Source: Cognatundibacterium crateris (GTDB lineage Bacteria; Pseudomonadota; Gammaproteobacteria; Burkholderiales; Burkholderiaceae_D). From it: a stretch of 64,000 nucleotides of DNA. Each line of letters begins with the position of its first letter. Position 1 is the first letter of the stretch. The notes under the pieces were generated by a model. The model ran no database searches. It saw nothing but the letters and a program-made list of their open reading frames with translations, and was not told the origin of the DNA. Below, piece after piece: positions 1 to 64,000 of the stretch. The translations under genes and the position numbers were made by a program. The stretch covers positions 310,001-374,000 of the forward strand of contig NZ_JAABOS010000003.1 in the NCBI RefSeq assembly GCF_010078235.1, read 5' to 3'.

Positions 1-632
1 ACACTGCGAAATTCAGTCAGGTAGCGGGTATCAATCTGGTACTGGAAAACGGCCCATTTACTGTGCGTTTCGGCCATATCACGACTAAGTTCAGTGTGGA
101 CGATTCTGCTTCACTGAATGCAGTGCTGGGTGGTCTGGAAAAATTCGGTTTCACTTCTGCTGCGAACGATCTGCGCCTGAAAGATAACAAGGCCTCGTTC
201 ACTTCGCTGGGTCTGGGTGTGAACTGGAAAAACATCATCGTCCAGTCTGAGTACGGCGTCCGTAAATCGGAAAGCCGCAGTCTGCCGGATACCACATCCT
301 GGTACACCCTGCTGGGCTATCGCTATGGTGCGTTCACGCCTTACTTTGTCCATTCTGAAGTGAAGCAGGATACCCCTCGCACGATGGCAGGTCTGCCAAC
401 GACAGGTCCTCTGGCGGGATTGACAGCGGGTGCAAATAACTTTGCTTCCCTGACAGCGGTGCAATCCAGTAACAGCATCGGTCTGCGCTGGGATTTCCAT
501 AAGGCTGCGGCTTTGAAAGTGCAGTACGACCGTCTGACTCCTAAAGATGGCGCCGGTACCTTTGTTAATCCTACACCAGGCTTTAAGGGGCCGGTGAATG
601 TGATTGCAGCAGGCATCGACTTCGTATTCTGA
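1..632 (+). CDS. Outer-membrane porin, C-terminal part (5' end cut by window)
   Basis: The frame is open from base 3 and ends at 632, giving about 209 residues. The composition is that of a beta-barrel: alternating polar and aromatic strands (for example around 'SWYTLLGYRYGAFTPYFVHS') and a final residue Phe after 'AAGIDFVF', the usual signal for outer-membrane insertion by the BAM complex. The signal peptide and first strands lie upstream of the window. An AGGAGG ribosome-binding site overlaps its stop codon and serves the next gene, a small PstS-like protein, so the two are probably co-transcribed. A specialised porin paired with a phosphate/oxyanion-binding-like protein is suggested by this context, but the substrate cannot be read from the sequence. 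Confidence 0.75.
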   Translation, partial: TAKFSQVAGINLVLENGPFTVRFGHITTKFSVDDSASLNAVLGGLEKFGFTSAANDLRLKDNKASFTSLGLGVNWKNIIVQSEYGVRKSESRSLPDTTSWYTLLGYRYGAFTPYFVHSEVKQDTPRTMAGLPTTGPLAGLTAGANNFASLTAVQSSNSIGLRWDFHKAAALKVQYDRLTPKDGAGTFVNPTPGFKGPVNVIAAGIDFVF

Positions 633-639
633 GGAGGCA

Positions 640-1056
640 ATGATGAAATTTATCTTGAATAAAGCGACTGCTGCTTTAGCTCTGATGGTAGCTGCAGGTC
701 TGGTACAGGCTGGCGAAATCGTGGTGATTGTGAATCCTGCGAATCCAGCGACCTCGATGACAGCGACCCAGGCATCCCAGTTTTTCCTGGGTAAATCGGC
801 CATGTTCACACCGGTTGATCAATCCGAAAGTTCAGCTATCCGCGCCGAATTTTATAAAAAAGTCTGCGATAAAGATCTGGCTGAAGTGAAGGGTATCTGG
901 TCCAAGCTGGTGTTTACAGGTAAAGCCGCCGCACCGAAAGAGTACAGCTCGAACGCTGAGGTGAAAAAAGCAGTTGCAGCGAATCCGACTGGCATCGGTT
1001 ACATTGATAAGTCTGCTGTCGATTCCACTGTCAAAGTTATTACTACCTTGCAGTAA
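640..1056 (+). CDS. Small periplasmic PstS-like (phosphate ABC transporter substrate-binding family) protein
   Basis: About 138 residues with a clear signal peptide (hydrophobic run 'ALALMVAAGLVQA' followed by mature GEIVVIVNP). The mature part resembles the short single-lobe PstS-like proteins common in proteobacteria, including the C-terminal 'NPTGIGYIDKSAV' motif typical of PstS. Two in-frame ATGs occur at 640 and 643; the AGGAGG at 632-637 is better spaced for 643. No permease or ATPase genes are adjacent, so it is not a full Pst transporter. It more likely works with the upstream porin as a binding or scavenging protein. Function beyond the family is unknown. Confidence 0.75.
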   Translation: MMKFILNKATAALALMVAAGLVQAGEIVVIVNPANPATSMTATQASQFFLGKSAMFTPVDQSESSAIRAEFYKKVCDKDLAEVKGIWSKLVFTGKAAAPKEYSSNAEVKKAVAANPTGIGYIDKSAVDSTVKVITTLQ

Positions 1057-1069
1057 TAGTTGAGTCCTG

Positions 1070-1143
1070 ATCCGGCTGCACTTGGTCTGTGCAGCCGGAT
1101 GATAAGTACAAGGAAAGTCAAACCAGCTTTGCTTTCCTTTTTG
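1070..1143 (+). terminator. Double hairpin terminator after the porin/PstS-like pair
   Basis: A perfect 12-bp stem (1070-1081 with 1089-1100, 7-nt loop) is followed by a second stem (AAGGAAAG 1110-1117 with CTTTCCTT 1132-1139) running directly into a T tract. The second hairpin plus T run fits Rho-independent termination on the + strand. Confidence 0.7.
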
Positions 1144-1294
1144 TATTTTCACTTTGCAGCATCTAAGCTAAAGGAGATTGCGGCCTGTTAGGTGTTATGT
1201 GTTATATGTTTGGGCATGTCATCGCTCAGTCTGAAAAATTCCTGATTTATCCGTTTTAAGCAATCTTGATGGCCTTACTTTTTTGGGGAACACC

Positions 1295-2884
1295 ATGAAG
1301 TTGTTTTACGATTTGCGCATTGCGTCCAAGCTGTATATCGGTTTTTTTTCTCTATTGCTGCTGACAGGTGTGCTCGGCGTTTTTTCAATTTATCAGCTGT
1401 CTGCAGTGAATCAGACTACGGTTGATCTGGGTGGTAACTGGATGCCCAGCGTGAACGCGGCAATGGGCATAAAGGAACGTATGTCGCGCCTGAGAACTCA
1501 GGAAATGCAGATCGTGTTATCGAGTGGTGATAACAAATCCATAGAAAAGTATAAGAAGCGGTTTGATGATTATGTGGCTGAGTTGCATCAGTATGAAGCA
1601 GCATATGAAAAACTGATTACCGTCGATGCCGACCGGAAGCTGCTTCAGGAGTTTAAGCAAAAGTGGAGCCTCTACCTGGTAGAAAACGGCAAGATCATCG
1701 ACCTGTCCCGGCAAAACGACAAAGACAGTGCGCTCGCTGAGTTAAGGGGCACCTCGTCGACTCTGAATGCAGACATCCTCGCCTTGGCTGATAAGATGGT
1801 CAAACTGAATGTAGAAGGAGGGCGGGCTTCTTACGATGACAGTGCGCGTATCTACCAATCATCACGTAACTGGATCTTGGCGGTACTGGCGCTGAACGTG
1901 GCGATAGGCATGACGCTGGCTTACTGGATAGCCAGGATAGTCTCTACACCTTTACAACATGCGGTAAAGCTCGCGAAAACTGTCGCTTCGGGTGATCTGA
2001 CCAGTCGCATAGAAAGCCATACCAAAGACGAGACCGGTCAGTTGCTGCAGGCGTTGAAGGAAATGAATGCCAGTCTGTTGTCGGTGGTGGGTCAGGTCAG
2101 GGCGGGCACCGACACTATCGCTATTGCTTCGTCAGAGATCGCTGCAGGCAATATGGATTTATCCTCGCGTACTGAAAGTCAGGCCGGGTCGCTGGAAGAA
2201 ACGGCTTCTTCGATGGAAGAACTGACCTCTACCGTCAAACACAATCACGACAATGCACGCCAGGCCAGTCAGCTTGCGCATTCCGCCAGTGAAGTTGCGC
2301 AGCGTGGTGGCAAAGTGGTGTCCGATGTGGTCACTACTATGGATTCCATCAATACCTCATCCAGACAGATCGTGGACATCATTTCTGTGATAGATGGGAT
2401 CGCTTTCCAGACCAATATTCTGGCACTCAATGCAGCTGTCGAGGCTGCCCGTGCGGGTGAGCAGGGACGCGGTTTTGCTGTGGTTGCTTCTGAGGTGCGC
2501 AGTCTGGCGCAACGCTCAGCCGATGCCGCGCGCCAGATCAAGACGCTCATTACCAGTTCTGTTGAGCAGGTAGAGCAAGGCAACCGCTTGGTCAGTGATG
2601 CCGGTAAAACCATGCAGGAAGTGGTCGAAAGCGTGCGGCGCGTGAGCGACATCATCAGTGAAATTACCGCAGCCAGCAGCGAACAGAGTGCAGGCATAGA
2701 GCAGGTCAACACAGCTGTGGTGCATATTGATCAGATGACGCAGGAAAATGCAGCGCTGGTCGAACAGGCTGCAGCAGCGGCCAGTTCTTTGCAAGAGCAG
2801 GCCGCCAATTTAAGCAAGGTAGTCAGCGTATTCAGGCTGGACCCGACTGAGCGCCAGTTTTCAACTGTGGCGCTCAACCGATAG
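1295..2884 (+). CDS. Methyl-accepting chemotaxis protein (no C-terminal pentapeptide)
   Basis: 529 residues. The start is the ATG at 1295, with GGGGAA just upstream; an in-frame TTG at 1283 is less likely. Layout: transmembrane helix about 12-35, a periplasmic four-helix-bundle (4HB_MCP) sensor to about 185, a second membrane helix about 190-212, HAMP about 213-265, then the signalling domain with the highly conserved hairpin tip 'IDGIAFQTNILALNAAVEAA' that contacts CheA and CheW. It ends in '...RLDPTERQFSTVALNR' with no xWxxF tether, unlike its neighbour, so it probably depends on other receptors for efficient methylation. It is a close paralogue of the next gene; the pair probably arose by tandem duplication. 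The ligand is unknown. Confidence 0.93.
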   Translation: MKLFYDLRIASKLYIGFFSLLLLTGVLGVFSIYQLSAVNQTTVDLGGNWMPSVNAAMGIKERMSRLRTQEMQIVLSSGDNKSIEKYKKRFDDYVAELHQYEAAYEKLITVDADRKLLQEFKQKWSLYLVENGKIIDLSRQNDKDSALAELRGTSSTLNADILALADKMVKLNVEGGRASYDDSARIYQSSRNWILAVLALNVAIGMTLAYWIARIVSTPLQHAVKLAKTVASGDLTSRIESHTKDETGQLLQALKEMNASLLSVVGQVRAGTDTIAIASSEIAAGNMDLSSRTESQAGSLEETASSMEELTSTVKHNHDNARQASQLAHSASEVAQRGGKVVSDVVTTMDSINTSSRQIVDIISVIDGIAFQTNILALNAAVEAARAGEQGRGFAVVASEVRSLAQRSADAARQIKTLITSSVEQVEQGNRLVSDAGKTMQEVVESVRRVSDIISEITAASSEQSAGIEQVNTAVVHIDQMTQENAALVEQAAAAASSLQEQAANLSKVVSVFRLDPTERQFSTVALNR

Positions 2885-2946
2885 ATATAGCCATGCCGCA
2901 TCCTGGATGAAACAGGAGCGGTTCAGTATTTTATGTGGAGTTAAAT

Positions 2947-4692
2947 ATGATGTTTTTTAAAAATCTAAAAATCAGTGCCAAGTTACTGACAGGCTTCATC
3001 GCACTGTTGATATTGACGGCTTTAATCGGCTTTTTTTCTATCTACGAATTAGCGCGTGTGAACCAGTCGGCAACAGATCTGGGAACCAACTGGATGCCCA
3101 GCGTTAAAGCAGCGATGGGAGTGAAAGAACGCTTGTCGCGCCTGCGTGCGCAAGAGGCGCAAATGGTATTTGCAGAAAACCCGGAAGAGGTCGCTAAGTA
3201 CGTCAAACGCTCAAAAGAAGCGATCACTGGCTTGAAAGAAAATGAACAGGAATATAGCCGCCTGATCAGTGAGCCGGAAGAGCGCAAGCAGTATGAAGAA
3301 TACAGCAAGCTGGCGACAGAATATCTGGCAATCTCTGAAAAAATGATGGGGCTGGCAACTGCCGGGAATGGCGCGGAAGCCGTGGCAGTTTTGCGTGGAG
3401 AATCCTCGAAAAGCAATGCCAAATTGCGTGATCAGGTCGACAAATTAGTGGAATTGAATGCCAATGGCGGTATGGCTGCGTATAAGGGAAGTATTGCAGT
3501 TTATGAGCGCTCGCGCGTGCTGATACTGATTGCGCTGGCAGTCAGTATCGTGATTGGTCTGACGCTGGCATTCTGGATTGCCGGTATTGTGTCGCGTCCG
3601 CTCAGCTACGCAGTGCAAGTGGCGCAAACGGTGGCAGCTGGTGATCTGACCAGTCAGATCGACGTCCGCAGCAGTGATGAAACCGGGCTGTTGCTGAACG
3701 CCTTGCGTGAAATGAATGAGAGCCTCAAAAAAGTCGTCACGGAAGTGCGCCATGGTACCGATGAAATCAGTCATGCCGCGTCCGAAATCGCCCATGGCAA
3801 TATGGATTTGTCTAACCGCACCGAATCCCAGGCCAGCTCCCTGGAAGAAACCGCATCGTCGATGGAAGAGATTACTTCAACCATACAGCACAACGCGGAC
3901 AATGCGCGTCAGGCCAATCAGTTATCCCATTCCGCATCGGAAGTCGCACAGCGTGGCGGCCAGGTGGTGTCTGAGGTGGTGCATACCATGGGTTCGATCA
4001 ATGAATCGTCCAAGAAGATTGTCGACATCATTGCGGTGATCGATGGTATCGCGTTTCAGACCAATATCCTGGCGCTGAATGCCGCTGTTGAAGCTGCACG
4101 TGCGGGTGAACAGGGTCGTGGCTTTGCGGTGGTCGCTTCCGAAGTCCGTAATCTGGCACAGCGTTCCGCCAATGCCGCCAAGGAAATCAAAGAACTGATC
4201 AATGATTCGGTCGAGAAGGTCGAACAGGGTACACGTTTAGTCGATCAGGCCGGCAGCACCATGAGTGAAGTGGTCGACAGTGTGAAGCGGGTCAGTGACA
4301 TCATCAGCGAAATTACCGCAGCAGGTCTGGAGCAAAGCGCCGGTATCGCGCAGATCAATGATGCGGTATCGAACATGGATACCATGACCCAGCAAAACGC
4401 AGCACTGGTTGAGGAAGCGGCTGCATCTGCCGCCGAACTCAGTGAACAAACCAATCGTCTGAGTGCCGTCGTGAGTGTGTTTAAACTGGATGCTTACAGC
4501 GCACCGGCAGCCAGCCGTCCTGTAGCCGCAGCTGCCAAGCCAGCATTCAAGTCAGCTTCTAAGCCAAGCGCTAAACCAGCACAGACCAAGTCTTTACCGC
4601 GTCCGGCAGCACCGGCACGTAAGCCAGCACAAGCCACACAAGGGGCAACTGCATCGGCCAAACAGGATGAGGATGGCTGGGAAGAATTCTGA
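2947..4692 (+). CDS. Methyl-accepting chemotaxis protein with C-terminal CheR/CheB tether
   Basis: 581 residues from the ATG at 2947; the upstream in-frame GTG at 2935 is disfavoured. Same architecture as the preceding receptor: membrane helix about 10-33, 4HB sensor, second helix about 190-213, HAMP, and a signalling domain with the canonical hairpin tip. It adds about 60 residues of Ala/Pro/Lys-rich flexible linker and ends in 'DGWEEF', matching the xWxxF pentapeptide that docks CheR and CheB in Tar/Tsr-type receptors. The periplasmic halves of the two receptors are diverged but alignable (shared 'NWMPSV.AAMG.KER.SRLR'), which suggests related but not identical ligands. A 62-bp gap separates them; either one transcript or separate promoters is possible. 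Confidence 0.93.
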   Translation: MMFFKNLKISAKLLTGFIALLILTALIGFFSIYELARVNQSATDLGTNWMPSVKAAMGVKERLSRLRAQEAQMVFAENPEEVAKYVKRSKEAITGLKENEQEYSRLISEPEERKQYEEYSKLATEYLAISEKMMGLATAGNGAEAVAVLRGESSKSNAKLRDQVDKLVELNANGGMAAYKGSIAVYERSRVLILIALAVSIVIGLTLAFWIAGIVSRPLSYAVQVAQTVAAGDLTSQIDVRSSDETGLLLNALREMNESLKKVVTEVRHGTDEISHAASEIAHGNMDLSNRTESQASSLEETASSMEEITSTIQHNADNARQANQLSHSASEVAQRGGQVVSEVVHTMGSINESSKKIVDIIAVIDGIAFQTNILALNAAVEAARAGEQGRGFAVVASEVRNLAQRSANAAKEIKELINDSVEKVEQGTRLVDQAGSTMSEVVDSVKRVSDIISEITAAGLEQSAGIAQINDAVSNMDTMTQQNAALVEEAAASAAELSEQTNRLSAVVSVFKLDAYSAPAASRPVAAAAKPAFKSASKPSAKPAQTKSLPRPAAPARKPAQATQGATASAKQDEDGWEEF

Positions 4693-4713
4693 TCCCGCAG
4701 TTTAAGAAAACAA

Positions 4714-4747
4714 AAAAAAATGGCAGAGTTAACTCTGCCATTTTTTT
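4714..4747. terminator. Bidirectional terminator between the chemoreceptor and the ClpP-like gene
   Basis: A perfect palindrome with arms TGGCAGAGTT/AACTCTGCCA at 4721-4740 is flanked by an A tract on the left and a T tract on the right. It can therefore terminate both convergent transcripts (chemoreceptor on +, ClpP-like gene on -). Confidence 0.85.
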
Positions 4748-4771
4748 ATGGAGTCTCGTATGGAGGCTCGC

Positions 4772-5350
4772 TTAGTTCAGTTCGCCCTGACGCACGATAG
4801 TGCGCGAAATCAGACCGTATTCTTTGGCCTCTTCAGCGCTCATCCAGTAATCGCGGTCGATATCATTGGTGACGCGTTCCAAAGACTGGCCAGATTCACG
4901 TGCGATCAGTGCGGAAATGCGTTCGCGTACTTTGACGATTTCACGTGCCTGTATCGCGATATCAGTGGCCTGACCACCGCAACCACCACTAGGCTGGTGT
5001 ATCAGGAAGCGGGTATTTGGCAAGCAGACGCGGCGTTCTTTTGGTACCGACAGGAACACGCTGACCGCGGCGCTGCCGACCCAGCCTGTGCCGACCATAT
5101 TCACCGGTACATCGATGAATTTCACCATATCATGGATCACATCGCCGGATTCCACATGACCACCCGGGGAAGACACTAACATGGTGATAGGATCTTTGGA
5201 TTCTGCTGCCAGTGCGATCAGGCGTTTGCTGACTTCTGCCGCCAGTTTATCGTTGATGGTGCCAAACACCAGCACGGTGCGGGACTGGAAGGCTTTTTCT
5301 TCGAGGAAGCTGCTGCGTTGCGCTTCGTTAGATTCTTTTTCGTCTGCCAT
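4772..5350 (-). CDS. ClpP-like ATP-dependent protease proteolytic subunit (divergent paralogue)
   Basis: 192 residues, start ATG at 5350. The ClpP/crotonase fold is recognisable: 'VSSPGGHVESGDVIHDMVKF' oxyanion region, nucleophile Ser in 'GTGWVGSAAVSVFL', catalytic His in 'RFLIHQPSGG', catalytic Asp in 'DIDRDYWMSAEEAKEYGLI'. The Ser box differs from the GQAASMGA of housekeeping ClpP, and no clpX, tig or lon lies nearby. It is therefore probably a second ClpP-like peptidase rather than the principal ClpP. It acts in the cytoplasm with an AAA+ unfoldase not encoded here. It lies 44 bp downstream of the M20 hydrolase on the same strand. Confidence 0.85.
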   Translation of the reverse strand: MADEKESNEAQRSSFLEEKAFQSRTVLVFGTINDKLAAEVSKRLIALAAESKDPITMLVSSPGGHVESGDVIHDMVKFIDVPVNMVGTGWVGSAAVSVFLSVPKERRVCLPNTRFLIHQPSGGCGGQATDIAIQAREIVKVRERISALIARESGQSLERVTNDIDRDYWMSAEEAKEYGLISRTIVRQGELN

Positions 5351-5394
5351 GTTATTGCGCTTTCTAGTTGAATTCAGAGGGTGGATATGAGGGT

Positions 5395-6591
5395 TCAGGC
5401 GGTTTTTTTCAAGTAGTTCTCTGCCAGTCTGACCCAATAGGTCGCGCCGACAGGAAGCAATTCATCATTAAAGTCGTAGCTCGGATTATGCAGATTGCAT
5501 GGGCCTAAGCCATGACCGGCATCGCGGTGTGATCCTTCGCCATTCCCGAGGAAGACATAGCAACCAGGTTTGGCTTGCAGCATAAATGCAAAATCCTCTG
5601 CACCCATGGTGGGTTCAGTATGGGCATCGACTTTATCTGCACCCACCACAGCGCGCATCACCTCGGTAGCAAATGCCGTTTCCGCTGCGTGGTTAATCAA
5701 CGGTGGATAATTGCGCTTAAAACTGAACTCGACTTCTGCGTCAAAGGCGGCGGCCGTATGTTGAGCGATGGTCTGCATGCGTCGTTCGATCAGATCGATC
5801 ATCTCAGTGCTGAAGGCGCGCACGGTACCGATCAGCGTCGCTTCATCCGGTATCACATTAGTCGCGCTGCCGGAGTGAATCTGCGTCACCGACAACACCG
5901 CCGATTCCAGCGGACTGGCATTGCGGCTGACGATGGTTTGCCAGCTTTGCGCAATCTGTATCGCTGTCATGATCGGGTCTATGCCCTTATGCGGTTGCGC
6001 TGCATGTGCACCTTTGCCGCGTACCGTCACATAAAATTCATTGGAGGAAGCCATCATAGGCCCAGGCGTGACGGCGAAATGGCCACTCGCAATGCCGGGC
6101 CAGTTATGCATGCCGAACACCGCCTCCATAGGATATTGCTCGAACAAGCCATCCTGCATCATGGCGCGCGCACCGCCACCGCCTTCTTCCGCTGGCTGGA
6201 AAATCAGATACACGGTGCCGTCAAAGTCGCGATGCTGCGCCAGATATTTGGCCGCACCCAATAACATCGCGGTATGACCGTCATGGCCGCAGGCATGCAT
6301 TTTCCCTGCATGGCGTGAGGTATGGGCAAAGGTATTCAGCTCTTGCATAGGCAAGGCATCCATGTCGGCACGCAGGCCAATCGCACGCGGGCTGTCACCA
6401 TTGCGGATGATGCCCAGCACGCCGGTTTTACCCAGCCCGCGGACTACCGGTATGCCCCATTGCGTGAGCTGGTTCGCCACGACTTCAGCAGTCCGGTGTT
6501 CTTCGTAGCAGAGTTCCGGATGCGCATGGATGTCGCGCCGTATTTCTTGTATCTCTGATTGAAATTGCAGTATAGGATCGATCAGTTTCAT
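5395..6591 (-). CDS. M20-family metal-dependent amidohydrolase (hippurate hydrolase/IAA-amino-acid hydrolase type)
   Basis: 398 residues; the start at 6591 (MKLIDPIL) follows a GGGAG ribosome-binding site, while the longer frame to 6663 lacks one. Metal and catalytic signatures of the M20D family are present: 'DIHAHPELCYEEHRTA' near the N-terminus, 'HACGHDGHTAMLLGAA', 'PAEEGGGGARAM', 'GMHNWPG', and the C-terminal 'GAEDFAFMLQAKPGCYVFLG'. Such enzymes hydrolyse N-acyl amino acids such as hippurate using one or two Zn/Mn ions and are cytoplasmic. The exact substrate cannot be read. The upstream leader contains the first copy of the repeated small-RNA element, on the opposite strand. Confidence 0.9.
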   Translation of the reverse strand: MKLIDPILQFQSEIQEIRRDIHAHPELCYEEHRTAEVVANQLTQWGIPVVRGLGKTGVLGIIRNGDSPRAIGLRADMDALPMQELNTFAHTSRHAGKMHACGHDGHTAMLLGAAKYLAQHRDFDGTVYLIFQPAEEGGGGARAMMQDGLFEQYPMEAVFGMHNWPGIASGHFAVTPGPMMASSNEFYVTVRGKGAHAAQPHKGIDPIMTAIQIAQSWQTIVSRNASPLESAVLSVTQIHSGSATNVIPDEATLIGTVRAFSTEMIDLIERRMQTIAQHTAAAFDAEVEFSFKRNYPPLINHAAETAFATEVMRAVVGADKVDAHTEPTMGAEDFAFMLQAKPGCYVFLGNGEGSHRDAGHGLGPCNLHNPSYDFNDELLPVGATYWVRLAENYLKKTA

Positions 6592-6799
6592 GTTGTCTCC
6601 CTCGCAGCGCACCCAGGCTTTGTGAAAATGCACGGTCTGACCGGTCTGCATGTTGCCAGTCATTCGGTCAGCAGATAATGGGGGTGGCTGATTTGATATG
6701 GGGTCTACGATACCAGATTCTCTGTCGACCTACATGCCTAGATGCAATAGCAGGCAGGAACCCGGTGCAGTTCGTGTTATGGACTTGGGTGATGACGGG

Positions 6800-6919
6800 T
6801 ATACGAATAATAAAGCAGACAGTTATGCTGCACTGCCATATAGTTACACCTGTCTCCTCCAACACCTCCTAAGGTTTGGATTTAGCCCGCAAGCGTCTCG
6901 CTCGCGGGCTTTTTTTTTC
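6800..6919 (+). ncRNA. Candidate small RNA, copy 1 of 3 (anti-SD-like motif, intrinsic terminator)
   Basis: A conserved block beginning TATACGAATAATAAAG is followed by a short AGCA/TGCT hairpin region, a C-rich single-stranded-looking segment CTCCTCCAACACCTCCT, and a terminator (AGCCCGC 6884-6890 with GCGGGCT 6904-6910, then nine T). The block recurs almost identically at 9051-9167, and its 3' half recurs at 7138-7212. Repeated CCTCC can pair with ribosome-binding sites, as in the 'cuckoo'-type RNAs of alphaproteobacteria; that role is inference. The TATACGAATAAT stretch could be a -10 region, in which case the RNA is shorter than the block. No database family is recognised. Confidence 0.45.
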
Positions 6920-7137
6920 TCTTTTTTCGAATCCGCTGAGACCATTAAGATATCGCCATTTAAACTCGGTTATCAGTGATTTCTGTGTAAATCGGACAAA
7001 TTGGCAGCATAATTTCTTTGTGGAAATGAAAAGTCTTTTTATTATGTTGACGCTGTTGAGTACTGAATGTCAGCGGATATTCGATTTGTGAATGTTTGAT
7101 ATGCAAAAAATTCAGTTGGTGAATTTGGTGCGCTGCG

Positions 7138-7212
7138 ATATAGTTACACCTGTCTCCTCCAACACCTCCTAAGGTTTGGATTTTAGCCCGCCACTAGCGG
7201 GCTATTTTTTTA
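7138..7212 (+). ncRNA. Candidate small RNA, copy 2 of 3 (3' module only)
   Basis: From ATATAGTTACACC onward this copy is identical to the others through the CTCCTCCAACACCTCCT segment. It then has its own terminator, with stem AGCCCGC/GCGGGCT, loop CACTA and a T tract. The upstream sequence differs from copies 1 and 3, so the 3' anti-SD/terminator module appears to be the mobile or selected unit. The terminator loops differ among the three copies while the stems are kept, which is compensatory-style evidence for RNA structure. Confidence 0.42.
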
Positions 7213-7515
7213 TCTGTACGCTTTTCAGCGTTGTTCCCCCTTTTCTTCCCCTGGCTTCCCACACATTCTCAAGCTTGCGCAATTCCTGCGCCTTGAGCAA
7301 GCCAGCACTGCTTTGCTGCAATTGCTGCAGGTGATCTAGAAATTCTTGACTTTGATGCCTATGCCACAGCCCAAGGAATGAAAAATTCCAGAGGGTAGCA
7401 AGAGATGCTAATCTTGAAACAGGTTCACTCGATGATGCATGCCCATGCATGATTCAACGCAGTTGAGCACTCTGTCATCAATGCATACGTACCAAGTAAA
7501 AACGAAAGAACTGCT

Positions 7516-8115
7516 ATGTTTTTGAGATACTTAATGCTGATAGCAATAGGCTTTTTTATGTTGAGTGGCTTTGCACATTCAGCAGAGCGTAGGCAGGAAG
7601 ATCATGAACAACTTAGCGTTGTTGACCTTGAGAGTGGGATTCAGTTGGATCTTTCCTTGATTAAAAATCAAAAAAATCAAGTCTCTTCTCTGCTATTCAA
7701 AGTCAAAAATAAAAGGAGTTCAGAGAATCTGAGGCTCAAGTTGCCTATTCCAGATCAAGGAATTTTTCAATTTGATATATATACAAAAGATGGAGAATTA
7801 ATTTCAAAGCCCTATTATTCTCCACCGATATTAAAGGAGTATATGCTTCCCAATACGGTACGCCCAATTGAGGATCGGGAAGTGGTACTAAAACCAGGTC
7901 AAGAGATGCATTTCAGTTTTGCAATTTCTGACTTGTTGGACCAGGCAAAAGTCAATGAGCGTGAATTTAAGGGGAATATTAGTGTAATCGGCATCTTTGA
8001 GTGGCGTAATGATGTTCCCAATTACGCCAAATCCAAATCAATCTTTAATAAAGTACAAGGTGCAATGGTTTACGCAGAAAACGTGGATTTTTATAACAGC
8101 GCAGGGAAAAAGTGA
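7516..8115 (+). CDS. Exported protein of unknown function (low-GC)
   Basis: 199 residues. An N-terminal signal peptide is visible ('LMLIAIGFFMLSGFAHSAER', cleavage likely after HSA). The mature part is soluble, rich in Lys, Glu and Ser, with alternating beta-like patterns and no motif I recognise. The GC content is visibly lower than the flanking core genes, and the gene sits among repeat copies and a gene remnant, so it is probably acquired DNA. The membrane protein 90 bp downstream on the same strand may be its partner. Function unknown. Confidence 0.6.
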   Translation: MFLRYLMLIAIGFFMLSGFAHSAERRQEDHEQLSVVDLESGIQLDLSLIKNQKNQVSSLLFKVKNKRSSENLRLKLPIPDQGIFQFDIYTKDGELISKPYYSPPILKEYMLPNTVRPIEDREVVLKPGQEMHFSFAISDLLDQAKVNEREFKGNISVIGIFEWRNDVPNYAKSKSIFNKVQGAMVYAENVDFYNSAGKK

Positions 8116-8205
8116 AAGATAGTTCATGGCTGCTTAGATGATGGCGAGCGTACAAATTTTTGATTCAAGGCAGCGACAATGCAGTTCTTATTTTTCGAAG
8201 GAAGA

Positions 8206-8559
8206 ATGTTGAGCATTAAAAAATTAATAGCGTGGTTATTGCTCATGCTTGCGGCCTGTCTTGCCTATTCATTTTTATTTGGCTTTATTGGCTCATTTTT
8301 TACTTCTAAACCTACTGATGAATTTGGTGGACTCTATATTTTCATCATCTTGTATTGGTTTTTTCCAAAATTTTTTATCCTTACTGGAATCCCTATCGCT
8401 GTTTCACTGGCTATTCCACTTGGCGCTTTAAAAGAGAATAAAGGATGGAAAACTGCAAAAAATTTCTTTCGTATATTCGGCTTGAGTATGGCATTAATCC
8501 TTCACGTGTATCTGATATTTTCCATATTGTATTCGAGTGAAATAAGCGTATTAAGGTGA
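8206..8559 (+). CDS. Small integral membrane protein of unknown function
   Basis: 117 residues from the ATG at 8206, which follows AAGGAAG; an in-frame ATG at 8179 lacks a ribosome-binding site. Three hydrophobic helices are visible: 'LIAWLLLMLAACLAYSFLF', a middle 'YIFIILYWFFPKFFIL' region continuing into 'IPIAVSLAIPLGAL', and a C-terminal 'LSMALILHVYLIFSILY'. AT-rich like its upstream neighbour. No family recognised. Confidence 0.55.
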   Translation: MLSIKKLIAWLLLMLAACLAYSFLFGFIGSFFTSKPTDEFGGLYIFIILYWFFPKFFILTGIPIAVSLAIPLGALKENKGWKTAKNFFRIFGLSMALILHVYLIFSILYSSEISVLR

Positions 8560-8573
8560 TCACTTGTGAGTAA

Positions 8574-8762
8574 ATCGTAGAGCTAAGCCTGGATATTGTT
8601 CTGGTAGCTAAGACTGGGCAGGTCATGCCAGCGAAAGTTGAACATAGTTATAGATATTTAAATGAAGATTGGAAAAATGTAGGGATTTTCAGAAGAGAAG
8701 AAGAGAGAAAATCAGGGAAGTATGCAATCTATAAACCTTTTGAAAATGTCCGATTAAAGTGA
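8574..8762 (+). pseudogene. ORF remnant or very short CDS
   Basis: A 62-codon open frame has protein-like composition (for example 'VEHSYRYLNEDWKNVGIF' and 'KYAIYKPFENVRLK') but no good start or ribosome-binding site. The only ATG, at 8625, would give 45 residues. It reads like the C-terminal end of a gene whose front was lost. Which gene is not recognised. Confidence 0.3.
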
Positions 8763-9050
8763 ATGCAAATACGCAGAATGACGAAATCAACATGTGAGGG
8801 AAGAGGTGGGGAATAGATTTGTACCGATTGATGTATGCCATTGCTCAATCAGCACAGCTACAGCAAGCATGAAGACCCCGCGCATTCATTTCGCGCCACC
8901 CACTTAGCGTGCACAAGGCAGCAGCGATGCCTGAGCAATCACCTCCTTGCATTATTCTGGTTTGCGCCTACACGCGCGCCGTGGCCAAGCCAGTTTGTGC
9001 ACTGCAGCCCATGCGGGAAAACCTCAGGTATAAGTATGGCGAATAGCTGG
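8763..9050. other. Non-coding spacer, nothing recognised
   Basis: Between the remnant and the third repeat copy I see no gene, hairpin or repeat I can support. An open frame through it runs into the repeat and is not protein-like. Confidence 0.4.
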
Positions 9051-9167
9051 TATACGAATAATAAAGCAGACAGCTATGCTGCACTGCCATATAGTTACAC
9101 CTGTCTCCTCCAACACCTCCTAAGGTTTGGATTTTAGCCCGCAGCTAGCGGGCTATTTTTTTATCTG
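9051..9167 (+). ncRNA. Candidate small RNA, copy 3 of 3
   Basis: Matches copy 1 from TATACGAATAATAAAG through the CTCCTCCAACACCTCCT segment with very few differences (for example T to C in the AGCA hairpin loop). It ends in its own terminator (AGCCCGC/GCGGGCT with short loop, then seven T). It lies just beyond the 3' end of the convergent DUF817 gene and may terminate that transcript as well. Confidence 0.45.
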
Positions 9168-9186
9168 CACGAAAATCCTTGCTGCC

Positions 9187-10029
9187 TTAATCCGGGATGT
9201 GTATGTCCTGCTTGATATGCTTGAGATTGGCAATGATGGTGAAACTCATGATGACCAGCAGGCTCCACGAGCTCCATTTGCTGACATGAACGGCAGACCA
9301 TGCACCGATCTGATTCGGATAGCGCCAAATACCAAAAAAAGTCCCCAGATTTTCTGCCAGCCAGATGAAAAAACCGATCAGGATGAATGCCAGGAACAGG
9401 GGCATGCTACGGGTGGTGTGCCAGGTGCGGAATTGCACGGTAGAGCGTGCATACAAGCCCAGCGCACAGGCTGCCAGATACCAGCGGTAATCGCCTATGT
9501 AATGATGGCTGAAAAAATTCACATAGATCAGGAGGGCGATCAGTGTCGCCATCCAATAGCTGGGGTGGTGGCGTATGCGCAGATCAAACAAGCGCCATGC
9601 CTGAATGATATAGCTGCCTACGCTGGCATACATGAAACCGCTGAACAAGGGGACGCCCCAGAATTTTGTATAGGCGGCGTCCGGATAAGCCCAGGATTGA
9701 ATACTGCCTGAGACCTTGAATACTTCCAGTGCAAATCCCGCCACATGAAACAAGGCGACGGCTTTCAGTTCATCCAGCGTTTCCAGCTTACTCCACAGCA
9801 TACCCAGCTGTATGGCGATGGCGATCAGGAACAACAAATCATATCTTGCTATCCCCAGCCAGCCTGATTTGGGTACCAGTAGCACGGAAGCGAAAAACAG
9901 ACCGGCAAACAGGCAGGCACGCGCTTCTTTGATGCCGAAATACAGAAACTCCAGGCAGCCGTGCGCCCAGCCCTGCAAATTGGCTGGCGGCGGTTGATGC
10001 AGATAGCGGTCTATGGAACTCAGTGGCAT
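9187..10029 (-). CDS. DUF817-family integral membrane protein
   Basis: 280 residues with about eight hydrophobic helices and histidine-rich loops ('NFFSHHYIGDYRWYL'), matching the DUF817 family in length and pattern. Biochemical function is unknown. It is the last gene on the minus strand after the allantoin/urate genes. The 53-bp gap to allA allows read-through, but family knowledge does not place it in purine catabolism. The start at 10029 (MPLSSIDRYLH) is the only reasonable one. Confidence 0.8.
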   Translation of the reverse strand: MPLSSIDRYLHQPPPANLQGWAHGCLEFLYFGIKEARACLFAGLFFASVLLVPKSGWLGIARYDLLFLIAIAIQLGMLWSKLETLDELKAVALFHVAGFALEVFKVSGSIQSWAYPDAAYTKFWGVPLFSGFMYASVGSYIIQAWRLFDLRIRHHPSYWMATLIALLIYVNFFSHHYIGDYRWYLAACALGLYARSTVQFRTWHTTRSMPLFLAFILIGFFIWLAENLGTFFGIWRYPNQIGAWSAVHVSKWSSWSLLVIMSFTIIANLKHIKQDIHIPD

Positions 10030-10082
10030 AGCGGTGGACAGACGTGGACAGAGGTGGATAGAGGTCGGCAGGCGACCCGCTA

Positions 10083-10577
10083 TTATCCCAGCATCCAGCT
10101 GCCATCCAATGTAATTTCATCGCAATTACTGCCCTGACCTATCCTGTCCATCACCAGAAAATCGCTGACGCTGTTTAGCGCGATCAAAGGGTGGTGCCAG
10201 ACGCCTTTGCCATAATTCACGCCTTGCCAGCCGCGTGCGATAAAGGCGCACATTTGCTGAGGGTCGAATTCTCCTGCAGGCGCAACCACGATCAGATAGG
10301 TGTGCTCAGGGTCTGTGCTCAGCGGCACAAAGGCCTGACTGCCGAGCGGATGGCGTTCCATGATCTCTATGGCTAGCGGCAGGCTGCGCGGCTGAGCGCG
10401 GAACAGGCTCAGGATGGTTTGTCCGCCTTCGCTCTGGGTATCGGCACAGGCGAGCGCATGATAGCGTTCAGTCGTGCCCTGGTTGATCGGATAGTGGCGC
10501 GCACCTTCCAGCATAATGACTTCGCCAAACGGGGCAAAGGCTGCGCGGCTCAGGGGTTCGGGGATGAGTTGTGGCAT
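10083..10577 (-). CDS. allA: Ureidoglycolate lyase
   Basis: 164 residues, the normal AllA length. Family features: '[16 protein letters not shown]' at the N-terminus, '[13 protein letters not shown]' and '[16 protein letters not shown]' active-site region. It converts ureidoglycolate to glyoxylate and urea in the cytoplasm, the last step of the allantoate branch. Upstream on the same strand lies allantoicase, which makes its substrate. Confidence 0.93.
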
Positions 10578-10649
10578 AGCGGGCTCCGCTTCATTCTGGT
10601 AGCGGGCTGCAGCGCAATTGCTACGTTGCTGCCCGCTGTGCAGTTGGTG

Positions 10650-11675
10650 TTATTCAGCCTTGAGTTGGGCCAGTTTGCCGAGCAGGCGCAAGCGTGACAC
10701 GCCGCCATCCGGGAAAATATTCAGACGTATGTGGGTGATCACGCCGAGTGACTGCACTTCACTGCTGTAGACATGCTGATGGTCCATTTGCAGTTTTTGC
10801 GGTGCCAGCAATTCCGGCCAGAACATAGACTGGGTGATCAGCGAAGTCTCTGTACCACCTTGCATGGCGGCGGCCTGGATAGAGCAGCGGTCCGGGTAGT
10901 TACCTTTGAAATGGCAGGTATCGACCTCTATCTGTTCAATCACACCGGGATGCGCGAGTGCGATGATGCACCAGTCATTGCCAGGCTCGCGACGGCGCCG
11001 GGTTTCCCAGCCATCGCCCATATTCACGCCACGGCCAGGCATCAGCAAATTAGATGCGAGTCCGAAATGCTGATTATTGCTGGCCACTACATAGCCACCA
11101 TTTTCCATCGCGATCAGATCATGCAGCGCATTTGGATCTGCCGCCGACCAGTTATTGTCTGGCTGCGCATACACGCGCAGACGCGCGACGCCGCCATCCG
11201 GATAGATATTGAGGCGGATGTGGCTGTAAGTCTGCTCCGCATCGATTGCATGATAATGGTGGCTGTTGCCTTGTAAATTCACCGAGGGCAAAACCTCGTG
11301 CCACACCGTGCTGGCATCCGGCTCACCATCGGCCACCAGGCAAGCCTGCAGGGAAGCCGCAGGCGGATAATTGCCGGTAAAGTGGCTGGTGTCGATGTCC
11401 ACGCCTTTGAGTATGCCGGGACGTGCCAGTCGCACCACACACCAGTCATAGCCGTTGACGCGCTTGCGGCGGGATTCCCAGCCATCCATCCATTTGCCGT
11501 TGCTATCGTATTTGCCGGGGATGAAGACAGCTGGTTCCGGGTTCAGCATGCGTGCCATTTCGGCGAAAAAATCATCGCTGCAACTCAGGGCGCGTGCGCC
11601 CAGGCGCGCATCAGCCAGATTCGGATAGCGACGGGAAAATTCCGGTGCGTTCGGGTCCAGGGTAATAATAGCCAT
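10650..11675 (-). CDS. alc: Allantoicase
   Basis: 341 residues from the ATG at 11675 ([13 protein letters not shown]), with AAGGAA six bases upstream. It contains the two internally repeated allantoicase domains, each with 'GWE(S/T)RR(K/R)R' and a 'HFxGNYPxxxSxQA' motif (about residues 45-110 and 205-270). It hydrolyses allantoate to ureidoglycolate and urea. Its stop is 72 bp ahead of allA, and puuD lies 10 bp upstream, so the three probably form one transcript. Confidence 0.93.
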
Positions 11676-11685
11676 CAGAAGTTCC

Positions 11686-12906
11686 TTAAGGTTGCGTTGC
11701 AGGCCGCTGCTCTGCCCAATGGGCAATCAGCGCGCGTTCTTGTTCAGTGATTTGGGTGAGATTACCGAGTGGCATCAGTTTTTGTTGTACCACCTGTTGG
11801 TAAATCAGTTGCGCTTTGGCTTGTATCTGTTCCGGCGTTTCCAACAGCAAGCCTTTGGCCGGGCTATCCATCATGGTCGGCTGGCTGGAATGACATTGCA
11901 CGCAGCGCGCCTGAATCACGCCCTGCACCTGAGCCAGCGTGACCGGAGCTGTCCCTGTAGCTGCCCCATTTTCTGTCGTGGCCGCAGCCGGTGCGCTGAC
12001 TGGACGCGGTGCTATCCAGGCTGCAATCGCTGCCAGCAGCGCGATCGCGATCAGCGGATAAGCCAGCTGATTTTTTCCTTTGTGACGCAGGATGAAATAC
12101 TGACGTACCAGTACGCCGGCCAGCATGATGACGACCAGTACCAGCCAATTGTGCTGAGCGCTGTAAGTCATGCTGTAATGATTCGACAGCATGGCGAATA
12201 ACACTGGCAAGGTGAAATAGGTATTGTGCACACTGCGCTGTTTGCCACGTTGTCCGTGTACCGGATCGACAGGGTCACCGGCGCGCATGGCAGCTACCAC
12301 TTTGCGCTGGCCGGGAATAATCCAGAAAAACACATTGGCACTCATGATGCTGGCCATCATGGCTCCAACGATCAGAAATGCAGCGCGCCCCGAAAACAGA
12401 TGGCAGGCGCTCCAGGCCGCCAGTACCACTAAGGCCACGATCAGTATCGACAGTAATTGCTCTTTTTTCGCCAGCAAACGGCATAGCGCGTCATACACCA
12501 GCCAGCCCACGATCAGGAAAGCGAAGGCTGCCGTGATGGCCAGTGCCGGGCTCAGCTGAGCGACCGCAGGATCGATCAGATAGCTGCGCGCATTGAAGAT
12601 ATAGACCAGCAGGAACAGCGAAAAACCGGATAACCAGGTGCTGTAAGATTCCCAGTAAAACCAGTGCAGCTGCTCCGGCAGACGCGGTGGCGCGCCCAGA
12701 TATTTTTGCGGATTATAAAAACCACCGCCATGCACGGCCCACAATTCACCGCCTACGCCTTTATCTTTCAGCTGCGGATCGAGTGGTGCGGTCAGATGAT
12801 TATCCAGCCACACAAAATAAAACGAAGAGCCTATCCACGCAATGGCTACGATGACATGCAGCCAGCGCAGCAAGAGATTGGCCCAATCTAACAAATATGC
12901 TTCCAT
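11686..12906 (-). CDS. puuD: Urate hydroxylase PuuD (membrane-bound, cytochrome c domain)
   Basis: 406 residues. An N-terminal membrane part of about eight helices carries the PuuD signature ('[20 protein letters not shown]', '[15 protein letters not shown]'). The C-terminal cytochrome c domain has one haem-binding CxxCH ('[10 protein letters not shown]', around residue 345). Family knowledge: it oxidises urate to 5-hydroxyisourate using the respiratory chain rather than O2-dependent uricase. It feeds the HIU hydrolase encoded directly upstream. It starts at 12906 ([15 protein letters not shown]). Confidence 0.93.
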
Positions 12907-12944
12907 GAAACGTCCTTAAGGGTCGGGGCGGGCAGCCTGAGGGC

Positions 12945-13310
12945 TCAGCTGCCGCGGTAGGTCGAGTAAGACCAGGGTGTGCAGACCAGAGGCACGTGGT
13001 AATGCGCGTTAGCGTCGGCAATCGCAAAGCGCAGCGTGACGATGTTCAGAAAAGCCGGTTCCGGCAAGTCCGTGCCCAGCGCGGCGAAATAAGTGCCGAT
13101 ATCAAAGTCCAGCTCATAGGTGCCGCTTTCCATCGTGTCCGCTTCCAGCAGCGGCTGGTCGCAACGTCCGTCGGCATTGGTGAGGCGGCTGCAGATCAGC
13201 GTCCTGCCATGCGCATGAGGACGGTATAAGTGCACGCTGATGCCGCGTCCCGGCTTGCCATGGGCGGTATCGAGCACATGCGTGGTCAGCCGTCCGGTGT
13301 GTGATCCCAT
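12945..13310 (-). CDS. 5-Hydroxyisourate hydrolase (transthyretin-like)
   Basis: 121 residues, start ATG at 13310 with AAGGAAG upstream. Family marks: 'LTTHVLDTAHGKPG' at the N-terminus and the C-terminal 'YSTYRGS' of HIU hydrolases. It converts HIU to OHCU, which UraD then decarboxylates. It is the first gene of the minus-strand operon hiuH-puuD-alc-allA and is divergently arranged from the GntR regulator. The shared intergenic region holds two identical palindromes. Confidence 0.93.
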   Translation of the reverse strand: MGSHTGRLTTHVLDTAHGKPGRGISVHLYRPHAHGRTLICSRLTNADGRCDQPLLEADTMESGTYELDFDIGTYFAALGTDLPEPAFLNIVTLRFAIADANAHYHVPLVCTPWSYSTYRGS

Positions 13311-13392
13311 ATGCTTCCTTCCTGAAATGTGGTGAGTCACCAGCTTGCCACTGTGCTTAACGGTGATGCTGTAGCAGACTGGGCAAACTTGG

Positions 13393-13409
13393 AAAAATTG
13401 TCGACAATC
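13393..13409. promoter_or_regulatory. Candidate operator 1 for the purine-catabolism GntR regulator
   Basis: AAAAATTGTCGACAATC, with the perfect 12-bp palindrome ATTGTCGACAAT at 13397-13408. The identical 17-mer recurs at 13509-13525. Both lie between the divergent hiuH and gntR genes. TTGTCGACAA-like palindromes are typical for FCD-type GntR repressors. Binding is inferred. Confidence 0.6.
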
Positions 13410-13508
13410 TTAAACTTTTGAATTTAGGCATGTCAAACAAAACCCTTAAATACAGCGGTTTGGCGCGCATTTGCCACAGAATTTAAAATTTATCCGGTCT
13501 GTGTATGT

Positions 13509-13525
13509 AAAAATTGTCGACAATC
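13509..13525. promoter_or_regulatory. Candidate operator 2 (identical copy), close to the gntR start
   Basis: Exact second copy of the 17-mer, 25 bp before the gntR ATG and 116 bp (centre to centre) from operator 1. Copy 1 would control the hiuH side and copy 2 the regulator-puuE-uraD side; looping between them is possible. Confidence 0.6.
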
Positions 13526-13549
13526 GTGATTAAATAAGCGCAAATTCTG

Positions 13550-14287
13550 ATGTTGAAAATTATGTCTGCTACTAAAACTATCTCCAGACTCAGCGTCGTC
13601 ACCGAAAGCGGCAACGACAAAGAGCAACGCATGTATCGTGATATCTATGACGCCATCATGGATCATCGCCTGCCTGCACGTACTAAGCTCACGGAGCAAT
13701 CTCTGAGCCAGATTTATGACATGGCCAGACATGGCGTGCGCAAGGTGCTGGGCCAGCTTGCGCATGATGGACTGGTCGATCTGGAGCCCAATCGTGGTGC
13801 ATTTATTGCGAGTCCGGATGAAAAAGAGGCGCAGGATATGTTTGAGTTGCGTCAGTCGCTGGAGCAGCTGGCGCTGGAAAAAGCCTTGCAGCAAGCGTCG
13901 ACTGAGGACATCCGGCAATTGCGTCAGATGGTGGAGCGCGAGCGCCTGGCCTATGAGCAGGGTGATCGTCCGCTCTGGATACACTTATCGGCCGACTTTC
14001 ATATCGAGCTGGCGCGCCTGTCAGGCAATGATTTGCTGGTCGATATGCTGCGCCGCCTGGTCTCACGTACGACCTTGCTGATTTCCAGTCAGGAAGTGCC
14101 GGCTACCCGTCCCTGCTCTTTCGACGAGCATTTGCGGGTGGTGGAAGCACTGGAGAAAAAAGATAAAAAAACTGCCCTGTCAGAAATGGCACAACATTTG
14201 CATCAATGCGCATGTCGTACCCCGAAAAACGCTGGCAAGGGTTTTGATCTGAAAGCCGCACTGAAACCCCGGAAAATCCAGAAATGA
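13550..14287 (+). CDS. GntR-family (FCD subfamily) regulator of the purine-catabolism genes
   Basis: 245 residues (241 if the second in-frame Met at 13562 is used). Residues about 25-95 form the winged helix ('ARTKLTEQSLSQIYDMARHG', 'LVDLEPNRGAFI'). Residues about 100-230 form the FCD domain with its metal-site pattern, Asp/His in 'SADFHIELARLSGN', 'DEHLRVVEAL' and 'MAQHLHQC'. It overlaps puuE by 4 bp (ATGA). Divergent position plus duplicated palindromes make it the likely local repressor; the effector would be a urate or allantoin intermediate (inference). Confidence 0.88.
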   Translation: MLKIMSATKTISRLSVVTESGNDKEQRMYRDIYDAIMDHRLPARTKLTEQSLSQIYDMARHGVRKVLGQLAHDGLVDLEPNRGAFIASPDEKEAQDMFELRQSLEQLALEKALQQASTEDIRQLRQMVERERLAYEQGDRPLWIHLSADFHIELARLSGNDLLVDMLRRLVSRTTLLISSQEVPATRPCSFDEHLRVVEALEKKDKKTALSEMAQHLHQCACRTPKNAGKGFDLKAALKPRKIQK

Positions 14288-15243
14288 ATACTACCGTCAC
14301 TTACCCACGTGATCTGATCGGTTATGGCCGCGATGTCCCGCATGCTAACTGGCCGGGACAGGCCAGAATCGCCGTTCAGTTTGTTTTGAATTATGAAGAG
14401 GGCGGTGAAAACTGTGTGCTGCATGGTGATGCCGCTTCAGAGCAGTTTTTATCGGAAATCGTTGGTGCTGCTGCGTATGAAGCCCGTCATATGTCGATGG
14501 AATCGATTTATGAATATGGCTCACGCGCCGGGGTCTGGCGTATTTTGCGTGAATTTGAAAAGCGTCAGTTGCCGCTGACCGTGTTTGGCGTCGCGATGGC
14601 CTTGCAGCGCCATCCTGAACTGACCCAGGCGTTTGCTGAACTTGGCCATGAAATTGCCTGCCATGGTTTGCGCTGGATACATTATCAGCACATGGATGTA
14701 GCCACCGAGCGCGCCCATATGCAGCAAGCGGTGCAGATACTGCGTGAGCTGACCGGTCAGGCGCCGCTGGGCTGGTACACCGGACGTGATTCGCCGAATA
14801 CCCGCAGGCTGGTGGTGGAGCATGGCGGTTTTGCTTACGATGCCGATTATTACGGCGATGATTTGCCATTCTGGACCGAAGTTGAAACCAGTCAGGGCGA
14901 GCGCAAACCGCATCTGGTGGTGCCTTACACGCTGGACAGCAATGATATGCGCTTTGCCACGCCGCAGGGCTTCAATACCGGAGATCATTTTTTCCAGTAT
15001 CTGAAAGACAGCTTTGATGTCTTGTACGCAGAGGGCGATCCGGCGGGTGACAATGCGCCCAAAATGCTGTCTGTCGGTATGCATTGCCGTTTGTTAGGCA
15101 GACCCGGACGTTTCCGTGCCTTACAACGCTTCCTCGATTATGTGCAGGCGCATGAGCAAGTCTGGATTTGCCGCCGTATCGATATCGCGCAACACTGGAT
15201 GCAGCAGCATCCGTATTCGTCTGACAAGGGTAATCAAGCATGA
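14284..15243 (+). CDS. puuE: Allantoinase PuuE (polysaccharide-deacetylase-like)
   Basis: 319 residues. The N-terminus 'YPRDLIGYGRDVPHANWPG' and 'NYEEGGENCVLHGD' are characteristic of PuuE, as is 'FELGHEIACHGLRWI'-like chemistry around residues 115-135 ('LGHEIACHGLRWIHYQ') and 'GWYTGRDSPNTRRLV'. It opens the allantoin ring to allantoate, the substrate of the allantoicase on the other strand. It overlaps the regulator upstream and uraD downstream by 4 bp each, so it is translationally coupled. Confidence 0.93.
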   Translation: MNTTVTYPRDLIGYGRDVPHANWPGQARIAVQFVLNYEEGGENCVLHGDAASEQFLSEIVGAAAYEARHMSMESIYEYGSRAGVWRILREFEKRQLPLTVFGVAMALQRHPELTQAFAELGHEIACHGLRWIHYQHMDVATERAHMQQAVQILRELTGQAPLGWYTGRDSPNTRRLVVEHGGFAYDADYYGDDLPFWTEVETSQGERKPHLVVPYTLDSNDMRFATPQGFNTGDHFFQYLKDSFDVLYAEGDPAGDNAPKMLSVGMHCRLLGRPGRFRALQRFLDYVQAHEQVWICRRIDIAQHWMQQHPYSSDKGNQA

Positions 15244-15767
15244 ATCAAGCTCAAACCATACGCCTGCAAGCGCTGAATCAAGCTGAACCGGCAGAATTTG
15301 TGCACATTCTGGGCGGCATTTTTGAACATTCACCCTGGGTCGCGGAAGCGGTACTGCCACAACGTCCATACGCCAGCGTGAAGGATTTGCATGCCGCGAT
15401 GGCGGCTGCAGTCCGCGCTGCCAGCGAAACCGCGCGTCTGACCCTGATACAGGCCCATCCTGAACTGGCTGGCAAAGCTGCCATTCGTGGCGAGCTGACC
15501 GCCGAGTCCACGCGGGAACAAAGTGGTGCCGGCTTGAATCAGTGTAGTCCGGAAGAATTCGCGCAATTGCAGCAACTGAATGCCGATTACAACAAAAAGT
15601 TCGGTTTTCCTTTCATTATCGCTGTACGCGGGCATGACAGACAAAGTATCATCCGGCATTTTTCGCAGCGCATACAGGCGTCACGGGACCAGGAAATGCA
15701 GGAATGTATAGAGCAGATCGCCAGGATCGCCGCTTTCCGGCTGGCTGACCTGATACCGGCAGACTGA
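15240..15767 (+). CDS. uraD: OHCU decarboxylase
   Basis: 175 residues with the all-helical UraD fold. 'LGGIFEHSPWVAEAV' holds the catalytic His; 'AHPELAGKAAIRGELTAEST' and 'YNKKFGFPFIIAVRGHDRQS' follow. It makes S-allantoin from OHCU. With puuD, hiuH, puuE, alc and allA, every step from urate to glyoxylate plus urea is encoded within 6 kb. Confidence 0.95.
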   Translation: MNQAQTIRLQALNQAEPAEFVHILGGIFEHSPWVAEAVLPQRPYASVKDLHAAMAAAVRAASETARLTLIQAHPELAGKAAIRGELTAESTREQSGAGLNQCSPEEFAQLQQLNADYNKKFGFPFIIAVRGHDRQSIIRHFSQRIQASRDQEMQECIEQIARIAAFRLADLIPAD

Positions 15768-15806
15768 GTCCGGTCTGATACCGGAGCCGGGCTGCACAGA
15801 ATTTTT

Positions 15807-16001
15807 TAGGACTTACGCAAAACCGCCCCAGCTGCGTTATGGCTCCTTGTCGTACTGTGCGTACTGCCTGCGTCGCCATGGTGTAGCCAGGGTTTCAGGC
15901 AACATGTTGCCTGCTGGCGTAACGGACATCGCTTACCAGCGATGTTTCCTAAAGCACCAAATGGGTTTTTGCCTTGTTGGGACAATTTTGCGTAAGTCCT
16001 A
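15807..16001. mobile_element. MITE-like element, copy 1
   Basis: Ends are perfect inverted repeats of 16 bp (TAGGACTTACGCAAAA ... TTTTGCGTAAGTCCTA), including a TA at each outer edge as expected for IS630/mariner-type TA target duplication. The interior carries a palindromic CAGGCAACATGTTGCCTG-like segment and a CGCTTACCAGCGATG hairpin but no transposase. A second copy of the same length lies at 28544-28739. It sits just before the porin gene and may contribute to that leader. Confidence 0.7.
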
Positions 16002-16038
16002 TTTTTAACTTCTGTTTTCACTCTTTAAAGGAAAACCT

Positions 16039-17130
16039 ATGCAATTTTCAAAAAAATCTCTGGTGTTGGCAATCGGCTCCTGCCTGCTGGCTGGCAGCGC
16101 AATGGCCCAATCCAATGTGACAGTACAAGGTCTGGTCGATGTGTATGCCGGCTCGGTCAAATTCAGTGGCGATAACGGTGCGCGCAGCTCGGTCAACAGC
16201 GGTGGTATGACTACCTCCTGGCTGGGTTTCAAAGGCGTGGAAGATCTGGGTGGTGGCCTCAAGGCAGAATTCGCGCTGACCAGCTTCTTGCAAGCCGATA
16301 CCGGCGCATCTGGCCGCTTCTTTGGCGACACTATGTTTTCGCGTGATGCGAATGTGGCTTTGTCCGGTTCTTTTGGCCGCGTTTCTATCGGTCGTGATCT
16401 GGCACCTAACTTCCTGCCTACTGTGATTTTCAATCCTTTCGGCGACTCTTTCAGCTTCTCGCCACTGGTACTGCATACCTGGGTTCCTAGCGGTGATTTC
16501 GGCAAACGTAGCTGGGCGAACAGCGCTGCTGGTGATTCTGGCTGGAGTAATGAAATCATTTACTCGACGCCTAACATCAATGGTCTGAGCGCGAACTTCC
16601 ATTACCAGTTCGGTGAAAAAGCCGGTGATACCGGTAGCAAAAATCTGGGTTTCAATGCGATGTATTTCAGCGGTCCGCTGGCCCTGAGTACCTACTACCA
16701 CCAGGTACAGGTCGGCAATCCTACACCGGGCGCTATCGTCGATGCGACTGCTGCACCAGTGAATTTTGCGGCAATCAATAATCAGAAAAGTTTCTTTGTT
16801 GGTGCCAGCTATGACCTGACAGTCGCTAAGCTGTATGCAACCTATTCCAAAAATAAAAACGACACGGCTGTAGCGAAATCTATGGATGACAAAACCTATA
16901 CGCTGGGCGCAAAAATCCCGGCTGGCGGCGGCGACATCCTGGCCAGTTTTGCCAGCACCAAGCGCAGTGGCGATCTGGTTGGCGCTGAACTCAAACGCGA
17001 TACCTTCAGCGCTGGCTATGACTACAATCTGTCCAAACGTACTGATGTCTATGCATTGGTGATGAGCGATAAGCTGAGTACGGCGGATCGTGCGAACAGC
17101 GTGGCAGCAGGTATCCGTCACAAGTTCTGA
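16039..17130 (+). CDS. Gram-negative porin (betaproteobacterial 16-strand type)
   Basis: 363 residues. Signal peptide 'MQFSKKSLVLAIGSCLLAGS' with cleavage after AMA. The mature protein begins 'QSNVTVQGLVDVYAG' and contains 'SWLGFKGVEDLGGGLKAEF' and 'GRVSIGRDL', hallmarks of Burkholderiales OmpC-like porins. It ends 'AAGIRHKF' with terminal Phe. Standing between the urate genes and a solute-binding protein, it could admit purines, but the sequence does not show specificity. It is followed by a strong terminator. Confidence 0.93.
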   Translation: MQFSKKSLVLAIGSCLLAGSAMAQSNVTVQGLVDVYAGSVKFSGDNGARSSVNSGGMTTSWLGFKGVEDLGGGLKAEFALTSFLQADTGASGRFFGDTMFSRDANVALSGSFGRVSIGRDLAPNFLPTVIFNPFGDSFSFSPLVLHTWVPSGDFGKRSWANSAAGDSGWSNEIIYSTPNINGLSANFHYQFGEKAGDTGSKNLGFNAMYFSGPLALSTYYHQVQVGNPTPGAIVDATAAPVNFAAINNQKSFFVGASYDLTVAKLYATYSKNKNDTAVAKSMDDKTYTLGAKIPAGGGDILASFASTKRSGDLVGAELKRDTFSAGYDYNLSKRTDVYALVMSDKLSTADRANSVAAGIRHKF

Positions 17131-17181
17131 TCGCGACAGGCAGCCTTGCGTTATGCAACTGCCTACAATTCAGAATGATGG

Positions 17182-17210
17182 AAAAGGCCGGGATAGTTCC
17201 CGGCCTTTTT
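17182..17210 (+). terminator. Rho-independent terminator after the porin
   Basis: Stem AAAAGGCCGGGA with TCCCGGCCTTTTT and a three- to four-base loop, ending in a T run. Confidence 0.9.
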
Positions 17211-17280
17211 GTTGTCCTTGGTGCTCAGACCATATGATACAGTGATGGAAAAATCCAACTGATTACCCTGCGCAGCCAGC

Positions 17281-18129
17281 ATGAAGCCCTTCCCGTCTGT
17301 CAATTTTGGTATGGCTAAGATACTGACTCATCCTTATTCCCGGCGTCTGCTGCGTAAAGGATGTCAGTTGCTATGCAGTGGCGTGTTGCTGCAGTCTCAG
17401 ACGGCATTGGCCGCTGAACCATTGCGCCTGACTTTTTGCTACGACTCCGCGATCACCCAACTTTGGCTCACCCATAACGGCAGAGGTGTGTTGAACCAAA
17501 TGCTTGGGGTCGCGCAGGAGAAACTGAATCTGCGCATACAACTTGACCCTTTACCTTGGAAGCGTTGCCTGCGCGATGTCAGCATGGGTCTGCGCGCAGG
17601 TGCGGTCGACGGCAGTTACAGTGAAGAGCGTGCTGCCTATGCGTATTATCCCGGCACGCCACAGGGAAAACCCGATGTCAATCGTCGTCTGCGTTACGGT
17701 ACTTATGCCTTATATCGTTTGCGCGGTGCCGATGTGGATTGGGATGGCAAGCATTTCTTCAATCTGAACGGGCCTGTGGTGGCGCAGATAGGTTATTCGG
17801 TGGTCAGGGATCTTGGCAATCTGGGCGTCGCGACCGATGAAACACCGGGCTCGGTAGATGTGGTTATGCGTAAGCTGCTGGCGGGACGTGCGCAACTGGC
17901 TGCGGTATTTGCCGAAGAAGGCGACCGTCTTTTGAGCGCCCCGCCTTATGCGGGCAAGATAGAACGTCTGCCGATTCCACTGATAGAAAAACCGTATTTT
18001 CTGTTAGTGAATAAGGAGGTCTATCACACCCATCCTGAACGTATAGAGCAACTATGGACGACACTGGCGCAACTGCGCGAACAGCAGGAAAACAAGACTG
18101 CGCCAAAAAAGAAAACCGGCAGGCCCTAG
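17281..18129 (+). CDS. Periplasmic solute-binding-like protein (SBP_bac_3 type), lone
   Basis: 282 residues. A hydrophobic export signal ends near 'QTALAAEPLRLTFCYD'; an internal Met at 17311 would give a more conventional signal peptide length. The mature part has the family-3 binding-protein pattern: 'LPWKRCLRDVSMGLRAGAVDG', a hinge region, and a C-terminal lobe with 'YFLLVNKEVY'. No ABC permease or ATPase is adjacent, as is common for such lone proteins in this order. The C-terminus is Lys-rich. Ligand unknown. It converges tail-to-tail with the DUF6985 gene one base away. Confidence 0.75.
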   Translation: MKPFPSVNFGMAKILTHPYSRRLLRKGCQLLCSGVLLQSQTALAAEPLRLTFCYDSAITQLWLTHNGRGVLNQMLGVAQEKLNLRIQLDPLPWKRCLRDVSMGLRAGAVDGSYSEERAAYAYYPGTPQGKPDVNRRLRYGTYALYRLRGADVDWDGKHFFNLNGPVVAQIGYSVVRDLGNLGVATDETPGSVDVVMRKLLAGRAQLAAVFAEEGDRLLSAPPYAGKIERLPIPLIEKPYFLLVNKEVYHTHPERIEQLWTTLAQLREQQENKTAPKKKTGRP

Positions 18130-18130
18130 A

Positions 18131-18661
18131 TCAGCCCCGGCTTTGGTACAACACCTTATCCAGCTCTGGCAAGCCATATACATCGGCATAACTCAGGAAG
18201 TCATCGAAGGGGCCGACCTTGCTGATCTGCAGGCCATTTTTGAAGACCAGTTGCAAGCCTTCTTCTTCATTCCAGTCGCAGTCACATTCAAACAGCACAT
18301 ATACCGCCTGATCACCAGTCTGGCGGCGGCATACCAGCGCTTCCCAGCCAGGCTGGATGTGCTGCCATACGTCTTGCGGGGCTGCGATCTCTACGCAGTC
18401 CAGACCATCTGCTTTAGCCAGTCGTGAGCAATCGAGGTAGTAATGGAAAATCGCATCCTGTGCGGCCTTGAGCGCGGACTGATCCAGGCTCAGGAAATTC
18501 TGGATGGCACTCACAAACTCAGCCTGTTGAGGGTCAGTCTCATAGCCCTCCAGCAGGAATTCGCAATCGACCTGATCAAACAGTGGCAGAGCCAGCGGCG
18601 GACTGATCAGCCAGTCATTTTCTTCGTCTTTGATGAAGTTGCCAAATGGAGCGATGTGCAT
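18131..18661 (-). CDS. DUF6985-type protein (SUKH/immunity-like composition)
   Basis: 176 residues from the ATG at 18661 (MHIAPFGNFIKDEEND). Acidic, soluble, with 'ECDCDWNEEEGLQLVFKNG' and 'DDFLSYADVYGL', a pattern seen in the DUF6985 family. Related proteins often act as polymorphic-toxin immunity proteins, but no toxin gene is adjacent, so the function is left open. Confidence 0.65.
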   Translation of the reverse strand: MHIAPFGNFIKDEENDWLISPPLALPLFDQVDCEFLLEGYETDPQQAEFVSAIQNFLSLDQSALKAAQDAIFHYYLDCSRLAKADGLDCVEIAAPQDVWQHIQPGWEALVCRRQTGDQAVYVLFECDCDWNEEEGLQLVFKNGLQISKVGPFDDFLSYADVYGLPELDKVLYQSRG

Positions 18662-18854
18662 AGTGATTTTCCCGGTAGTCTGCAGCAGCCGCGAAGCATA
18701 GATGCCCGCGGAACGCCGCATTCTACCAAGCATGAGCGGGCTTGGGGACTATCCTGCGCCTTTTGTTAGGCTGTATTACGCTGTATCAGTCAATTCAGGC
18801 GCCAGCGTCTGTGCTGGCTGCCTGTTGTGTTGCCTGTTGTCGTGCTATGCCTGC

Positions 18855-19892
18855 TTAAATGCTGGCCTGTGCTGCTTGATAGGCATCGAGTTCTGCATAC
18901 CAGCTTTGCTTCTGTTGTTCGCTCACGAAAGCCGCTTCAAAGCCATTGCGTGCGATCTGTAGCAGCTCAGCGCGGCTCAGATCCAGCGCATCTGCAGTGG
19001 CGATGAAATTATCATTCATATAGCCACCAAAGTAAGACGGATCATCGGAATTGATGGTCACACATAAGCCGGCGCGCAGCATACGGGCCAGATTGTGGTC
19101 GCGCAAATCCCTGACCACGCACAGCTTCAGATTCGATAAAGGGCAAACCGTCAGCGGCATGCGGCTGGCTGCCAGTTGCTGCATCAGGGCCGGATCTTCT
19201 TCTGCGCGTACACCGTGATCGATACGTTCTACCTGCAGCACATCCAAAGCGCCGTGGATGTAGGCGGGCGGGCCTTCTTCCCCGGCATGCGCGACCACGT
19301 GCAAGCCCATGGCTTGAGCGATCGTGAACACATGGGCAAATTTTTCGGGTGGATTACCCACTTCCGATGAATCCAGTCCCACCCCTATCCAGACATCGGC
19401 ATACGCGTCACGCAGCGGCAGTGCAGATTCCAGCGTGGACATGGCATCTTCTTCACTCAGATGGCGCAGGAAGCACAGTATCATGCTGCCGGAAAAACCA
19501 TGCTGTGCCTTAGCATCGCGTAAGGCTGAGGCGATGCCTGCAAACACTGTCTCGATCGCGATGCCGCGTGCAGTATGGGTTTGCGGATCGAAAAACAATT
19601 CGACATGGCGTACATTGTCAGCCAAAGCGCGCTGGATATAGGCCGCGGTCAGATCATAAAAATCCTGCTCCGTCTGCAGTACTGCAGCCCCCGCATAATA
19701 CAGGTCGAGAAAGGATTGCAGATCGCTGAACTGATAAGCGGCGCGCACTTCGGCGACCGAGGCATAGGGTAGTTTGACGCCATTTTTCTGGGCCAGTGCA
19801 AACATCATTTCCGGCTCCAGTGAGCCTTCTATGTGTAAGTGCAGTTCGGCTTTGGGCAAGCCACGGATAAATTGGTGGAGTTCTGTACTCAT
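18855..19892 (-). CDS. Adenosine deaminase-family protein, probably adenine deaminase
   Basis: 345 residues, start ATG at 19892. Zn-binding and catalytic motifs of the family: 'AELHLHIEGSLEPEMMF', 'HAGEEGPP', 'ERIDHGVRAEE', 'TINSDDPSYFGGYMNDNF'. The 'LPKAELHLHIEGSLEPE' start and 'SDDPxYFGGY' box match the branch shown to be adenine deaminases (Pseudomonas Pa0148 type) better than classical adenosine deaminases. The product hypoxanthine would be oxidised to urate by xanthine dehydrogenase, whose accessory gene xdhC overlaps upstream by 4 bp. Confidence 0.9.
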   Translation of the reverse strand: MSTELHQFIRGLPKAELHLHIEGSLEPEMMFALAQKNGVKLPYASVAEVRAAYQFSDLQSFLDLYYAGAAVLQTEQDFYDLTAAYIQRALADNVRHVELFFDPQTHTARGIAIETVFAGIASALRDAKAQHGFSGSMILCFLRHLSEEDAMSTLESALPLRDAYADVWIGVGLDSSEVGNPPEKFAHVFTIAQAMGLHVVAHAGEEGPPAYIHGALDVLQVERIDHGVRAEEDPALMQQLAASRMPLTVCPLSNLKLCVVRDLRDHNLARMLRAGLCVTINSDDPSYFGGYMNDNFIATADALDLSRAELLQIARNGFEAAFVSEQQKQSWYAELDAYQAAQASI

Positions 19893-20767
19893 CGTGCGTC
19901 CTGAATCAGCTGAGGGGTGAAGGGCGAGAGTGTAGGGCGCGCGGCCCAGACTTGCAATAACTGTGCAGCAACAGCCACAGCAATCACGCCTGGCTCTTTG
20001 CCTTTGATACCGGGCAGTCCAATAGGGCAAACCATGCGTGTTAAATCTTGCTTTGCGATGCCGCGTTCGATTAAACGGTGTTCGAAACGCGCACGTTTAG
20101 TTTGCGAACCGATCAGGCCGAACCAGCCTGCATCGCTACGTTTTAAGATGTGCTCTGTCAGCAGCAAATCCAGTCCATGATGGTGAGTCATGACCAGAAA
20201 GCTGGCACCTGGCGGAGCCGCTGCAATCAGCGCTTCCGGTGTGTCAGTCGCTTCGCTTATTACCTGCGGTGGCAGGTCAGCCGGGAATAAATGATCGCGT
20301 TCATCGACCCAGGTAATCTGGCAGGGCGTGGCTTGCAGGATATTGACCAGCGCCTGACCAACATGGCCGGCACCGAACAGATATAACTGCGGTAAATTGG
20401 CACGTTCGCGCTGCATGCTGGCTGTCTGTTGCTGCCACTCGGTGCTGTTCCAGCCATCAGTTCTTTCCAGTTTCAGGCTCAGCGCGCCGCCGCAACACTG
20501 GCCCAGGCTGGGTCCCAGTGCCAGATGTAATTCACGGGCCGGCCCCGGTGCGCCAGCCTCGGCCAGCCATAGCCGGGCAGTGGCGATAGCTTTCCATTCC
20601 AGATGACCGCCGCCTATGGTGTCGAACTGCGCCGCTGCCGTGACGAGCATGCGGGTACCGCTAATGCGCGGGGTAGAACCCTTGGCACCAGTGATGGTAA
20701 TCAGCACGGCTTTATCAGCCGGAGTCAGTCTTTGCAAGGCTTGCAGATAATCGGGGGCACTGCGCAT
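19889..20767 (-). CDS. xdhC: Xanthine dehydrogenase accessory protein XdhC
   Basis: 292 residues. It has both XdhC/CoxI domains: N-terminal 'AVLITITGAKGSTPRISGTRM' and 'TIGGGHLEWKAI', and a C-terminal Rossmann-like 'LYLFGAGHVGQALVNIL' with 'VCPIGLPGIKGKEPGVIAVAVAA'. It inserts sulfurated molybdenum cofactor into xanthine dehydrogenase. The xdhAB genes themselves are not in the window. Confidence 0.93.
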   Translation of the reverse strand: MRSAPDYLQALQRLTPADKAVLITITGAKGSTPRISGTRMLVTAAAQFDTIGGGHLEWKAIATARLWLAEAGAPGPARELHLALGPSLGQCCGGALSLKLERTDGWNSTEWQQQTASMQRERANLPQLYLFGAGHVGQALVNILQATPCQITWVDERDHLFPADLPPQVISEATDTPEALIAAAPPGASFLVMTHHHGLDLLLTEHILKRSDAGWFGLIGSQTKRARFEHRLIERGIAKQDLTRMVCPIGLPGIKGKEPGVIAVAVAAQLLQVWAARPTLSPFTPQLIQDAR

Positions 20768-20921
20768 CAGGGTTACTCCATCCGGCTGTGGTAAGGCGCT
20801 CAGGTTGTAGCGTATGACAAAGTGACAGACACAGTGCGAAACAAGGCCTGGCAGTCACATTGAGCGTTTGTCTCTACAACAGCGAAGAGAAACACGATAG
20901 CAGTTTGCTGGAATCTAAGCA

Positions 20922-20946
20922 TATAGCCAGCATGATGCTGGCTATA
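20922..20946 (-). terminator. Hairpin downstream of the DUF3567 gene
   Basis: A perfect 12-bp inverted repeat (TATAGCCAGCAT / ATGCTGGCTATA) with a single-base centre, 13 bp past the DUF3567 stop on the minus strand. There is no T run, so it may be a processing or pausing element rather than a full terminator. Confidence 0.45.
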
Positions 20947-20958
20947 GCGGTGGGAGTA

Positions 20959-21216
20959 TCAGTGCAGATAGACGTTTTGTGTGACCAGGCCGTGGTATTG
21001 ACCGAGGAAGTCATCCACCTCTTCCATGCTGGGTTCACCTGCGATCAGTTCGGTCACATCATTGCGGAAGTTCAGTGCCGATGGGCCGCCGATAAACCAT
21101 TCACGTTTTACGGTTTTATCTGTAATTTCAAAGCCGCCAAAGCGTAGTGCTTCATGATCTGCATCGGCGCCGTATTCGACGACACTGAAGTTGTCGCTGT
21201 TATAAATGAGATTCAT
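20959..21216 (-). CDS. DUF3567 family protein
   Basis: 85 residues from the ATG at 21216 (MNLIYNSDNFSVVEYG). The ATG three codons upstream sits on top of the AAAGGA ribosome-binding site and is disfavoured. DUF3567 is a small family largely confined to Burkholderiales; motifs 'GGFEITDKTVKREWFIGG' and 'VDDFLGQYHGLV' fit. Function unknown. Confidence 0.85.
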   Translation of the reverse strand: MNLIYNSDNFSVVEYGADADHEALRFGGFEITDKTVKREWFIGGPSALNFRNDVTELIAGEPSMEEVDDFLGQYHGLVTQNVYLH

Positions 21217-21420
21217 TATTGGCATCCTTTCTGGCTGTAGAGATTATTTCTCTTGGTTAACCGGACATGGTGCTGATTACGGCGATTTTCAAGCGATAAG
21301 GACAGACTGTGGCGCGGAGTGTTGACTCTGCAATTGCAGTGTATAAACAATTCCTGCTCTTCGCCAGTTTTCACAGGGTGTTAGCAACAATGTGCAACAA
21401 TTTCTCTTAGGCAGGCAAAG

Positions 21421-21813
21421 TTAAACATCCAGCCTGAGCAGGCTGGCGGGCGCAAACCAGTTGTCATACGGTGGCTGTGCCAGCGTCAGTTGTATGTTGT
21501 CCAGATGTGCGCTGCTGGCGACCGCCAGATAGAGGTGGGTGAGTGGCTGCCGCAGCAAGCGGTTCAGCGTGACTTTCATGGTCAGATTGCCGATACAGCA
21601 AAAACAGCCGGGTGCAATTCTGTGTACCAGCAAGCGACTGGAACTCTGCAACAACAAGTCACCTGCAGGCAAGCCTTCGAGTACTACGGCGATGCAGGCT
21701 GATGGTGAGGCTGATGCAGATGCTGGGTCAGCCTCACAGAGTTTTGCTATTGCCTGTTCACGCTGAGCATAGCTGCCACCGGCAACCAGCGTCAGCGCTA
21801 AAGCAGGCGGCAT
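21421..21813 (-). CDS. Small CobW/G3E-GTPase-like protein
   Basis: 130 residues from the ATG at 21813, two bases after the response-regulator stop codon and therefore translationally coupled to it. It begins with a degenerate P-loop-like segment ('ALTLVAGGSYAQREQAI', lacking the GxxxxGKT lysine) and contains 'RIAPGCFCCIGNLTMKVTL', resembling the GCxCC metal motif of CobW/G3E proteins. It is much shorter than true G3E GTPases and lacks a G4 motif, so enzymatic activity is doubtful. Confidence 0.6.
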   Translation of the reverse strand: MPPALALTLVAGGSYAQREQAIAKLCEADPASASASPSACIAVVLEGLPAGDLLLQSSSRLLVHRIAPGCFCCIGNLTMKVTLNRLLRQPLTHLYLAVASSAHLDNIQLTLAQPPYDNWFAPASLLRLDV

Positions 21814-21814
21814 A

Positions 21815-22510
21815 TTATTCGCCGCGTTTGGCGAACTTGACGGACTCCACACCTAATTGTTTGAGTTTGCGATACAGATGGGTACGTTCCAGTCCGGTTT
21901 TTTCGGCCACCCGGGTCATGCTGCCGCTTTCGCGATGCAGATGATATTCGAAATAAATACGTTCAAATGCATCACGCGCTTCACGTAAAGGCAAATCGAA
22001 AGACAGGCTGGCGAACTGATTCACCGGTGCCGCCGGTGCTGCTGTAGCCGCGTTGAAGCTGCGGTTTTCGAAGCTGTTTGTCGTTGTACTGACTGGCTCT
22101 GTATTCATTACGCGCATGGCCGGTGCAGCGGGTCGCACCGGTTCCGGCGTCCGGGTCAAGCCTTGTTGCACCGCTTTGAGTAATTTCTGCAAAGCGATAG
22201 GCTTTTCCAGGAAATTCAATGCACCGATGCGTGTCGCTTCAACCGCGGTATCGATGGTGGCATGGCCAGACATCATGATGACCGGCATATTGAGCAAACC
22301 GTCACGCTGCCATTCCTTGAGCAAGGTCACACCGTCGGTATCCGGCATCCAGATATCCAGCAGGACTAAATCCGGTTTTGCTTCTTGTCGTGCGGCGCGC
22401 GCTTGCTGCGCATTTTCCGCGAGTTGCACCACATGTCCTTCATCTCCAAGTATCTCCGAGAGTAATTCACGGATTCCCATTTCATCATCTACGACCAGAA
22501 TATTTGCCAT
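21815..22510 (-). CDS. NtrX-like response regulator lacking the AAA+ domain
   Basis: 231 residues. Residues 1-120 form the receiver (acidic pair DDE, phosphoacceptor Asp in 'LVLLDIWMPDTDG', 'MMSGHATIDTAVEATRIGAL', Lys in 'FLEKPI'). A Pro/Ala linker about 125-165 follows, then a Fis-type helix-turn-helix at the end ('MTRVAEKTGLERTHLYRKLK'). Typical NtrX has a central sigma-54 AAA+ domain of about 240 residues; here it is absent, so the protein cannot itself activate sigma-54 promoters. It is partnered with the NtrY-like kinase 89 bp upstream. Confidence 0.9.
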   Translation of the reverse strand: MANILVVDDEMGIRELLSEILGDEGHVVQLAENAQQARAARQEAKPDLVLLDIWMPDTDGVTLLKEWQRDGLLNMPVIMMSGHATIDTAVEATRIGALNFLEKPIALQKLLKAVQQGLTRTPEPVRPAAPAMRVMNTEPVSTTTNSFENRSFNAATAAPAAPVNQFASLSFDLPLREARDAFERIYFEYHLHRESGSMTRVAEKTGLERTHLYRKLKQLGVESVKFAKRGE

Positions 22511-22599
22511 AAATTTACCCTATTACTGCCCCTGTGGTTTTTGATTTTTATACCTGCATTTCTCTGTTGGAAATGTCAGGTGAAGACCTGCACGCTTTT

Positions 22600-24945
22600 T
22601 TATACTGCATTTGTATCCGGTGCTAACTTTAACAGCAAAATCGCAACTTTTGCACCGTTTGTATCACTGCGATTTTGAATATCTATGCGGCCGCCATGTT
22701 CATCGATAATTTTTTTCACCATAGGCAGCCCTAAACCGGTGCCGCGTGGTTTAGAAGTGGCATAAGGTTCAAACGCACGTGCCAGGATTTTGCTGGAAAA
22801 TCCTGGCCCATTATCGATGATAGAGAGCTTGACGGCGGACTGCATATCATTCCCTTTGCCTGCATAACGCACCAGTTCCGTAATCACATCGATGCGAGGT
22901 GGATAACCGGGATCAGGCTGATCCGTCACGGCATCCTGCGCGTTCTGCAGCAGATTATGTATCACCTGACGTAGCTGAGTCGCATCGCCCATGATCTTAG
23001 GCAGTTCAGGTGCGAGTTGCAGACGGATGATATCGCGTCCATCGCCAGCCAGATACAGGTGGACGACTTCATCGATCAGATTTCCCAGATCCAGCTGTGC
23101 CAGAACTGCTGGCGGTGTTCTGGCGTAGTCCCGGAAATCATCGACCATACGCTTCATGGAACTGACCTGATTGACGATGGTCGTGGTGCTTTTATTGAGT
23201 ATTGCGGCGTCGGCTTCGCTCAGTTTATCCTGCAATTTCATTTGCAAACGCTCAGCCGATAACTGGATAGGTGTCAGCGGATTTTTGATCTCATGCGCTA
23301 AACGGCGCGCCACTTCACCCCAGGCGATAGAGCGCTGGGCAGAAATAATATTGCTGATGTCATCGAACACGATGACATAGCCTTCACCTGCACCAACCGG
23401 CAAATGCGAACCACGCGCCAGCAAGGTAATACTTTGTTTTTGCTGATCAGGCATGGCGTCGGCAGCGGACTCTTGCTCAGGGTCTGCATCCGGACGCGGC
23501 ACTTCTATCTGCTGTTGCCAGTGCTGTTCCTGCTGATCGCCACCGGCTGCAGTTTGTGCATGTTGTTCCGAGAATGCCTTATCGATGGCATCGGCAAACG
23601 CCTGCATGCCGAGGATGTCGGCGAATGGCTTGCCGATTTCGCTTTCCAGCGGACGCTGCAAGATGCGCTCTACCGATTCATTACAAGTCACCAGCTTGCC
23701 GGACTGATCGAGCACCATCACACCCGCCGACATATTGGCGAGTACGGATTCCAGATAAGCTTTCGCGTTTTCCAGTTCAGCACGGTTTTTTTCCACTGCG
23801 GATCTGGCGTCAAATAACTGGCGCGTCATGGTGTTAAATGACTGAGTCAGGCTGCCCAATTCATCGGAACTGGCGACGATAGGACGCGGTGAGAAATTCC
23901 CTTCGGTGACTGCTTTCGTACCTTCCGCCAGTAACAGCAAAGGGCGCGCCAATTCACCGGAAATCAGGAAGGCACTGGTGATCGCTGCAAAAATCGCCAG
24001 CAGCAGCGTCAAGGTCAGCGTGAAAATATACATGGTCTTCAGACTGTTGCGGCCTAATGAACGCACCTGATATTCACTGGTCGCATTGCGCAACGCTTCA
24101 GCATGGCGCGCTATATTTTCAGGCACTGCTTGTATCAGTTGCAGGAAGTAAGTATCGCGGTTCATGGACAAGGCCATGTCACTGTTCTGCAGCTGGATCA
24201 CGACCCGGGTACGCAAGGTCTTAGCCGGTTCCTGCGCCAGGATGGGCCGTTTCGCACCATTGGTTTCGTTGTTATCGCTGCTTTCTGTCGTCAGAATTTT
24301 TTCGTCTATCGCCGCATACATACGGCTGTTTCTTGCTTGCCGTATCATGTCTGCGGTCGGTAATTCCGGCACCAGACTGGCGACATTCTGGGTCGCACTG
24401 GTCACTACGCGGCCACGGCTGTTGACGATGGTGACTTCCTGTACCTGCGCCCGTTCACGCAGGCGTGACAGATGGATACTGAGGGGTGTTTCGGAAGGTG
24501 TGGATAATTCGCTGGCCATGTCGCGTGCTTTGGATTGCAGATCCGCCAGCAGGAAATCCATCGCGCTCAGACCCAGATTTTTTCCTGAATCGAGTGCAGA
24601 TTCGACTTTGACGTCGAACCAGGATTCAATCGAGCGCGACACAAAGGTGACCGATACCATGTAAATCACCGAGCCTGGCAAAATACCGACCAGTGCAAAC
24701 AGTAACACCAGTCTGGTCATCAGGCGTGAGCCGAATTCACGGCTGCGGAAGCGGCTGAATAAACGCCACAACAAGGCGACAATCAAAGCCAGCAGCGCCA
24801 GGGCGACGACCGCATTCGATGCCAGTAACCAGCCATAATACTGTTCAAAGCGCGCGGAATTTTCCGATGCGGTGGTCAGTAAAAACAGCAGGATACTCAT
24901 CAGAGCCCCGCCTATGATTAAGGCATACCGCAAAAATCTTGTCAC
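22600..24945 (-). CDS. NtrY-like membrane sensor histidine kinase
   Basis: 781 residues. Membrane helices at about 5-22, 36-60 and 78-105 precede an extracytoplasmic loop, with another helix at about 300-330. Then come HAMP, PAS ('VLANMSAGVMVLDQSGKLVT'), HisKA with phospho-acceptor His in 'VARRLAHEIKNPLTPIQLSA', and HATPase ('NLLQNAQDAV', 'DNGPGFSSKIL', 'GTGLGLPMVKKI'). It overlaps the DUF4390 gene by 4 bp. The order rsmB-DUF4390-ntrY-ntrX is a conserved betaproteobacterial arrangement linked to respiration/redox or nitrogen signalling. Confidence 0.93.
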   Translation of the reverse strand: MTRFLRYALIIGGALMSILLFLLTTASENSARFEQYYGWLLASNAVVALALLALIVALLWRLFSRFRSREFGSRLMTRLVLLFALVGILPGSVIYMVSVTFVSRSIESWFDVKVESALDSGKNLGLSAMDFLLADLQSKARDMASELSTPSETPLSIHLSRLRERAQVQEVTIVNSRGRVVTSATQNVASLVPELPTADMIRQARNSRMYAAIDEKILTTESSDNNETNGAKRPILAQEPAKTLRTRVVIQLQNSDMALSMNRDTYFLQLIQAVPENIARHAEALRNATSEYQVRSLGRNSLKTMYIFTLTLTLLLAIFAAITSAFLISGELARPLLLLAEGTKAVTEGNFSPRPIVASSDELGSLTQSFNTMTRQLFDARSAVEKNRAELENAKAYLESVLANMSAGVMVLDQSGKLVTCNESVERILQRPLESEIGKPFADILGMQAFADAIDKAFSEQHAQTAAGGDQQEQHWQQQIEVPRPDADPEQESAADAMPDQQKQSITLLARGSHLPVGAGEGYVIVFDDISNIISAQRSIAWGEVARRLAHEIKNPLTPIQLSAERLQMKLQDKLSEADAAILNKSTTTIVNQVSSMKRMVDDFRDYARTPPAVLAQLDLGNLIDEVVHLYLAGDGRDIIRLQLAPELPKIMGDATQLRQVIHNLLQNAQDAVTDQPDPGYPPRIDVITELVRYAGKGNDMQSAVKLSIIDNGPGFSSKILARAFEPYATSKPRGTGLGLPMVKKIIDEHGGRIDIQNRSDTNGAKVAILLLKLAPDTNAV

Positions 24946-25529
24946 TTGTCTTCAGCCTTGAACGTAAAGCGTTTCCAATCCGAGGAGAAGCGCCAGTCGC
25001 TGTTATTAATTGAGGTAATCAGGAAAGTTTTAGGCAGATAACTGAGATCGAGTTTCAGTTTGACTGCCACGTTATAGACCGCACCATTGGTCAGTGTGCC
25101 CTTGTCCGCCACCACCCAGCGCCGTGGTCGCAGCACCAGCGCCATCGCTTCTTCCAGCGTTGGAAAGCTTTGCTGCAGGCCATTGTTGATGCTGGCCGTA
25201 TATTGCCGGGTCCAGGGGTTATAGCCTATACGCACGGTTTGCACTGCGCGTATGGTTTTTTCATCGAACCAATACCAGCGTGGCCGGGTCAGTTCCACCT
25301 CGGTGGTGAATGAGATAGGAATTTCCTTGGAAATCGCATCGACCAGCCCATGGCTGAGTTCAAATGCAAAACTGGCGGACAGTTTATAACCTTCGTCTGA
25401 GGTTTCTATCCGTGCCGAGGTGATTTCCACTTCTGCGGCCTGGGTCTGCGGGCAGATCAGCACAGCCGTCAGCACTAACACGCATGTCAGCAGCAAACGG
25501 TTTAACTTATCTTTCAGGCTCAGGAGCAT
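24942..25529 (-). CDS. DUF4390 domain protein, exported
   Basis: 195 residues with signal peptide ('LLLTCVLVLTAVLICPQTQA'). The mature part has the DUF4390 features 'RPRWYWFDEKTI' and 'YNPWTRQYTASINNG'. Its fixed place before ntrY across betaproteobacteria suggests a periplasmic role in signal reception (inference). Confidence 0.88.
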   Translation of the reverse strand: MLLSLKDKLNRLLLTCVLVLTAVLICPQTQAAEVEITSARIETSDEGYKLSASFAFELSHGLVDAISKEIPISFTTEVELTRPRWYWFDEKTIRAVQTVRIGYNPWTRQYTASINNGLQQSFPTLEEAMALVLRPRRWVVADKGTLTNGAVYNVAVKLKLDLSYLPKTFLITSINNSDWRFSSDWKRFTFKAEDK

Positions 25530-25583
25530 GCAAAGTGAAAAAAAATTGTGGAACTGAATAATAACTTGAAGCGGAGCAGGTCG

Positions 25584-26981
25584 TCAGTTTTGCATGGGCT
25601 TTTGGAACAAGGCATAGAATAATCCGTCGTGTTCGTTGTCAGGATCGGACGGATTGCCCAGACTAGGCAATAACTGACCCGGTGCAGCGAGACGGATCGC
25701 GCCATGACGTTCCGCAAATGCAGCGGCCTGCAATTCAGATTCTGCGGGCCAGATCGAACAAGTCACCATCAGCATTTTTCCACCTGGTGCCAGCATGCGC
25801 CACAGATTATCCAAAATACGGGTGGATAAGGCTGCCAGTTGGGCAGTATCAGTTTTGCGGCGTAACCAGCGGCTGTCTGGATGACGCCTGACCACGCCGG
25901 ATGCGGTACACGGCACATCGGCCAGTATGCGGTCGAATGGCTTTCTGTCCCACCAGCCGGAGCGGCTGGCATCACCATCTTTAATGGCGCCGAATAATTT
26001 CAGACGGGCAAGATTATTATGGATTTTCTCTATCCGCACCGGATCGACATCCAGCGCCAGTAAATCGATATCTGCCAGTTCCAGCAAGTGTCCTGTTTTT
26101 CCGCCGGGTGCTGCACAGGCGTCCAATACCCGCATACCGGGGGCGATGTCGAGTAAGGGGGCGGCCAGCTGCGCTGCGGCATCCTGTACCGAGACCATAC
26201 CGTCTTCAAAACCGGGTATCAACTGCACCTGCATCGGTTTTTGCAGTTTGATCGCGACCGGGCCGATCTGACTGGCCGCGATACCATGTTCTGCCAACAA
26301 GGCCAGATAGGCTTGCGGGCTGGTCTGACGCTGATTGACACGCAGTGTCATCGGTGGCGCGACATTGCCTGCTTTGAGTATGGTTTGCCAGTCTTGTGGC
26401 CAGGCGGCTTTAGTCTGATCGACCCACCACTGTGGATAATTCCAGACTGCGGCTGGTTGCTTGCTGACCAGTTTCTGTAACTCATCTTTTTCACGCAGAT
26501 AACGGCGCAGTACCGCATTCACCATGCCTTTGGCGAACACCATGTGCGAGTTTGAGCTGGCCGCATTGACCGCCTGATCGACCACCACAAAATCTTCGTA
26601 AGGTGCTTCTTCGCCTTCATTGCGTACCAATAAGGTCAGTGCGCAGCATAATAAGCCGTACAGCAATGCAGGTTCCGGCGTTTTATTAGTCATGGCTTTG
26701 AGCAGCGCATCGACTTTGCCCACCTGACGCATGGTACGGTAAGAAATATCCTGAATCGCTCCGCGTGCCTGAGGCTGCGCATCGGTTTGCGCAAACACTT
26801 TGCTAAGTGCCTGCGGCAGCGCTGTGCCTTCCAGTACATAGGCGACCGCCTGTGCTGCACCGGCCAGACTGAATGCCAGCGAATCTGGTTTTATTTCCAG
26901 TAACGCTACACTATTATCTGACGGTTTTGCACTCGTCGTGCGGTTGGGTTTGCTCAGGGTTTTTCTTGGTTGATCTTGCAT
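25584..26981 (-). CDS. rsmB: 16S rRNA (cytosine-967-C5)-methyltransferase
   Basis: 465 residues. An N-terminal NusB-like RNA-binding domain (about 35-180) is followed by the Rossmann methyltransferase: SAM loop 'LDACAAPGGKTGHLLEL', and the two catalytic cysteines in 'ADVPCTASGVVRRHPD' and 'MVTCSIWPAESE'. It methylates C967 of 16S rRNA. It is the first gene of the block running through ntrX. Confidence 0.95.
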   Translation of the reverse strand: MQDQPRKTLSKPNRTTSAKPSDNSVALLEIKPDSLAFSLAGAAQAVAYVLEGTALPQALSKVFAQTDAQPQARGAIQDISYRTMRQVGKVDALLKAMTNKTPEPALLYGLLCCALTLLVRNEGEEAPYEDFVVVDQAVNAASSNSHMVFAKGMVNAVLRRYLREKDELQKLVSKQPAAVWNYPQWWVDQTKAAWPQDWQTILKAGNVAPPMTLRVNQRQTSPQAYLALLAEHGIAASQIGPVAIKLQKPMQVQLIPGFEDGMVSVQDAAAQLAAPLLDIAPGMRVLDACAAPGGKTGHLLELADIDLLALDVDPVRIEKIHNNLARLKLFGAIKDGDASRSGWWDRKPFDRILADVPCTASGVVRRHPDSRWLRRKTDTAQLAALSTRILDNLWRMLAPGGKMLMVTCSIWPAESELQAAAFAERHGAIRLAAPGQLLPSLGNPSDPDNEHDGLFYALFQKPMQN

Positions 26982-27245
26982 ATATGTGTTTTGTAAATAC
27001 CGGTTTCAGGCCCTAGTGTACCAGTGAGCACAGCGATACCGCTATGCAAGTTTGCTTGCTGGCCCAGAAAATGTGCCGAATGATTTAGAACTGAGGCAAA
27101 AAAGGTCTTGCCCTGTTCTGCTGAGTGAAGATTTGCCACACGGCTACGCCCTATGCGTTAGCCGTGTTGAAAGCAAAGGATAGCCGGAATGATAAGCCTG
27201 AGCAGTTTTACGCCGACATAGCATGATCGGCTGACCGACACAAAT

Positions 27246-27281
27246 TAGCGCAGTGAATAGCGCAGTTAATAGCGCAGTTAA
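27246..27281. repeat. Short tandem repeat (12-bp unit, three copies)
   Basis: A TAGCGCAGT(T/G)AA unit is repeated three times and includes the stop codon region of the adjacent hydrolase gene. It probably arose by slippage and could shift the protein's last residues. The stretch between it and rsmB (26982-27245) shows nothing else. Confidence 0.6.
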
Positions 27282-28138
27282 GCAGGCGTGAAATGATGAA
27301 GCTCCAGCCAGCTGCGCAGGTCATCAAACACCGTGCTGGCATCGAGTTCATTGTAAATTTCATGATACATGCCCGCATATTGATGCATGGTCAACAAGGT
27401 GGCGGGCAACTGACTCGCAAAGCGCAGACTGCCGGCCGGATCAACCAGGTGATCATCGCCGGCAAATTGTAGCAATACGGGGATATTCAGGCTGGCAGCT
27501 TGCGCATGACTGTCTTGCATGGCGTCCAGCATGCAATGTAGCAGCCGTGCACTGATGCCGCCATGAACCAGGGCGTCATTCTCATAGGCACGTACTACCT
27601 CAGCATCATGGGTCAGATAACGGGTATGCAGGCCGTTAGGTACCGGCACTCCCGGGAACAGCCGGAGTGCGATCGCAGCCAATAACTGTTGCGCCCGGTT
27701 CATCCGTATTGCCAGCGCGGGTGATGACAGGATCAGTGCGCGTATCTGCACCAGATTGCCGGTCGCCAGCCGGGCTGCGAACAGTCCCCCCATGCTGTGG
27801 CCGAACAGTAGCGGGTCGCTGCCCAGATGGCTACGGAATTCCTGCAACACAGCCTGCGCGTCCTGCAAAATGCGCTGGCTGTCGGGCACATCGCCGCGCC
27901 GTCCGCCGGATTGACCGTGCCCACGATGATCATAGGTTCTGACGCTGAAGCCCAGCCGGTTGAAAAAACGCGCCAGATGCGCATAGCGACCACAGTGTTC
28001 ACCAATACCATGCAAGATCAGCACGCCCTGATCCTGAGCGCTGCCTGCAGACGGGCCCGGCCAGTCTCTGACGAATAAGGGAATTCCATCAGCGCTGATG
28101 TATTCCCATTCCCGGGTTTGTTCGATATGGGCGCTCAT
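27278..28138 (-). CDS. Alpha/beta hydrolase, monoacylglycerol-lipase-like
   Basis: 286 residues. Hydrolase_4 pattern: 'GVLILHGIGEHCGRY' oxyanion loop, 'YDHRGHGQSGG', nucleophile Ser in 'LFGHSMGGL', acid in 'FAGDDHLVDP', and His in 'GMYHEIYNE'. Probably a cytoplasmic serine esterase/lipase (lysophospholipase or monoglyceride lipase class). The DUF1840 gene ends 4 bp before its start, so they are likely co-transcribed. Confidence 0.88.
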   Translation of the reverse strand: MSAHIEQTREWEYISADGIPLFVRDWPGPSAGSAQDQGVLILHGIGEHCGRYAHLARFFNRLGFSVRTYDHRGHGQSGGRRGDVPDSQRILQDAQAVLQEFRSHLGSDPLLFGHSMGGLFAARLATGNLVQIRALILSSPALAIRMNRAQQLLAAIALRLFPGVPVPNGLHTRYLTHDAEVVRAYENDALVHGGISARLLHCMLDAMQDSHAQAASLNIPVLLQFAGDDHLVDPAGSLRFASQLPATLLTMHQYAGMYHEIYNELDASTVFDDLRSWLELHHFTPA

Positions 28139-28142
28139 GCAC

Positions 28143-28487
28143 TCACACTCCCCACATTACCTCTCGCTGCATTTTATTGGCAGCGTGTAGCATTTCGAGT
28201 ACCGGGTAGACCCGGGTGGCAAAGCTTACTGGCTCAGGCTTTTCGTGATCATTGTCGTCACCGTTGGCGTTATGGTGGGCATTCACATCGCGGCTGACTT
28301 CATCGGAAATCGGATGCGCTTTGCTGTCGGCGACGGCGGCGTCAATTTTTTCTATGGCATGTGGCAGTTCAGCGGGCGTAATCACGCCGCGTTCCACATC
28401 TTTGTGCAGGATTTCGAGTATGCGTTTGGCATGCTCTTTGTACATGGTGATCTCGCTTGCTGCTTTTGATTTGAATGTGATCAGCAT
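28143..28487 (-). CDS. DUF1840 family protein
   Basis: 114 residues from the ATG at 28487, with AAGGAGA eight bases upstream. It opens with the family signature 'MLITFKSKAASEITMYKEHA' and ends 'VMWGV' as DUF1840 proteins do. A betaproteobacterial small protein of unknown function. Confidence 0.88.
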   Translation of the reverse strand: MLITFKSKAASEITMYKEHAKRILEILHKDVERGVITPAELPHAIEKIDAAVADSKAHPISDEVSRDVNAHHNANGDDNDHEKPEPVSFATRVYPVLEMLHAANKMQREVMWGV

Positions 28488-28543
28488 GGTCAGTTCTCCT
28501 TGATTTGGGATGGTAGCTATACGTTTTGCACACACCTTGTAGT

Positions 28544-28739
28544 TAGGACTTACGCAAAACCGCCCCAGCTGCGTTATGGCTCCTTGTCGTACATGCGTAC
28601 TGCCTGCGTCGCCAAGGTGTAGCCAGGGTTGCAGGCAACATGTTGCCTGCTGGCGAAACGGACATCGCTTACCAGCGATGTTTCCCACAGCACCAAAGGG
28701 GTTTTAGCCTTGCCGGGACAATTTTGCGTCAGTCCTGTA
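28544..28739. mobile_element. MITE-like element, copy 2
   Basis: About 190 bp, nearly identical to the element at 15807-16001, with ends GGACTTACGCAAAA / TTTTGCGTCAGTCC. One base of the right inverted repeat has changed, and the outer TA is lost on that side, so this copy is older or decayed. It fills the gap between the DUF1840 gene and the lipoprotein gene; the rest of that gap shows nothing. Confidence 0.7.
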
Positions 28740-28811
28740 GTGTGCAAAATTGCCAACAGGACATAGATTGCAGGCACTTCTATCATAATCCGAATTCTGT
28801 GCCTGAAAGGT

Positions 28812-29339
28812 TCATTTCGATTTATTCACTTTAAAAGATTGCAAAAAATTGTCTGCCACTTCGTCCTGTAAAGCCTGTTCCGGCCCGATAGCCACGAGTT
28901 GATACACCCATTTGCCATCAATGATGAAGCGCGCTGCCATTTTTAAAGGCTGGCCTTGCGGACTGCTGCCGCTGGCGATGATGTGACCGTTAGCCAGTGT
29001 TTGTATTTGTTCGGGTTGGGCGCGCAAATTCGCCAGCATGCCTTCGCGCATGGCTTTGGCAATCAGTCCGGCTTGTCCGGGGTCTGCTACCTGCACACTG
29101 CCAACGGCAAAGCTGATCTGCCCGGCTTCCGCCGCCAGCATATGCATGCTTAACTGTTGTCCCGCCAACTGGACCATTCTGGACATCGATGCTGGTTTAG
29201 CTGGCATTAACACTTGATAAGGCTGCTCGCTGCCTGTTACCTCGCGCCAGTCAAAGCGTGGGCTACACGCGCACAGCAGCAGGCTCAGGGATGCCAGCCA
29301 GGCGTATTTTGCGCATTTTGAAAAAACGAAGTTGTACAC
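28812..29339 (-). CDS. Predicted lipoprotein, unknown function
   Basis: 175 residues from a GTG at 29339 preceded by GAGGTGGA; the longer open frame to 29450 runs into the neighbouring exporter gene and has no signal. Signal sequence and lipobox: 'YAWLASLSLLLCACSPRF', lipidated Cys most likely the second one. The mature part has a 'NGHIIASGSSPQGQP' and 'FIIDGKWVYQLVAIGPE' pattern, resembling small secreted beta proteins. It ends near the EamA gene upstream and may be in its transcript. Confidence 0.7.
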   Translation of the reverse strand: MYNFVFSKCAKYAWLASLSLLLCACSPRFDWREVTGSEQPYQVLMPAKPASMSRMVQLAGQQLSMHMLAAEAGQISFAVGSVQVADPGQAGLIAKAMREGMLANLRAQPEQIQTLANGHIIASGSSPQGQPLKMAARFIIDGKWVYQLVAIGPEQALQDEVADNFLQSFKVNKSK

Positions 29340-29353
29340 AGCTTCCACCTCAC

Positions 29354-30286
29354 TCAGGATTGAAAACGTTTTAAGGCTGCCATGATACCTAAGACCAGCA
29401 GGGCGATCCCAAGCAGGATGGCGGGTGCGGGCCATTCCTGACGCCAGCAATAGGCGTAGGTCAGTGCAGCCAGTGTTTCAAACACGATTAACTGTCCACT
29501 CAGGCCGCGCGGTAATTGCTGACTGGCGTAATTCCACAGCAGGGTGCCGAGCCAGGATGCGAAAAAACCGAGTACCAGCATCAGGCCCAGATAGCGTAAG
29601 GGTTCTGGCCCGGTCAGCCGCAATGCAATTGGCTGGCTGGCATCTTGTAACAGGGTATAGAGCAGCATGCCGGCTGCAGCCAGGGGCAGTGTGGCCAGGC
29701 CCTGGGCGCTGGCCCAGGTGCTGGCTGAAATCTGCGTATGTTGTTGCAGATAGCGACTGTTTTGCAGCGGGTACCAGGTCCAGGCAGCCAGCGCGATACA
29801 GGCCAGTAATGCGCCTTGCCAATAGCTGCGCCATTGTCCGGGATGGAGCTGGGCAAGCTCCGCGCTGTTGACCAGCGCCAGTCCGCCGGCGATCAGTCCC
29901 AGTGGCAACACTAAATGACGCCAGGCGATGTGATGGTCCCCTTCAGTCGCAAATAATTTGGCACAGATCGCAATCACGACTGGCAAGGTGCCGATAATCA
30001 GCGTGGGTAAGGGCGCTCCAGCCAGTTGTATCGCACTGGCCAACGCAGCGTAATAAATCAGATTACCCACCAGTGCCAGCCGGAATGCGCATAACCAGTC
30101 TGTGCGTGTGAGCTGGCGCATCCGACGTCTGTCCAGCCAGGCCGGTAGCAAGGCTATCAGGCCGAAGGCCAGGTAACGACCCAATGATAATTGTATGCCA
30201 GTGTAATCCGGCAAGATCAGGGGAGTGACAAATACCAGACCCCACACTATGCCTGCACTCAGTGCGGCTAATATCCCGCTCAGCAT
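29354..30286 (-). CDS. EamA/DMT-superfamily transporter
   Basis: 310 residues with ten hydrophobic helices in two five-helix repeats, starting 'MLSGILAALSAGIVWGLVFV'. Inner-membrane exporter or permease of metabolites; substrate not predictable. It ends 14 bp before the lipoprotein GTG. Confidence 0.88.
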   Translation of the reverse strand: MLSGILAALSAGIVWGLVFVTPLILPDYTGIQLSLGRYLAFGLIALLPAWLDRRRMRQLTRTDWLCAFRLALVGNLIYYAALASAIQLAGAPLPTLIIGTLPVVIAICAKLFATEGDHHIAWRHLVLPLGLIAGGLALVNSAELAQLHPGQWRSYWQGALLACIALAAWTWYPLQNSRYLQQHTQISASTWASAQGLATLPLAAAGMLLYTLLQDASQPIALRLTGPEPLRYLGLMLVLGFFASWLGTLLWNYASQQLPRGLSGQLIVFETLAALTYAYCWRQEWPAPAILLGIALLVLGIMAALKRFQS

Positions 30287-30508
30287 GAACGTGCCGCAGC
30301 TGGCATAGACCGATAAAAAGCAGAAATAAGGGTAAGCGCTGAACAGAATGGGTTTTGCATGTTTAACCGCATGATAAGGATTGCCTAAGCTTGGCTACAC
30401 TGGGGTATCATAAACCCGAATCTGCATCCTGGTCACATTTGTACAGGATGGCAAACCTTTTCGCTGGAGCCCGTCCGGGACTTCTGCTTATTTTATTCTG
30501 GTGGAGTT

Positions 30509-30883
30509 ATGTCGCTTCGTTCTTCTCTTGCTATTGCTGCAGCACTCTTGTTGTTGACCACAGCTTGTGATCGCCTGGGCCTGGCTGATCCGGCCAAGGA
30601 AGCCGCACAAAAAGAATCCGATGCCAAAGCGACTGGCAGCGCCTGTCGCCATGCCGGACGCGCGATTGAAGATTGTTATGCGCTCAATCCAGATGCTGCA
30701 AGAGCAGCGGTCTACGCAGGCTGGAAAGAAATGAATGACTATATGCGCGAAAATAAGATAGACAACGTCAAACCGGAAATTGCGCCGAACGAGCCGCCGC
30801 TGCCCAAAGCAGAACACAGCGAGGAAGAAAGCTCAGCCTCGGCTTCTGCTTCCGCCTCGGCCTCCGCCAAATCGAAGAAATAA
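30509..30883 (+). CDS. Small lipoprotein with Ser/Ala repeat tail
   Basis: 124 residues. Signal and lipobox 'LAIAAALLLLTTACDRLG'. The middle holds two Cys ('SACRHAGRAIEDCYALNP'), probably a disulfide. The tail 'SASASASASASA' is a low-complexity dipeptide repeat likely to vary in length. A ribosome-binding site GGTGGAG precedes the ATG. Function unknown. The GNAT gene follows 9 bp later on the same strand. Confidence 0.72.
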   Translation: MSLRSSLAIAAALLLLTTACDRLGLADPAKEAAQKESDAKATGSACRHAGRAIEDCYALNPDAARAAVYAGWKEMNDYMRENKIDNVKPEIAPNEPPLPKAEHSEEESSASASASASASAKSKK

Positions 30884-30892
30884 TTTTTAGCG

Positions 30893-31396
30893 ATGCAAAT
30901 CAGGATACGCGCCATGCGCGTTGAAGATGTGCCTGCCGTTTACGCGGTGCAGGCACAAGTCTATGTAGTGGCTATGGTAGAGCCACAATCTCTGTTGCTT
31001 GAACGTTTGCAAGTGGCACCGGATAGCGCATGGGTGGCCGAAGACGCGGCAGGTGTCGGTGCTTACCTGGCTGGCTATCCTTCTGTGACCGGAAAAATCT
31101 CGGCTTTGGGTGCAGACTTTGCACCGGCTTCTGCGGCAAATGCACTGTATTTGCATGATATGGCAGTGGCGCCACGCATGGCTGGTCAAGGGGTGGCAGC
31201 GCGTTTATTCGAGGCGGCAATTCAGCTGGCCAGGCAGCGCAGTTATGCTGCTTTGTGCCTGGTGTCGGTACAAAATACACTTTCCTTCTGGCAGCGTTTT
31301 GGTTTTGAGCAAGAAACTATGCTGACGCCGGAGCAGGAGGCTTTGCTAGCTACCTACTCCGGTTCCGCGTATTACTGCCTCAGGCACCTGCCTTAG
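30893..31396 (+). CDS. GNAT-family N-acetyltransferase
   Basis: 167 residues with the GNAT acetyl-CoA motif A ('YLHDMAVAPRMAGQGVAARLFE') and motif B ('ALCLVSVQNTLSFWQRFGFE'). Substrate unknown. Its last 17 bases overlap the 3' end of the convergent DUF1161 gene. Confidence 0.88.
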   Translation: MQIRIRAMRVEDVPAVYAVQAQVYVVAMVEPQSLLLERLQVAPDSAWVAEDAAGVGAYLAGYPSVTGKISALGADFAPASAANALYLHDMAVAPRMAGQGVAARLFEAAIQLARQRSYAALCLVSVQNTLSFWQRFGFEQETMLTPEQEALLATYSGSAYYCLRHLP

Positions 31397-31667
31397 GCTC
31401 TGCGTCGGCCACATCATTCTTTTTCGCGGTTTTTTTGCGGATATAGATCACCTTTTGGCTACCACCTTCGCACACACCCACCACACGATATTTCGTTTCT
31501 GTATTTTTACTGATCACCTTGAGGGTGTAATCGTGTACGCCTTTGCCATCAAGCTTGGTATTGATTTTTTCTATGATCGCGTCGCAGGCCAGCTTGGCCG
31601 CATGTGCCGGCGCGAATGACAGCAGCATACCGAGTAACAGACCAGTTTTGATCATTGCTTGTTTCAT
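31380..31667 (-). CDS. DUF1161 family periplasmic protein
   Basis: 95 residues with signal peptide ('LLLGMLLSFAPAHA'). The mature protein 'CDAIIEKINTKLDGKGVHDY' and 'VVGVCEGGSQKVIYIRK' matches DUF1161, whose two Cys likely form a disulfide. Function unknown. AGGAG lies just upstream of the ATG. Confidence 0.85.
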   Translation of the reverse strand: MKQAMIKTGLLLGMLLSFAPAHAAKLACDAIIEKINTKLDGKGVHDYTLKVISKNTETKYRVVGVCEGGSQKVIYIRKKTAKKNDVADAEPKAGA

Positions 31668-32060
31668 ACAGGGTTCTCCTCGTAGGTGATGGATGCTTAC
31701 TTGCTTGCTGGTAAAAATTTATTGCTGTTTGACTATGGTGTGAATTCGCGACACTCTGCTCAAAAAGTCCGGAATCACTGCAAGGACTGGCTTACAGTTA
31801 GCCTGAGTGTCCGCTCTCTCCGGCTATGATGGATCACGGAACTGCCTTAAAACAAGGGGGGAAGCATAAGCGCGATGCTTGCCTGAATACGTTTTGAGCG
31901 ACTCCATGATGAAATAAATATTTCCAATAGGAATTAATTGCAATTAACATAGATTTCTCTAGTTGCAATGTCCTATCATTTCACAAAATTTATACAAAGT
32001 GCAATCAGGAAATATGTTGAGAAGCAACACTACTGATCTGACCTGTCTCGAAATTACATC
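31668..32060. other. 393-bp intergenic region between divergent genes
   Basis: It contains the upstream regions of DUF1161 (left) and the sensor kinase (right). The right half is AT-rich with GGAATTAATTGCAATTAAC around 31930, probably promoter sequence. No RNA gene, riboswitch or repeat is recognised. Confidence 0.4.
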
Positions 32061-34250
32061 ATGAAACCTGCAGGAGTACGTACCAGTCGCATTGCACGGG
32101 CATTTGGATTTTGCCTGGTGCTGGCTATTTTGCTGGCCGCCAGTGCATTTATCTGGACCTTAAGGCTGCAGGAAATCCATAAATGGGAGAAACAGGCGGA
32201 AACCTTCAGTCTGGTATTGGCGGAAAACACCAGCCAGCAAATGGACTTCGCCTACACAGCGATTTCCAGTGTGGCCGAACGCATTCAGGATCGCTGGAGT
32301 GTCAGTGCCGAGTATCTGACTAAACAGCTGAGTACCGAAGACTTTCATCAGATGCTCGCTGAAAAAGTTGCCTTGTTCCCTGCCATTGAAGTGATTTCAG
32401 TATTGGATGTACATGGCGACGTCGTCAGCAGCTCCAGACAATTTCCTGCGCCGAAATACAATTTAGCCGACCGCGATTATTTCGAAGCGCAGCGCGACAG
32501 CCCGTCGGTCGGTATTTATTTGAGTAATCCGGTACAGAGTAAAGCGACTGGGGAATGGCTGTTTTTTCTGAGCCATCGCCTGACCGGTAGCGATGGAGAG
32601 TTCATAGGTGTCGTGATTGTGGGTTTGTCGCCGAAATTTTATGCGCAAATGTATGAAAAACTCAGCGTCAATGGCGGTGCCTCGATTTCCCTGTTGCGTG
32701 AAGATTTGACCTATCTGGCGCGCTGGCCGGAAAACAGTGCAGTAATGGGCCAGCGCAATGTGCATGATGCGAGCATGTATCAACGCGTGCATGAGCAGGA
32801 AAAACGTTCCGGCATATTTATCACCGGGCAGGCGCATGGCGCAGAACATGCCAGCGGCACGACACGCATGACGGCGATTAAGACTCTGGATAAGTATCCG
32901 CTGATCCTGAATTTTTCTGTGGATGAAGACGTTTATCTGGCGGACTGGCGCAAAATCAGTATGGCAATTGCAATCGTCACAGCAGGCGCGATTGCGGCGG
33001 TGATAGCTGCATTCCGTATTTTGATTCAGCTATTCTTGCAGCGTGAGCGTGATATGCAGGACATGACTGCATTAAAGCGTGAAGCGGACGTCATTAATCA
33101 GAACCAAACCACCTTGCTGGCGAATCTGACCCAACAACAAACCGCGCTGAAAGTATCCTCAGATCGTCTTACTGCGATATTTGAAAATGCAGCCGACGGT
33201 ATTGTGATGATAGACGATAAGGGTCAGGTTGAAGCCGTCAATCCTGTCGCTGAAGCGATTTATGGTTACAGTGCGCAGGAAGTGATCGGTAAAAACAGCC
33301 AGCTGTTTGCACCGCCAGGTAAGCAGGATTTACTGGAACTCGCCTTATCTCAGCAAAATTTCCAACTTACGGGCAAAGCGCGCCTGGAAACAGAGCGGGT
33401 ACGTAAGGATGGCACACCTTTTCCGGCTGAGTTGTCTATCAGTGCCTACCAGCTTGCTGGCGAACGCAAGCTGATCATCATCGTGCGCGACATTTCAGAA
33501 CGGCGCAAGATAGAGCGCATGAAAGCCGAATTTATTTCCACCGTAAGTCATGAGTTGCGTACGCCGCTGACATCGATTAGAGGTGCACTGGGCTTGATCG
33601 GTGGCGGGGCGATAGGCTTTGTGCCGGAAAAAATGCGTAGTTTGATACAGATCGCTCAAAAAAATAGTGAAAGCCTGACCCGGCTGATCAATGATCTGCT
33701 CGATGTACAGAAAATTGAAGCCGGAAAAATGGATTTTGAATTTGCTTCTTTTCCTTTGCGTCAGTTACTGGACAACGCTATTCAACAGAATCAAAGCATG
33801 GCGGCCAGTCTCGGTGTTTCACTGGTACTCGATGAAGGCGCTGAACCCGAATTGACTGTACTGGGGGCGATGTTGTTGCGGGTCGATGCCGGACGCTTCC
33901 AGCAAGTCATGGCGAATCTGATTTCCAATGCCTGTAAATATTCACCGGACAGCGGGCAAGTCCGTGTCATGACACAAATGATCGCAGCCAATCGGGTTCG
34001 TATCATCGTTGCTGATCAGGGTAATGGCGTCCCTGAAAATTTCCGCGACCGCATATTTGAAAAATTTTCACAGGCGGATTCTTCCGATACCCGCTCTAAG
34101 GGCGGTACCGGTCTGGGACTGGCGATCTCGAAAGTAATCGTGCATTACATGGACGGTGACATCGGCTTCTATAATGCCGCGCCTGAACAAGGTGGCGGCG
34201 CGCATTTTTATATCGACCTGCCTTTGCAGACTGTAACGGTAAAAGCGTAG
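32061..34250 (+). CDS. Hybrid-less membrane sensor histidine kinase (Cache-PAS-HisKA-HATPase)
   Basis: 729 residues. First membrane helix about 13-33; periplasmic Cache domain about 40-285 with the characteristic 'YNLADRDYFEAQRDSPSVGI' motif of ligand-binding Cache sensors; second helix about 298-320; coiled coil; PAS about 370-475 ('FENAADGIVMIDDKGQVEAV'). HisKA follows with His in 'FISTVSHELRTPLTSIRGAL', then HATPase ('NLISNACKYSPDSG', 'DQGNGVPENF', 'GGTGLGLAISKVI'). No receiver domain and no response-regulator gene adjacent, so the partner is elsewhere. Ligand class: small organic molecules. Confidence 0.92.
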   Translation: MKPAGVRTSRIARAFGFCLVLAILLAASAFIWTLRLQEIHKWEKQAETFSLVLAENTSQQMDFAYTAISSVAERIQDRWSVSAEYLTKQLSTEDFHQMLAEKVALFPAIEVISVLDVHGDVVSSSRQFPAPKYNLADRDYFEAQRDSPSVGIYLSNPVQSKATGEWLFFLSHRLTGSDGEFIGVVIVGLSPKFYAQMYEKLSVNGGASISLLREDLTYLARWPENSAVMGQRNVHDASMYQRVHEQEKRSGIFITGQAHGAEHASGTTRMTAIKTLDKYPLILNFSVDEDVYLADWRKISMAIAIVTAGAIAAVIAAFRILIQLFLQRERDMQDMTALKREADVINQNQTTLLANLTQQQTALKVSSDRLTAIFENAADGIVMIDDKGQVEAVNPVAEAIYGYSAQEVIGKNSQLFAPPGKQDLLELALSQQNFQLTGKARLETERVRKDGTPFPAELSISAYQLAGERKLIIIVRDISERRKIERMKAEFISTVSHELRTPLTSIRGALGLIGGGAIGFVPEKMRSLIQIAQKNSESLTRLINDLLDVQKIEAGKMDFEFASFPLRQLLDNAIQQNQSMAASLGVSLVLDEGAEPELTVLGAMLLRVDAGRFQQVMANLISNACKYSPDSGQVRVMTQMIAANRVRIIVADQGNGVPENFRDRIFEKFSQADSSDTRSKGGTGLGLAISKVIVHYMDGDIGFYNAAPEQGGGAHFYIDLPLQTVTVKA

Positions 34251-34293
34251 CGCAAAGCACACCTGGCGTAAGACAGTCAGGCGTGCTTTGCGC
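34250..34293. terminator. Strong hairpin between convergent genes
   Basis: Stem GCGCAAAGCACACCTG / CAGGCGTGCTTTGCGC (one mismatch in 16 bp) between the kinase stop and the DUF1501 stop. No T run on either strand, but the position suits transcript-end formation for both genes. Confidence 0.55.
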
Positions 34294-34298
34294 GGAAC

Positions 34299-35522
34299 TC
34301 AGAGGATGCCCAGATCCTTGCTTTTCACTCCCGCAAACACAGTGTCCAGCTGTTTGCTGTTTAAGCCATACAGACGCGCAAACAGGCCGCCGAATACCGC
34401 CCGGTATTCATTCAAAACCGGATAGTCGCGGTTCTGAAATAATTTACCCGGTGCCGGTATGATTTGCTCACCCGCGATACGACCCTGACCGCGGTCGCGG
34501 TTCAAACCACCGCCCAGCACCCAGTACACCGTGCCATGGCCGTGATCGGTACCACGTTTGCCGTTTTCACGGAAGGTGCGGCCAAATTCACTGATGACGA
34601 CCACCGTGGTGTTTTTCCACTGGCTGCCCATTTCCTCGCGATAGCTTTGCAGACCACGACCCAGCTCTTCAAATTTCCCAGCCAGCGTGCCCTTTGCTCC
34701 ACCCTGATCTACGTGGGTATCCCAGCCACCGACATCAACGAAACCTAGGGCATATTTTTCGCGCATCAGTTTGGCAATCCGCTGAGCTTCCAACGCAAAT
34801 CCTTTGGTCGTGATTGCATTCCTGTTGGCTGAATTCATTTCTTCCTGCAGCTCTTTGATCACGTCGGCGCGGGTCTGGAAGCCTGTGTTGACCTGAGCAC
34901 CGAGTCCGCTGTCGCTATACATTTCGCTGATGATGGCACGCTGGCGCTCATCAACGCTGGTTTTCGACGGGTTCTTCAGGGCCAGGTTGGTGGTACTGGT
35001 CGCCCCTTGCAAAATAAGCGGCAACTGATCGGTAAATGCCATGCTGGCGACACCCTGGCTGCCTTGCAAAACGGTCGAGAGCCGGTTCAGAAACCCAGAA
35101 TGGAAATCGCGGCTGCCTTGTAAGGCTTGTCCCATCTCTATGCTATCCTGGGTCTCAAAGTGGCTGCGCGACAAATCATCGGTTCCGGCAAATGGAATAA
35201 AGCTGGCTTCACCTTGTTGGAACATCGGGTACAAACTCTCGCGCAAGGCTGGGTGCAAGCCCCATTCGCTATTGAGCAATAAGGCGCTGTCAGGCTGATT
35301 GCCAGGGCGCGCGATCGCGATATTCGGTCTGGCGTCATAATAAAACTGACTACTGTGCGGGATCAGGAAGTGACTCGCATCGTATCCACCGCGCAGAAAA
35401 ACCAGCAGAAAACGCGCTTGTGAATTCGCGTTGGCGGCTCCCGCCATCACCTGACTGCTCCAGCTCAGGCCACTGGCACCGGACAGCGCAGCGATGGCGC
35501 TCAAAAATTGACGGCGTTGCAT
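34299..35522 (-). CDS. DUF1501 family protein, Tat-exported
   Basis: 407 residues. The N-terminus 'MQRRQFLSAIAALSGASGL' is a twin-arginine signal. DUF1501 proteins are predicted sulfatase/alkaline-phosphatase-like proteins; 'LVFLRGGYDASHFLIP', 'GGWDTHVDQG' and 'ISEFGRTFRENGKRGTDHGHG' (seen in parts) are family motifs. It is always paired with a DUF1800 protein, here 16 bp upstream. Role unknown, probably cell-envelope. Confidence 0.9.
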   Translation of the reverse strand: MQRRQFLSAIAALSGASGLSWSSQVMAGAANANSQARFLLVFLRGGYDASHFLIPHSSQFYYDARPNIAIARPGNQPDSALLLNSEWGLHPALRESLYPMFQQGEASFIPFAGTDDLSRSHFETQDSIEMGQALQGSRDFHSGFLNRLSTVLQGSQGVASMAFTDQLPLILQGATSTTNLALKNPSKTSVDERQRAIISEMYSDSGLGAQVNTGFQTRADVIKELQEEMNSANRNAITTKGFALEAQRIAKLMREKYALGFVDVGGWDTHVDQGGAKGTLAGKFEELGRGLQSYREEMGSQWKNTTVVVISEFGRTFRENGKRGTDHGHGTVYWVLGGGLNRDRGQGRIAGEQIIPAPGKLFQNRDYPVLNEYRAVFGGLFARLYGLNSKQLDTVFAGVKSKDLGIL

Positions 35523-35538
35523 AGTGGATTCCTTACAA

Positions 35539-37128
35539 TTAACGATGCATCATTTCTGGCGAAGACAGGAAGAACAGATTCCATTCCGTAGGCGAGCCGG
35601 CTTTTCCCAGCGCTTCCTGTGTGCGTGGACTGGTGCTCTTTACCCAGTTTTTCATATAAGCGGAATTGGCCAGGTTGGAGGAGGGAATGCTGGCAGGCGC
35701 AATGGGTGCCGCGCTGCCTTCCGTTTTTTCCGCTTTAAACAGATTCGGACTGCCATTCGCCAGCAGGCGGGCGATTTCAAAACGGGTACTCATCTGGCCC
35801 GGACTGGCCCAGGCACTGGCTGTCATTTGATAGCCATCCGGTGTCTGGCGGCCGTTAAATGGCTGGCCCATGGTATTGAGCCAGTTCAGCAGCGGTGAGG
35901 TATTGGTAATGGCGGAACCATCATAGGCCAGCCTGACATAGGACACGACGTAATGCAGCGGGTCTTTGAATTTTTTACCCAGCGAAGCGATAAATTCCGG
36001 TGAGTCAAATAAGGTACGCAAGGTGAAGGCAATATCGCCATCGCTGCTCAGGAAGCTTTGCGCCATCGCGTTGATCAGGACTTCCGAAGGCTGGTCAGAG
36101 ACAAAGAAATTAGCCAATTTTTGACTGATGAAATGCGCAGTCGCTGGTTGTCTGACCAGCAGGTCCAGCACGTCATCCACTTCTTTCAGACCCTTGCCTT
36201 TGATCGTGCTGCCCAGCAGTTGTTTATCGCCAAAGTCATGCCGCTGCGGATTGAATTCAAACAAACCGCGTCTGACATATAAATGGCTGATTTCATGCTT
36301 AATTTTCGGCGCATCGTTACTCAGATTGACTCCAACGCCGGTCAGTACCCGCGCCAGTTCCTGTACGTCACGCTGGCTGTAGCCGCCATTGACGCCCATG
36401 GTATGCAACTCCATCAGCTCACGCGCATAGTTTTCGTTAATGCGGTTGACCGCATTGTATTCATTGTCCAGATAGCGCAGCATGGCCGGATGAAATACCG
36501 TGGCGCGTAATAAATCGCGGAAATTGCCGAGCGCATTAGGGCGTACCGCATGCTCTTCAAAATCACTTATCATGACACGCAGATTGTGTTTGCTATTGTG
36601 CATGTTGAAGTGATTCATCCAGAACCACGTCAATTGTTCATGCAATTGATTGCTGGCGTAAATCTGTCGTAACAGCGTGCGGCTGGCAGCTTCTTTGGCG
36701 AGCCGGTTCATCTCTTGCTGATATTCTTTGCGCAACGTGTCGTCAGTGCCTTTTTGCTGTTCAGAGGCGATACGTTTTGCCTCCATTTGGCGCACCAGAC
36801 TTTCAAATGAATTCTGAGAAATCGTCAGCGCATTGATCTGATTCTGTATCGCTGGTGGCACCACACTGGTTTGACCACGCAGTTGCTGATCCAGATAGCG
36901 ATCCAGCCCGACTGCCTGCACTTGTTGTTTGGTGCTGAAGTTACTGCCCCAGGTAATGCGGTTCAGTAATGCTTCAGGCGTTACACCCGCTTTGACAAAG
37001 GTATTGGATGGCGGTGGCAAGGCTGGACGTTTGTTTTCACTCTGTGGAGACATCAGAGATTGACATGCGGATAAACCGCAGAGGGCAGCGATGCTGAGAA
37101 TTTTTTGCAGTCTTGTTGCGGTAAACAT
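35539..37128 (-). CDS. DUF1800 family lipoprotein
   Basis: 529 residues. Lipobox 'ALCGLSACQSLM' near the N-terminus. Family motifs: 'LLNRITWGSN', 'EQLTWFWMNHFNMH', 'NYARELMELHTMGVNGGYSQ', 'VQELARVLTG'. It forms the conserved DUF1800-DUF1501 operon with the next gene. The biochemical role is unknown. Confidence 0.9.
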   Translation of the reverse strand: MFTATRLQKILSIAALCGLSACQSLMSPQSENKRPALPPPSNTFVKAGVTPEALLNRITWGSNFSTKQQVQAVGLDRYLDQQLRGQTSVVPPAIQNQINALTISQNSFESLVRQMEAKRIASEQQKGTDDTLRKEYQQEMNRLAKEAASRTLLRQIYASNQLHEQLTWFWMNHFNMHNSKHNLRVMISDFEEHAVRPNALGNFRDLLRATVFHPAMLRYLDNEYNAVNRINENYARELMELHTMGVNGGYSQRDVQELARVLTGVGVNLSNDAPKIKHEISHLYVRRGLFEFNPQRHDFGDKQLLGSTIKGKGLKEVDDVLDLLVRQPATAHFISQKLANFFVSDQPSEVLINAMAQSFLSSDGDIAFTLRTLFDSPEFIASLGKKFKDPLHYVVSYVRLAYDGSAITNTSPLLNWLNTMGQPFNGRQTPDGYQMTASAWASPGQMSTRFEIARLLANGSPNLFKAEKTEGSAAPIAPASIPSSNLANSAYMKNWVKSTSPRTQEALGKAGSPTEWNLFFLSSPEMMHR

Positions 37129-37300
37129 GAGCTCTCTTTTTCTTCAGGTACGTGGCACAACATGGTGATGATTGCACGTGAGCATACAACGAATCCAGTC
37201 CGGTTTGGACGACAGATTTTAAAAGTAGTTCGTCGCAGAAATGTATGGCTATGTTGCGCTTTGTATCGTCTGCCTACGCCTGACTATGTGTGGCTGCACT

Positions 37301-37342
37301 AAAAAGAAAAAGCCCCGCCGGAATGGGATTCCTGTGCGGGGC
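37301..37342 (-). terminator. Rho-independent terminator after the DUF2076 gene
   Basis: Stem GCCCCGC 37312-37318 with GCGGGGC 37336-37342. Read on the minus strand it is followed by a T-rich run (CTTTTTCTTTTT). It lies 20 bp past the DUF2076 stop. Confidence 0.85.
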
Positions 37343-37362
37343 CGGACTGAGCTGTGGGTGTT

Positions 37363-38073
37363 TCAGATCAGATCCATGTCACTGCTGTCTAAACCTGCGC
37401 TGTCGTCCAGTGACTGTACGCTGTCCTGATCCAGACTCTCCAGTGGTGAACTGAGCGGCTGATTCTGATCGAAATAGCCAGGTTGTAGTCCGCCATCGTT
37501 ATTGCTCAGACTGGCGGCACCGGATGGGGCGGAAGCCAGCCCCTGTTGAGCCGTGCCGCCCATCATATGACTGATACCCTGATACAGAAAGGCACCGGCT
37601 GCTACGCCAGCCGCTGTTGCTGCGACTGTGCCCAACATCGAACCGGACTGACCGAACAGGCCAGAACCCGCTGCCGGAGCGGGATTCCAGGCTGGAGTGG
37701 ATGGCGTCGCAGGTGGATAAGAGCTTGCCGCCATGGCGGATGTCGCTGCCGGGCGCGTCACTGCGCTATTCCCCCAGCCTGTATTGCCTGCATCCAGAAA
37801 ACGCGGTGATGTCTGGCTATTGGTCTGTTGATTCAATTGATTGAGTGCTTTTTGCTCACGTAAATCCGCTTGTAATGCGGCGATCTGGCTGTTAGCGTCT
37901 GCCAGCGCCTGTTCCAGCAGCAATGCACGCTGCACCAGCAGATAACTGGCGTGCTGTTGTTTGCTGACCGCCTGCTGTATCAGTGTTTGTGCCTGCGGGT
38001 CGGGGTTCACAGCGCTGACCTGAACTAACTGGTCCAGAAAATTCTGCAATACCTGGGTTTCTTGTGGGGACAT
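37363..38073 (-). CDS. DUF2076 family protein
   Basis: 236 residues. The N-terminal helical part 'MSPQETQVLQNFLDQLVQV' plus a coiled coil about 60-95 and a Gly/Ala-rich hydrophobic stretch ('LGTVAATAAGVAAGAFLYQG') are the DUF2076 pattern. The tail is acidic and disordered. These proteins are thought to be periplasmic ligand-binding or membrane-associated; not proven. Confidence 0.82.
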   Translation of the reverse strand: MSPQETQVLQNFLDQLVQVSAVNPDPQAQTLIQQAVSKQQHASYLLVQRALLLEQALADANSQIAALQADLREQKALNQLNQQTNSQTSPRFLDAGNTGWGNSAVTRPAATSAMAASSYPPATPSTPAWNPAPAAGSGLFGQSGSMLGTVAATAAGVAAGAFLYQGISHMMGGTAQQGLASAPSGAASLSNNDGGLQPGYFDQNQPLSSPLESLDQDSVQSLDDSAGLDSSDMDLI

Positions 38074-38128
38074 GATGGACTCCTGAGGAAGACAGTACTT
38101 CCCCTATGTGGTCATGTCTGCGCTGATT

Positions 38129-38787
38129 TCAATGCTCTGCCAGCGCGCGCCGGTATTGTATGGCTTCGGCGATATGGGGTGGTTGTATCAGCTCACTGCC
38201 AGCCAGATCAGCGATGGTGCGTGCCAGTTTGAGCACGCGGTGGTAGGCGCGGGCTGACCAGCTGAACTTTTGCATGGCTTGCTGCAGCAGTGCTTCGCCG
38301 CGCTGGTCAGCGCGGCAATAGGTGTCGATGGCACGGGTATTGAGGAAGCTATTGGCATAGCCCTGGCGCTGCAATTGACGTGCAAACGCGGCCTCCACCC
38401 GCGCATGGATGGCGGCACTGGGTTCGCCATCGGCCTGACGGGTTAAATCTGCCTGGGGCAGTGCCCCAACCTGAATCTGCACATCGATACGGTCTGCCAG
38501 CGGGCCGGAAATCTTGCCCTGATAACGCGCGATCAGATCCGGCGAACAGCGACATTTACCATTCGGATGACCCAGATAGCCGCAGGGACAGGGATTCATT
38601 GCGGCGATCAGTTGAAACGCCGCCGGGAATTCTGCCTGACGCGCTGCGCGTGAAATATGAATGCGACCTGACTCCATCGGTTCGCGCAGGACTTCTAATA
38701 CCTTGCGGTCAAACTCAGGCAATTCATCCAGAAACAGCACGCCACGATGGGCCAGTGAAATCTCACCTGGTCGCGGTGTGCTGCCAC
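38129..38787 (-). pseudogene. comM: comM (YifB-type Mg-chelatase-like AAA+), 3' half only; split by the transposon
   Basis: About 219 residues matching the C-terminal half of ComM: 'GSTPRPGEISLAHRGVLFLD' (Walker B region), 'AAMNPCPCGYLGHPNGKCRC', 'ISGPLADRIDVQIQV' and the C-terminal 'SWSARAYHRVLKLARTIADL'. Full ComM is about 500 residues; Walker A and the N-terminal Lon-like part are missing. Upstream of the GGCAGC codons the frame passes into AT-rich transposon-end DNA, which happens to provide an ATG at 38818. ComM is the branch-migration helicase that helps integrate DNA in natural transformation, so this strain should be impaired in that. Insertion here matches AbaR/Tn6022-type targeting of comM. 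Confidence 0.9.
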
Positions 38788-39015
38788 TGGTCAAATTATC
38801 GCTATTTAAGAATTTCACAAAATTACTTAAGAAAATTACCCAGTTTTTGGGAGATATTTTCTAAATTGCTATTAAGTCTAGTTGGTCACGCTAAATTGTC
38901 CGCTGGGTCGCAGGCCCGTGTCCGGAGAACTGGCAGAACAAAACATGAAGATCAACTGTATCCGAATCTCGTATGTCCCGAACTACGCTCATTACAAAAA
39001 TAATAGCGACAATTT
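38788..39015. repeat. Transposon end with repeated TnsB-site-like motifs
   Basis: AAATTATCGCTATTTAAG at 38793-38810, a shortened AAATTGCTATTAAG at 38863-38876, weaker relatives at about 38819 and 38892, and an inverted AATAGCGACAATTT at 39002-39015. Clusters of about 20-bp repeats at element tips are how TnsB recognises Tn7-like ends. The first bases TG of the presumed tip fit the 5'-TG rule of this superfamily. Confidence 0.55.
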
Positions 39016-39279
39016 GCACGCTTCTGGCAAGAGCTTGCACATTAAGGTGTTATTTACCAACGATACAAAAGTGTTAAATGTTATTTAATAATTTATTGCA
39101 ATGATTTGTATTTTCCCCTTCCTTGCACCATGGCTCAGTTGCTTGCACAGTGCATGGAAGGGGCATCGTACAGGTCCTTCCGATCGGTTCTTGCTTAGAA
39201 AATCTGCGGAAGTCATGATATGCATGGTGTGCGCATTCTGTCAGCTTTTATCATGCTTAACGGGAGATTAGGCTTACAT
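38819..39279. other. 461-bp non-coding stretch inside the transposon tip
   Basis: Beyond the TnsB-like motifs it holds an inverted repeat, CCCCTTCCTTGCAC 39115-39128 with GTGCATGGAAGGGG 39150-39163 (one mismatch). This lies downstream of the HATPase gene and may end its transcript, though no T run follows. No gene is seen. Confidence 0.5.
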
Positions 39280-41601
39280 CTATTTTCCATCCACGCGCAG
39301 GAGATCGCAACGTACCTCGAAGCGCTTTCTCTCGCCTCCCGAAGGAATGAAGCTACCTTCAATCTCCTCAGGCACAGGAATATAGATAGCGTTCTTCAAT
39401 ACCATCGTCGAAGTCTGATAAGTCTTACCACCGGAATGCTGTGAAATTGAATCGCGCGTTTGCAGGTCGTAGTACAGCCCAAACTCACCCGAGTGGTGTA
39501 GGAAAATGAAGAGGACTTTTTGGCCGCCCCACACAATAGACGTTTTGTGCGGCTGCAAGAAAAAGTCACCCATTTCATTCCGGACCTTTTCAGTAAGCGC
39601 AATGAAGCAGCGATATCCGCGAAGCGCAGGCTGATCACGGGGAATTGTTAGTAGCTTCATAGAACTTGATACATCTGTTCGCATAATAGCTGGCAATGCC
39701 TCCAGTGTAGCGATCTCGTCATCGCTGATATTCCGCATCGCTTCTTCATTTCGGACAACATCTGGAACAACATCGGCCACTTGGCCTGCAGTTCCAGCTT
39801 CGACAACTTGAATGGAGCTGCGAACCGCCGATTTAGATTGGTTCACCGCTTCGCTAAGTGAAATCTTGCCTTCAGCATAATTGCTCCAAATCAGCGACAG
39901 ATTCGACGTATCGGTTTCTTCGTACTCAAAGATCTCACGTGGCTTCCGTATTGCCCTCAAAAAAGCTTCAGCGCCTTGTCGTGTGCTACTCGGCACTTTG
40001 TCGGCGACCTTCGGGAAAACTGCGTTACGTACGAAATCTTTTACCATACTTCCAAAAGCACCATATTCAGTGTGGTAAAGGCCAAGAATGGTTGCCACTG
40101 CTGGACCTGCAGGGTCGAGCACAATTTTTGTTGTTTCAATCTTTGACTCCACAAGCATCGTCAGTCCATGAGAGACCGTTCCGAAGATGACATGAGGGCT
40201 GTTTAAGAAATAATCGGTCTCCAAAACTGCCACAATACGAAAAGCCAATGCACTTTGGGCGCTAGTCCACTCTGTTTCCGGTATGAGCTTATCAATTCGA
40301 GGAGCATTGTCGACGGTCTGTACTTTGCAGTATCGCTGTAGGTAATTCAATTCACATTGCTTACGTGGGTTGTTCCTCGCAAGTATAAGAAGAGGCTTAT
40401 CGTCAGTGGAAAAGCTAGCAATAATTGTTTGGTCGGCACCGTCATACACTGGCATTGGAGCGGTCACAGTCCTTGCTTTGATTTCCTCAAGCGGTTCCCG
40501 TTCTCCGGGGTGCATGGAAATTTTGAGTTGGCCACAAAGTTCATAGCGCCCATGCGCGCACACCCATTGCATGAAGGGTGTGCTGGAATCAGCCTCGGGA
40601 CGAGTTGCCAACAGAAGCGAAATGTAGGCATCAATTTCGGTGATCACATTTTGTAGAAGTTGCATGCTGTCAGTGGTCAGTGCCTCTCGTCCAGCAGTAG
40701 GCTGGAAACCTTGTATATCTGCAACTCCACCGAACTGGTAGCTAGATCCGACGGAAACTGTAGCGAGTCCGAAGCCGCTTCGGAATGTCCTTATGGTAGG
40801 AACGCCACTGCGGAGTAACAGCCGACCACTCAATGGAGTGTCGTTCCATCTCATGTTATTAGTAATTAAACTAATATCAGCGTTATTCGAGAGTCTAAGT
40901 TCAAGGTCTGCGACAAAGCGTGGGCCAATTTGCACTCCGATTTTCTCTTCACTCCATGCGACGCTAACAGGTGGTACCAGATTGGCTATTTGCTGCCCAC
41001 TTACGCACTCACCGTTTACGGTCACTCGCGTCTCCAGTAGTGCAACGAACTCGGCAACGTAAGCCTTCACTTGATTTATATCCAAGGGTGTACCAGGGAT
41101 GATGCTCGCAACAATTTCAGTTCCTGGGCGACCGGTTGATGGAAGCCCTTCTGTGGCGATACAGTCCTGATTGAAAACAAGCTCGTCACGTTTTGCAACG
41201 CATCGTGTTCGCTCTCCAGTAATCGCGCTTTCCGTAGTCACTTCCAGCGTATCTGCGATACCAAAGTTCGCCATTGCGCCAATCCCGAATGTCCCAACAA
41301 CGCCGGCTTGACGTGCTTCTTCTGTATTCTTGCTGCTGCTACCCGCTTGCCAAAAATGACGCGCGAGATCGTCCGGAGTCATCCCGATTCCATTGTCGCG
41401 AACCATCACTCGCTGCGGTGTCACTTCAATCTCAATAAGAGGCTCATACTGTTGGTCGCGGTACTTGCGAAGCAATGTTGCATCGAACGCGTTCTGTGTA
41501 TTTTCACGCAACAATGCAAGCGGCGACTGATAAATCTGCTTAGCCAGAAGCTCCAGTACACGCGATGTGTCAACAGCGAATGGAATGAATGCAGTGCTCA
41601 A
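39280..41601 (-). CDS. Hsp90/GHKL-type ATPase protein, candidate defence component
   Basis: 773 residues. The N-terminal 200 residues form a Bergerat ATP-binding fold: N-box 'LALLRENTQNAFDATLLRK', G1 'VRDNGIGMTPDDLARHFW', G2 'VVGTFGIGAMANFG', and a conserved Thr/Gly region 'GRPGTEIVAS'. The middle and C-terminal regions are not recognised and have no transmembrane helix. The stop/start overlap (ATGA) with the upstream metallophosphoesterase gene indicates an obligate two-gene operon. HtpG-like ATPases in defence islands are thought to act as sensors or chaperones for an effector; here the partner phosphoesterase would be the effector (inference). No named system matches that I can recall. Confidence 0.8.
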   Translation of the reverse strand: MSTAFIPFAVDTSRVLELLAKQIYQSPLALLRENTQNAFDATLLRKYRDQQYEPLIEIEVTPQRVMVRDNGIGMTPDDLARHFWQAGSSSKNTEEARQAGVVGTFGIGAMANFGIADTLEVTTESAITGERTRCVAKRDELVFNQDCIATEGLPSTGRPGTEIVASIIPGTPLDINQVKAYVAEFVALLETRVTVNGECVSGQQIANLVPPVSVAWSEEKIGVQIGPRFVADLELRLSNNADISLITNNMRWNDTPLSGRLLLRSGVPTIRTFRSGFGLATVSVGSSYQFGGVADIQGFQPTAGREALTTDSMQLLQNVITEIDAYISLLLATRPEADSSTPFMQWVCAHGRYELCGQLKISMHPGEREPLEEIKARTVTAPMPVYDGADQTIIASFSTDDKPLLILARNNPRKQCELNYLQRYCKVQTVDNAPRIDKLIPETEWTSAQSALAFRIVAVLETDYFLNSPHVIFGTVSHGLTMLVESKIETTKIVLDPAGPAVATILGLYHTEYGAFGSMVKDFVRNAVFPKVADKVPSSTRQGAEAFLRAIRKPREIFEYEETDTSNLSLIWSNYAEGKISLSEAVNQSKSAVRSSIQVVEAGTAGQVADVVPDVVRNEEAMRNISDDEIATLEALPAIMRTDVSSSMKLLTIPRDQPALRGYRCFIALTEKVRNEMGDFFLQPHKTSIVWGGQKVLFIFLHHSGEFGLYYDLQTRDSISQHSGGKTYQTSTMVLKNAIYIPVPEEIEGSFIPSGGERKRFEVRCDLLRVDGK

Positions 41602-43070
41602 TTACTTCTCCTCATTATCTTTTTAAAGTCAAGTTTTGACCATAGGCTATTCTGGGTGCCGACATCAATCCCGAATTCATTGGCTCTGCTTAGTAGTGCC
41701 TCAGCTTCACTCAGCATATTTGCAGAAAAATAAGCACCGATAAGTACAACAAATTCGTCAATACTTTGTGGTGGCTGTAAGAGTGAGATTAACTTTTCCG
41801 TTTGAGAGCTTTTTTGCGCCGCCTCGATGAACAATTTTCGTGCGTAACCCTCGATGTCCGCTCCAAGAGATTCTAGGAGCTCCAGCGCCGTATCCACGTT
41901 ACCTTCTTGCAGCGCTTTTTCTGCCCTCAGAACTGTCGTTGCTGCAAAACTACGGTGGTCCAGGGGGGCGGCCCCAGCACGTCCGGCCGGCAAACTCCAG
42001 CGCAGCTTTGAAAAGCCATCAACTCGAAATACACCACGGCCGCATCGGCCAAAATGGTTGCCTTGCGTCATTTCCCGCACGTGTATTCGAGCGCTAGTAT
42101 AGGAGTCGTCAATCACTACAATATTGTATTCGCGGTTTGTCCCTTGAGGAAGCTCGCGCGAGCCAGCGCAAAGGGATCCTGCGCTGGAAATCGCCATAGA
42201 TAACTCGTCAGGAAGATGGATCGAATATGCGCTAGCGTCTGCCTGATGTTGGTGTCCATGAAACCCTAGCCTGAAACCACACCCCACCATCTCTTGTACC
42301 GCCACGATATCCATATAGTCGTCGCCGTGTGGCGGTCCTTGGAAACTATGATGCCACGCCGCCATGCGTAAGATTGGTTGTTGTGGAAGGTCGCGAATAC
42401 TTAGAGAACATGCTCCTAGCACGCCACGTTTTATGGCACCTTGACGACAAAAGCAATCGTTGCCATGCACCGACTCGAGTGCTGCTATGACGATTCGCCC
42501 GCCATCGAGCTCAAATAAATTAAAACCGCGCTCCCTGTCGATAGGATGTTTGAGATCAACGCCCTCATAGAATCGTTCAACGAATGTCCAGTAGGAATCT
42601 AAGCGTTTCTTGTAAATGTTAGAATCATTAATATCGAAGATCGTTCGAGATGACCAGTCCCAACGTAGGTTGTTGGAAGCCTTAAATAGCTCTGCATAGG
42701 CTTTGATTGGTGGCTCCTCTGGGTCAAGCTCCCTCATAGCATCTCGCGCAGTGTTCCAACACACATCGTGATTACCTGGAACAATTACAATGCGGCTACG
42801 ATCCCCACCAAAAAAACGCTCGGCCACTGAGCACAGGAACTCATATGCGACATCGTACTGCTGTGCCAGTTCGTTAGCGTAATTTGGAGTACCAAGCTTC
42901 ACGCCTTGGATAATGTCGCCACTGATGATCGCTGCATCCGGTTTTGGAACCTCAGGTTTTTCAACAATGTATCGATCTAGGTCGGCAAGCAGCGCATCAA
43001 TTAAGGATGTATTTTCAATTGGATCGTGTGGCGATCTATGTAAGTCTGATAAGTGAAGCAGCGAGAACAC
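41598..43070 (-). CDS. Calcineurin-like metallophosphoesterase with C-terminal helical extension
   Basis: 490 residues. All metallophosphoesterase motifs are present: 'LLHLSDLHRSP', 'AAIISGDIIQG', 'IVIVPGNHDVCW', 'MAAWHHSF', 'LGFHGHQHQAD'. The catalytic part covers about 1-330. Residues about 365-485 are helical with a TPR-like look ('ALQEGNVDTALELLESLGAD', 'AYFSANMLSEAEALLSRAN'). Substrate could be nucleic acid or nucleotide. It overlaps the HATPase start by 4 bp and is the first gene of that operon, divergent from tnsA. Confidence 0.85.
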   Translation of the reverse strand: MFSLLHLSDLHRSPHDPIENTSLIDALLADLDRYIVEKPEVPKPDAAIISGDIIQGVKLGTPNYANELAQQYDVAYEFLCSVAERFFGGDRSRIVIVPGNHDVCWNTARDAMRELDPEEPPIKAYAELFKASNNLRWDWSSRTIFDINDSNIYKKRLDSYWTFVERFYEGVDLKHPIDRERGFNLFELDGGRIVIAALESVHGNDCFCRQGAIKRGVLGACSLSIRDLPQQPILRMAAWHHSFQGPPHGDDYMDIVAVQEMVGCGFRLGFHGHQHQADASAYSIHLPDELSMAISSAGSLCAGSRELPQGTNREYNIVVIDDSYTSARIHVREMTQGNHFGRCGRGVFRVDGFSKLRWSLPAGRAGAAPLDHRSFAATTVLRAEKALQEGNVDTALELLESLGADIEGYARKLFIEAAQKSSQTEKLISLLQPPQSIDEFVVLIGAYFSANMLSEAEALLSRANEFGIDVGTQNSLWSKLDFKKIMRRSN

Positions 43071-43399
43071 GTTAACCTCGAAGAATTAAAGCCGCCCAAT
43101 AGAAGGGGAGGAGCTCTGAATTTTTAAATTTTATCGTAATATTAACATGTGGTCGCACAGGTGACCTCGAAATAACATAGTTTTCAACCTCATTTCGATG
43201 GTGCTAATTTCTGTTCTTTGAGTTCGTGTCAAACCACTGCAGCACAGGAAACTGGCTCCAATATAATGCGCAGCTAACGTGCACCAGTATTTAAGATTGT
43301 TCACCTATGACCCCAGAGGCCCTTGACCGAAAAATCAGATCATCGCTTTCGCCTTTCTTATCGATTCGAAGACTTTGCCTATTTATAGGAGTACGATGA
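43071..43399. other. 329-bp divergent intergenic region (metallophosphoesterase / tnsA)
   Basis: AT-rich around 43120-43150, including AAATTTTATCGTAATATTAA, which faintly resembles the TnsB-site motif. A 30-codon open frame (43307-43399) stops immediately before the tnsA ATG and contains its AGGAG ribosome-binding site; it lacks a ribosome-binding site of its own. The region must contain both promoters. Confidence 0.4.
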
Positions 43400-44107
43400 A
43401 TGCCAACCCGAAAAATCACCCGAAGCCCCGTCAAAGTCACTGGCACTACCCCGGATGACCAGCAATTCGAGTCGACGCTAGAAGAAGATTTTCTGGTACT
43501 GATGCGTTTCAACCGCCTGGTCGACAGCGAGCGAATAGAGACGCAGTCGGTCAAGGTAGATTGGCAAGACGACGCTGGCAAGATGCGCACCTATACCCCC
43601 GACGTGCTGGTTCATTTCCGCAAGGATCTGACCGAATCCAGGGATCTGCCCTCAAGGCTATGCGAGATCAAACCGAACCTCGATGAGGACAACAAGAAAG
43701 ATCGCCCCTATCCTCCTCGCACCGAAAATGCAGCAGAAAATAAACTCAAATGGGCCGCCGCCTCGCGCCTTGCGGCGATGCGCGGCTGGGAATTTTCCAT
43801 CGTGTACGAGCGCGAGATACGTACGCCCTATCTCGACAATGCCAAGTTCCTGATGCGCTACCTGGAGCACACTCCTGCCAGCCAGATCGACGCTCAAATG
43901 CTGGCTTGCCTGACGCAGGAGGGGCCGATCAGTCTGGAGGAATTTATCAAAAAATTTGCCAAAAATTTGGAATCTCGCGCTAAAATATTTCCGAATTGCT
44001 ATCGACTGATTGCAACTCAACAGATCCATGTCGATTTAACGAAGCGCCTTACTTTACAGACGATCCTGACTTCAATTGATGCAGGTAACCAGCCTCCCTC
44101 TTCGTGA
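43400..44107 (+). CDS. tnsA: TnsA-like transposon endonuclease
   Basis: 235 residues from the ATG at 43400 (AGGAG eight bases upstream). PD-(D/E)xK nuclease core: Glu in 'FESTLEEDFLVLMRF', Asp in 'YTPDVLVHF', then 'LCEIKPNLDED'. A C-terminal helical part (about 150-235) resembles the TnsA winged-helix region that contacts TnsC. It nicks the 5' ends of the transposon so that, with TnsB, transposition is cut-and-paste. It overlaps tnsB by 29 bp. Confidence 0.88.
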   Translation: MPTRKITRSPVKVTGTTPDDQQFESTLEEDFLVLMRFNRLVDSERIETQSVKVDWQDDAGKMRTYTPDVLVHFRKDLTESRDLPSRLCEIKPNLDEDNKKDRPYPPRTENAAENKLKWAAASRLAAMRGWEFSIVYEREIRTPYLDNAKFLMRYLEHTPASQIDAQMLACLTQEGPISLEEFIKKFAKNLESRAKIFPNCYRLIATQQIHVDLTKRLTLQTILTSIDAGNQPPSS

Positions 44108-46103
44108 AGGTTCCATAGTCAACTGCGCAGACGCGCAGTGGCGCATCGTCTGGATTGAAGGATTCGACAGGGTTCTGGCGGAGCGCGTGGTGGACAGCCA
44201 CAGGGAATATTTGGCGATCCCTGACCTGAAAGTGGTCGAATGGAATGCCAATTCCCTGGCCAAAACGCTTGACACTGAGCCATCACCTCCAACCTCGCTG
44301 GCAACCAGCATATATGCAGTCCGCCTCAAGCAGCGTCAAGTACGAGCCCAACCAGTCGAACGTGATCTGTCGGATACGCAAAAGCAAGATAGCGTAACGA
44401 CCTCTGATGAATTCCAGTTCGCGCAAATGGTGCTTGCTGCACGACGGCAAGACAGGCGTAAGCTGATCGCCGAGATGGCCGAGCGATTCGGCTACAGCAC
44501 GCCAAGCGTCTATCGTCGGCTTAAGATCCTCAAGCAACACAACAGCGCTGACGCTCTGCACCGCGCCGTGCGTTCCGATGCCGGTGTCAAACGGTTGTCC
44601 AAGGAAGTGCTTGATCTAGCGGAGGAATATCTGAGGAGGTATCGTTTCATCGAAACACCCAAGTCGATGAGGGATGTCATTGAGCTCCTCAATGGAAAAT
44701 GCCGGGAGCTCGGTTTGCCGGAAATTAGCCAGTCGACCGTTTACAGCATCGAGCAACGCACCCCACTCAAAAAGCGCCTACAGTTTCAAGGCCGCAAGAA
44801 CCAGGTGCGCGACCAGTATCGGCCCAAGGCCGGCCATCTACCAGGCAACGACTACCCTCTTGCGATTGTTCAGGTCGACCACACACCCTGCCAAATTTGT
44901 TTTGTCGACGAGATTGATCGCCAGCCGATCGGCGACGCTTGGCTAACCATCGTGATTGATACGTATAGCCGAATGATCCTGGGTTACTACGTGACATTTG
45001 AGGCACCGTCCACGTTGTCGACTAGCATGGCATTGGCACACGCCTTTCTTCCGAAAGAAAAATACTTGCGTGACCTGGGTATCTCCGGAGAATGGCCTTG
45101 CTGGGGTTTCCCAGACCTCATTCACGTCGACAATGGTGGAGATTTGAATGGCCGCATGATGCATGGTGCTAGGCGAAAATATCGTTTTAATATTCGCAAT
45201 CGGCCGGTCGGCGGTCCCAACTTTGGCGGCCACGTCGAAAGCGCGTTCCGTACTTTCATGTTCGAGATCAAGAGCTTGCCCGGCACCAAATTCTCTAATC
45301 CTACCGAACGGGCGGAATACGACTCCGAGGGGCGGGCAGTCATGACACTGGCGGAATTTGACCGTCTTTTCGCGGACTTCCTCGTTAATGACTATCACCT
45401 GGATGAACATTCTGGGGATGGCATGAACAAGATGACGCCTTTGCAGCGCTGGCGTAAGGGGATTTTTGAAGGTGACGTCATGCCGCCTAGAGGATTGCCT
45501 GAGCGACCCGTCGACGAATTATCCCTGCGGCTGTCCCTGATGCCATTCGAGATGCGCACCGTACGCCAAGGGCAAGTCAAAATCCTAGGCGAGGAGTACT
45601 ACAGCGGGGCTCTGACGCTCCTGAGCGACAGCATCGACCTCACCAAGCCGCTATCGGATCGCAAGTTTGAGGTGCACTACGATCCGCGCAACATATCAAA
45701 GGTTTGGCTCTACGACGATACTTCGTCCGCCTATATAGAGGTACCGTTTGCCGATCTGCGCAAGTCCCCTATCAGTAAATGGGAAAACGACGCGCGCAAG
45801 CGCCGGCGCGGTAACCCAGCGGAGGAATTCAAGGAAGAGCGCTATCAGAGCAAGATCCGTCGACTGGAAATGGTGGAAGAATCGGCGAAGAAGACCAAAC
45901 AGACCCGGCGCGAAACTGAAAAAGCCGCTCGTCGCGAACGAACTGCCCTAGTACAGCCTCCTCCGGTGCCGAAGCCGTCGGCCACCACCACGGTCAAAAA
46001 GCAAGGGCTTGATCCAACACGCCTGGCTAGGTTGAAAAATTTGGTTAGGGAGGCACCAATTCCAAACGACATAATAGAGGGGACACATAAAGATGACACG
46101 TGA
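44079..46103 (+). CDS. tnsB: TnsB/TniA-like DDE transposase
   Basis: 674 residues from the ATG at 44079. The N-terminal part carries helix-turn-helix DNA-binding segments ('MAERFGYSTPSVYRRLKIL'). The RNase H-fold core has the DDE triad: Asp in 'IVQVDHTPCQI', Asp in 'LIHVDNGGDLNG', Glu in 'NFGGHVESAFRTF'. A Mu-transposase-like beta domain follows, then a Lys/Arg-rich tail (about 565-640) typical of the TnsC-interacting region. It binds the transposon ends and joins the 3' ends to the target. Its end overlaps tnsC by 11 bp. Confidence 0.93.
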   Translation: MQVTSLPLREGSIVNCADAQWRIVWIEGFDRVLAERVVDSHREYLAIPDLKVVEWNANSLAKTLDTEPSPPTSLATSIYAVRLKQRQVRAQPVERDLSDTQKQDSVTTSDEFQFAQMVLAARRQDRRKLIAEMAERFGYSTPSVYRRLKILKQHNSADALHRAVRSDAGVKRLSKEVLDLAEEYLRRYRFIETPKSMRDVIELLNGKCRELGLPEISQSTVYSIEQRTPLKKRLQFQGRKNQVRDQYRPKAGHLPGNDYPLAIVQVDHTPCQICFVDEIDRQPIGDAWLTIVIDTYSRMILGYYVTFEAPSTLSTSMALAHAFLPKEKYLRDLGISGEWPCWGFPDLIHVDNGGDLNGRMMHGARRKYRFNIRNRPVGGPNFGGHVESAFRTFMFEIKSLPGTKFSNPTERAEYDSEGRAVMTLAEFDRLFADFLVNDYHLDEHSGDGMNKMTPLQRWRKGIFEGDVMPPRGLPERPVDELSLRLSLMPFEMRTVRQGQVKILGEEYYSGALTLLSDSIDLTKPLSDRKFEVHYDPRNISKVWLYDDTSSAYIEVPFADLRKSPISKWENDARKRRRGNPAEEFKEERYQSKIRRLEMVEESAKKTKQTRRETEKAARRERTALVQPPPVPKPSATTTVKKQGLDPTRLARLKNLVREAPIPNDIIEGTHKDDT

Positions 46104-46980
46104 GGAGCGCTACCCACATCTCCATCCCAACGTTGCCCGTATGGCGGAGCAGTCAAACGAGAGGCGAATCAAGTACATCGAGCAAGATCGATTTGTTGTA
46201 CATCGCCGTGCCGAGGAAATTTTAACTGAGCTTGAAACTCTTTATCGCATGGAAGACTCCGTGCGTCCGCAAGGGAGATTGATCGTTGGCCGATCCTTAA
46301 TGGGAAAGAGTGCTGTCATCGATCAGTTCATGAAAAATCACCGTGCCACAGATAATCCGGACGGGCCAGCTGCACTCGTACCGGTTCTGTCGATTCAATA
46401 TCCGGATACGGCCAAGGAAGGTATCTACCCTGAAATACTGAGGAAATTGAACGCTGTCCCGTCTTCGAACGCCAAACCACATCAAGTTCGCGCGGACGCA
46501 ATCAGCCTTGTTCAAACTGTAGGCTGTCGGATTATCATTATTGATGAGATTCACAATCTGTTGGAAGGTAGTGCGACGGCGCAGAGAAAGGGATTGAATT
46601 CCATCAAATATTTAATGAACGAGTTGAGGCGTCCAATCGTAGCGGCCGGCACCGCCGAAGCAGTTAATGCCGTGCGCGCAGACGAACAAATTTCGAGCAG
46701 GCTCAAGCAGTTGCCATTAAAGCGATTCAAGGACGATGAAGATTTCATGGAGCTACTCGCGGGATTTGAAATGTTATTGCCGTTACGACGGCCATCCGCA
46801 CTAGATGACTCTAGTCTCGCATCGCTAATTCATCGCGCGACGTTAGGTGTCACCGGAAACGTATCTGATTTATTGAACAAGGCCGCCATTACCGCTATCA
46901 AATCCGGCAACGAACTGATCTCCGAAGAGGAAATTACGCAATGCATTGGCGAGGAGATTGCTGACATCGCCGATCTCTAA
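46093..46980 (+). CDS. tnsC: TnsC/TniB-like AAA+ target-complex ATPase
   Basis: 295 residues, the short TniB-type length. Walker A 'LIVGRSLMGKSAVI', Walker B 'CRIIIIDEIHNLLEG', sensor region 'PIVAAGTAEAVNAV', C-terminal lid. It links the target selector (TniQ/TnsD) to the TnsAB transposase. It follows tnsB with an 11-bp overlap and precedes tniQ by 7 bp. Confidence 0.92.
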   Translation: MTREERYPHLHPNVARMAEQSNERRIKYIEQDRFVVHRRAEEILTELETLYRMEDSVRPQGRLIVGRSLMGKSAVIDQFMKNHRATDNPDGPAALVPVLSIQYPDTAKEGIYPEILRKLNAVPSSNAKPHQVRADAISLVQTVGCRIIIIDEIHNLLEGSATAQRKGLNSIKYLMNELRRPIVAAGTAEAVNAVRADEQISSRLKQLPLKRFKDDEDFMELLAGFEMLLPLRRPSALDDSSLASLIHRATLGVTGNVSDLLNKAAITAIKSGNELISEEEITQCIGEEIADIADL

Positions 46981-46987
46981 AATCATC

Positions 46988-48004
46988 ATGACCAGGATTT
47001 ACGGTTTAACCGGACGTCGGTTGCCAATTCATCCGCAGCCGCTCCCAGACGAGCTCTTTACCCATTGGTTTACGCGTCTTTCGCATTCGAATGGATTAAA
47101 AGTGCAGACACTGGCGGATCGCCTTTTCGGGTACCCCAGCTCTTTTTGGGCGCGAGATCAAGATAAGCTGGCGAGTCAACAGGCGATCGACGCACTTGCC
47201 GAAGTGACAGGTCAAGTACCAGAAGATCTATTGCGACTGACGCTGAGGCCTTACGGTGACTATCTCTATGCAAAACACAATCCTTTTGGTAACACGCGCT
47301 GGATTTTGCCACTTGGGGTGTATCACCGTACTCGCAGACACGGTCTGCAATTCTGTCCACTATGCTTGCGTTCGGATGTACCGTACTTTAGGCGGTGCTG
47401 GCGGCTGTCCTTCTACGTTGAGTGCGATCACCACCATGTTTTGATGCTGGATGCTTGTCCCAATTGCAAAGCACCTGTGATGTTTCATCGAGCAGAACTG
47501 GGGCATCGACATCGCCGTGGGTATCCTCCTACCGTCAATTGTTATCGCTGTTGCTTCAACTTGAGTTGGGCCAGCGCACAAACCTATGACTGGGCTGACC
47601 AGCAAGCGATGCTAGCTGCACAGGCAGCCATATTTTGTCACTTTCGACACAGTGCCTTCTTGCATGAGCGTACCTTCGAATCGGCACAAACTTTTTTCGA
47701 TGTGCTCTACCTACTGTGCAATCGTATTGGCTCATCACGCCGTACTGGTGAATTATATGACTGGGTTCAAGAGCAGATCAGGCCACACGAGACGCGGCAG
47801 ATCAATCGCCGCGTCAACAAGTTCGATGATCGGCCAATATGGGAAAGAGCACGCATCTTGGAGGCGGCATTTTGGTTACTGTGCGACTGGCCGTATCGCC
47901 TGAATAGCGCGATAAGGGAGCTGAACATCTACCCATGTTTATTGACGCCTGAGCAAGGCGAAAGAAATACATGGCTATTAGAAGCGATGCCATTGTTCGA
48001 CTGA
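46988..48004 (+). CDS. tniQ: TniQ-family target selector (TnsD/TniD type)
   Basis: 338 residues from the ATG at 46988; the longer frame from 46946 overlaps tnsC and lacks a ribosome-binding site. The TniQ pattern: 'IHPQPLPDELFTHWFTRLSH' at the start, zinc motifs 'QFCPLCLRSD' with 'CDHHHVLMLDACPNC', and a second pair 'VNCYRCCFN'. At this length and position it should be the sequence-specific selector that directs insertion into comM (inference from where the element sits). Confidence 0.9.
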   Translation: MTRIYGLTGRRLPIHPQPLPDELFTHWFTRLSHSNGLKVQTLADRLFGYPSSFWARDQDKLASQQAIDALAEVTGQVPEDLLRLTLRPYGDYLYAKHNPFGNTRWILPLGVYHRTRRHGLQFCPLCLRSDVPYFRRCWRLSFYVECDHHHVLMLDACPNCKAPVMFHRAELGHRHRRGYPPTVNCYRCCFNLSWASAQTYDWADQQAMLAAQAAIFCHFRHSAFLHERTFESAQTFFDVLYLLCNRIGSSRRTGELYDWVQEQIRPHETRQINRRVNKFDDRPIWERARILEAAFWLLCDWPYRLNSAIRELNIYPCLLTPEQGERNTWLLEAMPLFD

Positions 48005-48129
48005 TGCGCTAAATGGTATCGAAGCGTCTTATATTGGCATTACTTTTACCGCAATTATTAGATGTTAGATATATGGTTCGTATTTGATCCGAACCATATT
48101 TACGAAAACCTTTCTGTATTTTTTTGAAT

Positions 48130-49797
48130 ATGCCGATCGTACTCAAAGCTTTGAAAGATCTCGGGAGCGCTTATTTCAGAATCGACTGGATAGGCAATGT
48201 TGTTTCACGAAGTCTAAAGGCTGCAGCAACCCCTTCTGTCAACATCGTTGTCTCAGTTAGGTCATCTCTACACGATACGCTGCCCGGCGATGGTTTTGTC
48301 CAGGTCGAGCTGGCTATTCCTGTGGCCTATCTCCGGTTGCTGAGAATTGGAGACATGTGGCGATACGGGCGGCGCGTAAACGGTGGCGATGGCGAGCAGC
48401 TAAGCTTTTCAAATATTGAGATCAATAGCGAAACAGTCGATGTAAAACCGGTAGGGTTACCTATTGCTGTAGATGATGAGATTCGCTTCTTGCTCCCGTT
48501 TGACCAATATTGTTCGCACCGTCGGCACACAGGGTCGTATGCAGCGCGTGTTCGTATCGATGAGAAGACATTTATATTAGTACCCTGTATGGAGTTGATT
48601 CGTTTTTATTTCGGATCAAGCGGCGCGCTCCTTGCACGTTTGTTTTCCGGTCCGATACGCGGACACGATCTTTACGAATCTGCGAAAACAAACTTAATGG
48701 GCGTAGCACACGTAAGACTTTCAGCGGGAATCCCAGGAATAGCAGCAGCGACCGTCGCGCGTATCGCGCTGGATCGTCATGCGGCGAGTGCTGCAAATTG
48801 GATTGTCAAATCAGGAGTGAGTGCGGCAGCGAATGGAGCTTCACACTATCCGGCCACTAAATTTCCATTCGTTGGACGCACTACACTCACGGCGGTAGGA
48901 AGGTGGGTCAATGCGCAAGGTTATGACGTCTTTGTCGTGGATCGAATGGTGTCTTGCACTTACCCCTTTCCTTTTCGATCCCTGTTCTATGAGCTTCATC
49001 CAAGCGAAAAAAAATCCAACTCAAAAGGAATGATGTCCGCAACCAGTATCCAGTCTCGCCGGCAGGCGACCAGCATGACGGGCGACGATGAATTGAATGA
49101 GGGCGCTGTCAAGTCAACCTGGGCAACTGCGACAATTAATTTCGAAGAGAGTCTTGAAGCATTTCCGGATCTAAGTGGTAAATTAATTCGGCGAAAAATG
49201 GTGGCGGATTCCGTGGTAGCTTCTGTTGGGGGCGCTAAACGTACTTCGTTGGCAGTGGGGCCGAGAGAAGCTAGCGGCACCTACAGAAAAGTCGATATTT
49301 CGGCGGCTCCGGAACATAACGTGGAAAATTCCAAGTCAGGGCCGATCGCAATATTGGAGGCGATAGAAATCCTGCGAAACAAGCATACTATAGATGTCTG
49401 TCTTGCCCCACTCCAAGGTTTATTGCCAATAACGGTCGAACCTTTTAAGCAGATCAGGTACGTTGGGCTGTTAGATCAGCGGAAATTCCCGATCATGGTC
49501 GGTGCCCGATTCCTAGTTGGAAATGGCAGTCAGTTGAGAGAGTTTCTTCTGCTTACTTATGTATCTCTGCCACACGAACAGAGCCGGCATACTGCCATTA
49601 TCGTCGGCATGCCTTGCGTTCCAGCGCATCGCACTGACCAATATTGGTCGCTGTTTTCGCTTTGGGTTGTAGCAAGGCACTTTGCTGGTATTTATCCAAT
49701 CGACGATGCGAATTCAATCGGTGTGAGCCGCCTGATTTCAGCAAAAGAGGCCAATAATCCGCAATCGCTAGCGGAAGTTCTCTCGACTTTCATATAG
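48130..49797 (+). CDS. TnsE-like protein (position of TniE)
   Basis: 555 residues from the ATG at 48130, in the slot tnsE/tniE occupies. Length matches Tn7 TnsE (538). Weak resemblance to TnsE is visible: 'LVPCMELIRFYFGSSGALLA' against the TnsE PxxELxRxxF segment, a low-complexity acidic-to-basic middle, and a C-terminal alpha/beta domain ('FLLLTYVSLPHEQSRHTAII') like the DNA-binding domain of TnsE. In Tn7, TnsE directs insertion into replicating and conjugal DNA. The frame stays open for another 68 codons after its TAG, to 50004. Homology needs a profile search. Confidence 0.6.
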   Translation: MPIVLKALKDLGSAYFRIDWIGNVVSRSLKAAATPSVNIVVSVRSSLHDTLPGDGFVQVELAIPVAYLRLLRIGDMWRYGRRVNGGDGEQLSFSNIEINSETVDVKPVGLPIAVDDEIRFLLPFDQYCSHRRHTGSYAARVRIDEKTFILVPCMELIRFYFGSSGALLARLFSGPIRGHDLYESAKTNLMGVAHVRLSAGIPGIAAATVARIALDRHAASAANWIVKSGVSAAANGASHYPATKFPFVGRTTLTAVGRWVNAQGYDVFVVDRMVSCTYPFPFRSLFYELHPSEKKSNSKGMMSATSIQSRRQATSMTGDDELNEGAVKSTWATATINFEESLEAFPDLSGKLIRRKMVADSVVASVGGAKRTSLAVGPREASGTYRKVDISAAPEHNVENSKSGPIAILEAIEILRNKHTIDVCLAPLQGLLPITVEPFKQIRYVGLLDQRKFPIMVGARFLVGNGSQLREFLLLTYVSLPHEQSRHTAIIVGMPCVPAHRTDQYWSLFSLWVVARHFAGIYPIDDANSIGVSRLISAKEANNPQSLAEVLSTFI

Positions 49798-50063
49798 AGC
49801 AACTCGTCCGTTGCGCAGACTGCATTCGGATCTTGTTGCTATGGTCTTGTACCTAGTATCAACGAAGTCGGAGCCGGAGTTTTAATTCAAGAGGTGCGAT
49901 ACCTTCTTGAAAGGCGCTACATGGTCCGCCAGTCTGATCTGCTTAGGAGTGCTGCAGGCCCTTTATATTTGTTGCGCGGTTATCAGTTTCAGCGGAATGC
50001 ATAGTTGCCAAATTATTGCTAACCTGATAATGTGTTTGTCTTCAGAGTAAGTGGGGTGGACGT

Positions 50064-51200
50064 ATGTCGCTCATTTGGGAAAATAGACAAAACGATATGC
50101 CGGGAACACATGTTTTGATTGTGGGAGCCGGTCATTACCCACACTTCCCAGGCCATACTGCCCAGAAGCCACTAGGCCAGGTAAATATGTGTGCACACAG
50201 TGCCCTGGATCTGGCGCAGTGGATGATCGGGAGCCTTCAAAACCCAGCCGCTCCGCTACAGAGTGTGCGTCTGCTTATTTCGGACGCAAACGTATCCCTC
50301 CAAGCACAACAGCAATACGACCACGAAATTAGGCCTGCCACAGTGGGCCAGGTGCGTGCTGCGTTCCGTGATTGGAAACGAGATTTGGCTGCGGTTCCTG
50401 GCAGCGTAGCGGTTTTCTATTTTGCCGGTCATGGCTTCGGTAATGGTGAGAATCAGTGCCTATTGATGGAGGATTACAACCTCGATGATGCCGCTGCTCT
50501 CGATGGTGCAATCAACTATACAAATTTGTCCCAGAGCGTGAATGCAATAACGAACCTAAGTGGCGCCTGGTTCTTCATCGACGCATGTCGTGATGCGACC
50601 GTTGAGCAGACAGCAAGGGACAACTGGGGTTTAAAGCTCGATCATAAAGTACCATTCCTCGCCACTTCAGTACCCTGCTTCCAGCTGTTCGCAGCAGCAA
50701 GCGGTCGTCAGGCATTGGGCGTTGATGGTCAGCCAACTTTCTTCGCTCGGGCACTGAAAAAGGCGCTGAGCGAAAATGGCTACGCTGAATCTCCAGATGG
50801 CTGGGCCGTGAAGGCATTTGCACTGCACGGTGCAGTGGCTGGGAATCTGGAGTTAATCAGTGAAGAGGCGAAGATTCCGAAATCCAAGCGTCAGCGAGCC
50901 GAGGCCCGCACTCCAGAGCCGAATCAGCCTCTGCATTTCCGCAGTGCCGATAACCCGCCGGCGTTTCTGGTGAAGGTTACGTGCCAGCCGGAAGAGCATA
51001 ACGCCTGTCATACTTTCAGCTACGAAATTCAAGGGTCTAATAACTGGGTGAGCCGCGAGCCGGATGCGGCGGCATGGTATGCGAACGTACCGCCCGGTTT
51101 TTATCAGTTCAAAGCCGTAAACGGAGCTGGGAAAGCCACCCATGCTGAGAAGATCATCCAGCTACATTTTGTTGAAGTGTATTTGAAGGGGGTGGTATGA
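50064..51200 (+). CDS. Caspase-like (C14) peptidase, first gene of a three-gene operon
   Basis: 378 residues, start ATG at 50064 after GGGGTGGA. Caspase-hemoglobinase fold: 'THVLIVGAGHYPHFPGH' strand 1, catalytic His123 in 'VFYFAGHGFGNGEN', catalytic Cys175 in 'WFFIDACRDA'. Residues about 1-240 are the peptidase. About 285-378 form a separate beta-rich domain ('PAFLVKVTCQPEEHN', 'YANVPPGFYQFKAV'). No signal peptide. Overlap of 4 bp with the next gene. Caspase-like proteases in defence operons are activated on infection to cleave host or partner proteins; this role is inferred. Confidence 0.85.
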   Translation: MSLIWENRQNDMPGTHVLIVGAGHYPHFPGHTAQKPLGQVNMCAHSALDLAQWMIGSLQNPAAPLQSVRLLISDANVSLQAQQQYDHEIRPATVGQVRAAFRDWKRDLAAVPGSVAVFYFAGHGFGNGENQCLLMEDYNLDDAAALDGAINYTNLSQSVNAITNLSGAWFFIDACRDATVEQTARDNWGLKLDHKVPFLATSVPCFQLFAAASGRQALGVDGQPTFFARALKKALSENGYAESPDGWAVKAFALHGAVAGNLELISEEAKIPKSKRQRAEARTPEPNQPLHFRSADNPPAFLVKVTCQPEEHNACHTFSYEIQGSNNWVSREPDAAAWYANVPPGFYQFKAVNGAGKATHAEKIIQLHFVEVYLKGVV

Positions 51201-52582
51201 CGATCACTAACATTTATCTGATTGATTCACGCCTTAGCCCCAAACGAGCGTTAGATGTTGAAGTTAAGCTGTTTCCTGTCGATGGGGGGAAGGTGAAACT
51301 TGAACCTGCTTACGCCATCTTCGCGGCACTTACATCGACTTTTTCTAGCTCTTCGCCTTTGCAATTGGAGCTCTCTTTGGGCGATTGGATTTTGGAATTC
51401 GTTTCATCCCAAGGCAACCCTGTTGCGATCCTCCTTCGTGTTTCTAATGATTCGAACAATCATGAGATCGACGCAGCTGTGATTGAGGGCTATATTCCAC
51501 CTCCAACGGCCAGACGCTTGCACTATGAACCGCTCATCAAACATGACGAATACAGTGATAAGACTGCCAGAAGATTTAGCCCTAGTAGTGCAAATACTCC
51601 GAGAGTCGAGCATCTGCGACATCCAAGAAATATGGGTGTCATTTCAAAACTCCAAGTCAAATGCGAGACATTTGAATTGCGCTCGGACATCGTGCTGATG
51701 CCTGAGCACGAAAGAAGTTTTGAAGACTGCAAGTCATTTGACGATAAATTCGAATATTGGCTTGACGGTTGGCACTCTGTCGATGAGCAGAATACTTTCA
51801 ACTTAAATTTGGACATCATTCCTGGCAAAGAATTTTGTACCGGAAGGTTGAGTTTGAAGAATTCGTTCAGGCGACCCCGTAAGAAAGTTTTGTACATTAC
51901 GTTCTCTGAAGAACGTTACTTCTTCGTTATTCCGTGCAAGGTGTCTGCAGATCTGCAATCAGATATCGATGTTGAGTTCGACTTTTATGACACGTCTGAG
52001 TTCTTGAACAATGGGCGAATCTTGCAAGTGCGTGTATTTACTAATGATTCCGCATTTAACGGAGTGATGCAGCAACTAAGCAAAGGAAACCTTTACTCTG
52101 CCAAGCAGCTTTCTATGCGACATGCCGAGCGATTGCTACAACAAAAGTACTTCGATCCAATTGGTGCCGCCGCAGGGGCACTTGTACTCGTACAGCCGGA
52201 CGTTTCGGGGAGTGTGGCGTACTTGTCGGAGCACAAACATGTCTTACGCTGGATTGATAATCTCCTCGATGATTTTGAATGGATTTCTGAAGGTGCAATT
52301 TGCTCAGCATGGGTGCTTGCGATTGCCGGCGAATTGGGAATTATTAGTGAGGCGAAAGATGAGGATGAACTACGTTCGGAGATCGCTTTGTTACTCACTG
52401 AGGCTGTGCGTCGAGGCTTACCTATTTATACCGAGTCGTTGAATATGCTTAGCAAGGGTGTCAATTGGGCCGCTAAAGAAATCCCTGTGGATCTGCATCT
52501 GGCGGTGCAATGGTTGACCCTACACTCGCTCAATGCCGGACCGTTTGTGCTCTTGCGCGATCGATCTGAGGCAGCGTCATGA
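51197..52582 (+). CDS. Unknown protein linking the caspase and MBL genes
   Basis: 461 residues, no recognised domain. The N-terminal 100 residues look beta-rich. Residues about 300-460 are helical with 'HAERLLQQKYFDPIGAAAGA', 'VLRWIDNLLDDFEWISEGAI' and 'VDLHLAVQWLTLHSLNAGPF', a pattern I associate with proteins found beside C14 peptidases, though I cannot name a family. Overlaps of 4 bp at both ends show it is made in step with the caspase and the MBL protein; it could be their sensor or adaptor. Confidence 0.75.
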   Translation: MTITNIYLIDSRLSPKRALDVEVKLFPVDGGKVKLEPAYAIFAALTSTFSSSSPLQLELSLGDWILEFVSSQGNPVAILLRVSNDSNNHEIDAAVIEGYIPPPTARRLHYEPLIKHDEYSDKTARRFSPSSANTPRVEHLRHPRNMGVISKLQVKCETFELRSDIVLMPEHERSFEDCKSFDDKFEYWLDGWHSVDEQNTFNLNLDIIPGKEFCTGRLSLKNSFRRPRKKVLYITFSEERYFFVIPCKVSADLQSDIDVEFDFYDTSEFLNNGRILQVRVFTNDSAFNGVMQQLSKGNLYSAKQLSMRHAERLLQQKYFDPIGAAAGALVLVQPDVSGSVAYLSEHKHVLRWIDNLLDDFEWISEGAICSAWVLAIAGELGIISEAKDEDELRSEIALLLTEAVRRGLPIYTESLNMLSKGVNWAAKEIPVDLHLAVQWLTLHSLNAGPFVLLRDRSEAAS

Positions 52583-53631
52583 GCGTTAAGGTAGTGTTTT
52601 TTCCTGCTAAATGTGGGGATTGCTTTCTACTGGAATGCTCTGTCAACGATGGCATATTCAGAATCTTAATCGATGGCGGTACGCCCGCGACCGCAGATGT
52701 CGTACTCGCTTATTTGAAAAAAGACGGTAAGTGTCCTGTAATTGATTTGGTGGTGGTGACTCACATCGATAACGACCACATTGGGGGTGTCATCAGGCTG
52801 CTCAAGGATACGGAGTTCAATGCGGCCGTCAAAGAGATCTGGTTCAATGGCATTAGTAGGATCGCGAAACTTCCATCGGGGGTTAAGTCTCTCAGTGTGA
52901 CGCAAGGCGTCAAGTTGGAAGAAATGCTGCACGATGACGCTCGTTGGAACGCATATTTTGGTGGCGCTGCGGTTAGCATCAATGCTGATGGAAGCCCCTA
53001 CAATGCACGCATAGCCGATGGGCTCGTGTTGGATATTCTGTCACCCGGCACCGCAGAGCTGGCAGAACTTAAGCGCAATTGGAGCATGCTGGCCGTCGCG
53101 CCCGATCCGTCAGATGAAGAAAAAGACAAGTTACCAGCTGGCGTTCAAAGTTTGAGCGTAGGCAAAGATGTCTATGCGTTGGCTGAATCTAAATTCGATC
53201 CAGATAAAGCGTACGCAAATGGTTCGAGCATCGCATTTCTGTTGGAAATTGACCTTAAATTTTTGTTATTTACTGGTGACGCTTTTCCTGATGTTATTAC
53301 CGACGCGGCTGAGCTATTGCAGGCTGGACCGATCAGAGTCAATGTGTTCAAAGTCTCCCATCACGGTTCGGCCGGCAATACGAATGAGCGGATCGTCAGG
53401 AAGTTTCCGGCCGACTACTACCTCATTTCAACCGATGGAACACACGATCATCCTCATGATGAAGCCATTGGTCGCATCCTAGTATATGCAGACAATCCAA
53501 AGTCTTTGATCTTCAATTATCCCGATACAATGTCAACATGGCGAGGAACGGACTTCGAAGGTGCCTGGTCCGTGCGCGTCCAATCGCATGACGGCAAAAC
53601 CCCGATTGAGCTCGACCTGGGAGGCGCCTGA
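52579..53631 (+). CDS. Metallo-beta-lactamase-fold hydrolase (ComEC-Rec2-like)
   Basis: 350 residues. Metal ligands: 'VVVTHIDNDHIGG' (H62, D64, D66, H67), Asp in 'LLFTGDAF', 'FKVSHHGSAGNTNE', and a late 'GTHDHPHDEAIG'. This is the soluble version of the ComEC C-terminal nuclease-like domain. No signal peptide. Third gene of the caspase operon; it converges with the dCTP-deaminase-like gene one base past its stop. Nuclease or phosphodiesterase activity is likely (inference). Confidence 0.85.
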   Translation: MSVKVVFFPAKCGDCFLLECSVNDGIFRILIDGGTPATADVVLAYLKKDGKCPVIDLVVVTHIDNDHIGGVIRLLKDTEFNAAVKEIWFNGISRIAKLPSGVKSLSVTQGVKLEEMLHDDARWNAYFGGAAVSINADGSPYNARIADGLVLDILSPGTAELAELKRNWSMLAVAPDPSDEEKDKLPAGVQSLSVGKDVYALAESKFDPDKAYANGSSIAFLLEIDLKFLLFTGDAFPDVITDAAELLQAGPIRVNVFKVSHHGSAGNTNERIVRKFPADYYLISTDGTHDHPHDEAIGRILVYADNPKSLIFNYPDTMSTWRGTDFEGAWSVRVQSHDGKTPIELDLGGA

Positions 53632-53632
53632 C

Positions 53633-54256
53633 TTATCGGTTGTCGATGTTTTCGCGAATATGCGTCAAGCGAATGAGTTCTTCGTCGACGGAAGCTTTAG
53701 ACACTGCTGGTCGAACCTGGCCATAGTATTTGCGCGGCTGAGACTGCGCATGATAATCGGTGTCTTCTGCAATGCGAGTTAGCCTCATTTGGCAGATGCG
53801 TGCACCGACTGTGAGTCTGACTGGGACATTGCCATGATTGAGCAGTTCAAGCGGAACGCAGCCGCGGTATCCAGGCTGTAACATGGCATAGAGCCCCACA
53901 CCTAGCTTCGAATAACTGCTTCGTGGCATAACGTCCGCGTAGCAGTTAGCGGGTAGACCAACGTACTCTAGTGTGGTGGCTAACACTAGCTGGTCAGGAT
54001 ACAGAATAAATGTGTCGCCGAGCCGACGCCTGGTTTCATCAAAGTGCGACGCGAGGCTCGCTCCGCCTTGCTGTTGTTCGGCCGAGACGTCGATGAATGC
54101 GGCTCGGGTGTGCACCGATACAAGGAAGTCATACCCTAGACGCAAGTCAACGCTAACCTCGTTGACCTGGTCTGTGGATATCAGCGGCGCTACGCTCAGG
54201 CCGCTATCCGGATCGCTTAAAGCTTTGATGATTTCAGGCTTGGTCCAGAGGCTCAT
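53633..54256 (-). CDS. dCTP deaminase/dUTPase-fold protein
   Basis: 207 residues, start MSLWTKPE at 54256 (the Met three codons earlier lies on the ribosome-binding site). Dcd features: 'VDLRLGYDFLV', 'YCADVMPRSSYSKLGV'-type loop (here 'YADVMPRSSYSKLGV') with the Ser/Arg that contact nucleotide, and Glu in 'CVPLELLNHGNVP', equivalent to catalytic Glu138 of E. coli Dcd. It could deaminate dCTP to dUTP. In defence settings such enzymes drain dCTP during phage infection. It is the last gene of a three-gene operon and overlaps the zinc peptidase gene. Confidence 0.85.
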   Translation of the reverse strand: MSLWTKPEIIKALSDPDSGLSVAPLISTDQVNEVSVDLRLGYDFLVSVHTRAAFIDVSAEQQQGGASLASHFDETRRRLGDTFILYPDQLVLATTLEYVGLPANCYADVMPRSSYSKLGVGLYAMLQPGYRGCVPLELLNHGNVPVRLTVGARICQMRLTRIAEDTDYHAQSQPRKYYGQVRPAVSKASVDEELIRLTHIRENIDNR

Positions 54257-55337
54257 CCCAGGCATTCCTAATCATAAAATTCCGTATGGACTTTTCGGTG
54301 AGATCATTCACTGCAAGGATCAAGTCGTCATCATTGGGGAACGCCCTTCTTTTGGCAGGGTCAGCAATTGAACTCTTAAGCTGTTTCAGCGCGGCAGGGA
54401 AGACACCATGCATTTGGGCGATGCTTGTAATTTCACATGGCCGGCTATCAGAATAGAATTTTTCAACCTCCGGTTCATCGAACCGCTTAATCAACAGCGG
54501 CTTGCCCGCATTGTCGAGTGCAGTATTTTGCAACATATTGATGAAGTCTCCATGGCCCTCGTTGAGGAATTCCTCGATCACCGCGATGCGCGCCATCGTT
54601 GATGGATGTGTATCGTTGGCAGGTTGGTCAGGTGCCCATTCCTCGATATAGAAACAGGCAGCTGAACCCACATAGCTCGCGGCAAAGGTGTCGCAGAAGT
54701 GTTCTGTGATGAGGTTGAGCGCCACTTTGCGTCGCTTTGTTCTATCATCAATGCCGTTGACGTAGGCAGCGTCAGGCAAGCATTCAAGCCAAGCTTGGTC
54801 ATTCGAGGTGAGCGCCCCAGTCACGAGGCGTTTACGTTCTTCAACGTAGTGCCCAATTTCATGATAAAGCGGCGTGCAGAAAAGCGGCGTGTGCTGGAAG
54901 ATCTCGGGTAATGCGATCTGAACCAGCTCGAACTTCATTTTCGTTTCCAGCAACTGCTCGATCGGATCATTTGGCGCCGAGTGGACTCGTTCACAGAGGA
55001 ATTCGGAAGACTGCAGTAGAGAGGTGGTTACCACGCAATCGTCCAGTCCCCAGTCGATGAGCGAATTGCGCAGCGCGAAGACAAGTTCGTAGGGCACCCT
55101 GTTTGAAGTGCTACCGGCGAGATATTGGGTTGCACGCCAAATTGACTCGACTACCAATTGAAGTGCGTCAGGAGGTAAGGCGGAACTCGCCCCGTCACGA
55201 TAGTCAGCGCGAAGCTTGCTGAGCAAGGCCTGCAATTCGGCTACATACTCACTGAGGTTTTTCGAGAAAAAATGATTCTGGGCGAGCTTATCAAGCCGCC
55301 CAGATAAGAGACGCAGAATCGTACTATGCAGCAGCAA
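54234..55337 (-). CDS. M48-like zinc metallopeptidase, soluble
   Basis: 367 residues. HExxH motif in 'TPLYHEIGHYVEERKR' (around residue 165), a third ligand in 'LITEHFCDTFAASYVG', and 'NDTHPSTMARIAVI', which matches the THPxxxxRI hallmark of M48 peptidases. Unlike typical M48 enzymes it has no membrane helices. Residues 1-150 are helical and unrecognised. It overlaps the upstream small gene by 14 bp and the downstream Dcd-like gene by 23 bp, so all three are co-translated. Confidence 0.75.
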   Translation of the reverse strand: MLLHSTILRLLSGRLDKLAQNHFFSKNLSEYVAELQALLSKLRADYRDGASSALPPDALQLVVESIWRATQYLAGSTSNRVPYELVFALRNSLIDWGLDDCVVTTSLLQSSEFLCERVHSAPNDPIEQLLETKMKFELVQIALPEIFQHTPLFCTPLYHEIGHYVEERKRLVTGALTSNDQAWLECLPDAAYVNGIDDRTKRRKVALNLITEHFCDTFAASYVGSAACFYIEEWAPDQPANDTHPSTMARIAVIEEFLNEGHGDFINMLQNTALDNAGKPLLIKRFDEPEVEKFYSDSRPCEITSIAQMHGVFPAALKQLKSSIADPAKRRAFPNDDDLILAVNDLTEKSIRNFMIRNAWDEPLDQA

Positions 55338-55647
55338 ATCGCTGCAGGCCGTCCAGCAAACGCTGCGCCACTTGAGGATTGAAGGCTTTGGGCGAAGTCA
55401 TGCCGCTAAGTTCATCGACCAGCTCGAGTTCATCCGCAATTTCAAACGCCATCTCCACAACCTCTGGACGAAGGTTTGGGTTATGGTGCTTTTGCTGAAC
55501 GAAAATAGCAGCCCCTCGCGCGACGTCATACAGGTACGTCTGCAGCTCTGGAGAGAGGTCTTGCTGATTTGTTGATAGCACTCTTACCAAAGCACGAACA
55601 AACGCGAGCGACGATGCTGGCCGCGTGGTGTTTGCATATATGCTCAT
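55324..55647 (-). CDS. Small helical protein, first gene of the peptidase/Dcd operon
   Basis: 107 residues from the ATG at 55647, with AGGA seven bases upstream. All-helical and charged, no domain recognised ('LVELVDELSGM'-like region near 75-90; ends 'AQRLLDGLQRFAAA'). Its size and first position would suit a regulator or antitoxin-like inhibitor of the downstream enzymes; that is inference only. Confidence 0.65.
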   Translation of the reverse strand: MSIYANTTRPASSLAFVRALVRVLSTNQQDLSPELQTYLYDVARGAAIFVQQKHHNPNLRPEVVEMAFEIADELELVDELSGMTSPKAFNPQVAQRLLDGLQRFAAA

Positions 55648-55764
55648 AATATTCCTAAGATTGGTGTGAGGATCGAACAACCCAACATTATGCCAAGAAT
55701 ATAATACCCTGTCGATGTTGCCAAGGATTAATTATGGAATTGCCAAATTGATACACTGCTATCT

Positions 55765-58260
55765 TCAGCTGCGTCGATTTTGGATTCGTGCCTCGGAAAG
55801 CAGGTGTATATCCTCAGTTTGCACCGATCCGCTGGAAAGTGACGCACGCATGTCCTGATATACAGGTTCTTCTTGCTCTAGATCTGAAATACTGAGAACG
55901 ATGGCAAACGGAACCCCTTCAGGTGGGAAAGGTTCTTCAGCTCGCTCCAGGTATTTAAGGCTGACCTGCCATTGCGATGATTGTCCCACGCCGCCTTTGG
56001 AAGAGAACTGAACTTTCTTCACGTTGTTCCACTTCTGGCTCTCTTGAATGAGATCTTGTTCCGTCTCATGTTTAGAGGAGCTGCCAGTCTTGAACACGTT
56101 CTTCGACTTGACATCGAACTTACCGGTTCTCACATTGCGCTGGTGCAGAGCTACTACCATATCGACCCGGATCAGCTCAGCTCCAAATGCATCGTTGACT
56201 GGTGGCGTGTACACCAAGGTGGCCCAAGCCTTGCCTCGGCAACTACCAGAGTCGTTGAGGCAGGCTGGCCAATCAAATTCGAAGAACATATCTTTTTTGG
56301 GTTGGAGTGTGTCTATGAACACCAGGGTTGCACTGCTAGGGTTTCCATTGAGAAATTCCTGCGCAGCCGGTGGCACACCATAACCAATAAGATCTTTTCG
56401 AATCCTATCGAATACTTTGGCCGACAGAGGTTTGGACTCAGATGTACCGTGGATACATAGTGCAATGAGCGCTTCTCTGGAGAGCTTGCCCTCAGTGAGT
56501 TGATCAATTCTCGCCATCGTCTTCGCAACGATAGGCGCTGCAAAACTGGTCCCACAGTTCCAAATAATACTGCTGTCGGTAGTTACCACCTTTAGCTCGG
56601 TGCTGGCGCCCGCTGCGGCGCCATGACCTCCGTAGTGCACTACATCGGGCTTGATGTGACCTTTAAAGCCAGGGCCGCGACGAGAGTATCGCGCAGGTGC
56701 TTCCGCAATATGCATAGTGCAGCTACGAGGGTTGAGCGCGCCGACACTCAGACTGAACAGCGAATCACCAGGAGCAGTTACTCGATCATCAAATGAGGTC
56801 GCCAGATCGCTGAGCACGTCGGTATGAGATGCTTTCCATTCGGGGCGATGCGCCCCCGGAGGGAGATTGCCGGCAGAGACGACAAACACTACATCGTTAG
56901 CGACTGCAATCTGATCTAGTCCCATCGAGAACTCATCATACGTTGCAGAAGGAAGCAGCTCTTTTACATTGTGTGCGAAGCAAAACACGCGAGCGCCGGC
57001 AGACTCCTTGGCGCGCCGAACTTCATCGTTGAGCGCAAGCAGAAAATCTTGTTGGTCGCCGTAGTACAGCGAGAAAGTGTCCTCAGTCGGCATGAGGCCA
57101 ATATCGACCAGAAAACAGCCATCTGGCTCCGCACACAGTAACGGGCCGTTGATAGCCTGACCATCGACCAGTAGGCTACCAATTTCCGTGCCATGATCTT
57201 CATTCGTATGGTGGCGCGGCACTGCAACCACCTGGCTTGAGATCCAGTCGCTCAGAACATTGCTGATGCCGCCGTCGATGACCGCTACAGTTGGATATTG
57301 CGCGTTATTAATCGGCTTAGAAAACGTGTGAACACCCGCACTTACACTCTTCCCAGCAGATGAGCCTAGTGTGAATGCGCTTGGCAGTCCGATCCTGCGC
57401 ACCAGGTGGCTTTGATCCAGGAATGCGAGTAAAGATTCGTGGCGGAGAACAGCAAGATCCACATCGTCGAATACCCGTCTCGATCGACCTTGCCATTGAC
57501 TTATAGACTGGATCGACATGTCTTTCATCAGCCAAAGATAGAGGCGTGTGACCCGGCCTTTTTTATGCAGCAGTGCGTAATAACCTCCGCCCAAAGCCTG
57601 CCCTAAATTTCTGAAAAAAGAATCGTATGATCCCGCCGATGCCAGAGATCTGGCGACACGCTTGTCTTGCGGCTCAATGAAGTCAAACAGATCGATACGA
57701 TAGCGCAGCGCCAGTTTCTTGTCTGCGGCCCATTTAGTCGCCTGTTGAGCTGAAAACGAACGTTTGTCGGCCGCAGACCAAACTGACACTCCTGCGACCG
57801 CGCTCGCTTCAACCCGACTTGTCGTTGGTGCGGGCATGTCTTCGTACTCGCCCGTTTTTTTATTGACTTTTTCTTTAGTCGCGACCTCGACCTCAGCATT
57901 GAGCACTTTTTCTGCGGTCGTGATTAACTGCGATGAGGTTGCCTGAACAATGAGTTCGCCACTGTCTTCGAGTCCGACCACAGGTGTTGCGCGTGAGGGA
58001 AACAGCGTCGACGTTGGACGATGAGACTTCGCATGTGCATCGGCGTGCATTTTTACTTTTATGTACCCGAGCTCAGACGGATTGCGCGCAAGTACACCAG
58101 ACGCTGCTTTTAATGACGCTGCTAACGCGTTACGATGCCTGGCGAAAGCTTCATTGGCCCCCGCAAAAAAATCAGTACCGCCGCCGCCAGGGGAGCGATC
58201 CCTGTTATCCTGATAGGTTCGCACGTCCAGTACTACCTCAATTGGCGAATAGCCGCTCAT
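55765..58260 (-). CDS. ietS: Subtilisin-like (S8) serine protease, IetS-type defence effector
   Basis: 831 residues. The S8 domain spans about 325-620: Asp in 'TVAVIDGGISNVLSDW', His in 'HTNEDHGTEIGSLLV', Ser in 'WNCGTSFAAPIVAKT'. N-terminal 1-320 and C-terminal 640-831 regions are of unknown fold, the latter beta-rich. There is no signal peptide, so it acts in the cytoplasm. Pairing with an AAA+ ATPase 12 bp upstream matches the IetAS arrangement, first seen as a plasmid-stability pair in Agrobacterium and later as an anti-phage system. The symbol is given by analogy. Confidence 0.82.
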   Translation of the reverse strand: MSGYSPIEVVLDVRTYQDNRDRSPGGGGTDFFAGANEAFARHRNALAASLKAASGVLARNPSELGYIKVKMHADAHAKSHRPTSTLFPSRATPVVGLEDSGELIVQATSSQLITTAEKVLNAEVEVATKEKVNKKTGEYEDMPAPTTSRVEASAVAGVSVWSAADKRSFSAQQATKWAADKKLALRYRIDLFDFIEPQDKRVARSLASAGSYDSFFRNLGQALGGGYYALLHKKGRVTRLYLWLMKDMSIQSISQWQGRSRRVFDDVDLAVLRHESLLAFLDQSHLVRRIGLPSAFTLGSSAGKSVSAGVHTFSKPINNAQYPTVAVIDGGISNVLSDWISSQVVAVPRHHTNEDHGTEIGSLLVDGQAINGPLLCAEPDGCFLVDIGLMPTEDTFSLYYGDQQDFLLALNDEVRRAKESAGARVFCFAHNVKELLPSATYDEFSMGLDQIAVANDVVFVVSAGNLPPGAHRPEWKASHTDVLSDLATSFDDRVTAPGDSLFSLSVGALNPRSCTMHIAEAPARYSRRGPGFKGHIKPDVVHYGGHGAAAGASTELKVVTTDSSIIWNCGTSFAAPIVAKTMARIDQLTEGKLSREALIALCIHGTSESKPLSAKVFDRIRKDLIGYGVPPAAQEFLNGNPSSATLVFIDTLQPKKDMFFEFDWPACLNDSGSCRGKAWATLVYTPPVNDAFGAELIRVDMVVALHQRNVRTGKFDVKSKNVFKTGSSSKHETEQDLIQESQKWNNVKKVQFSSKGGVGQSSQWQVSLKYLERAEEPFPPEGVPFAIVLSISDLEQEEPVYQDMRASLSSGSVQTEDIHLLSEARIQNRRS

Positions 58261-58272
58261 AAGTCCTCCTAA

Positions 58273-59448
58273 TTATTTAGTTTTACGCGAGACTGTTGAC
58301 TTACCTTTGCGAACGATCTTCGAGGTATCGCTCAAGCTGAGTTCAAAATAGTCGTTATGGCGTAGCCAACCCATGAGCTCGGTGTCACTCTGGAAAAGCA
58401 CTGCGCGAAGCGGAGAGGACAGCCTGCCGCTGTTGAGTGTTGCGATATCGCGTAGCGCTGCCAATGGAGATGGGGCGGCAGGAGGCAAGACGCAGCGTTT
58501 CTTATAAGCGATCAAGAAATCCTCAATCTCCGCCCCGGAGCAGCCATCAAGTAGTGCAGCGATAAACTTCAACTCGGGCTCAGAAATTTCCAGTGGCTGC
58601 GAATACAGCTTTGCGATCACCAAACGTGTTTTGAAGTCTGGCAACGGCACTTCAATTTGCGCGCTGAATCTGCGCCAGACGGCCGTATCAAGCAGTTTGG
58701 GGTGATTCGTAATCCCAATGGTGACGCCCGAGTCTTTTCTATTGTCCAGATTCTGCAGCAGCGCATTGACTACGCGTTTGATTTCCCCGACCTCGTTAGG
58801 GTCGTCACGCATCTTGGCAAGCGAGTCGAACTCATCTAAAACCAAAATGCACCGGAAGCGATTGGCGAAAGAAAACACCTGGGCGATATTTCGCGCAGAT
58901 GTCCCCAAAAATGACGACATCATCGCATCGATGCGTGCGAGTACGACAGGCAAACCGAGTTGGCCGGCAAGCCAGTAAGCAAGCGATGTCTTGCCAGTAC
59001 CTGGGGGGCCTACAAGTAGACAGGAACTGGTTGGCAGAATCCCCAGCTTACTCAACTCTTCACCGTTTCTCCATTCGTTTACTACCTGTGTCATGGCGCG
59101 TACGAACTCATCTGGGAAGATCGGCAACTCAGTAGACAGTTGGTCAGGGAAAATTACTTCGACCAATCTTGCTCCTGTTTCTTTATCCGCTGGCAGGTGA
59201 GTCGATGGAAGAAGCACCTCTCCAGGCAGGCTGCGCGCGCGCGAGGGCACAAGTTTTCGTGGTGCCATCTCCGAGGAGCGTTCCGCCTTCATAAGTAAGG
59301 CGCGTAGGCTCTTGGATTCCGGCGTAAGCCCGCCTTCTTCCAGTGCTTTTTGTAATCGCTCAATCTGAAATAACAATGCCTCACTAGGCGAGGCGAGTGC
59401 TACGCGACAAATTGCGCTGATGATTGTAAAGTGCTTTGAGACGTTCAT
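58273..59448 (-). CDS. ietA: AAA+ ATPase, IetA-type partner of the protease
   Basis: 391 residues. Walker A 'LLVGPPGTGKTSLAYWLAGQ', Walker B 'CILVLDEFDSLAKM', sensor 'GITNHPKLLD', Arg finger in 'TAVWRRFSAQI', C-terminal lid about 295-330. FtsH/spastin-like single AAA domain preceded by about 120 residues of linker. It would control or feed the S8 protease. Promoter region upstream (59449-59880) contains a LexA-like box 180 bp from this start. Confidence 0.85.
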   Translation of the reverse strand: MNVSKHFTIISAICRVALASPSEALLFQIERLQKALEEGGLTPESKSLRALLMKAERSSEMAPRKLVPSRARSLPGEVLLPSTHLPADKETGARLVEVIFPDQLSTELPIFPDEFVRAMTQVVNEWRNGEELSKLGILPTSSCLLVGPPGTGKTSLAYWLAGQLGLPVVLARIDAMMSSFLGTSARNIAQVFSFANRFRCILVLDEFDSLAKMRDDPNEVGEIKRVVNALLQNLDNRKDSGVTIGITNHPKLLDTAVWRRFSAQIEVPLPDFKTRLVIAKLYSQPLEISEPELKFIAALLDGCSGAEIEDFLIAYKKRCVLPPAAPSPLAALRDIATLNSGRLSSPLRAVLFQSDTELMGWLRHNDYFELSLSDTSKIVRKGKSTVSRKTK

Positions 59449-59628
59449 TGCATAAGTCCCTTAAAGATTCCCAAAAAAACTAAAAATTTCCCAAAATAAC
59501 GGAGAATCGCTTCAACATTTCGGTCATTATTGCATATTGGCGTAATTTTCGCCTAGACATATAAATTTAAAAAAATCCTATGAAAACAACGGTTTTATGT
59601 ACGTCGGCTCTTGTATTAGGATGATAAT

Positions 59629-59648
59629 TACTGTATTTATGTACAGTA
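59629..59648. promoter_or_regulatory. LexA/SOS-box-like operator
   Basis: TACTGTATTTATGTACAGTA matches the classical SOS box (CTG-N10-CAG with TA(C)TGTA...TACAGTA arms) at every position of both 7-bp arms. It lies between divergent ietA and the RES gene, within promoter-like AT-rich DNA (TATTAT follows on + ; TAATTAT on -). It suggests DNA damage or phage-triggered induction of one or both sides. LexA binding is inferred. Confidence 0.65.
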
Positions 59649-59682
59649 TTATTAGTGGCGGAAACTTTTTGGATTGTCTATA

Positions 59683-59726
59683 AGAGCACCTATTGCGATA
59701 GCTGCAGCTATCGCAATAGGTGCTCT
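59683..59726. repeat. Perfect 44-bp palindrome
   Basis: Arms of 22 bp (AGAGCACCTATTGCGATAGCTG and its exact complement) with no spacer, 34 bp from the LexA-like box. No T run follows on either strand, so it is not an ordinary terminator. It could be a cruciform site, a binding site for a dimeric or tetrameric regulator, a leader hairpin or a recombination remnant. Confidence 0.85.
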
Positions 59727-59880
59727 CATCAAATGCGTTGGTATCTAGATAGTCGGCTGATGGGTCGTCTATCGCCTCTATGAGACTCTTTGCATAACAT
59801 GAGATACTTTGCTCATGAATGGGGGCGACGACTTAGCGCCCTACATCTGCAAAAAATCATGACATGAGGAAACCGTCATC

Positions 59881-61332
59881 ATGGCCGACATCGAGAACGA
59901 CGAGACAACGATCAAACGCATCTGTTATTGCTGCATCAGCGAGACCTATCTCGCCAGCGAGATCAGATCGTCCGGCGTCGAAGCCGAATGTGACTATTGC
60001 GGTAAGAGCGAACCGTCAATTGGCATCGACGTGCTAGCGGAATGGATCGAGGAGGCGTTTTCCGATTACTACACACGCACTGCGGACCAGCCGAAAACAT
60101 GGCAGGAACGTCTCATGGCCGACAGTGAGTCGTACTATAACTGGGATCGCGAGGGCATGCCGGTCAACGAGGCGATCCAAGAGGCTGCCGGCATTGACGA
60201 GGAGCCTGCAGCCGATGTCCTCGAAATCCTTGAAGAAAGGCACGCGCCGTACCCGGATAAGGACAATATCGGTGAAGAGAGTGAGTTCTCTTCGGATTCG
60301 TACTACGAGTGCGGCCATCCGACCTTTATTGGACTTCACATGGAATGGCACGAGTTTGAACAATCCCTCAAGACCAAGGCGCGCTTCTTCAGTCGTACGG
60401 CGGAAAAACTCCTCGCCCAGGTTTTTGGGGGCATCGACAGGCTCAAGACTCGAGCAGGTCGCTCACTGGTCGTAAATGCAGGTCCCGGGGCGCAGCTCGA
60501 TCATCTTTATCGTTCGCGTGTTTTTCAGGCGGAAGACTTGCTTAAGGAGGCGCTGTGTCGTCCTGACGCCCACATCGGTTCACCGCCCCCCAAAATGGCG
60601 CGCGCCGGTCGAATGAACGCACAAGGAATCTCGGTCTTCTATGGCGCGACAAAGGTGAATGTTGCCATTGCCGAAGTCCGGCCGCCCGTCGGAAGCCGCG
60701 TGGTCGCAGCCAGATTCGACATCACGCGGGAGCTACGGCTACTTGATCTCACTGCGGCGAATGATGTGCACGAAGAGGGCAGCATTTTCGATCCTTCTTT
60801 TAAGGAACGTTTGCACCGCGCCGAATTTCTGCGCTCACTAGGGTTGCGCATGGCGCGTCCCGTGATGCCGGATGACGAAGGGATCGATTATTTGCCGACG
60901 CAGGCTGTCGCCGACTTCCTAGCAACGGCCAATGACCCGCGCCTCGACGGAATCATCTTTCCGTCCGCGCAGGTGGAGAAAGGGTGCAACGTTGTCCTTT
61001 TCCACGAATCGGCGAGAGTCGCGGAAGAGACAATTCCAGAAGGGACGGAGATCAAGGTTAGTACCGGTCACGACTCCGAAGATGGCTGGGAAGTCGACTA
61101 TTCCGTGACTGAGACAGTCCCCCTACCGGAAGCCCCGAGACCAGACGATAAAGACGATGGATTTCTGGGAACCTTTCTGCACTTCATTCGACCGCTGGAC
61201 GACGACCGCCAGGAAACGCTTCGCCTTCTCACCACCTCAGTCGAGGTTCACCACGTAACCTTGGTCAAAGTCAGCACTGAGTCCCATTCTGTTCACCGCT
61301 ATCAACGCGAGAATCGCCCGTCCGGATACTGA
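59881..61332 (+). CDS. RES-domain protein with N-terminal zinc-finger/HEPN-RES domain
   Basis: 483 residues. N-terminal Cys motifs 'CYCCISETYLASEI' and 'ECDYCGKSEPSIGI' plus the following helices match the HEPN/RES N-terminal family. The RES domain is at about 235-385: 'GRMNAQGISVFYGATKVNVA', 'AEVRPPVGSRVVAARFDI', and a later 'GIIFPSAQVEKGCNVVLF'. RES toxins degrade NAD+, and the Arg/Tyr/Glu pattern needed for that is visible. No small Xre/MbcA antitoxin gene is adjacent, so it is not a standard RES-Xre pair. In this island a stand-alone abortive-infection role is plausible. Confidence 0.8.
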   Translation: MADIENDETTIKRICYCCISETYLASEIRSSGVEAECDYCGKSEPSIGIDVLAEWIEEAFSDYYTRTADQPKTWQERLMADSESYYNWDREGMPVNEAIQEAAGIDEEPAADVLEILEERHAPYPDKDNIGEESEFSSDSYYECGHPTFIGLHMEWHEFEQSLKTKARFFSRTAEKLLAQVFGGIDRLKTRAGRSLVVNAGPGAQLDHLYRSRVFQAEDLLKEALCRPDAHIGSPPPKMARAGRMNAQGISVFYGATKVNVAIAEVRPPVGSRVVAARFDITRELRLLDLTAANDVHEEGSIFDPSFKERLHRAEFLRSLGLRMARPVMPDDEGIDYLPTQAVADFLATANDPRLDGIIFPSAQVEKGCNVVLFHESARVAEETIPEGTEIKVSTGHDSEDGWEVDYSVTETVPLPEAPRPDDKDDGFLGTFLHFIRPLDDDRQETLRLLTTSVEVHHVTLVKVSTESHSVHRYQRENRPSGY

Positions 61333-61361
61333 ACCAACCTGTCCGATTGGATTAGTAGTAG

Positions 61362-61382
61362 GGAGAGTCGTGACGATTCTCC
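61362..61382 (+). terminator. Hairpin after the RES gene
   Basis: Stem GGAGAGTCG / CGATTCTCC (one G-T pair) with loop TGA, followed after a few bases by CTTTT. A probable weak terminator 30 bp past the RES stop. Confidence 0.5.
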
Positions 61383-61527
61383 ATCACTTTTAATAGCAAC
61401 CCGTGTCAATCATGGAGTTGCCGAATCATGTATGAAGCTTCAAAAGATAGCCGCTGGTTCGTTCTGGAAGTGCTTAATGAAACCGATAAAAAGTAATCAA
61501 TTGACAGCTTGATCAAGGATGGTATCG

Positions 61528-62928
61528 ATGAATCGTGTGTTCCAAATTGACGCCTTTGGGCGCTTCAACAGCTTTTATGGGAAACCAGAATGCCGTTTTG
61601 TCGTGCTAAATCTGTACAAGGGTATCTGCCAGTCCTGTGACGCAAAGATCGTTGGCGACGCCTATCACGTTGCGCATATCATCTCGCGCACGCACCCAAC
61701 GCTCATGGAGAAGTATTTTCCCGGATTAGATGTCGACAATCTCCTGAATTTGCAGCTGTCGTGTCCGTCGTGCAACCTCAAGGTAAGCAACTTTGTACTC
61801 GATACACCGCTTCTTTTGCATACTTTTACCTGTTCTGCTCGAGCTATTTCGCTGCGATTGAGTTCGGTCATGGCGCGCCTATGCAGTGAGAGCAAACCGG
61901 TTCAGATGAGTGGCGTCGATCCTAAAATATGCACCGACGTGCTTCACATTAGCATGGGAGAACTTTACGACATTTCGACGGATTGGCATGGCGCTGTCGT
62001 GATTTCGAATGACAAGCTGAAGGATCGCATTCGCCAAGAAATGACACTGGCACTCGGATATGAACCCGACGACTGGGCTGTATATTCAACGTTGACGGAA
62101 GCTATTGGCAATTTCAAGGATCTCATTCAGGTGAACGGAAGCCGCATGTCTTGGATAGGAGTGAAGAAGCCTGAATGGTGGACCGAGGCATACGCGCGGC
62201 GCTACAGTCGCGATGGAAGCGATATTCCCAATTCGACCAACAAGGATGGTTCCATTATCACAGATGACCTTGCAGACGGCATTTATCTTGATCAGGATGA
62301 ACTCAATGGGCGCCAAGGCCTCTGGATTCCATTGCGTACAGAAACACAACGGTGGTTTTGCGACGTGATTGGTACCATCGTTCGCACTAGACGTAAACTT
62401 GAGACTCAAACTGATCACAAGCGTTACGTCGTCTTGGATGAGGACGCATGGCATAGTCTGTGTGATTGTTTCGAGCAGCTGACCTATGTGGAATCCGGCC
62501 TCGGAATATCAGCCAAGCGGTTAAAAGCGCCTGAAGCATTCATGCATTTTGCCGTTACTGATGGCGAACTCTACATGCACGATGAAGGTCGTGTAATTCC
62601 GGAAGAGGTCATACGGCTATGCCGTGTGGCAGGTGAAACGACAATTTGGGGTGATGGAATCGTGCTGCGATGGACTAAGATCAAGTCGTGGCTCGAGCAC
62701 GGTTTCGCCTTGGCCGAACTCGGTGCACAGAAGGCCGTCGGACCGCACTTGGTTCGGATTAATGATGAGCGTCTTCAATGGAGATGGGTTCCGCAGCTAC
62801 CGCGGACCATAGGAAAGACACGAGATCAAGTCCAAAGGGAAGCCGAGGCAGAAACAATGCTTCACTCGAAAAGGGGAAGACGCCGGATCAACAAGGCCTT
62901 CGTTTGGGTGTCGCCGGTGGTTGTCTAG
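61528..62928 (+). CDS. HNH endonuclease-domain protein
   Basis: 466 residues from the ATG at 61528, with AAGGA nine bases upstream. The HNH module is at about 30-90: 'GICQSCDAKIVGDAYHVAHI', 'NLLNLQLSCPSCNLKVSNF', with both CxxC pairs, the His pair and Asn. The remaining about 370 residues carry no domain I recognise and may recognise the target. No methylase gene is adjacent, so a type IV-like or stand-alone defence nuclease is more likely than a classical restriction system (inference). Confidence 0.82.
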   Translation: MNRVFQIDAFGRFNSFYGKPECRFVVLNLYKGICQSCDAKIVGDAYHVAHIISRTHPTLMEKYFPGLDVDNLLNLQLSCPSCNLKVSNFVLDTPLLLHTFTCSARAISLRLSSVMARLCSESKPVQMSGVDPKICTDVLHISMGELYDISTDWHGAVVISNDKLKDRIRQEMTLALGYEPDDWAVYSTLTEAIGNFKDLIQVNGSRMSWIGVKKPEWWTEAYARRYSRDGSDIPNSTNKDGSIITDDLADGIYLDQDELNGRQGLWIPLRTETQRWFCDVIGTIVRTRRKLETQTDHKRYVVLDEDAWHSLCDCFEQLTYVESGLGISAKRLKAPEAFMHFAVTDGELYMHDEGRVIPEEVIRLCRVAGETTIWGDGIVLRWTKIKSWLEHGFALAELGAQKAVGPHLVRINDERLQWRWVPQLPRTIGKTRDQVQREAEAETMLHSKRGRRRINKAFVWVSPVVV

Positions 62929-63022
62929 GCTTGAATGGCCATGAAGATCGACAAGTAAATAAACGCACCGTAGTCAAAATTAAGACAGCGAGACAATGGT
63001 CCGAGATAGCTCCATTTCATTG

Positions 63023-63325
63023 TTACAGCCACCTTGTCACGCCACCGTGATGAGAGCAAGTGCCACGGTGGTTTCTGCTGAAACTGTAAGTCCCATCACG
63101 GCATTTTGCACTGGCACCATTGGGAACCTTGTCATCTATTGATTTTGACGGAGCATGCACGTTTTGACCGGCTTTGTCGGTGTAATGCTTGTGCGACGTC
63201 AGTTTGGATTCATCTGGTTCGGATTTTTGCGTGGATGGCGGCGGCTGCAGCTGCGCATAGGCCGGAGCCAACGGTGAAATGGCGACAATTGCTGCTAAAA
63301 CGAAACTAACGATACGCACGCTCAT
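63023..63325 (-). CDS. DUF3761 family small secreted protein
   Basis: 100 residues from the ATG at 63325. Signal peptide ('IVSFVLAAIVAISPLAPAYA'). The C-terminus 'CRDGTYSFSRNHRGTCSHHG' is the DUF3761 signature (two Cys, HHGGV). A periplasmic or secreted protein of unknown function, and a non-defence cargo gene. Confidence 0.82.
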   Translation of the reverse strand: MSVRIVSFVLAAIVAISPLAPAYAQLQPPPSTQKSEPDESKLTSHKHYTDKAGQNVHAPSKSIDDKVPNGASAKCRDGTYSFSRNHRGTCSHHGGVTRWL

Positions 63326-63723
63326 TCCTTTCAATACCCCGCCCCAGTGCTAGCAACCCCTGCTTGGCGACGCGTTAGATAGTAAAAAGATGAGTATAAA
63401 AGAAATAATTTAAATAGGGCAATATTGCAATTTAAAACTCTGCACTAGTGCGTCCATAAGTGCTCGTATGGGGTGGGCTGCGACGTAGTTTGTTTAAGTC
63501 TGTGTTCAAACACGTTGATCAAGCTGTTAACTTTTCGTCGCAGCTAATCGATAGACTAAATTTACTAATCATTTCTCACTAATCAAAATGCGACGGAGAT
63601 TTGTAGATTTGATCACTGGCAGCGCCACTACGTCGTTTGCCGAACATGGCACTAATTTGATCAAAGGGCTCCCGACAGCGTATTGGAAGGCGAGAACGCA
63701 CCGATCCAATGTATGATGAGGGA
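63326..63723. other. 398-bp intergenic region
   Basis: AT-rich, with a short palindrome GCAATATTGC flanked by TTTAAAT/ATTTAAA near 63410-63437 and a CGTCGCA/TGCGACG inverted pair near 63537-63595. No gene and no match to the left-end motifs is seen, so the other transposon end is not here. Confidence 0.4.
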
Positions 63724-64000
63724 ATGATTGTCTTTCTCGACATTGATGGCGTGTTGCACCCTGAGCCGTGCTATGACAAGGCTCAATTTTTTATTTTTCT
63801 GCCTCGCTTGGAGCGCGTTCTGCGCGAATTCCCACAAGTTCAAATCGTCATCAGCAGTACATGGCGTCACAACAGGACTTTGGAACAACTACGAGAGATA
63901 TTTTCACCGGACATTGCTGTACGAGTTGTTGATGTCACGCCGCGTTGGTCCATGCTTCCGGATTTGATGGAGAGCATCGGTTATCAGCGTCATGTGGAAA
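63724..64000 (+). CDS. HAD-family protein (HAD_SAK type), 3' end beyond window
   Basis: Open from the ATG at 63724 to the window end (92 codons). It begins 'MIVFLDIDGVLHPEPCYDKA', the HAD motif I DxDGV, and has motif II-like 'VQIVISSTWRHNRTLEQLRE'. Matches the 'HAD domain in Swiss Army Knife RNA-repair' family, common as accessory cargo. The catalytic end is not visible. Confidence 0.8.
   Translation, partial: MIVFLDIDGVLHPEPCYDKAQFFIFLPRLERVLREFPQVQIVISSTWRHNRTLEQLREIFSPDIAVRVVDVTPRWSMLPDLMESIGYQRHVE

Follow-up and report, generated by a model that had tools for sequence, protein, structure and literature searches.

An interrupted comM and its Tn7-like element

The window analysed here is a 64,000-nt stretch of DNA (C23:310001-374000), and positions given without C23 are window coordinates. 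A complete 45,324-bp Tn7-like element interrupts comM between positions 38787 and 38788 and runs 20.1 kb past the window end, where its far end and the N-terminal half of comM were read (Table 1). The insertion falls where comM encodes VGGG, ahead of its Walker B motif, and both comM halves lie outside the element. The rejoined 171-bp empty site aligned with the same-genus genome G764 over 171/171 bases at 95%, and 10 other same-genus genomes matched it across the junction at 70-81%. In G764, comM is intact as a single open frame, to which the two interrupted halves are 99% and 98% identical as protein. The initial annotation had proposed that a Tn7-like element cuts comM mid-gene, and the two halves, the duplication, the terminal repeats and the empty site bear this out. 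The second end, 5-bp duplication and comM 5' half that it expected beyond 64000 were all located, as was an uninterrupted comM in a relative; neither of the outcomes it held against an insertion, a missing comM 5' half or ordinary chromosome past 64000, was encountered.

Table 1. Positions of the element, its ends, its genes and the interrupted comM
Feature	Position	Strand	Evidence or remark
comM 3' (C-terminal) half	38129..38787 (also given as 38129-38818)	-	Pfam Mg_chelatase, Mg_chelatase_C
5-bp target-site duplication GCCAC	38783..38787; second copy C23:394112-394116		
Tn7-like element	38788 to C23:394111 (within window 38788..64000)		whole 45,324 bp
Left terminal inverted repeat	38788..38833	+	43/46 identical to right end
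HSP90-type HATPase of 773 aa, candidate defence gene	39280..41601	-	Pfam HATPase_c_3 2e-9
Calcineurin-like phosphoesterase, 490 aa	41598..43070	-	Pfam Metallophos 1.5e-9
tnsA	43400..44107	+	Pfam TnsA N and C domains
tnsB, DDE transposase	44076..46103	+	Pfam Mu-transpos_C 1.6e-9; rve 0.0013, under cut-off
tnsC, TniB-type AAA	46093..46980	+	Pfam TniB 1.1e-57
tniQ, short form, 352 aa, candidate comM selector	46946..48004	+	Pfam TniQ 3.7e-26
tnsE-like, 557 aa	48124..49797	+	Homology to G410 protein
Caspase-family protease, CanA-like	50064..51200	+	Pfam Peptidase_C14 1.1e-8
461-aa middle protein, CanB position	51197..52582	+	No family match
MBL-fold hydrolase, CanC/Avs1a/LmuA-like	52579..53631	+	PADLOC LmuA 1.8e-66, Avs1a 2.4e-40
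dCTP deaminase-like protein	53633..54265	-	Pfam DCD 7.7e-30
367-aa protein, HEIGH zincin-like motif (read by eye)	54234..55337	-	
118-aa small protein, first gene of DCD operon	55324..55680	-	
IetS subtilase	55765..58260	-	PADLOC IetS 9.6e-238
IetA AAA ATPase	58273..59448	-	PADLOC IetA 1e-135
HEPN/RES N-terminal and RES domain protein	59881..61332	+	Pfam
HNH nuclease-domain protein	61519..62928	+	Pfam HNH 1.2e-5
HAD_SAK_2 gene	63709..64170, cut by window end at 64000	+	
Second terminal-repeat copy	C23:394066-394112	opposite to left copy	
comM 5' (N-terminal) half	C23:394117-394975, outside window		Pfam ChlI domain

Three Tn7-like traits were tested. Homologues of TnsA, TnsB, TnsC and TniQ occur together in one operon, and the terminal inverted repeats and the 5-bp duplication are present; the ends start with TGG, not TGT, as they also do in elements G608 and G420, and those of G410, G489 and G573 start with TGT. 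Tn7-like ends usually begin with TGT, a trait that is not defining. All 5 transposition ORFs are open. As initially annotated, tnsA, tnsB, tnsC and tniQ gave clear Pfam matches, and the tnsE-like gene was assigned by homology: its G410 homologue matched Pfam TnsE_C at 8.1e-13, over the cut-off. The 557-aa protein itself had no match to TnsE_C at E<=10, and the TnsE-like profile had no match in the PDB. By its place behind tniQ this ORF was also considered as TnsF, and this was rejected: it has no TnsF match, it groups with TnsE-like proteins, and a TnsF-like zinc-finger pattern was absent by eye. AlphaFold models of the TnsE-like protein and TniQ, built on two-row alignments, reached mean pLDDT values of 31.5 and 35.9, and because both models are that poor, no DNA-binding domain is visible in either.

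Cargo of the element

The six cargo groups named in the initial annotation were all present, and its count of at least six defence modules stands in part: IetAS and a Canu-like operon are well supported, two operons are conserved candidates, and the RES and HNH genes are suggestive single genes. Its description of the cargo as almost entirely defence-like was too strong, as a lanthipeptide-like synthesis and export locus is carried in the 20 kb past the window. The host is probably betaproteobacterial, as supposed, with best 16S matches in the plasmid collection to Cupriavidus and Burkholderia (92-93%).

IetAS is firmly identified from its sequence; both proteins match near full length and the genes are adjacent, with no notable difference from the known system. 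The caspase operon has the make-up of Canu (canABC) as given in PMC12799240, namely a single operon of overlapping genes for a caspase, a middle protein of no known family and an MBL-fold nuclease-like protein. This likeness in gene make-up identifies a well-supported Canu-like module; further marks of Canu are an Ig-like fold in CanA, gating insertions in CanC and phage protection. The operon is conserved in Caballeronia pNK84 (MBL-fold product, 34%). Weak relatives of the C-terminal part of the 461-aa protein adjoined caspase genes in the 2 records examined, and none were found in viral_contigs.

The phosphoesterase–HATPase operon is a conserved candidate defence module. Its genes overlap, and the HATPase protein is 34% identical over 99% of its length to a P. 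aeruginosa plasmid pPUV-9 protein that also has a phosphoesterase partner (33% to ours); against the NCBIfam HSP90 family it scored 2.7e-27, under that family's cut-off. The DCD–zincin–118-aa operon is likewise a candidate, with an identical three-gene order in L094 and L095. Its deaminase-like protein is 50% identical to an E. coli pEC213_2 counterpart and matched no PADLOC dCTP deaminase defence model at E<=0.001; the 118-aa protein is 26% identical to the gene at the same place in L094. No paper joining dCTP deaminase, metallopeptidase and phage defense was found in the literature. The RES and HNH proteins had no PADLOC match at 0.001, and their domains are only suggestive of defence.

A TnsF-less comM lineage

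TnsF, the comM selector of Tn6022 according to Faure et al. (PMC10293859), was not detected. By tblastn there was no match at E<=1 across 92 kb, and the best profile value was 5.0, outside the element; as controls, the profile gave 1e-239 to 1e-241 for three copies in its build, and the L011 copy, kept out of the build, reached 4e-128 and 1e-82 on two of its pieces. TnsF was also not found in the whole genome, in a search without a control of its own; the same query detects the L057 TnsF by tblastn at 1e-92. No second TniQ was found in the genome at E<=0.001. In sister elements a degenerate XerD-like piece, matching PDB 1a0p (E=1e-7), is fused to TniQ. No remnant of it lies in the 120 bp after our tniQ, and a six-frame search found no separate ORF carrying it. 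A TnsF-like origin of the extension is unsupported, as profile comparison shows no similarity. RNA-guided targeting was rejected: no scanned protein contains a Cas domain and no comM spacer was found (best match 14 nt, E 0.21).

Twelve TnsF-less elements, ours included, occupy the same comM VGGG codons, 6 placed from both junctions and 6 from one. The TniQ-fused XerD-like piece occurs in 6/12, and in ours and 4 others the DNA read contains neither TnsF nor this piece; these five short-TniQ elements come from genomes of different families or, for L039, from a named collection. All 6 two-ended elements have the duplication and a TnsE-like protein, 3/6 have the XerD-like extension and 0/6 have TnsF. 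Only TnsA, TnsB, TnsC, TniQ and the TnsE-like protein are common to our element, G410 and G573, which have both ends and no extension (E<=1e-3, antisense overlaps left aside). The TnsE-like protein of G573 was missed by tblastn at 1e-4 and detected by profile search, so TnsE is not excludable by absence.

In the TnsB, TnsC and TniQ trees, the TnsF-bearing clade (100/100) did not include our element, which grouped with L039-L041 at 100/100 in the TnsB and TnsC trees. By sequence it is a member of a separate TnsF-less lineage. No TnsF-less comM-targeting Tn7-like lineage was found in the open-access text searched. The extension is homologous among L040, L041 and L042 (TniQ of 510-542 aa in extended forms), and since the close relatives L040 and L041 have it, its absence from our TniQ may be a loss. 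The TnsF-less comM TniQs are unsupported as a clade, the TniQ tree giving AU p 0.166 and the TnsB tree a support of 43/42, and tracking of the comM site by TniQ is therefore unproven. On another TniQ branch, L050 and L079, with short TniQ and no TnsF match, are both adjoined by the same ArsR-like gene (by eye).

The element resembles Tn6022/AbaR in its tnsA-tnsB-tnsC-tniQ order, its short TniQ, its TnsE homologue (described for Tn6022 in PMC10293859) and its use of the same comM codons with tnsA adjoining the comM 3' part (seen in L057). However, Tn6022 encodes TnsF (tniE/orf3) behind tniQ, and our TnsB, TnsC and TniQ lie on a separate branch; the proposal that the element extends the Tn6022/AbaR group is thus not upheld. 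One TniQ-TnsF fusion, SCZ64694, is described in the same paper. The sister TniQs resemble it in being fused to a XerD-like piece, but this extension has no TnsF profile similarity, and ours lacks it. A Type I-B1 CAST with a comM crRNA, mentioned in a review (PMC11406308), shares the attachment site, whereas our element has neither a Cas domain in scanned proteins nor a comM-matching spacer.

Selection of comM

We infer the activity of the element and the function of its cargo from sequence. On balance we favour the view that this complete Tn7-like transposon belongs to a comM-specific lineage without TnsF and that its TniQ core is most likely the comM selector. By standard Tn7 biology, TnsA and TnsB would excise and join the element and TnsC would bridge them to the target; the TniQ core would recognise the VGGG codons, most likely by itself, and the TnsE-like protein would most likely serve a second pathway, into plasmids or replicating DNA. 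By inserting, the element breaks comM and places its defence-rich cargo there. A fuller version, that a TniQ core without TnsD-type extension, TnsF or guide RNA reads these codons alone and that the XerD-like piece and the Tn6022 TnsF were separate recruitments of tyrosine-recombinase parts to comM, is held only tentatively.

Faure et al. (PMC10293859) hold that a short TniQ points to an additional selector, which counts against TniQ acting alone and favours one recruited in trans, either a host tyrosine recombinase or the TnsF or long TniQ of another element present at insertion. The XerD-like piece of sister TniQs makes a Xer-type protein the natural guess. We nevertheless consider this unlikely, since neither TnsF nor a second TniQ was found in the present genome, and five short-TniQ elements at the same site in different families, or in L039, would each need a similar helper. 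A comM selector could also be hidden in the cargo, unlike anything searched for.

That the TnsE-like protein took over selection from a lost XerD-like extension appears decidedly unlikely. Its gene starts about 120 bp past the short tniQ here and about 100 bp past it in L039, and is placed elsewhere in the long-TniQ elements L040, L041 and L042, as a takeover would suggest; its presence in all complete comM elements points the same way and counts against the TniQ-core reading. But in G410 and G573 TniQ is short and the TnsE-like gene lies at the far end, and relatives without comM in the DNA fetched (L047 with L089, L049, L051, L052, L078, L079) also have TnsE-like genes, which means that TnsE is not tied to this site. 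TnsE homologues are, moreover, near-universal in glmS- and comM-targeting elements according to the review (PMC11406308). Finally, a dead truncated copy, inserted while TniQ had its extension or TnsF was present, is highly improbable: the extension homology suggests loss on our branch, yet the transposition ORFs are open, the terminal repeats and duplication well preserved, the comM halves nearly identical to intact comM, the 120 bp past tniQ free of any visible remnant, and the extension is lacking at the same place in L039.

Our element, G410 and G573 are short-TniQ elements with both ends known and an exact target site, which means that a comM fragment and five genes would be enough to test the selector question. 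With this cargo, IetAS and a Canu-like operon gain another carrier, and two conserved candidate modules are added. If the short TniQ is self-sufficient, it would offer a compact site-specific integration tool, and if the fuller version of the TniQ-core reading is true, several selector designs would have arrived at comM independently.

Ends of the element and the interrupted comM gene

A DNA search with the left-junction sequence found it again on the opposite strand (see table), and reading the contig on beyond the window gives an element of 45,324 bp with GCCAC at either border and terminal repeats identical at 43 of 46 positions. The C-terminal half of comM precedes the element and the N-terminal half follows it. 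The joined site was searched in 26 genomes, the own genome included, with matches in 16. The site was uninterrupted in G764, a genome of the same genus (171/171 bases, 95%), and matches in ten more same-genus genomes spanned the junction (70–81%); four same-genus genomes gave no match, and the own genome (4.31 Mb, 42 contigs) yielded two separate pieces only. In G764, comM is one open frame of 514 residues, to whose protein the own halves are 99% and 98% identical. The second end, the duplication, both comM halves and the empty site were thus all found, which confirms and completes the Tn7-like element interrupting comM proposed in the initial annotation. The host is probably a betaproteobacterium, because its 16S gene best matches Cupriavidus and Burkholderia (92–93%, among plasmid-collection records).

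Coordinates of features of the own genome and of related loci (L)
Feature	Location	Remark
Own element	window 38788 to C23:394111	extends past window end; the window is C23:310001-374000
Recurrence of left-junction sequence	C23:394066-394112	opposite strand (DNA search)
G+C dip	window 7001-9000	40% vs 51–53% either side
Peptide locus, own element	L003:7411-14887 (window scale 69411-76887)	past window
118-aa/HEIGH-motif/DCD order, E. coli	L094:4699-6703	93-kb plasmid pEC213_2, phage-like genes around
118-aa/HEIGH-motif/DCD order, Emticicia	L095:3624-5718	between restriction-system parts
631-aa TnsE-like gene, genome G143	L006:499-3382	adjoins recQ-looking gene (by eye)
comM N-terminal half, relative	L077:5369-6309	adjoins tnsA
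DruA-family protein (Pfam), comM element	L043:8193-9386	72.5% identical to L039 protein
Matching protein, second comM element	L039:18522-19703	

Transposition genes and cargo

TnsA, TnsB, TnsC (TniB type) and TniQ were clear in the own element. The 557-aa ORF after tniQ matched nothing in Pfam, PADLOC or NCBIfam, nor anything in PDB at a useful E-value, and Pfam TnsE_C gave no match to its product at E ≤ 10. It is homologous to proteins from several Tn7-like elements, and its homologue in genome G410 (24.6% over 321 aa, E 6e-17) exceeds the Pfam TnsE_C cut-off (8.1e-13); on this sequence similarity we call it TnsE-like. A profile search detected TnsE-like proteins in six of six complete comM elements, five of whose sequences were among those used to build the profile; the sequence left out, from G573, scored 5e-27.

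Within the window, IetS and IetA matched their PADLOC models nearly end to end. The caspase, 461-aa and MBL genes share the make-up of Canu, as described for that system, published in November 2025 (PMC12799240). The MBL protein matched the LmuA, Avs1a and RT-associated MBL models in a PADLOC search, and a similar operon lies on the Caballeronia plasmid pNK84. The genes for the phosphoesterase and the HATPase overlap in the own element and are neighbours in P. aeruginosa plasmid pPUV-9; as a counter-case to this pairing, a HATPase relative in Rhizobium sp. 007 has no annotated phosphoesterase. The operon of a 118-aa protein, a HEIGH-motif protein and a dCTP deaminase, whose gene order is kept elsewhere (see table), is a candidate defence operon. 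The HEPN-RES and HNH genes had no PADLOC match.

Past the window follow a HAD gene, weakly Mrr-like and GIY-YIG-like genes, DUF3761, a DNA/RNA endonuclease, a second RES gene, TPR-HEPN and a weak DUF4145 gene. The peptide locus comprises a 74-aa ORF, a RamC-N/kinase/LanC protein, a 251-aa protein, HlyD and a C39 ABC exporter. The ORF, with what looks by eye like a double-glycine leader, may encode a double-glycine precursor, and the RamC-N/kinase/LanC protein may be a class III/IV-like lanthipeptide synthetase. Known innate systems are reported on 26% of Tn7-like transposons, whose median lengths are given as 14–29 kb (Benler et al., PMC8649781); because of these figures, the 45-kb element with its several systems is rich, yet of a known sort.

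Related elements in comM

At E ≤ 0.001, 38 genomes among the 399 of the order and 9 among the 369 of the class had TniQ relatives (the own genome counts in both), and they were detected at E ≤ 1e-25 in 4/43 and 2/22 genomes of two families. From the order we took 18 of 48 non-own places (the 17 strongest and one lower-ranked, TnsF-type); three new places from family searches and L039 from a named collection brought the total to 22. Eleven of these were TnsF-less in the stretch read, and in each one half of comM met the element at the conserved junction (L039–L043, L045, L046, L048, L054, L056, L077). L057 carried both TnsF and comM, L055 a comM fragment stopping short of the junction, and nine had no comM in the stretch read (L044, L047, L049–L053, L078, L079). 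The TnsF-less comM insertions thus number 12 with the own element, a count from chosen strongest matches that gives no frequency estimate. Six were read at both ends, each with a 5-bp duplication inside or adjoining the VGGG codons; one junction was seen in the other six. L077 is inserted in the opposite orientation at the same codons.

Two short-TniQ Tn7-like elements with no TnsF match (L050 and L079, in G608 and G811) adjoin, by eye, the same ArsR-like gene, possibly a further attachment site. The closely similar protein pair of L043 and L039 suggests recent cargo transfer, judging by sequence; the TniQs of these elements are each about 41–43% identical to the own TniQ.

Target selection without detectable TnsF

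Tn6022 reaches comM via TnsF, with a short TniQ as bridge (Faure et al., PMC10293859). TnsF queries from Acinetobacter (L015) and Halomonas (L013) gave no match at E ≤ 1 anywhere in the 92 kb read around the own element. The Acinetobacter query also found nothing in the own genome, in a search without a control of its own; by tblastn the same query detects TnsF in L057, which is a comM insertion from the same taxonomic order. The best value of a five-sequence TnsF profile on the 92 kb was 5.0, located outside the element, compared with 1e-239 to 1e-241 for three copies used in building it and 4e-128 and 1e-82 for the two pieces of L011, a copy left out. TnsF was found in none of the six complete comM elements. 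The own element has its comM site in common with Tn6022, but the defining selector was not found, and on this the earlier Tn6022 label fails.

The TnsB and TnsC trees placed the own element with L039, L040 and L041 in one clade (100/100), separate from a TnsF-bearing clade (likewise 100/100). In the TniQ tree it grouped with L039–L042 (99/95), and four TnsF-bearing TniQs branched apart at 100/100. The trees neither establish nor reject a single group of all TnsF-less comM elements (AU p 0.166 with TniQ; 43/42 with TnsB). One origin of comM targeting is possible, since a single group joining TnsF-less comM and TnsF-bearing TniQs was not rejected (p 0.257).

Among the 12 TnsF-less comM elements, TniQ measures 510–542 aa in six, 412 aa in one and 345–366 aa in five, the own among these last. 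The extension of the long TniQs matches XerD over the first part of its catalytic domain (PDB 1a0p, E 1e-7; 5dcf, 1.2e-7), presumably stopping short of the last catalytic residues, and has no profile similarity to TnsF. It is present in three of the six complete elements; the others are the own element, in which all six frames lacked it, and those of G410 and G573. Antisense overlaps aside, these three share only TnsA, TnsB, TnsC, TniQ and the TnsE-like protein at E ≤ 1e-3. TniQ is the best candidate comM selector by elimination, because TnsF and the extension were not found and TnsE-like genes occur too in relatives without visible comM. The own element has the look of an intact transposon of the Tn7 family that reaches Tn6022's comM site without detectable TnsF, with TniQ as the inferred candidate for its selector.
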